A stretch of 64,000 nucleotides of DNA from Cherax quadricarinatus (taxonomy: Eukaryota; Arthropoda; Malacostraca; Decapoda; Parastacidae), in NCBI RefSeq assembly GCF_038502225.1, contig NC_091298.1:33039494-33103493 (forward strand), read 5' to 3'. The notes under the pieces were generated by a model. That model was given only the letters and a program-made list of their open reading frames with translations. It was not told where the DNA came from and did not search any database. The translations under genes were made by a program, and so were the position numbers. The number at the start of each line of letters is the position of its first letter. Position 1 is the stretch's first letter. Positions 1-64,000 of this stretch are shown here, one piece after another.

Positions 1-442
1 ACCCTCTAGTCCGACATCCGGAAGTGATTGTGTGTGTGTGTAGACGCACATCTGCCATATTAATGCGCAAAAGAGTGTGAGAATTTGATTCTCGTTTAAT
101 CATGACGATCTCAAAATTTGCGTCTGCCTCTTCTGAATGGCTACAACTTTAATGGCTAATTTGTCATATGGCCATAATACTACTCATACACTTTTAGTTT
201 GTGTGGACAAATTTGCCAGTTCGATGAATATTTTTTTCAAAGCTCGAAATCATAAGAATTTTCATCAAATTAGACAATCTTAAAAAAAAAATATATTAAT
301 AATTCTGGATTCTTACAACTTTCACAAGTAAAAGTTAACACGTAGGTTCCATTAAGGAACGGTAAGTTCCGAGTTATGGGAAAAGGGCGGGTGGGGTTAG
401 GGGAGGTACTTTATTAAAGATAAGTAGCCTAACCACTTGTGC

Positions 443-481
<39 letters not shown>

Positions 482-2109
482 TGCTATTCAAGAATTTCTT
501 TCCGCATAAAGCAGACTAGAAGATGCATTATCTAATTATTGTACAGTCTGCAACGAAATTTTCACATTCACAGTTTATATCCAAGAAAAAGGTTTCATCC
601 ATTTCTTACGATGCATCAACCTTTAAAGACTTATGCTGCTTACAGATGTTTTATTTTAACTGGAGGTAAGTGATAATCCCATACAACTCATGCAGCACCT
701 GTAGAAGGAATGCCTTTCAGATGGGATCCAAGTAAGTGGCGAATAAGTCTAATTCTTGGATAAAGATCCTCTCATTAGCATCAAGGCACTTCCCCTTGGG
801 AAACATGATGCAGTTATGCATTGCAAAATATTACTATTCAATTTCAAGAACGAAGATGGCATACTGTGCACCTGGAGTCTCCATAGCAAACACCAACCTT
901 TTTATAAGTAGGATACATCAGTTTTGAGATTTAGAAGTCAATCAGAGCAGGCTTTCTAACATTATCAAAGAGATATTATAATTTCATAAATTTTCTATTT
1001 GACCTTGATCAGAGAGCACTTGCACATGTCAATAGTTGCATGACTCTTTTCCAAGTTACAGTAGAGCTGCGTTGAAAATTTGAAGGCACTCGGAGGAGCC
1101 TGAAAATGCACAGAGCGATCTGATTTCCCGTGGGTCATGAGGCACTACAAGGGATCGTGATATACATCAGACTAGATTACAAACATCAGGAGATTTCCCC
1201 GTGGAGGATGGTAATGCTTGCCCTCACTACTTCCTTCTGCATACCCTTCTTCCTCTCACCACCTGTGTCCTTATACCGTCTGCCTCTGCTGTTGTATCTC
1301 TCCTGCCACCCATTCCTTACCACCTTCCTTTGTATAAAAGTGGCCTTACTTGGCCACCTGCTTCCTTAAATCATCTACCTTCCCTCATCACCTGTTTTTA
1401 AATACTATCTGACTTTCCTTACTACCTGTTTCCCCTCACCAGCTGTTTCATTATTTCATCTACCTCCCTTCATCTGCATCTTCGAATCATCTACCTCCCT
1501 TCACCGCCTGCTTCATCACACCATTTGCCTACCCTCTGGTCCTTCCAAAATATGAAGTGAACGCATCATCTTATAAAAGAATTTATTGTTGTCGACAAAG
1601 CAACATACTAAAGGTCTCAAAACCCTTACTCAGGAAATATGCGCAATTTGCATAAATCAAATGTGGTGGTCAAATGCACGCCTGTTTTTGTTTCTCATCG
1701 TCTTCACAAACATAAGGCTAATAAAAGTTTGTGTACTGCGAAAATTTAGTGTCATTAATACGTACGATTTGAAAATTCTAATTTATTTGTGATAATTTAA
1801 GAAAGTTATTTATGGAAAAAAATCTAACCACATACCATTACAATGCAAAGACTGACCCATAAAATCTAAAAGGCCTGTGGCCTTTTTATTTACGTACTTC
1901 ATTAAGAAAAACATTTACAACAACGACTTGATGCAGTTGACAAAGCTTATCATAGTCAAAATGTATCAGCTGTGAATTAACGCTTTTGATCATAGATCCC
2001 CAACATTCTCCACGAAGACATGTGTTGGGTAAACTGTACTTGCGGGAAGTGCAACGCTTAGTGGTACATATATATTTTTTACAACGGCAGCATATCACAT
2101 CTAAAAACT
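1..2109. other. Non-coding stretch, no recognisable gene
   Basis: I see no ORF with family resemblance here. The stretch is AT-rich with a (TG)n microsatellite at 445-479 and a pyrimidine-rich imperfect repeat at about 1201-1550. That repeat recurs around words like CACCTGCTTC and ATCTACCTCCCT, and its long open frames are a by-product of low stop-codon density in CT-rich DNA. A short palindrome lies near 1868-1887. Confidence 0.7.
445..479. repeat. (TG)n microsatellite
   Basis: An uninterrupted TG dinucleotide tract of about 35 bp in otherwise unique AT-rich DNA. Confidence 0.95.
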
Positions 2110-2345
2110 CTGGTGGAACAACTGATTTTATCTATAATCTGGAACAGACTATGGAACTGAACTCCTCTCCAGGCCGAGGAAGTGACCACCTCAAAACTAC
2201 TTCGTTGACGGTCATGGACTGATTGCATCCATTTTACACCTACACTGTTTTTGTAATCTCTTATGTATTCGACTGAAGACGCCTACTGTGAAGGCGAAGC
2301 TATTCGGAATAAACATGTCTAATTGTTGCACATGTGTCTTACGGT
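2110..2345 (+). repeat. Decayed hammerhead-type repeat, family B, plus orientation
   Basis: The sequence parallels the family B module at 53016-53457: a GGAACTGAACT segment, a GGCCGAGGAAGTGA segment, then a hammerhead-like core at 2268-2309 and the shared tail ending TTGCACATGTGTCTTA. In the core, box I CUGAAGA, an imperfect helix II and the helix I pair UUCGA/UCGGA are still visible, but GAAA has become GAAG and helix II has a mismatch, so it is probably inactive. Its tail faces the minus-strand copy at 2587-2800, the opposite arrangement to the head-to-head elements elsewhere. Confidence 0.6.
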
Positions 2346-3468
2346 AACTTCCTGTCAATATTGTATACCAAAGTTAGAATCATCCAATCCACATCATGAT
2401 CTGGAAGCAGACATGGAGGCAGTGATATTTTGCAGCTGGAGGAAGGGACTGTGGCACTACATGGGTTGTACTCTGTGTCACTTTTTCATGGAATCGTCTG
2501 CAGCACAGAAAATCGAGATCTTCATCCTGGTCTCCACAACACAAGCATAATTATTAAAAATGTTATGTAATAACGACAAGTAGATGAGTAAGTCATGTGC
2601 AACAGGTGGGCATCTTTATTGATGAAACGATTCGGCTACACGGTAGGCTTTTTAAGTCGAGTAGAAAGGAGGAGAAAAAAATTGAAGAGACATCAAGATT
2701 TGTGGCGAGGTCAGTATGGTGTGATTAGCCCAATTTATAGGTGTTCAGACGTTTAGCCTGGAGACGACTTTTGCTCCATAGTCTGGAACAAAGTGAAGCT
2801 GAATAATAGGTTAGATAAGATTTCTCAGGAAACAAGACAAGTATTTCTTGACGAGGGTCATCTGACCGAGGCCTTCCGCTGGCTTACTGATCCAACGTTT
2901 GAAAAATTATGGAAGCTGAATCATGAGAATGCAACCATACATTCTGCCAAAAATGGATCATCAAATATGTTGAAGACTTTGCAGGGAGTGGGACCGGCTA
3001 GTAGTAAGAAAGTAACAATTAAGAAGCTCTGCAGCAAGCTTTCTCTCCCATTTTAAGCAAAGCCCTCTCAAATACAACCTTCTCACTCATACCAGTGGTT
3101 AAGAAATAAAGTTGTGGAATATGTCCCAGTACCAAAACACCGCCATATTGCTGTCTCACATTGGTACATTTATGAAAACAAGATACAACACTGACAAACA
3201 GATGAATACAACTTAGAGACAAACTAGTGTCCATTCTCCAGCTGTAATTATTCTTTTCATCTCAGTTGATAATGTGATGTTGACTGCTCTGGCTTGCTCA
3301 GCAACGTGTGGTTCAGCCTTTATTATCTTTGAGGCAAACTTTTACCTACTGTAAAGGGACGAGAGATGGTGTCAGATAACTTGAGGAAAATGATTTTCAC
3401 TTGCTGGGAGACCAAGACAAATTTTTACCCATATCAGGCATTCCTTTGAAAACTGATTGGATATCATG
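2346..3468. other. Unique DNA between repeats, nothing recognised
   Basis: Apart from the family B remnant at 2587-2800, I see no gene, no conserved domain and no tandem structure. Short ORFs here (for example 2793-3056) match nothing I recognise and lack splice-site or codon-bias support. Confidence 0.5.
2587..2800 (-). repeat. Decayed hammerhead-type repeat, family B, minus orientation
   Basis: Read on the minus strand this is a second diverged copy of the family B module. The core is at 2621-2660, with helix II GCCUAC-CGU-GUAGCC, GAAU in place of GAAA and box I reduced to CUUAAAA. The GTTGCACATGACTT tail lies at 2591-2606. The catalytic boxes are damaged. Confidence 0.55.
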
Positions 3469-3528
3469 ACACGCACACACACACACACGCACACACACGC
3501 ACACACGCACACGCGCACACACGCACAC

Positions 3529-3602
<74 letters not shown>
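3469..3602. repeat. (AC)n microsatellite with ACGC interruptions
   Basis: An AC tract of about 134 bp whose first third is interrupted by CG steps. It abuts directly the 5'-truncated LINE copy that starts at 3603, the first of several LINE/(AC)n junctions in this window. Confidence 0.95.
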
Positions 3603-3604
<2 letters not shown>

Positions 3605-3891
3605 GGTGGACAAAGACAGGATGTTCCAAAGATGTGACACAAAAACATGGGGTAACAATTGGAAGTTGAAGACTCCGATGAGTCAAAGTGATGTTAGGAA
3701 ATATTTCTTAAGTCACAGAGTTGTCAGGAACTGGAACAGTCTGGAAAGTGACGTAGTGGAGGCAAGACTCATACATAGTTTTAAGCTCATAGAGCAGGGA
3801 GAGAGAGGACCTAGTAGCGATCAGTGAACAGGCGAGGAAAGGAGCAATGAATCTACCCCTGCAACCACAAGCTGGTGAGAACAAATAGGTG

Positions 3892-3893
<2 letters not shown>
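3603..3893 (+). mobile_element. AC-flanked LINE, 3' end only
   Basis: The C-terminus of a non-LTR retrotransposon ORF2 followed by its 3' UTR. Conserved features are a [10 protein letters not shown] motif, an RKYF..HRVVRNWNSL motif and a VVEA..IHSFK end, the family signature repeated at 4848-5279, 26417-26875 and 48647-48925. The UTR ends CTGCAACCACAA... then TAGGTGAGTA and runs into (AC)n at 3894. The outer breakpoint of the large inverted duplication cuts this copy at 3769, yet the reading frame runs through that point, so this is the undisturbed parental locus. Confidence 0.8.

Positions 3894-3964
<71 letters not shown>
3894..3964. repeat. (AC)n microsatellite at LINE 3' end
   Basis: A pure AC tract directly after the TAGGTGAGTA terminus of the LINE copy ending at 3893, and directly before the next copy at 3966. 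It is mirrored by (GT)n at about 27759-27834. Confidence 0.95.
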
Positions 3965-3965
<1 letters not shown>

Positions 3966-3966
<1 letters not shown>

Positions 3967-5289
3967 CAAATGTAGTCCCAATTTTTCGAAAACGAGACAG
4001 ACATGAAGCATTAAACTACAGACCAGTGTCACTGACATAAACAGAATGCGGTCATGGAAAAAATATCAGGAGAAGAGTGGTGGAGCACCTAGAAAGAAAT
4101 GAGCTTATCAACAACAGCCAGAACAGTTTTAGGGACGGGAAATCCTGTGTCACAAACCTAATGGAATTTTATGACAGGATGACAGCAGTAAGAAAAGAGA
4201 GAGAGGGGTGGGTTGACTGCGTTTTCTTAGACTGTAAGAAGGCGTTTGTCACAGTTCCACACAAGAGATTAGTGCAAAAACTGGAGGACCAGGCAGGGAT
4301 AACAGGAAGGTAAAGCAATGGATCAGGGAATACCTGTCAGGAAGACAACAGCGAGTCAAGGTACGTGGGGAGGTGTCAGAGTGGGCGCCTGTGACGAGCG
4401 GGGTTCCACAGGGTCAGTTCTATAACCGGTACTGTTTCTGGTATTTGTGAACGACATGACAGAAGGAATAGACTCAGAAGTGTCCCTGTTCGCAGAAGAT
4501 GTGAAGTTGATGAGAAGAATTCAATCGGACGAGGACCAGGCAGAACTACTAAGGGATCTTGACAGGCTGCAGCCCTGGTCCAGCAACTGGCTCCTGAGTT
4601 CAACCCTACCAAGTGCAAAGTCATGAAGATTGGAGAAGGACAAAGAAGACCGCCGACGGAGTACAGGCTAGGGGACCAGAGACTACAAACATCACTCAAG
4701 GAAAAGGATATTGGGGTGAATATAACACCAGGCACATCTCCTGAGGTGCACATCAACCAAATAACTGCTGCAGCATACTGGCGCCTAGCAAACCTAAGAA
4801 CAGCTTTCCTGCATCTTAATTAGAAATCGTTCAGAACAAAGTACATCATGTACGTTAGGCCTATATTGCAGTATGCAGCACCAGTTTGGAAGCTAGAGAA
4901 AATGCAAAGGTTTGCAAGAAAACTAGCCCAGGAGCTAAGGGGTATGTCCTACGAGGGGAGGTTAAGGGAAATCAACCTGACGACACTGGAGGACAGGAGA
5001 GATAGGGGAGATATGATAACGACATATGAAGAACTGAGAGGAATCGACAAGGTAGACAGAGACAGGATGTTTCAGAGATGGGACACAACAAGAAATAACA
5101 GTTGGAAGTTGAAGACTCAGATGAATTACAGGGATATTAGAAAGTATTTCTTCAGTCACAGAGATGTCAGGAAGTGGAATAGTCTGGGAAGTGATGTAGT
5201 GGAGGCAGGATCCGTACATGGCTTTAAGATGATGTTTGATAAACCTCATGGTTTAGTCACGGCTAGGAGCCGTGACTAAACCCCTGCAA
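3966..5289 (+). mobile_element. AC-flanked LINE, RT to 3' end, frameshifted
   Basis: A non-LTR retrotransposon RT carried across several frames. It opens with a NYRPVSLT-like block (about 4010), followed by VVEHLERNELINN and FRDGKSCVTNLMEFYDR (4077-4200), VDCVFLDCKKAF (catalytic block A, about 4220-4250) and VPHKRLVQKLE. A broken SGVPQGS block lies near 4395-4420. A FAEDVKLMRR block at about 4490 has E where the family has D in the catalytic FADD. The C-terminal MYVRPILQYAAPVW...DRMFQRW region is at 4848-5279. Compared with its mirror copy (26417-26875) the left copy lacks about 30 bp after the AAPVW motif. The copy is inactive: several stops and shifts. Confidence 0.8.
5250..5282. repeat. 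15-bp perfect hairpin in LINE 3' UTR
   Basis: GGTTTAGTCACGGCT and its exact reverse complement flank a 3-nt loop (AGG) at 5265-5267. The hairpin is mirrored at about 26414-26446. Other copies of the same LINE have ordinary UTR sequence here, so the hairpin probably arose by local templated copying. Confidence 0.8.
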
Positions 5290-6440
5290 CCACAAAAACA
5301 CATTCTCAGGAGAAGTATAGTGGAACACTAAAAAGGAATGGCTTCAGGGATGGAAAATCCTGTGTCACAAACCTATTGGAGTTCTTCTACAAAGTAAGAG
5401 GAGAGAGTGAGCGTAGGGTAGATGGCACTTTCTTGGAGTGTACGTAGTCTTTTCACACAGTATCGCACAAGAGACTAGTACAAAAGTTAGAGGAGAATGC
5501 AGGAAAAACAGGAAAAGCACTGCAATGGATCAAGGAATGTCTGACAGGAAGCAATGAGTGATGTTCAGTGACGAGGTGTAGGAATGGGTACAGGTGTCCA
5601 ATGGGGTTCCGCAAGGATCAGTCCCAGGACCGTTTCTGTGTCTTGTATTGGTGAACGGCATGACATAAGGGAAAAAGTCAGAGGAATCCCTTGTTTGCAG
5701 ACGACGTGAAACTAATGAGGAGAATCCAAGCGAATGAGGACCAGGAAATGCTACAAAGGGATCTGGACAGACTGCATGTCTGGTCTAACAAATGTCTCCT
5801 GGAGTTGAAACCCCACCAAATGCAAAATTATGAAGTTTGGGGAAGGGCAAAGAAGCCCACAGATGGCGTGCAGGCTCGGAGATCAAAAGCTGTGTACCTC
5901 ACTCAGGGAGAAAGATCCTTGGGTAGCATACTAAGCATATCCCGTGGGGCGCAAATCAACCAAATAACAGCTGCAGGAAATGCGCGTCGGGCAACTTAAG
6001 AATAGCTTTTCGATATATATGTAAGGAGTTACTCATCACACTCCTTACCGTGTTCTTCATACTGAAGTATGCAGCTCCAGCGTGGAACCCATAAGTTGAC
6101 AAGCATGTCAAGAAATTAGAGAAAGTGCACAGATTTGCAACAAAACTAGACCCGGAACTAAGGGTTATGTTCAATGAGGAGAGATTAAGCGAACTCAACT
6201 TTACGACGCTAGAGGACAGGAGGGCTAGGGAAGATACGATAACGTCGCACAAAATAAAGAAAGGAAATGATAAAGTGATCAGGGACAGTATGTTTCAGAG
6301 ATGGGTTATATAAACAAGGAGACACAACTGGAAATTGAGAACTCGAATAAGTCATAGGGATGCTAGGGAGAATTTCTTCAGCCTTAGGGTTGTCAGGAGA
6401 GTGAACCTAGTAGTGACCAGTGAAGAGGTGGGGCCAAGAG

Positions 6441-6441
<1 letters not shown>
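5290..6441 (+). mobile_element. AC-flanked LINE, RT fragment, heavily decayed
   Basis: A further same-orientation copy, beginning in the RT at the ENPVSQT..LLEFF block. The catalytic region reads FADDVKLMRRIQANEDQEML at 5691-5750, so this copy keeps the family's FADD motif although the rest is interrupted. The C-terminal LDPELRVMF..ERLSELN..LEDRRARED block is at 6125-6313. The end is joined to a long (AC)n tract at 6442. The right-arm mirror (25231-26410) retains about 23 bp missing here near 5335, consistent with independent decay of the arms. Confidence 0.75.
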
Positions 6442-6502
<61 letters not shown>

Positions 6503-6605
6503 GCACGCGCGCGCGCACACACACACACACGCACACGCACACACACACACACGCACACGCACACACGCACGCACGCACACACACACACACACATACACAC
6601 ACACA
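6442..6605. repeat. (AC)n microsatellite with GC-rich interruptions
   Basis: About 164 bp of AC repeat with CGCGCG and CACG interruptions, lying between two LINE copies. The mirror (GT)n tract at 25054-25230 has a different internal pattern and length. Confidence 0.95.
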
Positions 6606-7290
6606 CCACAGACGGAGTACAGTCTAGGGGGCCCGAGACTAGGAACCTCACTCAAGGAAAAGGACTGGGGTGAGTATAACACTGGCCACATCTCCTGAGG
6701 CGCATATCGACCAAATAACTGTGGCAGCTTACGGGCGCCTAGCAAACAAAGAACAGCATTCCGACATCTTAATAAGGAATCGTTCAGGACCCTGTACACT
6801 GTGTACGTTAGGCCCATATTGGAATATGCAGCACCAGTTTCGAACCCCACACCTAGCCAAGCACGAAAGTGCAAAGGTTTGCAACTAGACTGGTCCCGTA
6901 GCTAAGGCGCATGTCCTACGAGGAGAGGTTAAAAGGAATCTACCTGACGACACAGGAAGACAGGAGAGATAGGGGGGATACGATAACGACATACAAAATA
7001 CTGAGAGGAATCGAAAAGGTGGACAGAGATGGGACACAGCAACAAAGGGTCACAGTTGAAAGTTGAAGACTCAGATGAATCACAGGGATGTTAAGTAGTA
7101 GTTCTTCAGTCACAGAGCTGTTGCAAGTGGAATAGTCTGGGAAGTGATGTTGGGGAGGCAGGAACCATACGAATCTTTAAGAAGAGGTATGATAAAGCTC
7201 ATGGAGCGGGAAGAGTGACCTAGTAGCGACCAGTGAAGAGGCTGGGCCAGGAGTTGTGAATCGACCCCTGCAACCACTACTAGGAGAGTA
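6606..7290 (+). mobile_element. AC-flanked LINE, C-terminal fragment
   Basis: Starts immediately after (AC)n in the block preceding the [11 protein letters not shown] motif (about 6800-6840) and runs through the ELRRMSYEERL, DRRDRGDTITTYKILRGI and HSFKKRYDKAH-like region to the 3' UTR CGACCCCTGCAACCAC at 7262-7277. Several frameshifts. Mirrored at about 24370-25053. Confidence 0.75.
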
Positions 7291-7329
7291 CACTCATTAT
7301 CAGCCTCCTCTAACATAGTCACTTGTTCT

Positions 7330-7640
7330 CTTTCATAACAAAACATTTGCCTCTCCTCTTCCCTTCACCACTCCTTTGTCCATCTACTTCCTATCCTCAC
7401 CAGCTGCCCCTCACTTTTTGCTGTCCCTCTACACCTGACATTTCTCACTACTTTCTCCTTTATACCTGCCTCTCATCACTTCTTGCCTCCCCTCTGTACT
7501 TGCTTCCCCACCCCAACTGCCTCTTCTTCTCGCCTTTCATCCTCATCATCTTTCACTTCTCGCCCCTCAGCACCCTCTCTATTTACTCCCCACCATCATT
7601 CTCCACTCACCCACTGCCTCTTCTCTCTCCGTGAGCTAAA
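7330..7640. repeat. CT-rich low-complexity block
   Basis: A pyrimidine-rich stretch (CTTCCC, CCTCAC words) with long stop-free frames that carry no domain. Mirrored as GA-rich sequence at about 24005-24320. Confidence 0.8.
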
Positions 7641-7811
7641 TATTTTCTCCCAATTATCTACCTGTATGAAACAGCGTCTTTCTTAATAATATATGCTCCT
7701 CTTAGCTCTGATGTCTTCTCCTTTCCTCGTCTGACTCTCTCAGAGCATTACATTCTGAGGCTTTCCTCTTTTCTCATTAAACAGCCAGTGTTCCAGAGAC
7801 TTCCCTCCTCT

Positions 7812-8275
7812 CCTACTATACAGTGAGGGATTCTATAGCTTCCCTCCTCTCCCACTATACAGTGAGGGATTCTATAGCTTCCCTCCTCTCCCACTAAACA
7901 GTGAGGGATTATATAGCTTCTCTCCTCTCCCACTATACAGTGAGGGATTCTATAGCTTCCCTCATTTCCCACTATACAGTGAGGGATTCTATAGCTTCCC
8001 TCTTCTTCCACTATACAGTGAGGGATTCTATAGCTTCCCTCCTCTCCCACTATTCAGTGAGGGATTCTATAGCTTCCCTCCTCTCCCACTATACAGTGAG
8101 GGATTCTATAGCTTCCCTCCTCTCCCACTATACAGTGAGGGATTCTATAGCTTCCCTCTTCTCCCACTATACAGTGAGGGATTCTATAGCTTCCCTCCTT
8201 TCCCACTATACAGTGAGGGATTCTATAGCTTCCCTCTTCTTCCACTATACAGTGAGGGATTTTGCGGCTTCTATG
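7812..8275. repeat. 39-bp minisatellite, about 12 copies (left arm)
   Basis: The unit CTATACAGTGAGGGATTCTA plus TAGCTTCCCTCCTCTCCCA repeats head to tail. Because 39 is 13 codons, frames on both strands stay open (HYTVRDSIASLLS on plus, GEEGSYRIPHCIV on minus). Units differ by single substitutions. The right-arm array at 23195-23855 has about 17 units, so copy number changed after duplication. Confidence 0.95.
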
Positions 8276-8795
8276 TTTTCTCGCTTCTCAGTGAGGTATC
8301 CCGAGGCTGTGTCATAGCCTCACACAAGTCTGCCCTGGGACCGCTGTGCTCGTCTGGCATTAACAACAATGAGATACTGCCGGTTGGCGGTAATGAGACG
8401 CATAATATTATATACGGGTAGCACGTTGGGGTTATATTTAGGTGGTTATGACGATTTTCTATGTCCGGCAATAGCTAAGGGTGATAGATTATTTTCTTGT
8501 TGATGAAAATGATAGCGGAAAGTCTGGGGCACTTGGTACTAGTTACACTTGGGCATGAGAAGTGCTGTAATCTTAGTATACTCATATTCATGCCGAATAA
8601 AATGAGAATTTGATTATTGTTCTCATTCTCGCACATTAATTGATGTATTTTTGTTAATTTGTTTATTAACTGAAGTTGATGCAGTTCATAATAACTAAAT
8701 GAAGACGTGTAGTATATAATATAGTAATTTAATTAGATTTATGATGTGCATCTAAAATGACTTATTCACATCAAGTTTTCGAAAGTCTATTATGT

Positions 8796-9060
8796 AAAAG
8801 AACACAAGTGCATCTAATGCGACATTTTATTGTGGCAACGTTTCTCTCCCCAGGAGCTTTGTCAAGCCGTTGCAAATAATATAGACACACAAAGGGTATA
8901 TATAAGTATAGAGTGAGGTGAAAAGCATAATATAATCATTGTATATAGTAGTGGTAGTACTTGTAGTAGTAATAGTAGTTCATATGATGGTAGTAGTAGT
9001 AGTATTAGTAGTAGTGGTGGTGGTGGTGGTAGCAGCCATGTGATGGCGGGGTTTATTGTT
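8796..9060 (-). repeat. Hammerhead-type repeat, family C (left arm)
   Basis: On the minus strand the order is (TAG/TGG)n-like trinucleotide DNA (8945-9035), about 80 bp of unique DNA, the hammerhead-like core at 8834-8868, then an AATAAAATGTCGC tail with GTGTTCTTTT. This module order (trinucleotide tract, core, tail) matches the family B module at 53016-53457. Mirrored at 22398-22665. Confidence 0.6.
8834..8868 (-). ncRNA. Hammerhead-like ribozyme motif, family C
   Basis: Minus strand: helix I GGC, box I UUGACAA, one extra A, helix II (CUCC-UGG-GGAG), GAAA, CGU, U, then helix I GCC. Box I positions 3 and 8 are U and A rather than the usual C and G, a paired change. Helix III would be the self-complementary ACGU with no loop, so self-cleavage would need a dimer or tandem transcript. 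Confidence 0.5.
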
Positions 9061-9269
9061 TGAAGAGAATTTTTGCTAATACTTCTGAACAGAATCATGA
9101 GACAGGAACAAGGAAGCACGTGGATTCATTCGAATGGAAGATGTTTCAAGGACTCAACCGAGGACCCATATTTGGAAATGTGAAGCGCATTTCTGGCGAA
9201 GAAACTGCGAGACCACTCACTGGACTCCCTGGACACTTGCGACAGCAAAGTAAGCGAAACCAACCCGAG

Positions 9270-9930
9270 ATATGCTAGATGGTGAAAGCTGGCAGACAGC
9301 AGGAGTCCAGAAGTCCCAGAGGAGACACAATGTTACCTTGGCTCACATCGAGCAAGCTGGGACATCTGCATTCAACAAATTCAAGTTGATAAGCAAAGGA
9401 CACCACGACACCCCGTATTCTGTTATAAGTCATCTAAAGAAGAATTATGGCCTGAAGATATCGGTGCCCCCAAATCTGAAAAGGGAGTTTTTTCTTACTC
9501 CCGAAACACAGAATTCTTTGAGGTACTGCAGAAGGTGAACGAACTCGAATCACCACTTGTTCTCACAGAACCAAAATCCACAGAGCGGGTAACAAAAAGG
9601 TGTACTAATGCGCTATCCGCTAGACATGTCTCTCGATACAGTTCATAGTAACAAAAATATTTTGAAAGTTGAACGACTCCGAGAGAAGGACGGCAAGTCT
9701 TGATTCAACACAGAGGACCTTTCCCATATCAACTGGATCCATGTTGTTGGGGAAAATACCAGGTTAGGATCTACAACCCAGAACCTTTGAGATACTTCAG
9801 GTGCCAGAGGAAATATGCGGCATCTGTAGTGGGTCTCACCTGACCAGAAGACTGCTTGGGTAAACTGAATGGAGCCGAATCTACTGAACCTCGTTGTCCA
9901 TACTGTATCAAGGTGTAAGCCTGTTGTTTA
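9270..9930 (+). pseudogene. Decayed gag-like ORF1 with zinc-knuckle remnant
   Basis: Broken frames share a recognisable order: a basic, lysine-rich segment (9272-9538), then after frameshifts PEPLRYFRCQR and a following P..CLGK and PRCPYC segment (about 9775-9915). These resemble the CCHC zinc-knuckle end of ORF1 proteins of I/Jockey-type LINEs (PEPLRCFRCQRFGH style). The second knuckle cysteines are lost. The parent element is uncertain and no RT follows directly. Mirrored at about 21540-22190 with one to two amino-acid differences. Confidence 0.5.
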
Positions 9931-10850
9931 TCTTATTACTGTTATACTACTGATTTAACTCCGTAGATACATACTGTATATATCTTGGTGAAGGAATATG
10001 GGGATGAAGAAAAAACAAAAAACTACACCTCTGTGTTTGTTCTGCCTTTGATTGTCTGGCTGCTGTTTGACTGATGACTTTTGTAACAGCCAGGTACAGC
10101 AGGCTTTGAATTTCCTACCTGCATTAGTGATAACTTACCTTGATGTTTCTCTGCGTACTGACGACCATAATCTGTTTTGAAATTTGCAACAAAACTACCA
10201 ACCAATAAAATCTTCACATTTACTCACACCACGATAGAAAAGCTAAATGAAGGGTAATCATAGGCATCTTGCTACGTTTCCTAGGTATCTGCAGTGGTGA
10301 CTTCCTTGAATAATTCACTTTCATCGAACAAGTATTATCTAAGCCTCACTTTCCTCGTTACTTCATCAATGATTGCAGACTCCGTGCACGTAACATCTTC
10401 AATGCACCCACACGTAATATCACCGAAAGAAAGTAAATTGCCCTCACTATCTATTCCATTGTAAACACGTCTCCAACATTCTCTCGAACACCATCTTCCA
10501 AGTAACTATCACTGCATCCACCACAGTCTAAGAAATCATCAGTAAGAGTCACCACTGACACGAACCTTCACTTGCAAAGACGGCAACAAAATATGCGCGG
10601 CAAAACCTCTACAAGCCTAGCTGGCATTTCTGAACCCGCCAGTTGGGAAGACTTGAAGACCGCCTGCGTTTTACACCGAATCTCCTACAACCATTTAATT
10701 AATTGTAAAGATGCTCGAATGCTCGTCAGAGACGCAGGATCTTCGAATCATCACTGATCAGAATACACAACAACTTTAGACAAAACAATGAGTTCTGCAA
10801 TGTAGCTTAAACTCTTGCTGGGTATCGTCTTCATTATCCCTCAAAACATC
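9931..10850. other. No recognisable gene
   Basis: Short ORFs at 10023-10217 (minus) and 10572-10757 (plus) are conserved in the mirror arm simply because the arm is duplicated. Neither has a domain or splice context that I recognise. Confidence 0.5.
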
Positions 10851-10854
10851 AACA

Positions 10855-10962
10855 CTACAGTATATAACTGGTTTCGAAAACCGACAAGTTGAAGAACAGG
10901 ACACTTGTGTAACATTTGGATATCTTTACTTTGGAAAATTTTGCTAGGCATCAGTTCCGTAC

Positions 10963-10965
<3 letters not shown>
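10855..10965 (-). repeat. Truncated hammerhead-type repeat tail
   Basis: Minus strand reads ACUGAUGCC..., CAAAAUUUUCC, AAAGUAAAGAUAUCCAAAUG, an ACACAAGTGTC tail and CTTGTCGGTTTTCGAAACCA, the same tail layout as family A at 30966-31072. Helix II and part of the core are deleted, so it is not functional. It abuts (TA)n. Mirror copy at about 20508-20625. Confidence 0.5.

Positions 10966-11057
<92 letters not shown>
10966..11057. repeat. (TA)n microsatellite
   Basis: A pure TA tract of about 90 bp that provides the target for the adjacent MITE at 11058. Confidence 0.95.
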
Positions 11058-11060
<3 letters not shown>

Positions 11061-11442
11061 ATGCCGAATATGTAAAACTGGTCAATTAGCAAGAACTCAT
11101 TTAAAATTAAGTACTTTCCGAAATTTTCTCTTATACGTTTAAAGATATATTTTTTTCACTAATGTTAATGTAAAAATTTTTAATTTTGCGCCAAAAGAAT
11201 CTTAGAAAACTTACCTAACCTTATTATAACAAGAGCAATTTATTTTAGCCTAATCCAACTATGTATATTTTAGATTTGTTTACAGTAATTTAATACTAAA
11301 CAAACACAGTGAAATATATTTTTTTCGTTAGGTTTAGAATGATTTTGGCGAAATTATTGCATACACAAATTTTCACTTGTCCAATATGGCAAGATGAGCA
11401 TTGCTATTTAAGCCAAGATCGCAAGTTCTGCATATTCGGCAC

Positions 11443-11445
<3 letters not shown>
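11058..11445. mobile_element. 388-bp MITE inserted in (TA)n
   Basis: Terminal inverted repeats GTCATGCCGAATATG and CATATTCGGCACGAC match at 14 of 15 positions, and the element is bounded on both sides by TA repeats, as expected for a Tc1/mariner-type TA target. The interior is AT-rich, without ORFs. The element is absent from the corresponding place in the right arm (20318-20508), which makes it an arm-specific difference. Confidence 0.8.
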
Positions 11446-11506
<61 letters not shown>

Positions 11507-11521
11507 AAAAAATATATATAA

Positions 11522-11557
<36 letters not shown>

Positions 11558-11629
11558 TTTGGGGTCCACCTCTGGTGTAAATTGTGGGACCCATAGCCTC
11601 GGAGAAGTGGATAAAAAGGCTTCAAGGAA

Positions 11630-11712
<83 letters not shown>
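11446..11712. repeat. (TA)n tracts around a 70-bp single-copy-looking segment
   Basis: TA tracts occur at 11446-11500, about 11522-11553 and 11635-11712. Between the second and third lies GGGGTCCACCTCTGGTGTAA... to ...GGCTTCAAGGAAG (about 11560-11630). This segment is missing in the right arm. Confidence 0.85.
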
Positions 11713-11718
<6 letters not shown>

Positions 11719-11919
11719 AACGGTGGAACGAGGAGTTTGAGGTAAGGGGTCTCCCAGCTTGGAGATGATGTGTCCTGGTTATACTTAAATTCAGTTTCTG
11801 CTCAGTCATATATTTGACCAACCTGTCAACAGTCAAGCCAAGAAGCAAGATTCAGCAAAGGTCACCTGACTCATCGTGTCACCACGCTCTGTTTATATAC
11901 GCATCCTTTTTTCCCCAAA

Positions 11920-11990
11920 TATGTTTGTGACTTGAAAAAGTCCACTTTACGGAGGATGGTGGTCAATAAAGTTCGCATTAAACTGTATTT
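11920..11990 (+). repeat. Degenerate hammerhead-type repeat, family G-like
   Basis: TTTGTGACTTGAAAAAGTCC followed by GGTGGTCAATAAAG keeps the helix I partners UGAC and GUCA and the AATAAAG tail seen at 59205-59243 and 43698-43738, but helix II and GAAA are lost. Mirror copy at about 20050-20120 (minus). Confidence 0.4.
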
Positions 11991-12536
11991 GTCTCTCTTC
12001 TTTTTCTATTGAAGCCAGTCATAGCAACACATTTATCTTAATGTTCTGAACACTTCGTAAGTGTAAAAAGCCATAAAAATTAAGAGGAAACCTATTAATG
12101 AAAAACTTAATCAGCTTAAAATTTAGAAAGTAGAAGAGGAAGATCTGGCCTCTCAGTGTTTCCATAAAAGTGAAATGTTAGGACAGTGGCATGGTACTGT
12201 CAGTTATCTTCTGCATATGGGCTAGAGTAGTTTTGAGCAGAGTGGGGCGGGGGGGACGAAGTAAAAGAATGGATGCTGTTACAGAAAGGCCCATCACAAA
12301 ATATTTCCATCTTAGTGCCTCACCTCTCGAAGATAAAACCTGTCAGCCACCCTAAGCCAAATCTGAGGAAATACCTTTTCCAGGAGGAGCAACACATCAC
12401 ATGCTTCAGTATTTGCTTGTTGCGAAGGATGTTGTTCATCTTTCCTGGGAAGTAAAATATTAAGAATGAGTCATAAAATTAAAAGACTACACTGATCTGC
12501 ATGATTTTATTTTATTGAATCTATGGTATCTTTTTC

Positions 12537-12540
<4 letters not shown>

Positions 12541-12576
<36 letters not shown>
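12541..12576. repeat. (TA)n microsatellite in pseudogene intron-like DNA
   Basis: A 36-bp TA tract. The mirrored tract at 19473-19493 is shorter. Confidence 0.9.
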
Positions 12577-12579
<3 letters not shown>

Positions 12580-12771
12580 AAAATATTGATTCATTTTGTT
12601 TTTTATTCATCTCTATCACATCAGGTTGTTAAGTTATACGGAAACGTTACTTTTCTCTCTTCGTATAACATAAGTAAATGAGAAAGTGGTATATTACCAA
12701 TTAAAATGCTTACCTTATATTGACTTAAATGTTAAATCTAATATATTTTTCTTTATTTTCAGATTATTAAT

Positions 12772-13263
12772 ATGTCTAGAGGCTACATAAATTCACCAGA
12801 CACATTTTGCTATCTCTGCGGGCAATTCACCTCTTCAGATTCCCGGAGCAACTTTACTCTTTTATTGAAGCGCTGCTACTTTGCTGATTTTGGCTGCAAA
12901 CTTGGAGACCAGGACAAATCATTTGCACAACACAAAGCTTGCAAAAGTTGCATCAGTAAGCTCCAAATGTAGTCAGTTGGAAAACTTAAATGTATGCCCT
13001 TTGGAGTACCAATGGTCTGGCGGGAGCAAATGAACCACCATGATGACTGCTACTTTTGTATGACTAAAGTAACTGGATTCAGCAATTGTGAGGACTGCAG
13101 TGAGGAACAAGGAGAGCGGTTCCATCAGGATATTTGCACCATGGAAACTCGATACCAGGGCAAATGGAATGTCAGCATAATGGCGAATTACTGCTGGTCA
13201 TTGAAACGTAATGGTCTTGATGCACAGCACAAGCTAAAATCAAAGCGGTCCTCCTTGCTTTGA
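12772..13263 (+). pseudogene. Internally deleted aquatic-invertebrate orphan-family gene (left arm)
   Basis: Two consecutive frames belong to one protein family. The first, 12772-12972, starts with a paired-cysteine segment (CYLCG...KACKSC) and a YFADFGCKLGDQDK block. After an in-frame stop the second, 12994-13263, continues with FGVPMVWREQMNHHDDCYFC, then jumps straight to EEQGERFHQDICTMETRYQGKWN and NYCWSLKR. In the uncharacterised family I recall from cnidarians and arthropods, the FGVPMVWRE block and the EEQGERFHQDI block are separated by several hundred residues, so the middle is deleted here. A good 3' splice site (pyrimidine run then TTTTCAG at about 12758-12764) precedes the ATG region, so this came from genomic, intron-bearing DNA rather than a processed transcript. 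Function of the family is unknown to me. Confidence 0.65.
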
Positions 13264-13678
13264 TTCAGTATGTAGGCTAACCATTAGGAGAATTTTTTTT
13301 TTAATAAAATCATTTGATTTGAAATTCATATGTTCTTAAAACTAGCAGATTGTGCTTTTCCGTGATTATTTGCCTAATTTTAATAAATTAACAATTTATG
13401 AAAAATTCGTTTTTTATTATTAATCTGTATTTTATTCAAAATCCTTACGTTAAAGAGCAAAATGGTTTAGATATTTACAATCAGCAGTCCAAGAATATGT
13501 AAGATCGCAATCATGAATAAAAATAAAAATTAAAAACATTCCAAATGCAGACCAGTGCTATAAGTGACATTGGACTCACAGAGAAGTGAGTAAGCGAAAT
13601 CTTAAGTTTACTAAAGCGTAAACAAATTATAAGAACACATATTCCATCTGATTATGAATACTATATAAATAGCGGGTG
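13264..13678. other. AT-rich DNA, no gene
   Basis: Strongly AT-rich flank of the pseudogene, mirrored at about 18370-18782. I see no coding or repeat structure beyond A/T homopolymer runs. Confidence 0.6.
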
Positions 13679-13679
13679 A

Positions 13680-14843
13680 GAAGGTCAAGCGGTACTGACG
13701 CTGAACAGGAAATGAGTGAAGTCCTAATAGAACAGTATGAGTCGGTGTTCAGCAATCCACTAAATGACAGCAAGGTAGAGAATGCAGAAATATTTTTCAC
13801 CAACTAACTGGCATTATTACAAATCCCATAGATTTAGAAAAGAAATACATAACATGCCCACTCACTCAGCACCTGGACCAGATTCAAGGAGTGCCCTATT
13901 TATAATGAAGTGCAAAGTGCCACTAATACGAGTACTCAGTATTCTTTGGAGAAAGAGCTTAGATCTAGGTGAAATACCGGAAGCCTTGGAGAGTGCAGAC
14001 ATAGCTGGTTTGCGTAAGGGAGGTAGTAGAGCACAAGCTAAAAATTTCAGACCAGTAGCCCAAACTTTTCACATCATAAAATTCTTCGAAAGAGTGATGA
14101 GACGGCAGATTACAAACCAGCATAACCCGAACCAGCATGGTTTTAGAAAAGGGCGACCATGTCTGTTACAGCTGCTGAACCATTATGACAGAATTACGGA
14201 GGCATTGGAAGACGACCAAAACTCAGATGTGGTTTACGTAGATTTTTGGAGAGGCGTTTGACAAATGTGATCATGTAGTGATAGCGCACAAAGTGAGGGC
14301 CATAGTCATTACGGGGAAGGTAGGCAGTTGGATTTTCGGGATCCTAACATACAGAACACAAAAAGCAGTAATAGACAGAGCAAAATCCAGCATCAGCGAG
14401 GTAAAAAGCTCAGTTCCCCAAAGCACTGTCCTGGTACCTCTGTTGTTTCTTATCCCAATAGCAGACATAGATAAAAAAACATCCGTCACAGTTTTGTAAC
14501 ATCATTTGAAAATGACACTAAAATAAGCATGAAAATCATTATGGTAGAAGAAAATGAAATATTACAGGAAGATATAGTAAGGTTTTTCCAGTGGGTAGTG
14601 GAGAACAACGTGTCGTTCAGTAGTGATAAGTTCCAGCTGCTTAGGTATGGAAGGAATGAAGAACTCGAAAGGAACACAGTATACAAAACTCAAGAGAGTC
14701 ACCAAATAGAACGAAAGGAATACGTAAAAGACTTGGGAATAATTTTGTCATCTGACCTTTCTTTCAAAGAACATAACACAAAGATCACGACAGCCAGGAG
14801 GATGACGGGTGGGTATTGGGAACTATCAAAACAAGGGAAATAA
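13680..14843 (+). mobile_element. CCCH-ORF1-type LINE, RT domain (parental copy)
   Basis: Starts in the EMSEVLIEQYESVFSNP block. It continues with HSAPGPDS and ILWRKSLDLGEIPEALESAD, FRPVAQTFHIIKFFERVMRR, NQHGFRKGRPCLLQLLNHYDR, VVYVDF (catalytic block, about 14228-14245), a frameshift, SEVKSSVPQSTVLVPLLFLI (14390-14460) and a degraded FADD region near 14510. The same family occurs at 57395-58425. The frame is continuous through 14188, the inner edge of the inverted duplication. A foldback element splits the copy after 14843, and its C-terminal part continues at 15021. Confidence 0.75.
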
Positions 14844-15009
14844 CAAAAAAAAGGCACAATACCGTGACTGGAAAGATACACAAATAACCCGCACATAGAA
14901 TAGAGGAGCTTATGACGATGTTTCGGTCCGGCTTGGACCATTTACAAAGTCCAAGTCGGACGGAAACGTCGTCGTAAGCTCCTCTCTTCTATGTGCGGGT
15001 TATTTGTGT
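14844..15009. mobile_element. Hammerhead foldback element, family E, with 11-bp TSD
   Basis: A near-palindrome (arms about 14877-14937 and 14951-15010) inserted in the LINE RT. The target-site duplication AAGGGAAATAA is at 14833-14843 and 15010-15020. Left and right arms carry opposite-strand copies of the hairpin-GAAAC module (GGUCC-AAGUC-GGACC then GAAACGUC). The left arm has an extra tail reading GGCACAATACCGTGACTGG at about 14853-14871. The loop has lost box I in the plus-strand copy. Same family as 47091-47279. Confidence 0.85.
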
Positions 15010-15020
15010 AAGGGAAATAA

Positions 15021-15625
15021 TGCCAGAGGTGACAATTTTCACATCTCTAATGCATCCTAATTTGGAATATTGCTTAATGTTGACGGCCCCGTTCAAGCAG
15101 GAGAAATATCAGCGCTGGAACAAATACAGAGATCGTTTACGACACACACACACAGCCAGTAAAGCATTTAAATTACTGAGAACGCTTTCAAGTCTTGAAC
15201 GTGTAGTCACTGGAGCGGAGAGAGAGAGAGAGAGATACATGATATATATCTTTAAAGTACTCGACGGCCTGGACTAAAGTCTTCACACTACCATAACATA
15301 CTGGAGTGAGAGATATGGGAGGAAGTGTAAAATAAACTCAGTGAGGAGCAGGGGTGCGGTGGCCACAATAAGGGAACACTGTATCAACATCTGGGGTCTC
15401 AGACTATTCAGCATCTTACCAGAAGATACCAGAAACACGGCTGGAACAAATGTAACAAGCCTTCAAGAGAAAACTGGACAAGTACCTTCAACAGGTGCCA
15501 GATCAGCCAACTGTCACAAATATGTGGGACAGCGGGCCTCCAGCAGCAACAGCCTGGTTGATCAGGGAAGCACCATACGAGCCTGGCCCATGGCCGGGCT
15601 CCGAGAGTAGTGAGACTCTCGAAAC
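15021..15625 (+). mobile_element. CCCH-ORF1-type LINE, 3' part after the foldback insertion
   Basis: Resumes at AATGCCAGAG with the SLMHPNLEYC..L block (the R-P-x-L-E-Y motif of LINE C-termini). It then passes an (AC)4 and (GA)n interruption, a RKLDKYLQQVPDQP block (about 15463-15500) and an AWLIREAPYEPGPWPGS end (about 15550-15605). Frames shift several times. The region beyond 15640 has no LINE similarity that I can see. Confidence 0.7.
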
Positions 15626-16044
15626 TCATCAAAGGTATATCAAACAATCAGGTTTGACCCAAAAATAAGAAAGATTGATTAAATTTCTTGGAACAAGAGC
15701 CCTTCACTGCCATAAAGGTATCTCACTTGATAAGTGCATACATGAAGACAAGAGCTGAGCGACTGTTTTTGAAAGGTCCGAGATAGAGTTTTAAGTGGTT
15801 GTGAGTATAGAACTCTGGGAAACTATATGCTATTTAAGTTACACAAATGAAAAAGGTAGTTATTGATGGCTATCATCGTGAGCCAGCGAAGAGACGGGAC
15901 CTGGAGCTGAAACTCGATCAAAGCAGTGTTATTAAACAATGATGGTGAGGCAAGTGTAACTTATCACAAGATACCAAATCTTGCCCATCCTGATAAGTAA
16001 AACATATGTACAGCAGTTAGAAATCTTTATTCCGGAATAGAGAT

Positions 16045-16200
16045 ACAAGTTGATAAGACATGTGTCTTATAAACAAGTTATCTGACAAGTTGATAAGACA
16101 TGTGTCTTATAAACAAGTTATCTGACAAGTTGATAAGACATGTGTCTTATAAACAAGTTATATGACAAGTTGATAAGACATGTGTCTTATCAACTTGTCA
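16045..16200. repeat. 40-bp tandem repeat with internal palindrome, about 4 copies
   Basis: Units start at 16045, 16085, 16125 and 16165 (exact 40-bp period). Each contains TTGATAAGAC-ATGT-GTCTTAT. In the last unit the palindrome is complete: GACAAGTTGATAAGAC, loop ATGT, GTCTTATCAACTTGTC. The array directly follows the minus-strand tail of a hammerhead repeat ending near 16043. Confidence 0.9.
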
Positions 16201-17221
16201 CTATTGTTTACCATCACATTCGCACTCTCCAGCTTCCTCTACCTTGACATCACAAGAATATTCTGAGCAGGACATACATTCCTTTTATGTTACGTCAAAA
16301 GTCACCAACTATTCTAATGATAAGAAACAAGAAATATTAACCTTTAGACATTGATACTTATTATTCCTTACTAAGAGTGACTGTTTTCCCTTTTTATCGG
16401 AATCTAATAGGCACATTTTTATGTTTTCCAGGAAGCATATAGTGGGCAGTCATTAGTGCTCCTCTTACTCAAAATCTATGCTGAAAGAAAATATTTCACT
16501 GATATATATTAATGGTATATAATACAGACATGATGACTTAAACACCTGTGCAACATCCGGTTATCTTTATTTTGTAGACGTTACTTCACCCAAATGATCT
16601 TATTAATATATTACAGAAACTGAAAAGGTAGATGAAGCAAATTTCCTGTTCACAACTACTCACTGGAATTGATATGCTTAGACCAGAAGTACGTATTACA
16701 AAAGAGCCGTTAGATATCGCTAATCCTGTTTCTTGAAATAAGTATCATGTTCAAGTGTTTTATAACCAGAGTTACTGAATCCCTTGCCAGCATCCTGGTA
16801 AATATCGGATAACTTGCAAAACCTTCAGTGGAGAAGCATCAAACCATAACAAAACTGCCTTCCAGTTCGACGACGGCGAAGAGTGGAATTATGTGTGTGT
16901 AAAATTATGCGAAATTTTTATTTTCTGGTTTACGTCTTCTTAACCATCTCAATATTTAACTGTAAATGCCTTTATGACCAGGATAATACCCAATGTTTCC
17001 TTTGTGTCCAGCAAATTTGGTGGTGGTGTAAAACATAAAAAATGGAATCATTTTAATTCATCCATAACTGGAGAATGACTCATCTCATCAGCTGCAGATT
17101 TTCACCACTGAAATGCACTCATGAAAACAAAGCTCATTTTATTGAATAAATAGTGGTTTTCATATTTATTCATTTACTATGGAAAGCTTTTTCTGATTGG
17201 CTGCAAAATATCAACAGCCCA

Positions 17222-17385
17222 TCAATTGTGTCCGTGGCTCGATCCCCGGCACGAGTGGCAACGTTGGTAATATTTCCCATACACCTGCTGTCCCTGCTTA
17301 CACAGGTGTCAGTAGGTACCTGTGTGTTAGTCGACTGTTGTGCGTCGCATTCTGGGGGTGGAGATAATATACCTTAGTCAGGGCT
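17222..17385 (+). mobile_element. tRNA-derived SINE fragment
   Basis: Has a B-box-like GTGGCTCGATCCCCGG at 17233-17248 followed by ACACCTGCTGTCCC, AGGTACCTGTGTGTTAGTC and TCGCATTCTGGGGGTGGAGA, the non-tRNA body I associate with a common decapod SINE. The A box is absent, so it is 5' truncated. Confidence 0.55.
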
Positions 17386-17803
17386 GAGTTTTGACACAAG
17401 TTGAAGCAGGATAACATCTCTCACCATGTAAGATTGAGTTGTATAAAAAATAATTTTGAGTTACTTGAAAAACTTTGAATCTTTGGACTCATATCAACTA
17501 CTGGACAATGTCTTTCCTGATCGACTTTAAACATTCACCATTAGTGGGGTTTATTAAAACAAATCTCGCTACTCACTATGAATTGTGTAAATGAATATTT
17601 CCCAATTTTATTAAATATTGATTCCCATGTAATAACCAGAGGATAACTGCGTCTGATTGTCTTCAAAACTTAAATATTAACTGCAAATACTTTTGTATTC
17701 ATTTTGGGTTGTCCGGTTGCCAATTTGTGCAATTTTTGGCCATTTTTTCATACAGGACTGAATTCATTAAATATAATACATAAGAGAATGTCAATGAAAA
17801 GAG

Positions 17804-17860
17804 AAAATTCGAGGATAAAAATTCGCGTCTCTATGTCGCGAATTTTTATCCTCGAATTTT
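17804..17860. repeat. 24-bp perfect hairpin at the duplication breakpoint
   Basis: Left leg 17804-17827, loop 17828-17836, right leg 17837-17860. The legs are exact reverse complements (AAAATTCGAGG...TTCGCG). The right leg ends at 17860, the first base matching the left arm, so the hairpin marks the junction where the inverted copy begins. Confidence 0.95.
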
Positions 17861-18310
17861 CATAATGGTTCAGCAGCTGTAACAGACATGGTCGCCCTTT
17901 TCTAAAACCATGCTGGTTCGGGTTATGCTGGTTTGTAATCTGCCGTCTCATCACTCTTTCGAAGAATTTTATGATGTGAAAAGTTTGGGCTACTGGTCTG
18001 AAATTTTTAGCTTGTGCTCTACTACCTCCCTTATGCAAACCAGCTATGTCTGCACTCTCCAAGGCTTCCGGTATTTCACCTAGATCTAAGCTCTTTCTCC
18101 AAAGAATACTGAGTACTCGTATTAGTGGCACTTTGCACTTCATTATAAATAGGGCACTCCTTGAATCTGGTCCAGGTGCTGAGTGAGTGGGCATGTTATG
18201 CATTTCTTTTCTAAATCTATGGGATTTGTAATAATGCCAGTTAATTGGTGAAAAATATTTCTGCATTCTCTACCTTGCTGTCATTTAGTGGATTGCTGAA
18301 CACCGACTCA
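17861..18310 (-). mobile_element. LINE RT fragment truncated at the breakpoint (mirror of 13740-14188)
   Basis: Same RT N-terminal block as the left copy, from VFSNPLNDSKVEN to FRKGRPCLLQLLNHY, then the frame runs into unrelated hairpin DNA at 17860. The apparent extra C-terminal residues down to 17748 are not LINE sequence. Confidence 0.8.
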
Positions 18311-18784
18311 TACTGTTCTATTAGGACTTCACTCATTTCCTGTTCAACGTCAGTACCGCTTGACCTTCTCACCCGCTATTTATATAGTATTCATAATCAG
18401 ATGGAATATGTGTTCTTATAATTTGTTTACGCTTTAGTAAACTTAAGATTTCGCTTACTCACTTCTCTGTGAGTCCAATGTCACTTATAGCACTGGTCTG
18501 CATTTGGAATGTTTTTAATTTTTATTTTTATTCATGATTGCGATCTTACATATTCTTGGACTGCTGATTGTAAATATCTAAACCATTTTGCTCTTTAACG
18601 TAAGGATTTTGAATAAAATACAGATTAATAATAAAAAACGAATTTTTCATAAATTGTTAATTTATTAAAATTAGGCAAATAATCACGGAAAAGCACAATC
18701 TGCTAGTTTTAAGAACATATGAATTTCAAATCAAATGATTTTATTAAAAAAAAAATTCTCCTAATGGTTAGCCTACATACTGAA

Positions 18785-19276
18785 TCAAAGCAAGGAGGAC
18801 CGCTTTGATTTTAGCTTGTGCTGTGCATCAAGACCATTACGTTTCAATGACCAGCAGTAATTCGCCATTATGCTGACATTCCATTTGCCCTGGTATCGAG
18901 TTTCCATGGTGCAAATATCCTGATGGAACCGCTCTCCTTGTTCCTCACTGCAGTCCTCACAATTGCTGAATCCAGCTACTTTAGTCATACAAAAGTAGCA
19001 GTCATCATGGTGGTTCATTTGCTCCCGCCAGACCATTGGTACTCCAAAGGGCATACATTTAAGTTTTCCAACTGACTACATTTGGAGCTTACTGATGCAA
19101 CTTTTGCAAGCTTTGTGTTGTGCAAATGGTTTGTCCTGGTCTCCAAGTTTGCAGCCAAAATCAGCAAAGTAGCAGCGCTTCAATAAAAGAGTAAAGTTGC
19201 TCCGGGAATCTGAAGAGGTGAATTGCCCGCAGAGATAGCAAAATGTGTCTGGTGAATTTATGTAGCCTCTAGACAT
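18785..19276 (-). pseudogene. Internally deleted orphan-family gene (right arm)
   Basis: Mirror of 12772-13263 with the same in-frame stop between the halves and the same internal deletion, so both lesions predate the duplication. The copies differ at DKPFAQ against DKSFAQ and at KVAGFS against KVTGFS. Confidence 0.7.
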
Positions 19277-20313
19277 ATTAATAATCTGAAAATAAAGAAA
19301 AATATATTAGATTTAACATTTAAGTCAATATAAGGTAAGCATTTTAATTGGTAATATACCACTTTCTCATTTACTTATGTTATACGAAGAGAGAAAAGTA
19401 ACGTTTCCGTATAACTTAACAACCTGATGTGATAGAGATGAATAAAAAACAAAATGAATCAATATTTTCCATATATATATATATATATATATACCGAAAA
19501 AGATACCATAGATTCAATAAAATAAAATCATGCAGATCAGTGTAGTCTTTTAATTTTATGACTCATTCTTGATATTTTACTTCCCAGGAAAGATGAACAA
19601 CATCCTTCGCAACAAGCAAATACTGAAGCATGTGATGTGTTGCTCCTCCTGGAAAAGGTATTTCCTCAGATTTGGCTTAGGGTGGCTGACAGGTTTTATC
19701 TTCGAGAGGTGAGGCACTAAGATGGAAATATTTTGTGATGGGCCTTTCTGTAACAGCATCCATTCTTTTACTTCGTCCCCCCCGCCCCACTCTGCTCAAA
19801 ACTACTCTAGCCCATATGCAGAAGATAACTGACAGTACCATGCCACTGTCCTAACATTTCACTTTTATGGAAACACTGAGAGGCCAGATCTTCCTCTTCT
19901 ACTTTCTAAATTTTAAGCTGATTAAGTTTTTCATTAATAGGTTTCCTCTTTATTTTTATAGCTTTTTACACTTACGAAGTGTTCAGAACATTAAGATAAA
20001 TGTGTTGCTATGACTGGCTTCAATAGAAAAAGAAGAGAGACAAATACAGTTTAATGCGAACTTTATTGACCACCATCCTCCGTAAAGTGGACTTTTTCAA
20101 GTCACAAACATATTTGGGGAAAAAAGGATGCGTATATAAACAGAGCGTGGTGACACGATGAGTCAGGTGACCTTTGCTGAATCTTGCTTCTTGGCTTGAC
20201 TGTTGACAGGTTGGTCAAATATATGACTGAGCGGAAACTGAATTTAAGTATAACCAGGACACATCATCTCCAAGCTGGGAGACCCCTTACCTCAAACTCC
20301 TCGTTCCACCGTT

Positions 20314-20317
<4 letters not shown>

Positions 20318-20399
<82 letters not shown>

Positions 20400-20508
20400 C
20401 AAAACAACCACTCTGAAAGAATAGAGAAATTCCAAGCGCTTTCGTGGCTACTCACATTATCAAGGAACTATCCATAGTTCCGTATATATATATATATATA
20501 TATATATT
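20318..20508. repeat. (TA)n region with arm-specific insert
   Basis: TA tracts at about 20318-20395 and 20484-20507 flank an 88-bp insert (20396-20483) that carries a hammerhead-like motif on the minus strand. The left arm has a MITE and another segment at this place instead. Confidence 0.9.
20430..20467 (-). ncRNA. Hammerhead-like ribozyme motif, family D
   Basis: Minus strand: UUCC, box I UUGAUAA, extra U, helix II GUG-AGUAGC-CAC, GAAA, GCGCU, U, GGAA. Helix I pairs UUCC with GGAA. Box I has U3-A8. Helix III is the self-complementary AGCGCU rather than the ACGU of the other families, again with no loop. The expected cut is between 20434 and 20433. All paired elements differ in sequence from families A-C yet keep the pairing. 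Confidence 0.6.
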
Positions 20509-20625
20509 TGGTACGGAACTGATGCCTAGCAAAATTTTCCAAAAAAAAGATATCCAAATGTTACACAAGTGTCCTGTTCTTCAACTTGTCGGTTTTCGAA
20601 ACCAGTTATATACTGTAGTGTTGAT
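20508..20625 (+). repeat. Truncated hammerhead-type repeat tail (mirror of 10855-10965)
   Basis: Reads GAACTGATGCC, then the ACACAAGTGTC tail and CTTGTCGGTTTTCGAAACCA. Helix II is missing, so it is inactive. Confidence 0.5.
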
Positions 20626-21539
20626 GTTTTGAGGGATAATGAAGACGATACCCAGCAAGAGTTTAAGCTACATTGCAGAACTCATTGTTTTGGCTAAAGT
20701 TGATCAGTGATGATTCGAAGATCCTGCGTCTCTGACGAGCATTCGAGCATCTTTACAATTAATTAAATGGTTGTAGGAGATTCGGTGTAAAACGCAGGCG
20801 GTCTTCAAGTCTTCCCAACTGGCGGGTTCAGAAATGCCAGCTAGGCTTGTAGAGGTTTTGCCGCGCATATTTTGTTGCCGTCTTTGCAAGTGAAGGTTCG
20901 TGTCAGTGGTGACTCTTACTGATGATTTCTTAGACTGTGGTGGATGCATTGATAGTTACTTGGAAGATGGTGTTCGAGAGAATGTTGGAGACGTGTTTAC
21001 AATGGAATAGATAGTGAGGACAATTTACTTTCTTTCGGTGATATTACGTGTGGGTGCATTGAAGATGTTACGTGCACGGAGTCTGCATCATTGATGAAGT
21101 AACGAGGAAAGTGAGGCTTAGATAATACTTGTTCGATGAAAGTGAATTATTCAAGTAAGTCACCGCTGCAGATACCTAGGAAACGTAGCAAGATGCCTAT
21201 GATTACCCTTCATTTAGCTTTTCTATCGTGGTGTGAGTAAATGTGAAGATTTTATTGGTTGGTAGTTTTGTTGCAAATTTCAAAACAGATTATGGTCGTC
21301 AGTACGCAGAGAAACATCAAGGTAAGTTATCACTAATGCAGGTAGGAAATTCAAAGCCTGCTGTACCTGGCTGTTACAAAAGTCATCAGTCAAACAGCAG
21401 CCAGACAATCAAAGGCAAAACAAACACAGAGGTGTAGTTTTTTGTTTTTTCTTCATCCCCATATTCCTTCACCAAGATATGTACAGTATGTATCTACGGA
21501 GTTAAATCAGTAGTATAACAGTAATAAGATAAACAACAG

Positions 21540-22190
21540 GCTTACACCTTGATACAGTATGGACAACGAGGTTCAGTAGATTCGGCTCCATTCAGTTTAC
21601 CCAAGCAGTCTTCTGGTCAGGTGAGACCCACTACAGATGCCGCATATTTCCTCTGGCACCTGAAGTATCTCGAAGGTTCTGGGTTGTATATCCTAACCTG
21701 GTATTTTCCCCAACAACATGGATCCAGTTGATATGGGAAAGGTCCTCTGTGTTGAATCAAGACTTGCCGTCCTTCTCTCGGAGTCGTTCAACTTTCAAGA
21801 TATTTTTGTTACTATGAACTGTATCGAGAGACATGTCTAGTGGATAGCGCATTAGTACACCTTTTTGTTACCCGCTCTGTGGATTTTGGTTCTGTGAGAA
21901 CAAGTGGTGGTTCGAGTTCGTTCACCTTCTGCAGTACCTCAAAGAATTCTGTGTTTCGGGAGTAAGAAAAAACTCCCTTTTCAGATTTGGGGGCACCGAT
22001 ATCTTCAGGCCATAATTCTTCTTTAGATGACTTATTACAGAATACGGGGTGTCGTGGTGTCCTTTGCTTATCAACTTGAATTTGTTGAATGCAGATGTCC
22101 CAGCTTGCTCGATGTGAACCAAGGTAACATTGTGTCTCCTCTGGGACTTCTGGACTCCTGCTGCCTGCCAGCTTTCACCATCTAGCATAT
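21540..22190 (-). pseudogene. Decayed gag-like ORF1 (mirror copy)
   Basis: Right-arm copy of 9270-9930 with the same frameshifts and the same degraded zinc-knuckle segment (about 21555-21695). Differences include QAAGVQ for QTAGVQ and VHIEQ for AHIEQ. Confidence 0.5.
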
Positions 22191-22397
22191 CTCGGGTTGG
22201 TTTCGCTTACTTTGCTGTCGCAAGTGTCCAGGGAGTCCAGTGAGTGGTCTCGCAGTTTCTTCGCCAGAAATGCGCTTCACATTTCCAAATATGGGTCCTC
22301 GGTTGAGTCCTTGAAACATCTTCCATTCGAATGAATCCACGTGCTTCCTTGTTCCTGTCTCATGATTCTGTTCAGAAGTATTAGCAAAAATTCTCTT

Positions 22398-22665
22398 CAA
22401 ACAATAAACCCCGCCATCACATGGCTGCTACCACCACCACCACCACTACTACTAATACTACTACTACTACCATCATATGAACTACTATTACTACTACAAG
22501 TACTACCACTACTATATACAATGATTATATTATGCTTTTCACCTCACTCTATACTTATATATACCCTTTGTGTGTCTATATTATTTGCAACGGCTTGACA
22601 AAGCTCCTGGGGAGAGAAACGTTGCCACAATAAAATGTCGCATTAGATGCACTTGTGTTCTTTTA
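22398..22665 (+). repeat. Hammerhead-type repeat, family C (right arm)
   Basis: Plus-oriented copy: trinucleotide (CAC/TAC)n at 22431-22515, unique spacer, core at 22592-22626, AATAAAATGTCGC tail and a TGTTCTTTT end. Confidence 0.6.
22592..22626 (+). ncRNA. Hammerhead-like ribozyme motif, family C (right arm)
   Basis: Same layout as 8834-8868: GGC, UUGACAA, A, helix II, GAAA, CGU, U, GCC. The expected cut lies between 22623 and 22624. The core is unchanged between the two arms. Confidence 0.5.
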
Positions 22666-23194
22666 CATAATAGACTTTCGTTCGAAAACTTGATGTGAAT
22701 AAGTCATTTTAGATGCACATCATAAATCTAATTAAATTACTATATTATATACTACACGTCTTCATTTAGTTATTATGAACTGCATCAACTTCAGTTAATA
22801 AACAAATTAACAAAAATACATCAATTAATGTGCGAGAATGAGAACAATAATCAAATTCTCATTTTGTTCGGCATGAATATGAGTATACTAAGATTACAGC
22901 ACTTCTCATGCCCAAGTGTAACTAGTACCAAGTGCCCCAGACTTTCCGCTATCATTTCCATCAACAAAAAAATAATCTTTCACCCTTAGCTATTGCCGGA
23001 CATAGAAAATCGTCATAACCACCTAAATATAACCCCAACGTGCTACCCGTATATAATATTATGCGTCTCATTACCGCCAACCGGCAGTATCTCATCGTTG
23101 TTAATGCCAGACGAGCACAGTGGTCCCAGGGCAGACTTGTGTGAGGCTATGACACAGCCTCGGGATACCTCACTGAGAAGCGAGAAAACATAGA

Positions 23195-23855
23195 AGCCGC
23201 AAAATCCCTCACTGTATAGTGGAAGAAGAGGGAAGCTATAGAATCCCTCACTGTATAGTGGGAAAGGAGGGAAGCTATAGAATCCCTCACTGTATAGTGG
23301 GAGAGGAGGGAAGCTATAGAATCCCTCACTGTATAGTGGGAGAGGAGGGAAGCTATAGAATCCCTCACTGTATAGTGGGAGAGGAGGGAAGCTATAGAAT
23401 CCCTCACTGAATAGTGGGAGAGGAGGGAAGCTATAGAATCCCTCACTGTATAGTGGAAGAAGAGGGAAGCTATAGAATCCCTCACTGTATAGTGGGAAAG
23501 GAGGGAAGCTATAGAATCCCTCACTGTATAGTGGGAGAGGAGAGAAGCTATATAATCCCTCACTGTTTAGTGGGAGAGGAGGGAAGCTATAGAATCCCTC
23601 ACTGTATAGTGGGAGAGGAGGGAAGCTATATAATCCCTCACTGTATAGTGGGAAAGGAGGGAAGCTATAGAATCCCTCACTGTATAGTGGGAGAGGAGAG
23701 AAGCTATATAATCCCTCACTGTTTAGTGGGAGAGGAGGGAAGCTATAGAATCCCTCACTGTATAGTGGGAGAGGAGGGAAGCTATATAATCCCTCACTGT
23801 ATAGTAGGAGAGGAGGGAAGCTATATAATCCCTCACTGTATAGTAGGAGAGGAGG
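23195..23855. repeat. 39-bp minisatellite, about 17 copies (right arm)
   Basis: Reverse complement of the left-arm array with about five additional units. A block containing the GAGAGAAGCTATATAATCC variant appears twice, which suggests duplication of a multi-unit segment. Confidence 0.95.
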
Positions 23856-24369
23856 GAAGTCTCTGGAACACTGGCTGTTTAATGAGAAAAGAGGAAAGCC
23901 TCAGAATGTAATGCTCTGAGAGAGTCAGACGAGGAAAGGAGAAGACAACAGAGCTAAGAGGAGCATATATTATTAAGAAAGACGCTGTTTCATACAGGTA
24001 GATAATTGGGAGAAAATATTTAGCTCACGGAGAGAGAAGAGGCAGTGGGTGAGTGGAGAATGATGGTGGGGAGTAAATAGAGAGGGTGCTGAGGGGCGAG
24101 AAGTGAAAGATGATGAGGATGAAAGGCGAGAAGAAGAGGCAGTTGGGGTGGGGAAGCAAGTACAGAGGGGAGGCAAGAAGTGATGAGAGGCAGGTATAAA
24201 GGAGAAAGTAGTGAGAAATGTCAGGTGTAGAGGGACAGCAAAAAGTGAGGGGCAGCTGGTGAGGATAGGAAGTAGATGGACAAAGGAGTGGTGAAGGGAA
24301 GAGGAGAGGCAAATGTTTTGTTATGAAAGAGAACAAGTGACTATGTTAGAGGAGGCTGATAATGAGTGT

Positions 24370-25053
24370 ACTCTCCTAGTAGTGGTTGCAGGGGTCGATT
24401 CACAACTCCTGGCCCAGCCTCTTCACTGGTCGCTACTAGGTCACTCTTCCCGCTCCATGAGCTTTATCATACCTCTTCTTAAAGATTCGTATGGTTCCTG
24501 CCTCCCCTACATCACTTCCCAGACTATTCCACTTCCCAACAGCTCTGTGACTGAAGAACTACTACTTAACATCCCTGTGATTCATCTGAGTCTTCAACTT
24601 CCAACTGTGACCCTTTGTTGCTGTGTCCCATCTCTGTCCACCTTGTCGATTCCTCTCAGTATTTTGTATGTCGTTATCGTATCCCCCCTATCTCTCCTGT
24701 CTTCCTGTGTCGTCAGGTAGATTCCTTTTAACCTCTCCTCGTAGGACATGCGCCTTAGCTACGGGACCAGTCTAGTTGCAAACCTTTGCACTTACGTGCT
24801 TGGCTAGGTGTGGGGTTCGAAACTGGTGCTGCATATTCCAATATGGGCCTAACGTACACAGTGTACAGGGTCCTGAACGATTCCTTATTAAGATGTCGGA
24901 ATGCTGTTCTTTGTTTGCTAGGCGCCCGTAAGCTGCCACAGTTATTTGGTCGATATGCGCCTCAGGAGATGTGGCCAGTGTTATACTCACCCCAGTCCTT
25001 TTCCTTGAGTGAGGTTCCTAGTCTCGGGCCCCCTAGACTGTACTCCGTCTGTG
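24370..25053 (-). mobile_element. AC-flanked LINE C-terminal fragment (mirror of 6606-7290)
   Basis: Minus-strand copy with the same frameshifts, ending at (GT)n at 25054. The 3' UTR GTGGTTGCAGGGGTCGATTC is visible at 24383-24402. Confidence 0.75.
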
Positions 25054-25105
25054 GTGTGTGTGTGTGTGTATGTGTGTGTGTGTGTGTGTGTGCGTGCGTG
25101 CGTGT

Positions 25106-25147
<42 letters not shown>

Positions 25148-25177
25148 GCGTGTGCGTGTGTGTGTGTGCGCGCGTGC

Positions 25178-25230
<53 letters not shown>
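25054..25230. repeat. (GT)n microsatellite
   Basis: Mirror of 6442-6605, with a different length and a different arrangement of CG interruptions. Confidence 0.95.
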
Positions 25231-25231
<1 letters not shown>

Positions 25232-26410
25232 CTCTTGGCCCCACCTCTTCACTGGTCACTACTAGGTTCACTCTCCTGACAACCCTAAGGCTGAAGAAAT
25301 TCTCCCTAGCATCCCTATGACTTATTCGAGTTCTCAATTTCCAGTTGTGTCTCCTTGTTTATATAACCCATCTCTGAAACATACTGTCCCTGATCACTTT
25401 ATCATTTCCTTTCTTTATTTTGTGCGACGTTATCGTATCTTCCCTAGCCCTCCTGTCCTCTAGCGTCGTCAAGTTGAGTTCGCTTAATCTCTCCTCATTG
25501 AACATAACCCTTAGTTCCGGGTCTAGTTTTGTTGCAAATCTGTGCACTTTCTCTAATTTCTTGACATGCTTGTCAACTTATGGGTTCCACGCTGGAGCTG
25601 CATACTTCAGTATGAAGAACACGGTAAGGAGTGTGATGAGTAACTCCTTACATATATATCGAAAAGCTATTCTTAAGTTGCCCGACGCGCATTTCCTGCA
25701 GCTGTTATTTGGTTGATTTGCGCCCCACGGGATATGCTTAGTATGCTACCCAAGGATCCTTCTCCCTGAGTGAGGTACACAGCTTTTGATCTCCGAGCCT
25801 GCACGCCATCTGTGGGCTTCTTTGCCCTTCCCCAAACTTCATAATTTTGCATTTGGTGGCGTTTCAACTCCAGGAGACATTTGTTAGACCAGACATGCAG
25901 TCTGTCCAGATTCCTTTGTAGCATTTCCTGGTCCTCATTCGCTTGGATTCTCCTCATTAGTTTCACGTCGTCTGCAAACAAGGGATTCCTCTGATTTTTT
26001 CCCTTATATCATGCCGTTCACCAATACAAGACACACAAACGGTCCTGGGACTGATCCTTGCGGAACCCCATTGGACACCTGTACCCATTCCTACACCTCG
26101 TCACTGAACATCACTCATTGCTTCCTGTCAGGCATTCCTTGATCCATTGCAGTGCTTTTCCTGTTTTTCCTGCATTCTCCTCTAACTTTTGTACTAGTCT
26201 CTTGTGCGATACTGTGTGAAAAGACTACGTACACTCCAAGAAAGTGCCATCTACCCTACGCTCACTCTCTCCTCTTACTTTGTAGAAGAACTCCAATAGG
26301 TTTGTGACACAGGATTTTCCATCCCTGAAGCCGTGCTCGTTGTCACGTAGGAACCCATTCCTTTTTAGTGTTCCACTATACTTCTCCTGAGAATGTGTTT
26401 TTGTGGTTGC
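25231..26410 (-). mobile_element. AC-flanked LINE RT fragment (mirror of 5290-6441)
   Basis: Keeps FADDVKLMRRIQANEDQEML (about 25920-25980). Near 26334-26356 it retains about 23 bp absent from the left arm, so the left arm suffered that deletion after duplication. Confidence 0.75.
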
Positions 26411-27756
26411 AGGGGTTTAGTCACGGCTCCTAGCCGTGACTAAACCATGAGGTTTATCAAACATCATCTTAAAGCCATGTATGGATCCTGCCTCCACTAC
26501 ATCACTTCCCAGACTATTCCACTTCCTGACATCTCTATGACTGAAGAAATACTTTCTAATATCCCTGTAATTCATCTGAGTCTTCAACTTCCAACTGTTA
26601 TTTCTTGTTGTGTCCCATCTCTGAAACATCCTGTCTCTGTCCACCTTGTCGATTCCTCTCAGTTCTTCATATGTCGTTATCATATCTCCCCTATCTCTTC
26701 TGTCCTCCAGTGTCGTCAGGTTGATTTCCCTTAACCTCCCCTCGTAGGACATACCCCTTAGCTCCGGGGCTAGTCTTCTTGCAAACCTTTGTATTTTCTC
26801 TAGCTTCGTTACGTGCTTGGCTAGGTGTGGATTCCAAACTGGTGCTGCATACTGCAATATAGGCCTAACGTACATGATGTACTTTGTTCTGAACGATTTC
26901 TAATTAAGATGCAGGAAAGCTGTTCTTAGGTTTGCTAGGCGCCAGTATGCTGCAGCAGTTATTTGGTTGATGTGCACCTCAGGAGATGTGCCTGGTGTTA
27001 TATTCACCCCAATATCCTTTTCCTTGAGTGATGTTTGTAGTCTCTGGCCCCCTAGCCTGTACTCCGTCGGCGGTCTTTTTTGTCCTTCTCCAATCTTCAT
27101 GACTTTGCACTTGGTGGGGTTGAACTCAGGAGCCAGTTGCTGGACCAGGGCTGCAGCCTGTCAAGATCCCTTAGTAGTTCTGCCTGGTCCTCGTCCGATT
27201 GAATTCTTCTCATCAACTTCACATCTTCTGCGAACAGGGACACTTCTGAGTCTATTCCTTCTGTCATGTCGTTCACAAATACCAGAAACAGTACCGGTTA
27301 TAGAACTGACCCTGTGGAACCCCGCTCGTCACAGGCGCCCACTCTGACACCTCCCCACGTACCTTGACTCGCTGTTGTCTTCCTGACAGGTATTCCCTGA
27401 TCCATTGCTTTACCTTCCTGTTATCCCTGCCTGGTCCTCCAGTTTTTGCACTAATCTCTTGTGTGGAACTGTGACAAACGCCTTCTTACAGTCTAAGAAA
27501 ACGCAGTCAACCCACCCCTCTCTCTCTTTTCTTACTGCTGTCATCCTGTCATAAAATTCCATTAGGTTTGTGACACAGGATTTCCCGTCCCTAAAACTGT
27601 TCTGGCTGTTGTTGATAAGCTCATTTCTTTCTAGGTGCTCCACCACTCTTCTCCTGATATTTTTTCCATGACCGCATTCTGTTTATGTCAGTGACACTGG
27701 TCTGTAGTTTAATGCTTCATGTCTGTCTCGTTTTCGAAAAATTGTGACTACATTTG

Positions 27757-27758
<2 letters not shown>
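26411..27758 (-). mobile_element. AC-flanked LINE RT to 3' end (mirror of 3966-5289)
   Basis: The C-terminal ORF 26417-26875 reads AAPVWNPHLAKHVTKLEKI..., including about ten residues missing from the left copy, the ancestral state for the family. The RT block A (VDCVFLDCKKAF) is at about 27470-27510, and the same mutated catalytic FAEDVKL is near 27220. Confidence 0.8.
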
Positions 27759-27829
<71 letters not shown>

Positions 27830-27834
27830 TGTGT
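27759..27834. repeat. (GT)n microsatellite
   Basis: Mirror of 3894-3964, with one TTTG interruption near its right end. Confidence 0.95.
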
Positions 27835-27960
27835 ACTCACCTATTTGTTCTCACCAGCTTGTGGTTGCAGGGGTAGATTCATTGCTCCTTTCCTCGCCTG
27901 TTCACTGATCGCTACTAGGTCCTCTCTCTCCCTGCTCTATGAGCTTAAAACTATGTATGA
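27835..27960 (-). mobile_element. AC-flanked LINE 3' end, truncated at outer breakpoint
   Basis: Contains the UTR and last codons (minus) up to the SFKL region. Homology with the left arm stops at 27960, where unrelated DNA begins. Confidence 0.8.
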
Positions 27961-30650
27961 AGAAAAATGGGGCAGCAATTAAATAGTAATCACTGGATAA
28001 TCTGAGAGAATTGTCACCAAGTTGTATGTAGTGATGTGCATGTAGCTGACAACTTGGGCAACTCAAACTTCGACATTAGTTTGTCTAGATTTTGAAGGAG
28101 CTTGTAAGAGGACAGTACTGTGGGCATATCTTCAGTCCATTTCTCTTTTGTTGTCAGTGGCACCTGGATATGGTATCCAAACGTTTATGGAAGAGAAAAT
28201 AGTGATACTGAGCTACTGACTTAACTCAAGCAGCCCACCTTGTCTGTTGAGTGTCGGATGACCCCAGCCGAGTCACAAGGAGACTTGATGGTAACTGGAA
28301 GTAAAGTGATGACAGAGCCACTGTAAGGCTCCCTCGTCAACTGCCACTGGGTGGTAAAACAGGGAATGGATAGAAAGGTAGCATTGCCCGCCTCGTACCT
28401 AACAAGCATTCTCCCAATTACACTACTACCATCAGAAACTACATAGATCTGTTCAAATTTGTTGACAAGATTAAACATTCGATCAGTTCAGAGACGTCTT
28501 CAGATAGCAAGGAATACATCCTTAACTAAAGATTCTGCTGAACCCAAAGAAAACAGTGTTTAACTCTATATAAATTGTAAGGTGATATACACTTCAGTTT
28601 TAATTACAGGAGTGAACAATGATGTTTCATCAGTCAGAGATCAGTGTTGCTGCATTCCTTCCGAAGTCAAGTGTAATATTTCTTCCGTATCAGTTTCGCT
28701 AGGAATGGCTTAATTAGGGTGCCAAAAGACTACAGTAAGAAGGTGTATTTCCATATATATTTATATCTGTTTAGAACAGATATATAAAAATTAAGTACAA
28801 TGGCCTTCGATTTTTTTTTTACTTTGTGAAACTGTATCATCCCTTTCAGCATCGTCATCTTTGTTGGTAGTTTGGTAAATTATGGCTCACCTACTGAAGA
28901 CACAAAACCTTAATCTGGCACAGGAGAAAATGAAACATCATTATGATAATTAGACATAAATCATTATGTTGCTGATTTAGTAATGGTTCAGATATCGGTG
29001 CCAAGACATATTTTATCATTAACTATAAGTTATATTTGATTACCTTCAAGTGTTCCGTATAAAAGAGCCCTTCTCCCATCCTATACTTCAAATTCATTAC
29101 GTCTAAGATACCGAATCCTGTGTTCCAGACTAATGAAGTTATTACCACGTCTTCCATTGTTCTGAGTATAGCAATAAATGCCTTAGAGACTGATTCGTTT
29201 TTCACAGTCTTCTTTCATCGTCTTTGTACTGAACTGGAAAAAAAACACTGATTGGCAAAAACTCTTTATATAAAGATATTCAGTTACAGCACATGCCTCA
29301 AATTCCTGGTCTAGAGGACTGAAAATTTTACAATTTCATAATCAATTCTATCCTCTCTGCTGCAACATACACCTGGACATTAGTCCATCACAGCACACAG
29401 CTTCGGTGTGGATATCAGATCTCTCTGCCACCTGTCTCTTCCATGTACTTTCCTATATTGTAGGTCGCTATGAACTTCATTTGAGAGAGTCTGACAAATA
29501 TACATATTGCCTTCGAAAACCTAATCATAAATTCCTTCAAGTCATTAATCTCCACAAATATGTGACAAAGTTTCAGTATACATATCCAGTGTAAAACTTT
29601 GCCTAGTCAGACGAAGAAGATTTTGAGAAAATTCTGAAGTATGCCTTCATATTGGTGCCATAGCTGACAAGGCTTAGCCGAGTCATCAAGTACTATGTCT
29701 AAAACCTACGAGCAGTAAAGAAGTGGAACGAGATTCAGAAATAATACTGGAAATTGACCCTCTTGCCCACGTACCTTGATTCCAAAACACAACCACAGAA
29801 AATATATATATATATGTAAGAGAAAAAAATCGCCACACTAAAAACATTTTTAAGTCTTCCTTTAATATATCGGGCCTTTAAATGTGGTCTATCAGAATAG
29901 TAATAGAAAAGTTCATACTGGCCTCACACACATGCACGTCAGTCCATAAATTTTTTCTCTTGCAATTATTTCACCATTAATTGTTTTTCGTGCCACAGCT
30001 AAAATATTTTGTGCACCAAAGCTACTTTATGACCCATTAAACTCGCTAATTTTTTTGGTATTTGCAGTGTTCTCAACATTGTGGCTACGCTGAAAGCAAT
30101 TTGGAGTCGAATAGTCAAACAATTTGATGAGATGGTTTTAGTATCGTTCCAGAATATAAAGCATGTTCGTGTGTGTATATTCTACATATTGTATGGATAT
30201 ATTAAAGTGATGAGTAAAATGCTTTTTTACTGAATTGTTAAGCGTACATTTTATTGGCAATATTCAACTGTATTATCCCTCGGGCACCTGGAGAGGATAT
30301 TAGTAAATCAAAGGACATTTTCTCTATTGACTTCTTTTTCTTTTTCTTGAAACTTAAAGAAGAAAACATTAGCTATTTACTCTGGAGTTAAACTTGCTGT
30401 TTGTACCAGGAGCAGCTTATGGTCTGTCCACATTACTAAAGCAGTCATATGGCAGACAATGAAGTTGTCTTGCAAATGATACGTAACAACAACACTAGAT
30501 TAATCTATGTTAGAAACCCACTTACAGAAATCTAGCAAGTGCAAGATAATTATACACACAGATCTGCATTTGTCGTTGAAATTAATCATATCCATGGACC
30601 ATAAAATATTACGGATTTGGTACTAAATGGGATTATCTTTTAAGAACATT
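27961..30650. other. Unique AT-rich DNA, no supported gene
   Basis: Apart from the candidate exon at 28239-28448 I find only short unsupported ORFs (29023-29205 minus, 29406-29594 plus) and a short (TA)n near 29802-29815. Confidence 0.5.
28239..28448 (-). CDS. Possible host-gene exon, unknown product
   Basis: Minus strand: a 210-bp open segment bounded by a plausible acceptor (TTTGAACAG before ATCTATG) and donor (GACAAG then GTGGGC). It is exactly 70 codons, phase 0 at both ends. The translation includes IYVVSDGSSVIGRMLVRYEA, a PCFTTQWQLTREPYSGS segment and an IKSPCDSAGVIRH segment, a mixed composition unlike the low-complexity ORFs around it. I do not recognise a family and found no partner exon nearby. 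It could equally be an unidentified repeat remnant. Confidence 0.25.
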
Positions 30651-30705
30651 CAGAATGATTCATGATGAATTAGACACTTGTGCAACTCTTGGGTATCTTT
30701 ATTAA

Positions 30706-30740
30706 GGAGACGTTTCGCCACACAGTGGCTTCATCAGCCC
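30706..30740 (-). ncRNA. Hammerhead-like ribozyme motif, family A (minus copy)
   Basis: Minus strand: GGG, CUGAUGA, A, GCCAC-UGU-GUGGC, GAAA, CGU, C, UCC. Relative to the plus copy, helix I position 2.1 changed A to G, still pairing with U as a wobble, and the nucleotide before the cut is C instead of U, both allowed in hammerheads. Confidence 0.6.
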
Positions 30741-30965
30741 ATACACAGGAGAAACTTGAAGAACAGGAGGAGAATGAGGTAATCAGTCCCTCAACCTTGA
30801 GTCGATGTGGTCAGTCCATCAGTCTTGAATAGAATACGGCATATGAGCGGAGAAGCAGCCAATAAACCGTATTCTATTCAAGATTGATGGAATTACCATA
30901 TCGACTCAAGGTTGAGGTACCGATTACCTCATTCTCCTCCTGTTCTTCAAATTTCTCCTGTGTAT

Positions 30966-31000
30966 GGACTGATGAAGCCACTGTGTGGCGAAACGTTTCC
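30966..31000 (+). ncRNA. Hammerhead-like ribozyme motif, family A (plus copy)
   Basis: GGA, CUGAUGA, one extra A, helix II GCCAC-UGU-GUGGC, GAAA, CGU, U, UCC. Helix I GGA/UCC can extend beyond an internal loop by GUAU (30962-30965) with AUAC (31010-31013), where type-I hammerheads often have loop contacts. Expected cut 30997/30998. Helix III is just ACGU, so an intermolecular or tandem partner would be needed. Confidence 0.65.
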
Positions 31001-31084
31001 TTAATAAAGATACGCAAGAGTTGCACATGTGTCTAATTCATCAACGTGTCGGTTCTGTGAACCATTCAACTACAGAATGATTCA

Positions 31085-31700
31085 GTATAGTTTAATGTCT
31101 CAAGTTGGCTATCTGATGAACAAAATGTTAATATAGCACTTGAGGTAGTCATTGCTGCCACTCAAATTGCAGTTCCCAAATTGGCTATGGATATGAATGG
31201 AGTTTCATCCCTAAATAAATAAATATTTAACAATTTTAGTATTTAAACATTTAAATAATTGAGCCATTAATTATTAATTTTCTCATCCTTTGATACATTA
31301 GATTACTAGAACCCAATATAAGGTTAATGAAGAAATAGGAAATTGAAGACGAGTCATAATCAAAGGTTACTTTTTATAGACAGACTAGGCTTATACTAAG
31401 TTGATGAGGTATTGAGGCAAAGAGGTCGATTAAAAAATACTTCACTGAATAAATATTCAAAACACCTTGTTACGTAAGTCTCATTATTTTGCTCATTTAA
31501 TCATTATTAAGTCTCCAATAAACACTATGTATAGTAAGGTGCCATACAGTGTTATATAAGACAAGTTTCTGTCTCGACAGTGTCGGTAGATATATTAAGT
31601 CTTGAATCATCTGCCGTCGAGAAGACGAGCGACATGGTTATGTTAAGAAAGACTAGTGAAAATGAAATGGATTTAATCCTCAAAAGCAAAAGAGAAGAGC
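31085..31700. other. AT-rich DNA, no gene
   Basis: No domain, repeat unit or RNA structure that I can support. Confidence 0.5.
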
Positions 31701-31739
31701 CATTTGAAGGGAAAAAGGTTTAGGTACTTGAAAGACAGA

Positions 31740-33385
31740 TGAAATATTTTTAGGAGTTTTCTAATGTTGATGAAGACAGGGAGGCAGTGATTTCTTGCAT
31801 TGGGCAGGAAGGTATAACACCTTTCAGGGGTTAGGAAGAGCGTGAGTGTGGGGAAGGCGCGTGAGGAATTGATTTGAATGAAAGGGGATAAAGCAGCTGG
31901 GATAGATAGGATTAAGATAGAAATGTTAAAACCAGGTTCGGGATATAGTTTTGGAGTGGTTGGTGCATTTGTTCAATATATGCACAAAAGACCGAAAAGT
32001 GCCTAGGGATTGTAAAAGGGTAAAAGAAAAAAAAACTTTTTTCTGGGTAAAGTATATATTAGAGTTATTATTGGACGAATTAGGGGTATGACAGCTAGTA
32101 GTATTGCAGAGTAACGAGGAAGTTTTAGGAAGAGTATGGTATGTGTAAACCCAGTGTTTACATTGAAACAATGATGAATAATACTTGGAGGAAGATCAGG
32201 AATTTTTCATTGCATTTATGGATATAGAAAAGCCATATAAGAGGACAGACACGGGAGCAATGTGGCAGATGTTGCAAATGTATGGTTTAGATGCTAGGTT
32301 ACTTAAAGCAGTTAAGAGGTTTTATTTGAAAAACGGGGCTAAAGTTAGGATATGTAAGATAGAGGGAAATTATTTTCCATTTAAATTAGGCCTTTGACAG
32401 GGATGTCATGTCACCATGGATGTTTAACATATTTATAGAAAAGGTTGCAAAACAAGTGAACGCTAGGGTGTTGGAGAGTTGTGGGATTCAAACATGGCGA
32501 ATCTAGAATGGAATAGGAATTGTCTCAGTGACTATTTACCATAGACATGATTCTTTCAGATTCTGAAAAGAAGTTGCAATTGATGGTAAAAGAAGATAAT
32601 TGAAAGTGAACATAGTAATGAGGGAGATGATGAGAGTATCAAAGAATTAGGCAGTGATAGACTGTATATCACCTTAGAGGGAGTATGGAGGAACTGAATG
32701 TGTTAAATTTGGGGGGCTTGGACTTGTCGGTGGAAGATTTTATTAGAGAAGGGAGTGAAAGTGGGAGGTGCACTGAAGTATCTGTGGAGACAAAGAACTT
32801 TAAGAATGGGGCCAAAAATGGTGATAGATTCAGAGTATAGTGGTACCAATAATGTTGTTTGTGGGTGAAGCTTGGTGTTTGAATGTTGCAGCACGGAGAA
32901 GCTAAAGGCAGTAAAGGTGTCGTGTTGGAAGGCAATGTGTAGTGAAATATTATATAGAGACTTCGGAATTTGGAGATTAGGAGGTGCTGAGTTACCAAAA
33001 GCTTTATTCGGAGAGGTTAGGAGAGGTCGTTGAGATAATTTGCACATTTAGGGAGGGTGGAGAAAAATTAGTTGATTAGGAAAGCATATTATGAGGAGGG
33101 ATATGGGTCGTCCTAGAAAAGGTAAGAGGGAGGAGACAATTTTTTTGAGTGCCAAATCCTTGGACATCCAACAGATTTGTGTGAGTGCCAAATCCTTGGA
33201 TATCCAACAGATTTGTGTGAGCATATTTGGAGTGAAAGGAGGTATGTTTTATAATCTGACGTGCTCTTGGAGTCCGAATAATGTAAGATTTATGCTGGGA
33301 ATCACGGAACCGATTAGACAGATTTGAGTACAGGGGCAGGGAAATACAGTGCTTGCACTCTGAAGGAGGGGTAGACACACCGCAA
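31740..33385 (+). mobile_element. RTE-like LINE, strongly decayed RT and C-terminus
   Basis: Diverged relative of the element at 38479-42046. Shared blocks in order are NVDEDREAV (about 31765), the KPGSGYSFGV-equivalent IVLEWLV region (about 31940), AFMDIEKPYKRTDTGAMWQM (32206-32265), RICKIEGNYFPFKLGL, a lost FADD block near 32540, GRPRKGKRE (about 33107) and the 3' UTR motif ACAGTGCTTGCACTCTGAAG at 33348-33367. Many stops and shifts. A 36-bp tandem duplication lies at 33147-33218. Confidence 0.75.
33147..33218 (+). repeat. 36-bp tandem duplication inside decayed LINE
   Basis: GAGTGCCAAATCCTTGGA... starts at 33147 and again at 33183, with one or two substitutions between units. It adds twelve codons in frame (SAKSLDIQQICV repeated). 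Confidence 0.9.
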
Positions 33386-33899
33386 TTTGGGGGGTCGTCC
33401 GAACTGTAATGTCAGCGCGCTTGATAAATAATAAACAACTGTTTACATTTGGTACGAAAAAGGTGATATTATTGACGTACTTTTAGAAAAGTTCTGGTTT
33501 CACAAAGCATTCTGTGCAGCCATTTTAACTGCTTATTACTACTAGTGGAATTTTGGCAAGAACAATTTGTTAGACTATAACATTTGAGGAGGCTATTATT
33601 GTTAGTCAAATACTAATGTAGACATTAATCTAAATTTTAGTATAACATCATAGGATATAAAATAAAGTGAAGAATCAACGAATGCATGACATCTCTGGAG
33701 AAACGTTATCTCTACCATACTTAAAATACACTCACTGAATTCTTAATGAAAATCACAATATGAAGATATAATTGTTAAGTTTAGCAGTATTAGTGGTACT
33801 AGTTAGTTGAGCTGCAATGCAAATATGATTAGATAATACTGTATATACACCTAATAATGTTTGGGAATTGAAGCAAAGCTGGAAAACAGGGATGCAATT

Positions 33900-35030
33900 G
33901 AATGAAAACTTCTGTAAAGATAATGTTAAGGTAATGAAATGAGGTACTTTTTAACAATAGTTTTGAAGCGGTTGATGGATGGGGAGTCTTAGTATCTTCA
34001 GGTAGAAAGCTCCAGATTTTAGGGCCTTTTAAGCGAACTGAGTTTTTACACAGGTTGAGTCTAACATGGGAGATAGAGAGATTTTATGCCTTTGGGTTTT
34101 GTTGCAGCTACTGTATTTAGGAAGAATTTCAGAGCAGTGTTTATCTTAGAAATAATTGTCCTGTATTTACAATATGCACAACAGCATGAGTAAATATTAT
34201 AAACATTGAGTAAGTTTAAACTTTTGAAGAGGATGGGAGGTGTTGTTTGGTACTAGATTTTGCAATAGTTTGTGCGGCCGGTCTCTGTTGAGTCATTAGT
34301 GTGGTAAATCCTCATGTACAATTACAATAGGTGAGTTGAAGATAGGCTAGAGAGTAATAAAGTAAGTAGATCTGCTTAAGGAGATTTGGAGACCTTTGTT
34401 ATGAGGTGATGTGGGTATTGATTTTCATGATGCAATCAAGGTGCCGAGCCAAGAATTTTCCTTCTGTTTGTCTTATATGGGAGAATCGTTAATATAGTTG
34501 GAAATTTGCAGCTTTGTTCCCAGATATCACGTAGAAAGTCTTGTAAATACTAGGAGTGAGTTTACTGGTGGTCATCTACGTAGATATATTTATGAACCCC
34601 TCATTAACAATGTTATTGGGAGAATTTGGATTTGAGTGGAAGAAAACAAAAGTTGTGTCCTCTGAACAGAACAGGTTCAAGTAACTGAGATGTATTGGAA
34701 AGATCATTGATTTATATGGGGAAAAGTAGAGGGTCGAGAACTCTGCCCTGAGCCGCCCTTATGCGGAAAAGCAGAGTTGACGAGGTTATGTTCTTGAGTG
34801 AGACATGCTGAGGTCTGCTGTTAAGATATGACTTTGAGTATGCAAAAGTATATCCTCTGATATCACAATGTTCTAGTTAAAGAGGCAAGATGTTGTGGTC
34901 TGCTGTATCTTAAGCTTTCCCGAGGTCTATGAAGAGGTCCGCTGAATATCCATAATTTTCAAGAGTTGCATAAAGTGATTGAGACATTGACTGATTGTAA
35001 TTGAAACTGTTTTCTTTGTAGTGTCACTCG
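33900..35030 (-). mobile_element. Decayed Jockey/CR1-like LINE, RT to 3' end
   Basis: Minus strand shows SADLFIDLGKA and DTADHNIL (catalytic block A, about 34880-34955), an AQGRVLDPLLFPI..INDL block (about 34700-34760, from PQGSVLGPLLF..YINDL), and a C-terminal KGPKIW...EDTKTPHPSTASKLLLKS block (about 33940-34035). Stops in every frame. Family differs from the other LINEs of the window. Confidence 0.6.
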
Positions 35031-35079
35031 TCACCCTACCTCTGAGGGAGACGGGAGAAGGAGAGAGTATTAAAAAATG

Positions 35080-35110
35080 CTACTCCTACTACTACTACTA
35101 CTAATAATAA
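35080..35110. repeat. (TAC/TAA)n trinucleotide tract
   Basis: A short TAC and TAA repeat embedded in AT-rich DNA. Confidence 0.8.
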
Positions 35111-35411
35111 TATAAATTATTAGTAATAGTAATAGTGTTAATGTCATCAAATATTTCATTTTATTGTAACATATATTTAAATTAAAGAAGAGTGAAGATC
35201 AATTTTTAAATGAATTAGTGCGAGTAAGTCTTTTCACTGTTCTCTGGAGATGGTCACTTGAAGAAAGCCACAGAACACACTGCAAGTCCAGGAGACTGCT
35301 GCTGGAGGAGATCAGACAAGACTAATGGTTATCACAACCATGTGACACTTACATTACTCTGGCTCTTGAGCGAGAAGCTGCCACAAAATTCTGATAAACT
35401 ATATGAACTTC

Positions 35412-36175
35412 ATGTGGCCATTTTACACTGTATAGCATGATCGTGCATCATCTTGTATCCATGTTACATTGTATAGCATGATCATGCATCATCTTGTAGC
35501 CATGTTACACTGTATAGCATGATCGTGCATCATCTTGTGGCCATGTTACACTGTATAGCATGATCGTGCATCATCTTGTAGCCATGTTACATTATATAGC
35601 ATGAACATGCATCATCTTGTGACCATGTTACATTGTATAGCATGATCGTGCATCATCTTGTAGCCATTTTACATTGTATAGCATGATCGTGCATCATCTT
35701 GTAGCCATTTTACATTGTATAGCATGATCGTGCATCATCTTGTAGCCATGTTACATTGTATAGCATGATCGTGCATCATCTTGTAGCCATGTGCATCATC
35801 TTGTAGCCATACATTGTATAGCATGATCGTGCATCATCTTGTAGCCATGTTACATTGTATAGCATGATTGTGCATCATCTTGTAGCCATGTTACATTGTA
35901 TAGCATGATCGTGCATCATCTTGTAGCCATGGTACATTGTATAGCATGATCGTGCATCATCTTGTAGCCATGTTACATTGTATAGCATGATCGTGCATCA
36001 TCTTGTAGCCATGTTACATTGTATAGCATGATTGTGCATCATCTTGTAGCCATGTTACATTGTATAGCATGATCGTGCATCATTTTGTAGCCATGTTACA
36101 TTGTATAGCATGATCGTGCATCATCTTGTGGCCATGTTACATTGTATAGCATGATCATGCATCATCTTGTAGCCA
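35412..36175. repeat. 41-bp satellite, about 18 copies
   Basis: The unit is GCCATGTTACATTGTATAGC followed by ATGATCGTGCATCATCTTGTA. Period 41 is confirmed by CATGATC starts at 35436 and 35477. Units vary at a few positions (ATCGTGC, ATCATGC, ATTGTGC), and one truncated unit lies near 35790. Each unit contains the partial palindrome GATCGTGCATCATC. No spacers, so it is a satellite and not a CRISPR array. Confidence 0.95.
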
Positions 36176-36445
36176 TATATGCCAGATGTATGTCAGAGTG
36201 ATGCATTTCAGAGTGATATATGTCAGAGTGATGTATGTCTGAGTGATGTCAGAGTGATGTATGTCAGAGTGATGTATGTCAGTGATGTATGTCAAAATGA
36301 TGTATGTCAGAATGATGCATGTCAGAGTGATGTATGTCAGAGTGATGTATGTCAGACTAATGTATTTTAGAGTGATGTATCTCAGAGTGATATATGTCAG
36401 AGTGATGTATCTCAGAGTGATGTATCCCTGAGTGATATCCCTGAA
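36176..36445. repeat. 15-bp tandem repeat, degenerate
   Basis: GTGATGTATGTCAGA repeated with variation, directly downstream of the 41-bp satellite. Stop-free frames in both directions come from the multiple-of-three period. Confidence 0.9.
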
Positions 36446-36479
36446 TGATGTATTCCTAAGTGACATATTCCTAAGTGGT

Positions 36480-37158
36480 TTGCTCTTCTAAGCTATGTTT
36501 TTCTTAAGCTTTACCGGCCATGCTCTATTTCCTGGACCAAGAGCATTCATCTCCTGGTCCAAGACTAACCAAGCTTCTTTCCCTTATATCACGATCCCCC
36601 TTTACCTCCCCCATACCACCAAAGACTATCTACTCCCCTCACCCTCTTCATTCAAGCTCCAGCTCCTGGACCAAGACCAACTTAACTCCAACTCCTCAGA
36701 TCAGGATCCTTCCCACTCACACTACCTTTACCATCCCACTCCAGCTCCACTCCCTAGCTCTTCCTTTCTTCATCCTCCAATTTCTTAGATCAAAACTACA
36801 CATCCTGATAAACTGTGGGGAAAAGAATTATCAAGAAGTAGAAACTTGGTTGCAAAATGACATTTCAACTGAATGGTAAACCATATAAAAATACAATAAA
36901 ATTGAACCCTTATATTAATACCACTTTAGGAGATGAATAAAAACTGTGGAATAGTCTGATGATCTAGTGTGTTTTGTATTGGAAAGCAAAATTCATGATT
37001 GTACATTCTGCCACATAGAGGTTAGTTTATTGTGCATCCCATATCTGTCCAGTGGATGGTGGCGCAAGGAACTAGAAATTAGCCCCCTAAGGAGTTAATA
37101 AGGGTACATCTGGATCTATATTTACAGTTCACTTAACTGTTACAAGTAAATTTAGGAA

Positions 37159-37159
<1 letters not shown>
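36480..37159. other. CT-rich then AT-rich non-coding DNA
   Basis: 36495-36790 is C/T-rich with recurring CTCCTGGACCAAGA words. The remainder is AT-rich and featureless. Confidence 0.6.
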
Positions 37160-37233
<74 letters not shown>

Positions 37234-37258
37234 TGTGTGTGTGTGTGTGTGTGTGTGT
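37160..37258. repeat. (TA)n followed by (GT)n
   Basis: TA at about 37160-37228 passing through CATATATG into GT at 37236-37258. Confidence 0.95.
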
Positions 37259-37344
37259 CTGTAATCATCCCCGCAAATTCACAGGAGGATACATTCCTAG
37301 AGGTCTTATGCAACTAATATATTAAGTATAAATACAATTTTTAT

Positions 37345-38478
37345 AGGCAGTAGGTTGGTAGACAGCAACCACCCCGGGAGGTACTACCGTCCTGCCAAGT
37401 GAATGTAAAACAAAAGCCTGTACTTGTTTTACATGATGGTAGGATTGCTGGTGTGTTTTTTTTGTCTGTCTCATAAATATGCAAGATTACAGGTATGTCT
37501 TGCTACTTCTACTTACACTTAGGTCACACTACACATACATGTACACGTTTATTTATACACATTCATCTGAGTTTTCTTTGATTTTATCTTAATAGTTCTT
37601 GGTCTTATTACTTTTCCTTTCATATCCATGGGGAAGTGGAATAAGAATCTTTCCTCCGTAAGCCATGCGTGTTGTAAAAGTCAACTAAAATGCCGGGAAC
37701 AATGGGCTAGTAACCCCTTTTCCTGTAATAATTACTAAAAAGAATAATAAGAAAATTGTCAAAATGGGAAGTCTGAATGTGCGTGGATGTTGTGCAAATG
37801 ATAAGAAAGAGATGATTGTGGATGTTATGAATGAGAAGAAGCTGGATGTCCTGGCTTTAAGTGAAACAAAGATGAAGGGGATGGGAGAGTTTCAGTGGAG
37901 AAGAATAAATGGGATTAGGTCAGGGGTTTCAATTAGAGTTAGAGCTAAAGAAGGAGTAGCAATAATGTTGAAGGATAAGATATGGCAGGAAAAGAGGGAC
38001 TATAAATGTATTAATTCAAGGATTATGTGGAGTAGAATAAAGGTTGGATGTGAAAAGTGGGTTATAATAAGTGTATATGCACCTGGAGAAGAGAGAAGTG
38101 TAGAGGAGAGAGAGAGATTTTGGGAAATGTTGAGTGAATGCGTGGAGAGTTTTGAACCAAGTGTGAGAATACTTGTGGTTGGGGATTTCAATGCTAAAGT
38201 GGGTAAAAATGTTGTGGAGGGAGTAGTAGGTAAATTTGGGGTGCCAGGGGTAAATGTAAATGGGGAGCCTTTAATTGAGCTATGTGTGGAAAGAGATTTG
38301 GTAATAAGTAATACATATTTTATGAAAAAGAGGATAAATAAATATACAAGGTATGACGTAGCACGTAATGAAAGTAGTTTGTTAGATTATGTATTGGTGG
38401 ATAAAAGGTTAATGGGTAGGCTCCAGGATGTACATGTTTATAGAGGGGCAACTGATATATCAGATCATTATTTAGGTA
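37345..38478 (+). mobile_element. RTE-like LINE copy 1: 5' UTR plus endonuclease only
   Basis: Starts with GTAGGTTGGTAGACAGCAAC and an untranslated region containing the TTTCCTCCGTAAGCCATGCG word. The endonuclease ORF opens at 37764: NVRGCCANDKKEM, LDVLALSETKM (catalytic E), a KEGVAIMLKD block, VIISVYAPG, VVGDFNAKVG (about residues 140-150), SSLLDYVLVD and TDISDH (catalytic D-H). This APE-type endonuclease is intact to about residue 235, after which, at 38478, the reading passes directly into the 5' UTR of copy 2. The RT is absent. Confidence 0.85.
37764..38478 (+). CDS. APE-type endonuclease domain of RTE-like LINE copy 1 (truncated)
   Basis: Encodes a LINE endonuclease that would nick target DNA to prime reverse transcription. 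E in LSETK, D in GDFNAK and the SDH terminal motif are all present, with no internal stop in the 238 codons of LINE origin. The frame continues for about 19 codons into the next element's UTR (to 38537), which is not native. Without an RT it cannot mobilise by itself. Confidence 0.75.
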
Positions 38479-38882
38479 TAGGTAGTAGGTTGGTAGACAG
38501 CAACCACACAGGGAAGTACTACCGTCCTGCCAGATGACTGTGAAACAGAAACCTGTAACTGTTTTGCATGATGGTAGGATTGCTGGTGTCTTTTCCTGTC
38601 TCATAAACATGCTAGATAACAGGGATATCTTGCTACTCCTACTTACACTTTGGTCACACTTCACAGACATGCACATGCATATATATATACATACATCGAG
38701 GTTTTTCTCCTTTTTCTAAATAGCTCTTGTTCTTCTTTATTTCTTCTATTGTCCATGGGGAAGTGGAAAAGAATCTTTCCTCCGTAAGCCATGCGTGTTA
38801 TATGAGGCGACTAAAATGCCGGGAGCGATGGGCTAGTAACCCCTTCTCCTGTAGACAGTTACTAAAAAAAGAGAAGAAGAAA

Positions 38883-39626
38883 AACTTTATAAAACTGGGA
38901 TGCTTGAATGTGCGTGGATGTAGTGCAGATGACAAGAAACAGATGATTGCTGACGTTAAGATTGAAAAGAAGTTGGATGTCCTGGCCCTAAGCGAAACAA
39001 AACTGTAGGGGGTAGGGGAGTTTCGGTGGGGGGAAATAAATGGGATTAAATCTGGAGTATCTGAGAGAGTTAGAGCTAAGGAAGGGGTAGCAGTAATGTT
39101 GAAGGATCAGTTATGGAAGGAGAAAAGAGAATATGAATGTGTAAATTCAAGGATTATGTGGATTAAAGTAAAGATTGGATGCGAAAAGTGGGTCATAATA
39201 AGCGTGTATGCACCTGGAGAAGAGAGGAATGTAGAGGAGAGAGAGAGATTTTGGGAAATGTTAAGTGAATGTATAGGAACCTTTGAACCAAGTGAGAGAG
39301 TAATTGTGGTAGGGGACCTGAATGCTAAAGTAGGAGAAACTTTTAGAGAGGGTGTGGTAGGTAAGTTTGGGGTGCCAGGTGTAAATGATAATGGGAGCCC
39401 TTTGATTGAACTTTGTATAGAAAGGGGTTTAGTTATAGGTAATACATATTTTAAGAAAAAAAGGATAAATAAGTACACAAGATATGTTGTAGGACAAAAT
39501 GACAGTAGTTTATTGGATTATGTATTGGTAGATAAAAGACCGTTGAGTAGACATCAGGATGTACATGTTTATAGAGGGGCCACAGATATATCAGATCACT
39601 TTTTAGTTGTAGCACACTCAGAGTAA
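38883..39626 (+). pseudogene. Endonuclease of RTE-like LINE copy 2 (one stop)
   Basis: CLNVRGCSADDKKQM, LDVLALSETKL, stop at 39006, then KEGVAVMLKD, VIISVYAPG, VVGDLNAKVG, SSLLDYVLVDKR and TDISDHFLVVAH. GDLN replaces the usual GDFN. Apart from the single TAG the domain is complete, so decay is recent. Confidence 0.8.
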
Positions 39627-39673
39627 AAGGTTGATGGGATACAAGGAGAATAGAAGCATCAGGGAAGAGAGAG

Positions 39674-41796
39674 GTGAAGGTTTATAAACTAAAAGAGGAG
39701 GCAGTTAGGGTAAGATATAAACAGCTATTGGAGGATAGATGGGCTAATGAGAGCATACACAATGGGGTCGAAGAGGTATGGGGTAGGTTTAAAAATGTAG
39801 TGTTAGAGTGTTCAGCAGAAGTTTGTGGTTACAGGAAAGTGGGTGCGGGAGGGAAAAGGAGCGATTGGTGGAACGATGATGCAAAGGAGAAAAAGTTAGC
39901 ATATGAAAAGTTTTTACAAAGTAGAAGTGATGCAAAGAGGGAAGAGTATATGGAGAAAAAGAGAGAGGTTAAGAGAGTGGTGAAGCATTGTAAAAAGAGA
40001 GCAAATGAGAGAGAGGGTGAGATGTTATCAACAAATTTTGTTGAAAATAAGAAAAAGTTTTGGAGTGAGATTAACAAGTTAAGGAAGCCTAGAGAACAAA
40101 TGGATTTGTCAGTTAAAAATAGGAGAGGAGAGTTATTAAATGAAGAGTTAGGGGTATTGGGAAGATGGAGGGAATATTTTGAGGAATTGTTAAATGTTGA
40201 TGAAGATAGGGAAGCTGTGATTTCATGTATAGGGCAAGGAGGAATAACATCTTGTAGAAGTGAGGAAGAGCCAGATGTGAGTGTGGGGGGAAGTTCGTGA
40301 AGCAGTAGGTAAAATGAAAGGGGTTAAGGCAGCCGAGATTGATGGGATAAAGGTAGAAATGTTAAAAGCAGGTGGGGATATAGTTTTGGAGTGGTTGGTG
40401 CAATTAGTTAGTAAATGTATGGAAGAGGGTAAGATACCTATGGATTGGCAGAGAGCATGCATACTTCCTTTGTATAAAGGCAAAGGGGACAAAAGAGAGT
40501 GCAAAAATTATAGAGGGATAAGTCTGTTGAGTATACCTGGTAAAGTGTAGAGTTACTATTGAAAGACTTAAGAGTAAGACGGAGAATAGGATAGCAGACG
40601 AACAAGGAGGCTTTAGGAAAGGTAGGGGGTGTGTGGACCAGGTGTTTACAGTGAAACATATAAGTGAACAGTATTTAGATAAGGCTAAACAGGTTTTTTT
40701 GGCATTTATGGATTTGGAAAAGGCATATGACAGGGTGGATAGGGGGGCAATGTGGCAGATGTTGCAGGTGTATGGTGTAGGAGGTAGGTTACTGAAAGCA
40801 GTGAAGAGTTTTTACGAGGATACTGAGGCTCAAGTTAGAGTGTGTAGGAAAGAGGGAGATTATTTCCCAGTAAAAGTAGGCCTTAGACAAGGATGTGTGA
40901 TGTCACCATGGTTGTTTAATATATTTATAGATGGGGTTGCAAGAGAAGTAAATGCGAGGGTGTTGGCAAGAGGCATGGAGTTAAAAGATGAAGAATCACA
41001 CATAAAGTGAGAGTTGTCAAAGTTGCTCTTTGCTGATGACACTGTGCTCTTCGGAGATTCTGAAGAGAAGTTGCAGAGGTTGGTGGATGAATTTGGTAGG
41101 GTATGCAAAAGAAGAAAATTAAAAGTGAATACAGGAAAGAGTAAGGTCATGAGGATAACAAAAAGATTAGGTGATGAAAGATTGGATATCAGATTGGAGG
41201 GAGAGAGTATGGAGGAGGTGAATGTATTCAGATATTTGGGAGTGGACGTGTCAGCGGATGGGTCTATGAAAGATGAGGTGAATCATAGAACTGATTAGGG
41301 GAAAAGGGTGAGTGGTGCACTTAGGAGTCTGTGGAGACAAAGAACTTTGTTCTTGGAGGCAAAGAGGGGAATGTATGAGAGTATAGTTTTACCAACGCTC
41401 TTATATGGGTGTGACGCATGGGTGACGAATGTTGCAGCGAGGAGAAGGCTGGAGGCAGTGGAGATGTCATGTCTGAGGGCAATGTGTGGTGTGAATATAT
41501 TGCAGAGAATTCGTAGTTTGGAAGTTAGGAGGTGCGGGATTACCAAAACTGTTGTCCAGAGGGCTAAGGAAGGGTTGTTGAGGTGGTTCGGACATGTAGA
41601 GAGAATGGAGCGAAACAGAATGACTTCAAGAGTGTATCAGTCTGTAGTGGAAGGAAGGCGGGGTAGGGGTCGGCCTAGGAAAGGTTGGAGGGAGGGGGTA
41701 AAGGAGGTTTTGTGTACGAGGGGCTTGGACTTCCAGAGGGCATGCGTGAGCGTGTTTGATAGGAGTGAATGGAGACAAATGTTTTTTAATACTTGA
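39674..41796 (+). pseudogene. RT and C-terminal region of RTE-like LINE copy 2
   Basis: Linker rich in K/E/R (39674-40260), then EVREAVGKMKGVKAAEIDGI and LPLYKGKGDKRECKNYRGIS (RT motifs 1-2, 40281-40550), a broken stretch, FLAFMDLEKAYDRV (catalytic block A, about 40699-40740), LRQGCVMSPWLFNIFID (about 40883-40933), LLFADDTVLFG (catalytic FADD, about 41023-41055), YLGVDVSADG, then the C-terminus LLYGCDAW, RWFGHVERM, GRGRPRKGW and DRSEWRQMF. Frameshifts and stops divide it into at least four frames, so it is inactive, though all catalytic blocks can be read. Confidence 0.8.
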
Positions 41797-42041
41797 GGTG
41801 CTGTTGGAGTGTGAGCAAAGTAACATTTATGAAGGGATTCAGGGAAACCGGCAGACCGGACTTGAGTCCTGGAGATGGGAAGTACAGTGCCTGCACTCTG
41901 AAGGAGGGGTGTTAATGTTGCAGTTTAAAAACTGTAGTGTAAAGCACCCTTCTGGCAAGACAGTGATGGAGTGAATGATGGTGAAAGTTTTTCTTTTTCG
42001 GGCCACCCTGCCTTGGTGGGAATCGGCCAGTGTGATAATAA

Positions 42042-42043
<2 letters not shown>

Positions 42044-42131
<88 letters not shown>
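42044..42131. repeat. (TA)n at LINE 3' end
   Basis: Follows the AATAAAAAA end of the RTE-like LINE directly, so it is probably its target or its tail. Confidence 0.9.
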
Positions 42132-42134
<3 letters not shown>

Positions 42135-42149
42135 TTTTATTTATAAGAA

Positions 42150-43620
42150 ATCCAATGTCACATAGGTTATTATACTCCTCAATAAGTGGATAATTAGCAC
42201 ACAATGTTCAAGATAGTGAACATAGGACTGGCTACATACTTTGTATTTACTTTAATCATCGTCCGTGTGTCTCCCAGACTGCCAGAAGTACTTGTAACCA
42301 AGCCTAAGCAAGGCCACTACATCATCACTCAGTCTATTCACATTGCAAGTCTCTCCATAAACTTACTTATCTGCGTTCATATTATCATAACGAGTTATAG
42401 ATCTACTCAAGCTTCTAATTGCATTCTTATAACATTCAGTTTCATTGTTTACTTCTCTCCTAACATTAAATTCTAGACACAGGTACACCAAAGTTATATT
42501 CTGGGTTATCCTTCAGGGTACTTTTCTTGGCTGACATATCAACTTTATCATGAAGGAGTAGTGCAATGTATGATGGGATATATAAGAATTATATATTAAG
42601 TGATTCAAGAGCCTTCAGCGATGAAATAGATTTAGGAATGATGATCGAATCACAAGCACAGTGTTATAAGTTGGCTGTAGCATCATTAAGATGGCAAACA
42701 ATTCAGTTTGCAGTGTAGACGTCCAGCTATTAAATCATATGCCTGACTCAACATAGTTGCTATCGTTCTTAACTAGGGAGGTGACAACAAGAGCTGATGC
42801 AACCCTGCCAGAAGACTCCTGCTTAGATCCATCATTGTATATAACTTGTGATAAAATACTAATACCTGTTAGGCGAGAAATCTCTTCTTGAGCATTTGCT
42901 TTAATAAGCTATTCAAGGAAGGGATTACTTGTAATGAGCTTCATGGGAGGGGCTTGCAGGTATGTGATATTAAATGAACACATCTTCCATGGAGGGGTGG
43001 AATGCTCTTGTCTACAGTGATACACTTCATGCAGGTTATACAACTTAATATAAACGCATGTTTTCACTTCCCATTTAGATCTGTGTATTCTAGACATTTA
43101 ATAAGACTCATAGTGACATTGTCTGGTTTATTTCTTAACATTCTAACACTAAGTACAGTGTTAATCTTAAGAATCCTATCACTGATATTAAGGATGCCAA
43201 GCTCCTCATATTGAGAACATTGGTAGGTTTGGGACAGCCAAGAATAATTCTGAGCGTTTCATTTTGCATTTACTCCAAGGGTTGGAGCGAACATTCCCTA
43301 GGTAATATCAGCAACGGAGCAGCATAATCAGCTACGGAACTAACATAGGCTATTTACATAATTTTTCCTATTCTCACATTAGCACCATAGCTGGGGTCGT
43401 AGCCAGAAACAGCTTCGCCAGCATTTAGCCTATCTTTGCATTTCTTATTTAGTTGTGTTATGATGGATTTATTGAAGGGTACATCAACACCAGAGAATTT
43501 ATAAGATTTAACGTAGGTAATGTTTTCACCCTGCAAAACAGACGGGTGAGGGATGTCGTTTGCTTGTCAATATCTTTTTTTTAGATGAAGAAATAATAAG
43601 GCCTAATCGATTACAAATCG
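42150..43620 (-). mobile_element. I-like LINE 3' part: RT end, RNase H, C-terminal domain
   Basis: Minus strand order: YKFSGVDVPFNKSIITQLNK and CKDRLNA (RT thumb, 43400-43490), VSGYDPSYGANVRIGKIM, WKMCSFNITYLQAPPMKL (about 42930-42990), then NDGSKQES (RNase H-type DGS, about 42820-42850) and ASALVVT. Nearer the end is GEACNVNRLSDDVVALLRLG followed by YKYFWQSGRH (about 42245-42340), with a cysteine/histidine tail. An RNase H domain after RT is characteristic of the I superfamily. Shifts and stops throughout. The long plus-strand ORF at 42204-42476 is the antisense shadow of the C-terminal domain. Confidence 0.7.
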
Positions 43621-43639
43621 CGTGAACAAAGTTAAGAGT

Positions 43640-43830
43640 GGCATTCTTCTTATGCATTGGAAAAACAAACACAAATACAGTACAATGCGATCTTATATTG
43701 GCAACGTTACGCCCACACAGTGGGCTTTATCAAATCACAAACAGATCTACCTGGGTGAATAGGTCCGCCAGTACGCAAGGCACATAACATCTCTAACTCA
43801 CTCAGAGAAGAGATACATAGTCCTCCCCAC
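43640..43830 (-). repeat. Hammerhead-type repeat, family G (minus)
   Basis: Minus strand: GATTTGATAAAGCCCACTGT, GTGGGC, GTAACGTTGCC (core 43698-43738) and a tail with GATCGCATTGTACTG. Box I UUGAUAA and helix II GCCCAC-UGU-GUGGGC are perfect, but GAAA is GUAA and helix I (GUGAU/GCCA) has lost pairing relative to the copy at 59205-59243. It lies directly beside a Penelope endonuclease remnant. Confidence 0.55.
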
Positions 43831-43857
43831 TAGCTCCGTATTTCCAACATTTTTCCA

Positions 43858-44043
43858 GTGCCTCAATCCAAGTGTCTACCTCCACATCTACCACCATCAA
43901 GGACGTCTCAAGGTTCAATCCTCTGCAAAGGTATACATAATCACTTGCAATTACTGCAATCAGTTATACGTGGGCGAAACATCCAGAGACCATCAAAAAC
44001 GTATTTCAGAACACCAGTACGCAGGCAAATCGAACGCCTGCAC
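43858..44043 (+). pseudogene. Penelope-like element GIY-YIG endonuclease fragment
   Basis: In the frame through 43931 the translation reads KVYIITCNYCNQLYVGETSR, then KRISEHQYAGKSNACT. This matches the GIY-YIG endonuclease of Penelope-like retroelements: the two Y-bearing strands (VYIITC and LYVGET), the C-x2-C insertion and the R...EH motif. No stop from 43858 to 44043. It is cut at 44043, where minus-strand LINE RT begins. No Penelope RT remains. Confidence 0.7.
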
Positions 44044-44640
44044 CAGGCCTAGGACTGACCCCTGTGGAACCCCGCTCGTTACAGGAGCCCACTTTGGCAC
44101 CTTGTCACGTCCCACGACTCGATGATGTGTTCCTGACAGGTATTCCCTGATCCATTGCCGTGCCTTCCCTGTTATACATGCCTGGTCTTCCAGCTTATGC
44201 ACTAATATCTTGTGTGGAACTGTGCCAAGAGCCTTCTTACAGTCCATGAAAACGCAATCTACCCACCCCTCTCTCTCTCTCTCTTGTCTTACTGCTGTCA
44301 CCCTGTCATAGAAGTCCAAAAGGTTTGTGACACAGGATTTCCCGTCCCTAAACCGTACTGGTTGTTAAGCTCATTCCTTTCTAGGTGCTCCACCACTCTT
44401 TTCCTGATAATCTTCTCCATGACTTTGTATACTATACATCTTACTATACGGCAATGGATCAGGGAATACCTGTCAGGAACACACAATCGAGCCATGGGAC
44501 GTGACGAGGTGCCATAGTGGGCTCCTGTAAGGAGTGGGGTTCCACAGGGGTCAGTCCTAGGCCTGGTGCAGGCGTTCCTTAAATCGTCCGATCTGCCTGC
44601 GTACTGGTGTTCTGAAATACGTTTTTGATGGCTCTTAGTG
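43975..44640. repeat. Inverted duplication joining Penelope and LINE sequence
   Basis: About 185-bp arms at 43975-44160 and 44450-44640. Both arms carry the same artificial junction, Penelope endonuclease (NACT) fused at ACCAGGCCTAGGACTGACC to LINE RT (SGVPQGSVLGL). The centre is 290 bp of minus-strand LINE RT. The right copy retains 13 more base pairs of Penelope sequence (RSDDLRNACT-type) than the left. Confidence 0.85.
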
Positions 44641-46602
44641 ACACTGGTCTACAGTTTAGTGTTTCGTGTCTGTCTCATTTTTTTTTAAATTGAGACTATA
44701 TTTGCTGTCTTCCATACCTCAGGTAGTCGCTTTGTTTCGACAGAAGTGTTGAAGAGTGTTGTTAGTGTCACACACCGCTCCCTCTCTCAGGATCCATGGA
44801 GAGATGTTATTTGGCCCCATCGCCTTTAAGATATCAAGCTCGCTTAGTAGCCTCTTTACTTCTTCCTCGGTTGTATGTATTGTGTCTAACACTCGATGGT
44901 GTACCTCATCTCTCCGTCTTTATGGAACCCCTTCTGTCTCCTCTGTGAACACTCCTTTGAATCTCACGTTGAGCTCCTCACATATTCTCAATCATTTCTT
45001 GTAATCTCCCCTCCTTCCTTCCTCAGCCTGATTACTCGGTCCTTGACTCTTGTTTTCTTCCTGATGTGGCTGTACAACAGCTTCGGGTCACATTTGGCAT
45101 TCGCTGCTATGTCATTTTTGTATTGTCGCTGGGCCTCCCTTCTTACCTGTGCGTATTCTTTTCTGCCTCTACGACTGCTTTCCATATTCTCCTGGGCCCT
45201 TTGCCTTCCATTCTCTTGCACACTTGGTTTTGGCCTTTGCAATTTTGAGTGAACCAACGGCTCATCTTGGCATTCTCTTTACTTCTGTTACCCTTGGGTA
45301 CAAATCTCTCCTTAGCTTCCTTGTATATTGCTGTCACATATTCGATCAACTCATTTACTGACTACCATGCCAGTGCTCTCTCCTACTGAACCTTGTGCAG
45401 AAAATTCTTCATGCCTATGTAGTCCCTTCTCTTGTAGTTTGGCTTCCTTCATCCTACCCTTCTTGCATCCCTCTCTGCTTGCAATTCTATGTATTTGAAG
45501 CTCAGAACCACGTGATGACTGGCCCCGAGAGGTCTTTCATATGTTATGTCCTCAATATCTGAACTACTCAATATCTGAACTACTAGGTCCAGTTTTGCTG
45601 GTTCATCCTCTCCTGTCTCTGGTAGTGTGCTTTTCGTGTTGGTACACGAGGTTTCTACAGTACACCTCCATTATCTTAGCCCTCCACGTTTCTGGGTCCT
45701 CATGTGGCTCTAAGTTCTCCCAGTCAATTTCTTTGTGAATGAAGTCACCCACAATCAGTGGCTTTGCCCTGCTCGCATTAGCACTTCAGCCAGTGTGTCA
45801 ACCATCTCTCTGTTACCATCAGACTGAAGTCTTTGTAATATGTAGTCTCTTGCTTCTCCTCTGTCTCCCCTCTCCAGCTCACCAAAATCCCAATGGTTTT
45901 TGATGAGCAGTGCAACTCCTCCTCCCCCATTGTTCCCTCTGTCTAACCTCGGGATCTGATATCCCATTCGAAAGATGGCATCTATCATTCCTGTGAGCTT
46001 GGTTTCTCTTACAGCTGTGATGTCTGGTGATGCCTCTTTGATTCTTTCATTCCACTCCTCCCAGTTGTTATTCCCTCAGCGTTTGTGTACCATCCCTTGA
46101 GTTTCCTCTACACCACTGTGTTCTGGGGGGTCTGTGAGGGTGGAGGGCCTGTACTGTGCTGTGGGATTCTAAAGCATATTGTGGGGTAGGGGTTCTAAGT
46201 GTAGATTGTGGTTTGTGCTGGGATAGCGTGTTTGGCTTTCGGGTTCTGATGGTGGTTCTGTGTGTGCTTGTGCTTGATGCTCTGCCCAGCTCTGGTTGTC
46301 TTCTACTGACTCTGTCCTTGTCTCTCTTCCTAGCTCATTTCGTTTCTTTGTCTTCTCCCTCAGCAACTGTCATTCTGTTCTTGTTCTGTCGCTGTGTAGG
46401 AACACCATCTTGTATGTTGATAATTCCTTCAGCTGTGACTTTTCTTGCAGGATCCTGTTCCTCACCATTTCTGTCTTGAAAATCAGTCTGACCGGCCGAT
46501 TTCTTCTCTTCAGGTACCCAGGTACCTTAGTTGTGCCTCTGCATGGGACATGTCATCTTCTATAGCTGCTACAGTGATCCTCCTTTCTTATGTTATGTTC
46601 TT

Positions 46603-46869
46603 ATGAGTGGAACAGTCTACCTAGTTGGGTTATTGAGGCTAAAACCTTGGGTAATTTCAAATATAGGTTGGATAAATACATGAGTGAAAGGGGCTGGATT
46701 TGAGTGGGACTTACATGTGAGAGTGGATAGAGTTATCAGAGCTTATTTCTTGGGTGACATTGAAAATCGTGTTGGGCAAATGTTTTGTTAGTGGGATGGA
46801 GTGTAAAGGACCTGCCAAGTATGGGCCAACAGGCCTGCTGCAGTGTTCCTCCTTTATGTTCTTATGTTC
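46603..46869 (+). mobile_element. CR1 3' end fragment
   Basis: Opens in the GTGGAACAGTCTACCTAG codons (EWNSLPS-like motif) and shares the 3' UTR of the CR1 at 54021-54174, including GGGCCAACAGGCCTGCTGCA, ending in TTATGTTC-type octamer repeats. Inserted in the ORF1 part of the minus-strand LINE and flanked on both sides by TTATG words. Confidence 0.8.
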
Positions 46870-47090
46870 TCCCCCTCTCACTGCTATCCCTCCTCCTAAC
46901 AGCTCTCCCCCTACATTCCTTAGCCTTGCTTGCTGGACTGATAGGGCCTTAGCATAAGTCCTGTCTCCTTCTTTCTACTGGGTTCCTCGTTAGATAGGGG
47001 TGTACCTGCTTCAGATGACATGTGTTATCTGGGCAACAGTCTTGTAACTTGCTTCAACATATTTACCTCATATTTTAGGACCTATAACAA

Positions 47091-47279
47091 AATAAATAAC
47101 AAAAAGGCACAATACCGTGACTGGAACGATACACAAATAACCCGCACATAAAAGACAGAAGCTTACGACGACGTTTCGGTCCGACTTGGACCATTGACAA
47201 AGTCACACTTTGTCAATGGTCCAAGTCGGACCGAAACGTCGTCGTAAGCTTCTGTCTTTTATGTGCGGGTTATTTGTGT
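47091..47279. mobile_element. Hammerhead foldback element, family E, perfect arms, 11-bp TSD
   Basis: Arms 47130-47203 and 47207-47280 are exact reverse complements over 74 bp with a 3-nt loop (CAC). The flanking duplication ACCTATAACAA is at 47080-47090 and 47280-47290. The left side carries the 39-bp extra tail with AATACCGTGACTGG. Each arm reads UUGUCAA, U, GGUCC-AAGUC-GGACC, GAAA, CGUCGUCG on its own strand. Box I has U3 and A8 but A6 is U, and helix I is not obvious, so activity is doubtful. Perfect arms point to very recent origin or gene conversion. Confidence 0.9.
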
Positions 47280-47290
47280 ACCTATAACAA

Positions 47291-47495
47291 CACTGCACTA
47301 GCCAAGGACTCGAACCCATGCTGCTTTGGCTTGCCTTATGGTAGGCGAAACCACATGACGCCCTTATCCACTGAACCATACGATCCTTAAGAGTAGGGCA
47401 TCCAGCAGAACTGGATGTTGTACTCCCTACCCAAGGACACACGATGATATGGATGACTCTAGGCTAGTTTCATTCTGGTCCCTGTTTGGTGTACT
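47291..47495 (-). mobile_element. tRNA-derived SINE, minus copy of inverted pair
   Basis: On the minus strand, an A-box-like TGGTTCAGTGG and B-box GGTTCGAGTCC (47306-47316) are spaced as in a tRNA-like promoter. The same body (GGTAGGGAGTACAACATCCAG) occurs in the plus copy. The pol III promoter is intact by sequence. No tRNA cloverleaf. Confidence 0.75.
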
Positions 47496-47552
47496 AGTTC
47501 AACAACCAGTATTTTATATTATTGTGACCACGAACGAGTGGTATTGATCAAT

Positions 47553-47775
47553 AGTACACCAAACAGAGACTAGAATGAAATTAGCCTAGAGTTATCCGCA
47601 CCATCGTGTGTCCATGGGTAGGGAGTACAACATCCAGTTCTGCTGGATGCCTACTCTTAAGGATCATATGGTTCAGTGGATAAGGGCGTCATGTGTTTTC
47701 GCCCACCATGAGGCAGGCCAAAACAGCATGGGTTCGAGTCCTTGGCTAGTGCAGTGTTGTTATTAATCAATACCA
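47553..47775 (+). mobile_element. tRNA-derived SINE, plus copy of inverted pair
   Basis: A box TGGTTCAGTGG (47669-47679) and B box GGTTCGAGTCC (47731-47741). The body upstream of the A box mirrors the minus copy at 47291-47495. Head-to-head layout with about 57 bp between the two. Confidence 0.75.
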
Positions 47776-48048
47776 CTCGTTCATGGTCACAATAATTCTA
47801 GGACCTGTATCCTGGCCTCTATGGCTTTAGCCTGTGACTCCCATTTCTTCTTCTTTTCCTCCATCATCTCCATTTATGCAGAAAGCTCACCTAGTTTGCT
47901 CTTCCCCTCTTGTTTCATTCTTTTACATTGCTCTTCCCTTCATTCTTCCTTATCAGAACCATCTTCTAATCCCCTGAGCCTTCGACTTCCCCTCTGAGCC
48001 CCCAGTATTTTTATGGGTAAGGTTTTTGTAATGTGTGTGAGTGTGCTG

Positions 48049-48114
48049 TTTGTGCGTGTGTGTGTGCGTGTGTGTGTGTGTGCGTGCGTGTGTGTGTGTG
48101 TGCGTGTGTTTGTT

Positions 48115-48176
<62 letters not shown>
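48049..48176. repeat. (GT)n microsatellite next to LINE 5' end
   Basis: GT tract interrupted by GTGC and TTTG steps, just upstream (minus sense) of the ORF1 start of the AC-flanked LINE. Confidence 0.95.
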
Positions 48177-48177
<1 letters not shown>

Positions 48178-48312
48178 CAGCTAGAGAGTGGTAGAGAGGG
48201 AGAGGTGGAGAGAAAGAGGCATAGTTGAAAAGAGAGAGGGAGAGGTGGAGAGAAAGAGGCATAGTTGAAGAGAGAGAGGTGGAGTGTGCGTGTGTGTGTG
48301 TGTGCGTGTGTT

Positions 48313-48403
<91 letters not shown>

Positions 48404-48590
48404 CAGCTAGAGAGTGGTAGAGAGGGAGAGGTGGAGAGAAAGAGGCATAGTTGAAAAGAGAGAGGGAGAGGTGGAGAGAAAGAGGCATAGTTGAAGAGAG
48501 AGAGGTGGAGAGAAAGAGAGGGAGAAGTGGAGAGACAGAGGAATGAAGGAGGTGGGGGGGGGAGTTGTAAGGGGAAGAGAGATGTGTGTG
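48177..48590. repeat. 225-bp tandem duplication of GA-rich plus (GT)n unit
   Basis: ACAGCTAGAGAGTGGTAGAG starts at 48177 and again at 48402. Each is preceded by (GT)n and followed by GAGAAAGAGGCATAGTTGAA repeats. The copies are nearly identical over about 113 bp. 48516-48590 continues as GA-rich DNA. Confidence 0.9.
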
Positions 48591-48602
48591 TGTGTATGTG
48601 TG

Positions 48603-48932
48603 TGCTCACCTATTTTACTCACCTATTTGTGGTTGTAGGGGTCGATTCATAGCTCGTGGCCCGGCCTCTTCGCTGATCGCTGCTGGATCCTCTCTTTCCC
48701 TACTCCATGAGCTTTATCAAACCTCATTTTAAAACTGTGTGTGAGTCCTGCCTCCACTACGCCACTTTCCAGACTATTCCACTTCCTGACAACTCTGTGA
48801 TTGAAGAAATACTTCCTAACATCCCACTGACTCATCTGAGTCATCAACTTCCAATTGTGACCCCTTGTTTCTGTTTCCCATTTCTGGAACATCCTGTCCC
48901 TGTTCAACTTGTCAATTCCTCTCATTATTGTA
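48603..48932 (-). mobile_element. AC-flanked LINE 3' end (host of CR1), first half
   Basis: Minus strand: RDRMFQKW, WKLMTQMSQWDVRKYFF, RKWNSLESGVVEAGLTHSFK and the 3' UTR with TAGGTGAGTA words, bordered by (GT)n-rich DNA at 48585-48600. Reading stops at 48932 in the middle of the LRGIDKLNRD block and resumes at 54175. Confidence 0.85.
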
Positions 48933-48934
48933 CA

Positions 48935-49133
48935 GTGGTGACGTGTACTTAGCTCACAGTGGTGACGTGTACTTAGCTCAGTGGTGACGTGTACTTAGCT
49001 TGAGTGGTGACGTGTACTTAGCTCAGTGGTGACGTGTACTTAGCTCAGTGGTGACGTGTACTTAGCTCAGTGGTGACGTGTACTTAGCTCAGTGGTGACG
49101 TGTACTTAGCAAGTGGTGACGTGTACTTAGCTC
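48935..49133. repeat. 22-bp tandem repeat in CR1 5' UTR, 9 copies
   Basis: GTGGTGACGTGTACTTAGCT starts at 48935, 48959, 48981, 49004, 49026, 49048, 49070, 49092 and 49113. Each contains TGACGT, the CRE/ATF-type half palindrome. It lies 40 bp upstream of the ORF1 start, so it may act as an internal promoter array (inference). Confidence 0.9.
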
Positions 49134-49175
49134 TGTGAAGACCTGTTTGTGTGCTCTCTGTGAATCTGAACCAGG

Positions 49176-50141
49176 ATGCCCTCTCTTGAGCAGCTTTACC
49201 AGCAGCTGAGAGAAGAACTCAGAGTTGCTAAACTGGAGATACGGCGATTGACGGAGGAGAACAAGAGGATTCGTAGTAATCCTCCTGTTGTGAGTCCCCA
49301 GGTTAAGAGGGGAGCTTGGTCAGTGGCCGGGCAACATGGAACCAAGCTGAAGATTAAGAGAACGGTTGGAGAGGCAGAAACAACGAGAAACCAGAAGACT
49401 GCCGTGGAAACTTCCAACTCATTCTCGGTGCTACCTGACGAATGTGAGTGTTCTACTGGGAATGCCACAACGAGCACCAAGGAAGCATTGGCAGACGTGA
49501 GTGAGACATCCCTAGAAACCCCAACGAAGACCATCGAGAACGTCATGACGAATTCTACAAGTGGTGTAATGCTACCTGGCGAATGTGAGTCGACTACTCG
49601 GAGCATCACTACGGACGACGCCAAGGAAGGTAAAAACATTGTTGTTGTTGGGGATAGCCAGATTAGGTACATGGATAGGGCATTCTGTTTGAAGGATAGG
49701 AGTAGGAGGCAGAGAGTGTGTTTTCCTGGGGCTGGGATGAAGGATATTGTTAGCCGTCTGGATGACATCATGAGAGGTAATGGGAGCAATCCTATTATCT
49801 GTCTCAGTGCTGGAGGCAACGATGTTGGCAGACGTAGGAGTGAGGACCTGATTAGCAGGTACAGGTCAGCAATAGAGATAATTAGGAAGAAGGGTGGGAA
49901 ACCTGTCATATGTGGCATTTTGCCAAGGAGAGGAGTTGGAAATGAATGGTTGTCCAGGGCAATTGGTGTCAATTGCTGGCTGGACAAATACTGTAAGGAA
50001 AATGCGGTAACATTCATTGACAACTGGGACCTCTTCTATGGCAGAAATGACATGTATGCCAGGGATGGGGTTCACTTGTCTAGGTGTGGGGTGGGAGCAC
50101 TGGCCAACGCAGTGGAGGGAGCTGTTAGGTCTTTAAACTAG
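49176..50141 (+). CDS. CR1 ORF1 protein: coiled coil plus SGNH esterase-like domain
   Basis: 321 residues, no stop. Residues about 4-35 form a leucine-rich heptad region (LYQQLREELRVAKLEIRRL). Residues about 40-150 are a polar linker. From about 153 comes an SGNH-hydrolase-like domain: GDSQIRY with the serine at about 161, LSAGGNDVG (block III, N), and a C-terminal RDGVHLS with D and H at about 297 and 300. CR1-clade ORF1 proteins with an esterase domain are established; the coiled coil is thought to mediate oligomerisation on RNA. The ATG at 49176 directly follows the 5' repeat and gives the full coiled coil. All catalytic residues appear present. Confidence 0.85.
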   Translation: MPSLEQLYQQLREELRVAKLEIRRLTEENKRIRSNPPVVSPQVKRGAWSVAGQHGTKLKIKRTVGEAETTRNQKTAVETSNSFSVLPDECECSTGNATTSTKEALADVSETSLETPTKTIENVMTNSTSGVMLPGECESTTRSITTDDAKEGKNIVVVGDSQIRYMDRAFCLKDRSRRQRVCFPGAGMKDIVSRLDDIMRGNGSNPIICLSAGGNDVGRRRSEDLISRYRSAIEIIRKKGGKPVICGILPRRGVGNEWLSRAIGVNCWLDKYCKENAVTFIDNWDLFYGRNDMYARDGVHLSRCGVGALANAVEGAVRSLN

Positions 50142-50155
50142 GAATAGTTAGTGGT

Positions 50156-52543
50156 ATGGGTTTTGGCGGGAAAACTGTGAAGTCGCAGGGTAGTAACATG
50201 AGTACTAGGAGAACTAGTAATAGGCAAAATGAGGAGGATATTGGAAAGCCAGTGGCACTAATTGACAATGACAGTAATAGGTTTAGTGGAATAACAGAAA
50301 GGAGCAGGAAGGGTAAAGAGATAGGAGGGTCATTAAATATTTATTACACAAATAGTCGCAGTGCTAGGAATAAGATGGACGAGTTGAGACTAGTTGCTAG
50401 TGCAGGTAACATAGATGTATTTGCCATTACTGAGACGTGGTTTAATTCAAAAAGTCGGGACATGCCTGCAGAATGTCACATTCAGGGTTTTAAATTGTTC
50501 CAAGTAGATAGAAGTATCGGGAAGGGGGGTGGGGTGGCATTGTATGTCCGAGATCGCTTGAACTGTTGCATAAAAACGGGTATTAAGTCTGAAGTAACAC
50601 ATACAGAGTCTGTTTGGATAGAATTTTCAGAGGGGCATGAAAAATTAATTTTAGGTGTGATATACCGTCCCCCAAATTTAGATAGGGACCAGGGGAGACT
50701 ACTATGGGAGGAAATTGTTAGGGCCACAAGGCACGATAATGTAGTAATTCTAGGAGACTTTAACTTTAGTCATATTGATTGGAATTTCTTGACTGGGAAT
50801 TTAGAATCATACGATTTCTTAGAAGTAGTTCAGGATTGTTTTTTGAAGCAGTTTGTGACAGAACCTACAAGGGGTAATAACCTGCTTGACTTAGTTCTGG
50901 CAAACAATGAATCCCTTGTTAATAATTTAGAAGTCTCAGAGGAACTGGGTGCTAGCGACCACAAATCAATTACATGTAGAATTGAATGGAGGTATGATAG
51001 TAGGGATAACTCAGTAACAGTCCCAGATTTTCGCTTAGCAGATTACGATGGGCTTAGAGAACACTTATCATCTGTTGACTGGGGTAACGAAGAGAGCTAT
51101 CAATATGACAGTTTTCTGAACACAATACATGCTGCTCAAAGAACGTTTATCCCTTATAAGGAAATTAGATCAAATAGAAATGACCCAAAATGGATGAAAA
51201 ATAGGCTGAAATATCTACTAGGACATAAGAAAGGAATTTATAGGCGTATCAAAAGAGGCGAGGGTCATCTTATAAATCAGTATATTGACATTAAGAGGGA
51301 CATTAAAAAGGGGATAAGAAAAGCTAAAAGGGACTATGAAATTAAAGTTGCTAGGAATTCTAAAACTAACCCAAAAAGTTTTTTCCAGGTCTATAGAACA
51401 AAAGTCAGAGATAAGATAGGTCCCCTTAAAAATAACTATGGGCATCTTACTGACAAAGAGAATGAAATGTGCTCGATTTTAAATAATTATTTTCTCTCGG
51501 TTTTTACACAGGAAGACACTAATAATATTCCGGTAATTAATTTTTATAGTGGATCAGAAGAAGATAAATTATGTAACATCACAGTCACTAGTGAAATGGT
51601 TGTGAAGCAGATAGACAGACTGAAGCAAAATAAGTCACCGGGTCCTGATGAGGTTTTTTCAAGGGTTCTAAAGGAATGCAAAATGGAAGTCTGTGAACCA
51701 TTAACTAATATTTTTAATTTATCTCTTCAAACAGGTGCAGTGTCTGATATGTGGAAGATGGCTAATGTAATTCCTATTTTTAAAACAGGGGACAAGTCGT
51801 TACCGTCAAATTACCGCCCAATAAGCCTGACCTCAATTGTAGGCAAATTACTAGAGTCAATTATAGCTGAGATTATAAGAAGCCATCTCGATAAGCATAG
51901 CTTGATTAATGATACTCAGCATGGATTCACAAGAGGCCGGTCTTGTCTAACTAATTTATTAACTTTCTTCAGTAAAGCTTTTGAGGCTGTTGACCACGAT
52001 AAAGAATTTGATATTATTTACTTAGATTTTAGTAAGGCATTTGATAGAGTTCCGCACCAAAGACTGTTGAAGAAAGTAGCAGCTCATGGCATTGGGGGAA
52101 GGGTGCTCTCGTGGATCGAATCATGGCTCACAGACAGGAAGCAAAGAGTGTCCATAAATGGGGTTAAATCCGAGTGGGGATCAGTAACAAGTGGCGTTCC
52201 ACAGGGATCAGTCTTGGGCCCGTTGTTGTTTATAATATATATCAATGATCTTGATGAAGGAATTACTAGTGATATGAGCAAATTCGCCGATGACACGAAG
52301 ATAGGTAGGATAATTGATTCAAACGTAGATGTTATGGAACTTCAGGAGGATTTAGACAAACTCTACTCTTGGTCAGAAAAGTGGCAGATGCAGTTCAATG
52401 TAGATAAATGCAAGGTTCTGAAGCTCGGGAGTGTCCATAACCCTAGCACTTATAAGTTAAATAATGTAGAACTTAACCATACAGATTGCGAAAAGGACTT
52501 GGGGGTTATGGTAAGCAGCAACCTTAAACCAAGACAGCAATGA
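50156..52543 (+). CDS. CR1 ORF2: endonuclease and reverse transcriptase, truncated by foldback insertion
   Basis: 795 codons starting 14 nt after ORF1. Endonuclease: NIYYTNSRSARNKMDEL (about residue 60), ITETWF (catalytic E), GKGGGVALYV, VIYRPPN, ILGDFNFSHIDW (catalytic D/N), LLDLVLA and GASDHKSI (catalytic D/H). RT: NKSPGPDEV, NYRPISLTSI, DTQHGFTRGRSCLTNL, IIYLDFSKAFDRV (block A), SGVPQGSVLGPLLFIIYIND and KFADDTKIG (catalytic D-D). The frame ends at TGA (52541-52543), created where the foldback joins the CAATG target. The same frame resumes at 53465. Every expected catalytic residue is present, so the copy was probably competent until the insertion. Confidence 0.9.
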   Translation: MGFGGKTVKSQGSNMSTRRTSNRQNEEDIGKPVALIDNDSNRFSGITERSRKGKEIGGSLNIYYTNSRSARNKMDELRLVASAGNIDVFAITETWFNSKSRDMPAECHIQGFKLFQVDRSIGKGGGVALYVRDRLNCCIKTGIKSEVTHTESVWIEFSEGHEKLILGVIYRPPNLDRDQGRLLWEEIVRATRHDNVVILGDFNFSHIDWNFLTGNLESYDFLEVVQDCFLKQFVTEPTRGNNLLDLVLANNESLVNNLEVSEELGASDHKSITCRIEWRYDSRDNSVTVPDFRLADYDGLREHLSSVDWGNEESYQYDSFLNTIHAAQRTFIPYKEIRSNRNDPKWMKNRLKYLLGHKKGIYRRIKRGEGHLINQYIDIKRDIKKGIRKAKRDYEIKVARNSKTNPKSFFQVYRTKVRDKIGPLKNNYGHLTDKENEMCSILNNYFLSVFTQEDTNNIPVINFYSGSEEDKLCNITVTSEMVVKQIDRLKQNKSPGPDEVFSRVLKECKMEVCEPLTNIFNLSLQTGAVSDMWKMANVIPIFKTGDKSLPSNYRPISLTSIVGKLLESIIAEIIRSHLDKHSLINDTQHGFTRGRSCLTNLLTFFSKAFEAVDHDKEFDIIYLDFSKAFDRVPHQRLLKKVAAHGIGGRVLSWIESWLTDRKQRVSINGVKSEWGSVTSGVPQGSVLGPLLFIIYINDLDEGITSDMSKFADDTKIGRIIDSNVDVMELQEDLDKLYSWSEKWQMQFNVDKCKVLKLGSVHNPSTYKLNNVELNHTDCEKDLGVMVSSNLKPRQQ

Positions 52544-52612
52544 ACATCAAAATGGTATACAATACCGACAGGTTGTTAGGTAAGACACATATGCAACAGT
52601 TAGACAACTTTA

Positions 52613-52654
52613 TTCCGAAATGTTTCGCCTACACAGTAGGCTTCTTCAGTCGAA
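52613..52654 (-). ncRNA. Hammerhead-like ribozyme motif, family B (minus copy)
   Basis: Minus strand: UUCGA, CUGAAGA, A, GCCUAC-UGU-GUAGGC, GAAA, CAU, U, UCGGA. The helix I pair UUCGA/UCGGA is intact. Helix III ACGU has mutated to ACAU in this arm, which would weaken dimer pairing. Confidence 0.55.
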
Positions 52655-53378
52655 TACAGAAAGTAGGCAGGAACAGTAGAGATGTGAAGACGATGTAATC
52701 AGTCCATCACCCTTAAAGTCGTAGAATTTGAGGTTGTCAGTCCCTCGGCCTGGAGAAGTTCAGTTCCATAGTCAGGAACTATCTGAAGATCAAGCGACAG
52801 TGCGGAGACTTAAATACTGTCGGAAGGAGAGGTGCAGGGTAGTAGTAGTAGTAGTAGTAGTAGTAATAGTAGTAGTGAGAGGCAACTGAGAGGTCATGTC
52901 CCTCTCAGATCCAACCCTTCTCACTTGAAAAGCTTGTTCAAGGTGTTTTCTGTACCAAGATGCCACGTGTTGCAGTGTCTGACAAGATGAACATCAAAAT
53001 GGTATACAATACCGTCGGTATTGTATACCATTTTGATGTTCATCTTGTCAGACACTGCAACACGTGGCATCTTGGTACAGAAAACACCTTGAACAAGCTT
53101 TTCAAGTGAGAAGGGTTGGATCTGAGAGGGACATGACCTCTCAGTTGCCTCTCACTACTACTATTACTACTACTACTACTACTACTACTACTACCCTGCA
53201 CCTCTCCTTCCGACAGTATTTAAGTCTCCGCACTGTCGCTTGATCTTCAGATAGTTCCTGACTATGGAACTGAACTTCTCCAGGCCGAGGGACTGACAAC
53301 CTCAAATTCTACGACTTTAAGGGTGATGGACTGATTACATCGTCTTCACATCTCTACTGTTCCTGCCTACTTTCTGTA

Positions 53379-53420
53379 TTCGACTGAAGAAGCCTACTGT
53401 GTAGGCGAAACGTTTCGGAA
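53379..53420 (+). ncRNA. Hammerhead-like ribozyme motif, family B (plus copy)
   Basis: UUCGA, CUGAAGA, A, GCCUAC-UGU-GUAGGC, GAAA, CGU, U, UCGGA. Helix I has five pairs (one G-U). Position 7 of box I is A, where variation is tolerated. Helix II is six perfect pairs. Helix III is self-complementary ACGU. Expected cut 53414/53415. Confidence 0.65.
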
Positions 53421-53464
53421 TAAAGTTGTCTAACTGTTGCATATGTGTCTTACCTAACAAGACA

Positions 53465-54023
53465 GCAATGCCTAAGCGTACGTAATAAGGAAAATAGATT
53501 ACTGGGATTTATATCAAGAAGTGTAAGCAACAGAAGTCCAGAGGTCATACTGCAGCTTTATACATCATTAGTAAGGCCTCACCTAGATTATGCAGCTCAA
53601 TTCTGGTCTCCATATTACAGAATGGACATAAATTCCTTAGAAAACATTCAGCGTAGGATGACTAAATTAATACATAGCATTAGAAATCTTCCTTATGAAG
53701 AAAGATTGAAGACTCTTAAGTTACATTCACTTGTTAGACGAAGAATGAGGGGAGACCTGATCGAAGTGTATAAGTGGAAGATAGGTATTAATAGGGGGGA
53801 TATTAACAAGGTCTTGAGGATATCTCTCCAAGAGAGAACCCGCAGTAATGGATTTAAATTAGATAAGTTTAGATTTAGAAAGGACATAGGCAAGTATTGG
53901 TTTGGAAATAGGGTAGTTGATGAGTGGAACAGTCTACCTAGTTGGGTTATTGAGGCTAGGACTTTGGGTAGTTTCAAATTTAGGTTGGATAAGTACATGA
54001 GTGGGAGGGGTTGGATTTGAGTG
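53465..54023 (+). CDS. CR1 ORF2 C-terminal part, downstream of foldback
   Basis: Continues the ORF2 frame exactly after the target duplication: the interrupted RQQ codons recur and are followed by CLSVRNKENRLLGFI, the LVRPHLDYAAQFWSP motif, IQRRMTKLIHSIRNLPYEERL, RRRMRGDLIEVYKWK, FRKDIGKYWFGNRVVDEWNS and a KFRLDKYMSGRGWI end. No stop until 54021-54023. The LINE thumb and C-terminal domain are complete. Confidence 0.85.
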
Positions 54024-54174
54024 GGACTTGCACATCAGAGCTTATTTCTTGGGTAGCATTGAAAATTGGGTGGGTCAAATGTTTGTTAGTGGGATGAATT
54101 GTAAAGGACCTGCCTAGTATGGGCCAACAGGCCTGCTGCAGTGTTCCTCCTTTCTTATGTTATGTTCTTATGTT

Positions 54175-54323
54175 ATGTCGTTTTCATGTGTCCCCTATCC
54201 CTCCTGTTGTCCAGTGTCGTCAGGTCGATTTCCCTTAATCTGTCCTTGTAGACATACCCCCTTAGCTCCAGACTATTCTCGTTGCATACCTTTGCATACT
54301 CCAATATGGGCCTGACGTACATG

Positions 54324-54325
<2 letters not shown>
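54175..54325 (-). mobile_element. AC-flanked LINE (host of CR1), second half
   Basis: Minus strand resumes the block cut at 48932: HMKTT/DRRDRG, TTLDNRRD, LREIDL, YKDRL and [10 protein letters not shown]. It is bordered upstream by (GT)n at 54326. Confidence 0.85.

Positions 54326-54379
<54 letters not shown>
54326..54379. repeat. (GT)n at LINE 5' truncation
   Basis: A pure GT tract directly at the truncated 5' side of the minus-strand LINE. Confidence 0.95.
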
Positions 54380-54383
<4 letters not shown>

Positions 54384-54714
54384 GACATGTCCTCAGGCTA
54401 CGAGTTAATGATTTACCAGATTTTGTTGACGGATGTATAAATATGTGAGTTCGAGATATGGGGTGATGGGTGGTGGATCATAGGTGGTAGAGAGAGTGAA
54501 GTGAGGAGGGTTTTTGATTCAAGGACTTGGAGCATATAAATTAATTTTTGTGGATGCATGCCTGTCAAATGTTTTACATCGCACATTTTTTGTTTTATTC
54601 ACATGAACACCAACTAAAAAATTTCTACTAAGAAAACATGAGTTTTGTACAACAGCTGGGAAAATAAAAGGAAAGGGTCACATGAAGCTGTTACGCCTGG
54701 TGTTGGTGCTGTCT
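54380..54714. other. Unassigned DNA, no gene
   Basis: Short single-copy-looking stretch between (GT)n and a CR1 tail, with no recognised motif. Confidence 0.5.
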
Positions 54715-55205
54715 TAAGAATATAAAAACATAAGAAAGAAGGAACACTGCAACAGGCCTACTGACCCATGCGGAGCAGGTCTATGTCCCCCCCCCTGGAT
54801 AAGCCCAAAGACCCACCCAGTCTGGTCACCTCCACTCAAGGAAGGAGCACGGCATCAGACCCAGCAGCACAAGCTAGTCAGGTCTAACACTCACCCACCA
54901 CACCTACTCATGTATTTATTTAACCTATTTTTAAAACTACACAACGTTTTAGCCTGAATAACTGTACTCGGGAGTTTGTTCCACTCATCTACAACTCTGT
55001 TACCAAACCAGTGCTTTCCTACATCCTTCCTGAATCTGAATTTTTCCAACTTGAAACTATTGCTGCGAGTCCTGTCTTGGCTGGAAATCTTCAGCACGCT
55101 ATTTACATCCCCTTTATTTATTCCTGTTTTCCATTTATACACCTTGATCATATCCCCCCTAATTCTACGCCTTTCGAGAGAGTGCAGATTCAGGGCCCTC
55201 ATTCT
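54715..55205 (-). mobile_element. CR1 3' fragment, second subfamily (minus)
   Basis: Minus strand: RALNLHSLERRRIRGDMIKV, SRTRSNSFKLEKF-like and FRKDVGKHWFGNRVVDEWNK, FKNRLNKYMS, a long 3' UTR with GGGTGTGGTGGGTGAG-type sequence and an end of TTCTTTCTTATGTTTTTATA. It differs in the UTR from the CR1 at 48933-54174, so it is a separate subfamily. Confidence 0.8.
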
Positions 55206-55554
55206 TGGTGGACAGAACTTGTAAAAGAATACAAAGATGAAAAACAATGCACCAGATGGTGCTGGTACTGTCCTGGAGGACAACACACAAGATGGAATAG
55301 TGGCCCTGGTGATGTAACTGGTAAAATAAAAATTATACAAATTCCAGTTTTACAAAGTAGTAGTACCGCTGGAGATGGAATAAAAGAGAATGATGCTTAG
55401 GGGAATTGTGTTGATACATTACCAGAAAAGAAACTGGTGAGGCACTGTTGATAGTACAGTGGCTATAGATAATGGGGAGTCAGAGAAAAATACACCAGTA
55501 GGGAACGCAGCCACAAAAAAAATTGTGGCTAACAGAAATCCAATCTATGCAATT

Positions 55555-55790
55555 TCTATGTCTTGGGTATCTGCAGGCATGGAATATATGGAATAACAGG
55601 TGGGATGTACAATTTTGATCATCCCAAAAAACGCCGCACTCACATGACAACAGGAGAATGCAACTCTTCTTCTTGTAATTTATTTCACCAGGAAATGTGT
55701 CACTCGTTAGTACATGAAAGACAATGTTGCAACATATATTGTCAGGCACACCATCTAAAGGGGACAAGAATATACAGATCACCCAGACTA
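55555..55790 (+). pseudogene. LINE ORF1 fragment with CCCH-type zinc fingers
   Basis: Reads FYVLGICRHGIYGITGGMYN, FDHPKKRRTHMTTGECNSSS, CNLFHQEMCHSLVHERQCCN and IYCQAHHLKGTRIYR. The pattern (C..G.C..G, C-x-F-x-H, C-x3-C, FH, C-x-C and HLKGT) is three consecutive CCCH-like fingers, with one cysteine replaced by Y (GGMYNFDH) and another by R (KKRR). RNA-binding ORF1 is the likely role. Flanking frames are broken. Confidence 0.6.
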
Positions 55791-56697
55791 TGCGAAACAA
55801 ACCAGGAGAGCCAAAACCACCCCAGAGACAGAGGTTTTTTAGTGCCAGGAAGGAAAGAAACGACAGAAATCTTACACCAAACACTTCTGGAGTGGAGGCA
55901 CAATCACTGGCCTCCACTCCAGAACAACAGATAATAGTGCCAGCAAACAAAAAGCCCCCTTTACATACCATCAATGTGACATTTATCTTGGCAAACATAC
56001 AGGGTCTAAAACCATCAACAAACAATAAAATACCTTTCAGCAATGTACTGGTCACATAGACGCATTGTTTGCGGCTTTCACAAAGACTCACCATAAAGGA
56101 TCACTTTGACAAGGAAATATGGATTCAAAGTTATAACCTCTTCAGATACGACGTAGTAAACACACAATAAGGGGGAAATTGGTCTGTATGTCACAGAGTC
56201 TCTCATATGCTCTGAGCTACTAAAGACCTCAAAAGATGTAGTTGAAGTTTTGTTGAATAAGATCAAAAACCAAAACCTTGTCAATGTGGTTGTATATATG
56301 CCTGCGGATGCGACTTCGCAACAATTCCAGAAACAGCTTCGCAAAATTGACCACTGTCTGGAAACTATCCAGACTCCTGCCTCAGATATCCCACACACTT
56401 GAGCTATTAAATTTCTGCAACAAATTCACCTTAAACCAACAAATAATAGAGCCAACAAGACTGGAAAATACACTAGACCTCATCTTCACCAACAATGATG
56501 ATTTGATACGAAATATAACAGTATCAAAGACAATACACTCAGATCACAATATAATAGAGGTACAAAAATGCATGTGCAGGGCTCCTGACCAGAAAAAGGT
56601 GACCAGTTATGAAGGTGGCCTTCACCAAATTCAACTTCAGTAACAAAAGCAAATAGTGGGAACAAGTCAACAGTGACCTAAATGAAACAAGCTGGTC

Positions 56698-56795
56698 TCA
56701 GTTGCATCAGTTCCCAGTAGTACCAGTTACCAGTATCTCAGTAGTATCAGTTCCCAGTAGTACCAGTTACCAGTAACCAGTTACCAGTAGTATGA
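56698..56795. repeat. Short tandem repeat CAGTTCCCAGTAGTAC inside LINE
   Basis: AGTTCCCAGTAGTACCAGTT and ACCAGTA units repeat about three times with partial units. Expansion within the LINE linker. Confidence 0.85.
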
Positions 56796-58444
56796 CTCAC
56801 TACCAACCGTCTGTGTGAATCACTTGTTATTCATGTTGCTGCTGACCATAGCATGTTTTGAATGCCGCTCACCCCTACGACCCAATTCGTGAGTCAGTCT
56901 TAAGATAGAGAGCAGAGAGGCAGGGCGGGTCTGGTGCTTCCCATATATTCCGTTATAATTATACTAGAACATCCAACGTGAGTGTTATTACCCAATCCAC
57001 GTTATCGAACCCCCACATGACACTGGGAGGATATCCTAAACAACACAGATCCGAACCTTTGCCTAGAATGAATAACTCTGTGGCACTTGAGGTCTGCTCA
57101 AAGCACATTCCTTTAAGAAAAAGAAAGAGAAGATGTAAACTAGAAAAGAGCAACACTCCCTATACAGACGAAGGCAAACAATCACAGAGCTACTGAAAGA
57201 GGCCAGCATATCTGAGATACGAAGGGAGGCACTGGTCAGAGAAATAGCAAATATCGAACTTAAGCTTAAGGAGTCATACAGGAGACACGAAACTCAGGAA
57301 GAATGTCAAGCCATCAATGAAATTGAAAAAAAAATCTTTTAAGCCAAATCTAATGCAAAAGCATCAAGTATTGGACCCCTGCTTACACAGATGACTGAAA
57401 AGAAATGAGTGAGATACTAAATTCCCAGTATGACTCAGTGTTTAGCGAGCCAATAAGCAGACAAAAAGTCGAAAATCTAAACGGATTTTTTTATGACCGA
57501 GACTCAAATTTGGTCAATCCAAAAATATCCGATATTATCCTAATACCACAAGTCTTCGAAAAAGCAACAAGTGACATGCCCATGCACTCGGCCCAGGCCT
57601 AGACTCGTGGAATTCCGTGTTTATCAAGAACTGCAAGTAGATTCTGTCACGTGCCTGCAACATTCTATGGAGAAGCAGCATGGACACAGGGGTCATCTCA
57701 CAGTCACTAAAAACAACAAACATAGTCACCCTACACAAAGGTAGCAGTAAAGTAATTACAAAGAATTACAGACCGATAGCACTAACGTCCCATATCATAA
57801 AAAGTCTTTGAAATGGTTCTAAGAAGCAAGATCGCAACCCATCTAGATACTCAACTTCTGGACCACTATGACAAGGTCTTAGATGCACTGGTGGATGAAC
57901 AAAATGCAAATGTAGTATTCATAGACTTTGCGAAAGCCTTCGACAAGTGCGAACATGGTGTAGCAGCGCACAAAATGCATGATAAAGAAATAACAGGAAA
58001 AGTTGGTAGATGGATCTATAACCTCCTAACAAATAGAACACAAAGCGTAATATTAAATTAAGTCTGAGGCGGCTCATATCCGACATAGACAGAGATCTAA
58101 GCCACAGCACCGTGTCTTCCTTTGCGGATGACACCTGAATCTGCATGACGGTGTCATCCATCGAAGACACTGAAAGACTCCAAACGGACATCAACCAAAT
58201 CTTTAAATTGGCCGCAGAAAACGTGAAATTCAATGAAGAGAATTTTCAATTACTCCTATATGGAAAACTCGAGGGAAAATATAACCGCGTTGGAGTATAA
58301 AACAAATTCTAACTACACAATAGAGGGAAAAACTAATGCGAAGGACCTGGGAGTGATAATGTCAGAGGATCTCACTTTCAAAGATCACAACAATATTTCT
58401 ATCGCATCTGCTAAGAAAAGATAGAATGGAAAATGAGAACCTTC

Positions 58445-58640
58445 AAAGCTAGTGATGTCAAGCCCATCGTCCTGTGATGATGTTACACTGTCAAGCATGA
58501 TCATTCATCATCGTGTTATAGTGTCACACTGTAAAGCACATTTGTTCATCGTTCTGCGATCATCATACATTGCATGGTATCATTCATTGCCCTGCGAATG
58601 TGCTACTGTAAACAACATTATATTTTATGGATGGTAACAC
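58445..58640. repeat. Diverged relatives of the 41-bp satellite
   Basis: GATGATGTTACACTGTCAAG followed by CATGATCATTCATCATC matches the 41-bp satellite unit at 35412-36175 with about a quarter of positions changed, followed by two weaker units (58510-58600). Confidence 0.6.
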
Positions 58641-58929
58641 TGAGAGCTAAGTGAGTGATTATCTTGTTTTTCCTCCTGGCTGTTGCATGGTTTACGTGGG
58701 TTAAAAACCTAATGAGAATAACAGAGTCATTAAGGCTGGAGGTCTCTCTTTTTCAACACCTGTAAAGGATACTTTCATCTCGGAAAAAAAGAATAAAGTC
58801 CCTTGCAGAGAAGGAAACAATGATATACAGCTTTCAGCATAAATGCAGTGAGGGATATACAACTCTCAGCGTATATACGATAAAGAATAAACAAGACAAC
58901 TCATATTCAGTAAGAGGAATTCAGATATG

Positions 58930-59130
58930 TGGGGCTGAAAAGTGTCATTGATGGTAGAGTTGATGTGGGTAATGTTGTCGTGGCAGTGTTGATGGTAGTA
59001 TTGGTGTCATGGCAGTGTTGATGGAGGTAATGGTGTCGTGGCAGTGTTGATGGTAGTTATGGTGTCATGGCAGTGTTGATGGAAATAATGGTGTCATAGC
59101 AGTGTTGATATGGGTGTAGTGTTACTGATG
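58930..59130. repeat. GTGTTGATGG minisatellite, block 1
   Basis: About 30-bp units such as GTCATGGCAGTGTTGATGGAGGTAATG. Part of the same family as 59510-59790, separated by a hammerhead-repeat pair. Confidence 0.85.
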
Positions 59131-59184
59131 AAAGCATTGATAAGACTAGTAGTCTCATTGATGATGGTGTTGATGAAGGCAGGT

Positions 59185-59510
59185 GTTGTAAATGATTCCT
59201 TTATTGACAATGTTTCAGCTACACAGTGAACTTTATCAAGTCACAAACAGATCTAGCAAGAAAGAGAGGACATGCGTGTATATAAGGAGCATAGAGACGT
59301 GAAGGGTCGGGTGAAGAATGTTGAAGTTGACAGCTGAGAAGATCATGTAGTTAGTAAGGACTTGCCCAGCACGGGCCAGTAGACCTGCTGCAACGTCCAT
59401 CCATTCTTTGATCTGTTGCTATGTGGGATAGTGATGAAGACGTTTCGCTCACTGTGTGGCGAAACATCAATAAAGCATCGCATTATACAGCATTTGTGTC
59501 ATTTTTTCAA
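59185..59510. mobile_element. Decayed head-to-head hammerhead repeat pair
   Basis: Minus module at 59187-59290 (core 59205-59243) and plus module at about 59425-59508 (core remnant 59431-59470). The minus core keeps UGAC/GUCA helix I, box I UUGAUAA and GAAA, but helix II has mismatches. The plus core has GUGAUGA and GCGAAAC, with an inserted GACGUUUCGC. It lies inside the GTGTTGATGG minisatellite, which supports insertion into that array. No clear target duplication because the target is repetitive. Confidence 0.55.
59205..59243 (-). ncRNA. Hammerhead-like ribozyme motif, family G
   Basis: Minus strand: UGAC, UUGAUAA, A, degraded helix II closing on UGU, GAAA, CAU, U, GUCA. Helix I (UGAC/GUCA) is perfect and box I has U3-A8. 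Helix II is poor, so it is probably inactive. Confidence 0.45.
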
Positions 59511-59790
59511 CTGATGGTAGTGTTGATAGGGTAGTGGTGCCATTGATGACAGTGTTGATGGATATAGTGAATGGTTGGTAGTGTTGATGGATGTAGTGGT
59601 GCTGATGGATGGCAGTGTTGATGGATGTAGTGGTGTTGATGGATGGCAGTGTTGATGGATATAGTGGTGTTGATGGATGGCAGTGTTGATGAATGTAGTG
59701 GTGTTGATGGATGGCAGTCATGATGGATGTAGTGGTGTTGATGGATGTAGTGGTGTTGATAGATGTAGTGTTGATGGATATTATACAGTA
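59510..59790. repeat. GTGTTGATGG minisatellite, block 2
   Basis: Units GGATGGCAGTGTTGATGGAT and GTAGTGGTGTTGAT alternate with an approximately 33-bp higher-order period. Confidence 0.9.
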
Positions 59791-59931
59791 GTGCCTCATA
59801 TACATTATATCAATGATTTCTGGGTCTAAGGCATTCCGGAAATTTTCATGAAATTCCTTTAATATAAAGGACATGAAACTTATGCTACTTGGCTAAATTT
59901 CATCTAAGAAGACGGTTACCCTTTACCGCGC

Positions 59932-59953
59932 GGTGCCTCAATATTGAGGCACC
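59932..59953. repeat. Perfect 22-bp palindrome in piggyBac left end
   Basis: GGTGCCTCAATATTGAGGCA plus CC is self-complementary without a loop. The half-site TGCCTCA also occurs in the right end, so it may be a transposase contact (inference). Confidence 0.9.
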
Positions 59954-60316
59954 AAAAGTATGGTTTTCATGGCACTATAGACACAAAGCATATGCTCCCA
60001 GAGACTTCTCACCTCAATCCAGCCAATCACACACCTGGGCGGAGCTTGAAGGTGGCAACACTTGGGTATTGTCCTCTGCTATTGGCTGGGAGCTCCTTGA
60101 GTGTTCAGTACTGCTTGATTTGTTGAAGGAGCAGCACTCCGACCCTCACTCTCCTGATATTTCACCAATTTACACCACTCCAGAATGTCGGTAAGTTTCT
60201 GAATGTGTTTCCAGTGCATTATTGAATGTTTGAACCTCATTTTGAGATGCAAATGAATTGCCTGAGGCATTGAGAAGTAACAAATAAATGCACTTGAAGT
60301 TTTGTTTACCTTTTTG

Positions 60317-60460
60317 GTATCAATATTGAGGCCCGGCCTGACAATGGTAGATTATCACTTACTGTTTTTGTATCAATATTGAGGCCCGGCCTGACAATGG
60401 TAGATTATCACTTACCATTTTTGTATCAATATTGAGGCCCGACCTGACAATGGTGATAAG
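60317..60460. repeat. piggyBac subterminal tandem repeat, about 2.7 copies of 53 bp
   Basis: TATCAATATTGAGGCCCGGC and TGACAATGGTAGATTATCAC recur at about 53-bp spacing. The AATATTGAGGC word is shared with the palindrome at the left end. Confidence 0.9.
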
Positions 60461-60652
60461 AAATGTGCCAATGAAGGTATCATATATCATGAATTAACAG
60501 ATCATAATTAGACTGTCTTTGTCACTGATAGCTAACAATTGCATGCTGAATCAAATTCATTGATATATGAGTAATTTTACCTTGTAAATTTATAAAATTT
60601 GCTCATATGGAATGCTCATTTTGTGTTTTCTGTTCATTTCAGTTGAACACAA

Positions 60653-61851
60653 ATGTGTTTTATGGATCAAGGGCTCAAAGAAGAAGGGATTACATCGTGC
60701 CAGAGTTACATGATGACAGTGACCCTTGAGGAAGTGGATTCTGGAGATGATTATGAGCCACAGGCAGATGCTTCTTCTTCAAGTGAAGATGAACATGAAG
60801 ATTTGTCTAAGAGAAGTGGGCAAGTTAATGTAAAATGAAGAAATGTACGAAAACAAGCAGTTAAAGATGACGAGGTTGAGGTAGATGAAACAACTGTCAA
60901 CAACAATAATGCCACCTGGAGCAAACTTGACATAACAAATACTCCATTATGTGACTACAAACATGAGGTACCAACACAGAGGAGGAAAAGAAAATGCCTA
61001 TAAGTTCCAAGGTTGTTATTTGCCTTGCAAAGACTATGGACCACACAAAGACCAGTGCAATTTATGCAGATAACTTCTTTACCAGTTTGCCTCTAGTGAA
61101 ATATCTGCATGCTACATTCAACTGCAGGTACACAGACACTGCAAGGGACAGCAGAATTGGAAAACCACTTATGTCTGTCAATGACATGGAAAAAACAAAG
61201 GTGAAAAGGAGTGGTATGGATTACTGTTCATTGGATGGTGTCCTTGCTGTACGTTGGAAAGACAGTAAGGTTGTTACTTTACTGACTAATGATATTGGCA
61301 TCAACCCAGTGACAAAGATAAAGAGGTACAGCAAGGAGCTCAAACGAAAGGTGGAAGTTGACTGTCCTACAGTGATAAAGAATTATAATGCCCATATGGG
61401 GGGCATAGATAAGAATGATACATTGGTGCATCTCTACAAGTCTCCACTCAAAGCAAAACCCTGGTACATGAGGCTCTTTGGATATATCATTGATCTTTGT
61501 GTCAATGGCTGGTTGTTGTACAGGCGTGACTGTGGTGCTTTGAAAGAGAAATGCATGAACCTCAAGGAATTTCGGTTTTCCATCTCCCATTCTGCAAGAA
61601 AGTCAACCAATGGAATCCCAAGGAGCCTGAGATCTCCAAGGTGTTCAACTTCACGGTCTTCTTCAAGGTCTTCTTCACTTGATGACATTCCCAATCGGCA
61701 TAGAAAAGGCCTCATGATACAATGTTTGATGAAACACAAACACACTGGCCAATTTCTGCAAAGAGGCTTTCATGTAAACATTGCAACACCAAGAACAAGA
61801 GGACCTACTCTTCCTTTGCTAGTTCCTTCTGCAAGGTTAATTTATGTCTAA
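60653..61851 (+). pseudogene. piggyBac transposase, missing the first catalytic region
   Basis: N-terminal acidic region SGDDYEPQADASSSSEDEHE (about 60740-60800), then TWSKLDITNTPLCDYKHEVP in another frame (about 60910-60970). From 60994 follows a 285-residue open frame: AIYADNFFTSLPLVKYL (second catalytic D, about residue 26), VLAVRWKDSKVVTLLTN, YNAHMGGIDKND (third catalytic D region, about residue 138) and LFGYIIDLCVNGWLLYR. Family transposases have about 570-600 residues with a first catalytic D between the N-terminal domain and DNFFTS, and that segment is deleted here. The cysteine-rich C-terminal domain can be seen in an alternate frame (CKHC..., FCKVNLC) after about 61760, so a late frameshift is also present. 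It cannot be active. Confidence 0.8.
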
Positions 61852-62322
61852 ATTCAATGAGGAATTGTTTCCTGGAATTCCATAAGCAACATGCTTAAAT
61901 TCCTCTGATAATATTTTTGTAACATTTTTTTCAATTTTTTATAAAATGTCAATTACTAAAAATGTGTTAAATTTATTGAAATCAAGTTTCTGTGCCTTTT
62001 GTTTACCCAAGTTGTTCATGAATAAACCTTAAATGTATATTTATGCCTTTAATTATCAGTTATGGAAGCTGTTATGATTCTTTTAGACAAATGCCTTTGT
62101 CAGGCTTGCATCAAATTTGATGCCTGATCTGTCACCTACAGTTTAACCATTGTCGAGGAGTGCCTCATATTTGATAAGATCAAAAAGGGCATTTTATGGC
62201 CCAAAAATAAATAAACTCAAAAAATGATCACAAATAAATATGTCTTAGAATTGCGTATACTGTCACAATATAGGTTGCAATTGTTGCATCTGCTCAAATA
62301 TGAGGCACGGCCTGGTAAAGGG

Positions 62323-63048
62323 TTTAAAGGTACAAGGTTTAATTTCCATAATAAATTCTCTACATAGAAGATACGATTTAAATTTCGACCTACCTAGCTC
62401 TGGTGTGAGTCACACTCTTTCATTGCTGAATTATAGCGGTAATATTGTTATAGCCACGGAGACGATCAGTTGCATAGAGCGAACCCTAACAAGTACTAGT
62501 GGTATCAACAACCTAGTTACCATTATCAGTAACTTCCTCAATGAATTCAACTTTATTATTGTCACGTTCTCACTGTACTTCTATCCCTAGCTTAATTTCG
62601 GTGATGTCTGACTGGAGTATATATATCTCCCCATTTTACTATAGTTAAGATTCATCAGGGAACAGGGCAAGTGTTTTCTGCTGTAGGTCTTACTCATATG
62701 ATGACCCACAACTGAAGATTTTAGTCATCTGACCGAGGCCTTTCGTTGGAGAAAGGATTTCTTAGGCAAAGGAAAAGAAGGACAAATGTGTTGTAGGGTC
62801 TCGCAGGTTTTTTCCTTAAAATAAACAAGAAATAATGATGCTTGTTTATATATCAGAAAAATCTCGTTGGCCAAGCAATACCTTTACATTGGGTTTTCTT
62901 CCAACAGTCCATCCTCAGAAGCAAGCAGTAGCTTAATTTTTTCAGAATTCTCCAGTGATTCTTGAAGTTCAGTGTCTAAGATGGTGTTCATTACTTAACA
63001 ACGAAAGGGTTATTATACACAGGAACTGTAGTAGCACTGCTTAGATGA
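62323..63048. other. No recognisable gene
   Basis: The stop-free frame 62300-62590 has no domain that I recognise. It may be LINE flank displaced by the piggyBac element. Confidence 0.4.
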
Positions 63049-63128
63049 GGCATTTCCTCTTTTGGGTAAGTAAATGTCAGAGCAGACGAATATACTCTGA
63101 TATTTACTTATCCTCGGGAGGAAACGCC
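63049..63128. repeat. 34-bp imperfect hairpin
   Basis: GGCATTTCCTC...TGTCAGAG (63049-63082) pairs with CTCTGATATTTACTTATCC...GCC (63095-63128) with about five mismatches, around a 12-nt loop. It may be a MITE remnant or folded LINE sequence. Confidence 0.7.
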
Positions 63129-63129
63129 T

Positions 63130-63980
63130 ACTGCTGTAGGATGCACCAATCACCAGCTTGCAGCTATATCAGCCTGGAAAAAGCAATGGCAGGTCAAACT
63201 TTCTCCTGAGAAAACACTAATGATAACGATCTCTATACATCACGATGGTAATGCTGAAACAGTTGAAAGAACGAATGGGAGAGTGTTGGTACCCAGGGAC
63301 GAAGCTGATATCCTTGGGGTCAAATCTGGCTCCAAATTGACCATGAAAAATCACATTGTAAACTTGCAAACGAAACGGCCTGGAAGCTTACAACATTACG
63401 ACGTATCTCGTATCTGCTGGACAGTGAAGGTTGCAAGATTCGGTACGAGGCACAGTTACGCTAACAACTCGAGTACGTTCCACCTTCGATTGCTTGCAAT
63501 CCATCTCATCTGTGTCTTACAGCATAGAGAACAGAGCAACACTAGTCATTTCTTGCTTGGATCCAGCTTAAATAGATCCCTCATTTCAACAGATCCTTCA
63601 ACACAGGAGGGATGTGGGTGGCCTTACTGTTATTTACAAGGATAATGTTGTCAAAGTACCACATATGGCTCCACTTCGAGAACAGCGAGAAGTGAGCTTC
63701 TACACAGCAAGACGGGCAGCAAGCAGCAACTTTACTCTGACTGTACCCTTCTACAGAACATCATTTGTGGAAAAATTTTCTCCAAGAGGGGACGTCGGCC
63801 CTCTGTCATGGAGTGCCGACCCCTCTCAAAGGGGCTAAGAACCCCTTCTCTCTACTTTCCCACAATGAAGAACATGAGAGGGTTGTGATTTATTATTTTT
63901 TGGAACTAGCAGAGATGAAGCTCACATGTCTTAAAAGCAAACATTTTGCACTCAGTAGTTTTAAACTGCAGCTTACTTGA
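63130..63980 (+). mobile_element. LINE RT C-terminal remnant (Jockey/I-like)
   Basis: Across several frames: HQLAAISAWKKQWQVKLSPE-like (about 63150-63215), RVLVPRDEADILGVKSGSKL and TMKNHIVNLQT (63262-63370), AWKL.ALRRIS, LDSEGCKIRYEAQ (about 63415-63455), a YVPPSIACNPSHLCL block (about 63475-63520), the GGWPYCYLQG/GGLTVIYKDN region (63608-63645) and VPHMAPLREQRE. The layout matches the region after the RT catalytic block in the Jockey/I group. Many shifts and stops. Continues to the window end. Confidence 0.6.
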
Positions 63981-64000
63981 AACGCCCATTTATCTTAAAA

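Follow-up and report, generated by a model that had tools for sequence, protein, structure and literature searches.

Hammerhead-like motifs with a near-fixed extra adenosine in probable pseudo-LTRs of Penelope-like elements of Cherax quadricarinatus

Minimal hammerheads of Penelope-like elements are of type I, have almost no helix III, reside in pseudo-LTRs and are thought to be dimeric; they were reportedly described by Cervera and De la Pena in 2014 and by Lunse, Weinberg and Breaker in 2017. Four motifs, A, B, C and G, in the window (the whole 64,000-nucleotide stretch of Cherax quadricarinatus DNA analyzed here) share with them the type I form, the near-absent helix III and the pseudo-LTR location, but seem to differ in a near-fixed extra A and a large U3-A8 class. 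In A, B, C and related kinds we found the YUGANRA box, helix II, GAAA, the N-U-H triplet and helix I on both strands, as expected of type I. The canonical core, with C3 and G8 and nothing inserted between A9 and 10.1, was not found in these motifs. Both deviations have published natural precedents, and the core of A, B, C and G is therefore read as a hammerhead variant. U3-A8 covariation is described for several natural hammerheads in the available part of PMC3088659, and in the chrysanthemum chlorotic mottle viroid, according to the available part of PMC3705267, the plus-strand hammerhead has an additional A between A9 and G10.1. Trans cleavage is moderately slower with this A, and changing it to U makes cleavage 3-4 fold faster. 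The original prediction, which had called both features unusual, overstated the case; each was published before as an exception, and what may be new is their fixation at this scale. For insertion, a close known system is that of the Penelope elements of Adineta vaga, for which the available part of PMC3846280 reports inverted pseudo-LTRs, head-to-head palindromes and an optional 31-bp tail on one inverted pseudo-LTR; the word "hammerhead" is not used in its main text. Inverted arms, duplications and a one-arm tail are found here too, but the duplications are 8-10 bp there and 10-14 bp here. In a literature search with most subscription papers outside its scope, neither the literal motif strings nor a paper pairing hammerhead ribozymes with crayfish was found, and the combination of hammerhead ribozyme, crustacean and retrotransposon matched PMC7229834.

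A covariance model gave eight significant matches in the window, all with E <= 2e-4. Four of these (A+, A-, B+ and C+) are in its training set, and four (B-, the mirror of C, the minus-strand copy at 43698-43738 and G) are outside it. The layout predicted at A, B, C and G was recovered at each of these positions, and the prediction largely, though not wholly, holds. Its list of motifs lacked the inverted partners of both A and B, the mirror of C and the 43698-43738 copy, and motif D did not fit the same model. Table 1 shows the coordinates. The right-arm motif A consists of helix I GGA/UCC, CUGAUGA, the extra A, helix II and GAAACGU, with a predicted cut site after U17. The right-arm motif B has helix I UUCGA/UCGGA, CUGAAGA and the extra A, and its left-arm partner carries GAAACAU, a single change in helix III. 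Motif C has helix I GGC/GCC, UUGACAA (U3-A8) and the extra A, and has lost the closing pair of helix II; the copy at 43698-43738 has UUGAUAA, the extra A, GCCC...GGGC and a core GUAA. Rfam at gathering cut-offs had no match in the window, and hammerhead families were absent from the 28 window matches at E <= 10. Since standard Rfam models miss these motifs in the window, animal genomes may contain more hammerheads than have been counted. A pattern scan of viral contigs returned four stretches whose flanks, judged by eye, had no hammerhead layout.

Table 1. Positions of the motifs, elements and gene fragments in the window
Feature	Position	Strand	Remarks
Element A, head-to-head inverted pseudo-LTR insertion	30663..31072		Flanking 12-bp direct repeat
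Tail of element A (start of next unit)	31049..31072	+	Hairpin TCGGTTCTGTGAACC and following bases; one arm only
Element B, head-to-head inverted pseudo-LTR insertion	52543..53457		Inside non-LTR retrotransposon reading frame
Hammerhead motif A, right arm	30964..31002	+	Covariance model 56.9 bits; in training set
Hammerhead motif A, left arm (inverted partner)	30704..30742	-	52.1 bits; in training set
Hammerhead motif B, right arm	53379..53419	+	52.1 bits; in training set
Hammerhead motif B, left arm (inverted partner)	52614..52654	-	44.3 bits; outside training set
Hammerhead motif C	22590..22628	+	42.8 bits; in training set
Mirror copy of motif C, in large inverted duplication	8832..8870	-	42.8 bits; identical to C training sequence
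Hammerhead motif of G kind, absent from earlier list	43698..43738	-	31.8 bits; outside training set
Hammerhead motif G, decayed	59204..59244	-	U3-A8, helix I UGAC/GUCA; 29.7 bits; outside training set
Remnant, opposite arm of G element	59447..59465	+	blastn 75.8% over 66 nt vs 43.7 kb copy; covariance model 13 bits, E 1.5
Decayed B-like copy, C at extra position	2268..2308	+	blastn; 16.8 bits, E 0.19
Decayed G-like copy	11927..11966	+	blastn; 11 bits, E 4.1; mirror 20066-20105 (-)
Motif D	20420..20475	-	Match to hand-made hammerhead descriptor; extra U, helix III AGCGCU
Broken Penelope reverse-transcriptase/endonuclease gene fragment	10143..10733	+	tblastn of P0001 and P0002, best E 9e-15; mirror 20728-21317 (-)
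GIY-YIG endonuclease fragment, Penelope element	43922..44059	+	tblastn of P0002, 44% over 48 aa, E 7e-7

The A, B, C and G families have in common the extra A, GAAACGUY, a downstream AATAAA and the tail, and blastn links them, the links of C and G being short and weak. By sequence they look like divergent relatives within one superfamily, and the idea of five independent families was given up on account of the blastn links and the shared downstream layout. Motif D was dropped as a member because the covariance model had no match to it among the 29 window matches at E <= 10. It also lacks by eye the AATAAA present in the other motifs, and its copy number was 1 in the 358,269 bases examined (overlaps counted). 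On present evidence D would lie outside the superfamily, and it may be a chance resemblance.

Genome-wide, a strict pattern that requires U or C at H17 matched 172,705 places and its reversed control 1; these copies stem from the amplification of few sources and cannot be taken as independent events. The extra position was occupied by another base at 1,736 further places and was missing at 333, and therefore the extra nucleotide predicted before helix II is A in 172,705 of 174,774 strict matches (98.8%), the same insertion as in the viroid hammerhead (available part of PMC3705267) but kept here on a genomic scale. The 3-8 pair was C-G in 113,500 matches, U-A in 53,769 (by subtraction; compared with the several examples in the available part of PMC3088659), C-A in 3,251 and U-G in 2,185. 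It was thus Watson-Crick in 167,269 of 172,705, and the 5,436 mismatches compare with about 76,027 expected under independence, in agreement with the covariation predicted for this pair, although a single switch, or very few, may lie behind it. The lower part of helix II is nearly invariant (third pair R-Y in only 24 places) and so provides little covariation.

Helix I covaries between families. Among 59 distinct cores, taken with no selection on helix I, the first three pairs were standard in 149 of 177 cells, compared with a mean of 91 and a maximum of 108 over 1,000 permutations, which bears out statistically what had been predicted; the 222 matches behind this set include repeats from overlapping loci. 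With one core per helix-II type, 94 of 120 cells were standard (permutation mean 59.8, maximum 75 in 2,000). A covariation score of 0.579 versus 0.202 shuffled was obtained from 32 representatives, a biased sample because these rows were picked for at least three helix I pairs and other distinct cores were left out by this filter. The 59 cores contained 25 C-G, 21 U-A, 7 C-A and 6 U-G at positions 3 and 8, a tally too rich in mismatches because representatives L055-L074 came mostly from lists of 3-8 mismatches and rare helix II; the genome-wide counts are free of this bias.

The predicted connection to Penelope-like elements was supported by gene fragments and by insertion geometry. A motif of the C kind lies 287 nt downstream of a Penelope-type reading-frame fragment in L037, and motifs of the CTCGTG kind lie 145 nt (L038) and about 190 nt (L039) downstream of such fragments. 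In Anolis Poseidon, also a Penelope-like element with reverse transcriptase plus GIY-YIG and with stems I and II, the hammerhead overlaps the start of the reading frame and the pair tested was C3-G8, according to the available part of PMC11167929, whereas at these three loci it is 145-290 nt past the frame end. The L037 protein, P0002, matched the GIY-YIG Pfam family at 24.7 bits (cut-off 22.6), and its closest named relative is a C. quadricarinatus protein, P0003 (94% identity), in which a reverse-transcriptase end (17.9 bits, below the cut-off of 29.6) is followed by GIY-YIG (24.6 bits). P0001, the reading frame in L038, had no Pfam match at E <= 1 and is called Penelope because of its 59% match to P0002 and a reading by eye. 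The Penelope order of reverse transcriptase then GIY-YIG is thus seen in gene fragments only, with no intact element seen in the genome.

Element A is flanked by the 12-bp direct repeat CAGAATGATTCA (30651-30662 and 31073-31084), and its arms end 46 and 75 nt past the predicted cleavage sites; element B is flanked by the 13-bp direct repeat CAAGACAGCAATG (52530-52542 and 53458-53470), with arms ending at 76 and 43 nt. Head-to-head pairs hold 54 of the first 100 genomic matches listed. Twenty-six inverted pairs were scored, 25 of them distinct because L008 is the same place as L044. In 13 of the 25, about half, direct repeats of 10-14 bp accompanied arms ending 41-47 and 71-79 nt past the predicted cut, a geometry derived from the data rather than fixed beforehand; L042:698, with a 16-bp repeat at 34/71 nt, was left out of the 13. 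The other 12 pairs lacked the duplication geometry, and at least one of them (L038:5717) is a palindrome artefact.

The layout of arms, tail and duplications, together with the nearby gene fragments, points to Penelope pseudo-LTR hammerheads. As a whole, we consider it likely that the motifs are minimal type I hammerheads belonging to the pseudo-LTRs of Penelope-like retroelements that encode an endonuclease, with dimer cleavage and two-strand copying. From their sequence, these hammerheads probably cleave as dimers: when two tandem units are present in one transcript, two hammerheads would pair via the self-complementary ACGU, giving each ribozyme a helix III of two base pairs, and each would cut after H17 (U or C) to release a unit. 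Their core carries the near-fixed extra A between A9 and the first helix II pair, and its 3-8 pair is C-G or U-A depending on the element lineage. The element's enzyme would nick the two strands of the target at sites about 12 bp from each other and copy RNA from each; one copy would begin beyond the next unit's small hairpin, and the other about 31 nt before that point. Two such start points would explain why many insertions consist of head-to-head pseudo-LTRs in inverted orientation, only one arm of which bears the tail.

Alternatively, the motif could be kept as an RNA or DNA structure, serving enzyme binding, dimer contact, the start of reverse transcription or 3' end formation near AATAAA, in a ribozyme that no longer works. 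In 61 of the 66 copies scanned, AATAAA lies 3-6 nt past the predicted cut, which, like the constancy of the extra A, is compatible with this reading. The two-copy folds of A and B also favor it, since the self-complementary GAAACGUUUC was paired in them, G12-A14 included, in a modeled duplex that would be inactive as a ribozyme. No two-copy fold of A, B, C or G gave the hammerhead dimer, and these folds are not taken as support for the hammerhead reading. The single-copy folds of A and G likewise lacked the hammerhead, but those of B and C contained its helices I and II, in favor of the hammerhead reading. In addition, the available part of PMC11167929 reports that blocking the hammerhead of the Anolis Penelope element left insertion in vitro unaffected and that its cut ends were absent from RNA reads. 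However, a plain protein-binding hairpin would not need U or C at H17 (here imposed by the pattern), a conserved core and 3-8 pair, or a covarying helix I, and hammerheads with U3-A8 or an extra A are active elsewhere, according to the available parts of PMC3088659 and PMC3705267. We regard loss of ribozyme function as unlikely.

It is less plausible still that the short units are retrozyme-like, their excised monomers circularizing and spreading as small circular RNAs. Element B contains no reading frame of at least 150 aa wholly inside it, and evenly spaced direct triples occur at C1:4100373/4100751/4101129 (378 nt) and C1:66719694/66720114/66720534 (420 nt), both consistent with such units; however, 27 of 40 close neighbors among the first 100 matches listed were head-to-head and only 9 direct, and the Penelope tail and duplications recur in the 13 pairs described above. 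Chance resemblance within dispersed repeats, of which D may be a case, is refuted for A, B, C and G by the excess of the strict pattern over its reversed control and by the family-level covariation, and it is extremely improbable as a general account. The full descriptor matched four places in the window (A+, A-, B+ and D) and gave a total of 60 matches in 6,005 first-order Markov resamplings, at most one in each (about 0.01 per resampled window).

Within the Penelope hammerhead reading, we tentatively raise a further idea, which is rather doubtful: the extra A could mark a separate, obligately dimeric and perhaps protein-assisted hammerhead class, with 3-8 as C-G or U-A, that is fixed across decapod Penelope elements, exceeds 170,000 copies in one genome and may drive inverted-arm insertion. 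With their two interchangeable core pairs and nearly invariant inserted nucleotide, these natural copies amount to a large catalogue of hammerhead core mutations in which the covariation of helix I and of the 3-8 pair is also recorded. They make it possible to test directly why these elements keep an insertion by which a viroid hammerhead is mildly slowed, and the regularity of their arm ends and duplications shows clearly how Penelope elements insert.

The G element has decayed at both arms. The hairpin at 59447 was dropped as a new kind when blastn identified it as the decayed partner arm of G. By eye, helix II of motif G itself is canonical and lacks the extra nucleotide, which is, however, present in the genomic sisters of G (TTGAAAA AGCCCACTGTGTGGGC).

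Across the Cherax quadricarinatus assembly (3.95 Gb, 7,334 contigs), the exact pattern YTGANRA-A-GC...GC-GAAACGTY, in which an extra A stands between A9 and the first pair of helix II, gave 86,055 + 86,650 = 172,705 matches (approximately one per 23 kb; copies, not independent events), and the reversed pattern, used as a control, gave 1. The pattern lacking the extra nucleotide was found at 333 places (control, 1), and that with another base at this position at 1,736 places (control, 5). An extra A was therefore present in 172,705 of the 174,774 such matches (98.8%), in agreement with the original prediction, which had described a conserved nucleotide before helix II. At the core 3-8 pair of the YUGANRA box, exact-pattern matches carried C-G (113,500), U-A (53,769, by subtraction), C-A (3,251) or U-G (2,185). 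The pair was thus Watson-Crick in 96.9% of copies, with 5,436 mismatches observed versus about 76,027 expected under independence, again counting copies, in keeping with the proposed compensatory switch. The C3-G8 class comprises motifs A and B and a further kind, CTCGTG; the U3-A8 class comprises the C, G and GGATGG kinds.

The U3-A8 class and the extra nucleotide had been considered unusual, but both have precedents in the available portions of published reports. U3-A8 replaces C3-G8 in several natural hammerheads that are active in vitro (PMC3088659), and in one viroid hammerhead A9 and G10.1 are separated by an additional A, which lowers the rate moderately, whereas changing it to U raises the rate 3-4 fold (PMC3705267). 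In the partly covered literature that was searched, we found neither a near-fixed extra A throughout a superfamily together with two 3-8 classes nor, by text search, any paper on hammerheads in crayfish; for crustaceans, one paper came up (PMC7229834).

Covariation in helix I was assessed on 59 distinct cores (the motif plus 6 nt per side) among 222 matches in the examined sequence, overlapping loci counted. Standard pairs occupied 149/177 cells of the first three positions, whereas 1,000 permutations of the 3′-strand averaged 91 and never exceeded 108, thereby bearing out the predicted helix I covariation. With one core per helix-II type, 94/120 cells were standard (permuted mean 59.8, maximum 75 in 2,000), and over five positions 70% of cells paired in register versus 37-44% when shifted. 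The pairs seen included GGA/UCC and AGGA/UCCU, the B variants UCGA/UCGG and UUGA/UCA, UGUA/UACA (GGATGG kind), UGGC/GCCA (C kind) and UGAC/GUCA (G kind). The first pairs of helix II were near-invariant, the third being R-Y at only 24 places. H17, the predicted cleavage-site residue, was U or C throughout, since the search pattern demands it.

In the window, a hand-made descriptor covering the full layout matched both copies of A, the plus-strand copy of B, and D; when the window was resampled 6,005 times under a first-order model, 60 matches arose in all and never more than 1 per resampling. At E <= 2e-4, a covariance model built on 32 cores had eight matches in the window, including four members of its own training set; it did not match D there even at E <= 10. 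Taken together, these results indicate that, of the motifs originally proposed, A, B, C and G stand on present evidence and D does not; D may represent a distinct family of repeats or a chance resemblance.

Features of the window
Feature	Position	Strand	Remarks
Motif A	30964-31002	+	
Motif A	30704-30742	-	
Motif B	53379-53419	+	
Motif B	52614-52654	-	
Motif C	22590-22628	+	
Motif C	8832-8870	-	mirror copy, within large inverted duplication
Motif G	59204-59244	-	single copy
G-like copy	43698-43738	-	additional to the original prediction
Weaker, decayed copy	2268-2308		
Weaker, decayed copy	11927-11966/20066-20105		
Motif D, hammerhead-like	20420-20475	-	extra U; longer helix III AGCGCU; lacks the AATAAA of the superfamily
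Penelope-type gene pieces	10143-10733; 20728-21317; 43922-44059		
Sequence upstream of motif C	~22405-22425		resembles the frame end in locus L037 (by eye)
Non-LTR retrotransposon frame	50129-52543		RT and endonuclease domains
Continuation of non-LTR frame	53424-54020		
Palindrome, ~24 kb	3897-27826		arms 3897-14188 / 17860-27826, 96-100% complementary across long blocks; AT microsatellites; arms differ in places
39-bp tandem repeats	7800-8261; 23203-23859		both palindrome arms; one frame open, repeating 'LPLYSEGFYSFPP'
41-bp tandem array	35413-36176		
15-bp tandem array	36185-36436		
PiggyBac-like transposase frame	60967-61851		DDE_Tnp_1_7 domain

Five families had been proposed. By blastn, A matched B (102 nt, 75%, E 2.5e-13), G matched the copy at 43.7 kb (54 nt, 83%) and B (31 nt, E about 0.003), and C matched A weakly (43 nt, 74%, E 0.001-0.003). 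In the window and 20 examined loci (L035-L054), AATAAA lay 3-6 nt 3′ of H17 in 61/66 motif copies, followed in most of those, as judged by eye, by a tail close to GTTGCACATGTGTC; TCGGT...ACC, a short hairpin opening the next unit, was reached in 29/66. Because of these matches and this common downstream layout, the families are best read, from their sequences, as divergent relatives, so that the covariation holds but lies between lineages of one element group.

The association of hammerheads with Penelope elements, stated in the original prediction, is already in print (PMC7229834, PMC6155905, available portions). In locus L037, a C-kind motif follows 287 nt after the end of a Penelope-type reading-frame fragment (P0002) on the same strand. 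The corresponding distance in L038, from the end of a second frame (P0001) to a CTCGTG-kind motif, is 145 nt; in L039, about 190 nt separate a P0001-type frame end (97% over 29 aa) from another CTCGTG-kind motif downstream. P0002 carries a GIY-YIG domain (24.7 bits, cut-off 22.6); P0001, which shares 59% identity with P0002 across 106 aa, had no Pfam match at E <= 1. The closest P0002 relative listed was an uncharacterised C. quadricarinatus protein (94% identical); a Penaeus vannamei protein was 39% identical across 59% of P0002. The C. quadricarinatus protein contains GMGSP...YVDD and a C-terminal RT part (17.9 bits, under the cut-off of 29.6) with GIY-YIG (24.6 bits) downstream, the same order as in Penelope-like elements. 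In L038:4826-4912, a G-kind inverted pair with a 14-bp direct repeat, CTTCTCTGGGTGTG, adjoins another Penelope reading-frame fragment.

Among the first 100 matches listed on contig C1, 54 were in head-to-head pairs spaced within 600 bp, and the 40 close neighbours comprised 27 head-to-head, 9 direct and 4 tail-to-tail. Direct tandem triples of hammerhead units occurred at G000:C1:4100373-4101157 (spacing 378 nt) and C1:66719694-66720564 (420 nt). Of 25 distinct head-to-head pairs in the examined sequence, 13 combined a 10-14 bp direct repeat with arms ending 41-47 / 71-79 nt past the predicted cleavage site, a geometry read from these very data and not fixed in advance. In one other pair a 16-bp repeat lay at 34/71 nt; repeats in the remainder were short or were placed differently. 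Among randomly mismatched pairs, 9/198 had repeats of at least 11 bp, geometry not required. Element B, flanked on both sides by the 13-bp repeat CAAGACAGCAATG, interrupts the non-LTR frame, and element A is flanked by CAGAATGATTCA. This layout is that of Penelope as described in the accessible part of PMC3846280: inverted pseudo-LTRs (pLTRs), duplications of 8-10 bp that are missing in some copies, and an optional 31-bp tail on one inverted pLTR.

The motifs are most likely a predicted dimeric hammerhead in tandem pLTR transcripts, in which helix III would be built from the ACGU of two hammerhead copies. Insertion might proceed by copying from both nicked target strands, as the arm asymmetry and a report on an Anolis element protein suggest. 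According to the available text of that report (PMC11167929), the protein cuts and extends both strands, reverse transcription begins within a stem loop, and the hammerhead is termed protein-assisted; in vitro insertion was independent of hammerhead activity and the RNA data lacked cut ends, making a need for cleavage less likely. Single-copy folds contained helices I and II in B and C but not in A and G. No two-copy fold formed the hammerhead dimer; in A and B, GAAACGUUUC was self-paired instead. The long hairpin centre of element A (30768-30938) scored 70.5 bits with the MIR807 precursor model, under the cut-off of 113, and this resemblance is probably just the inverted repeat of the element.
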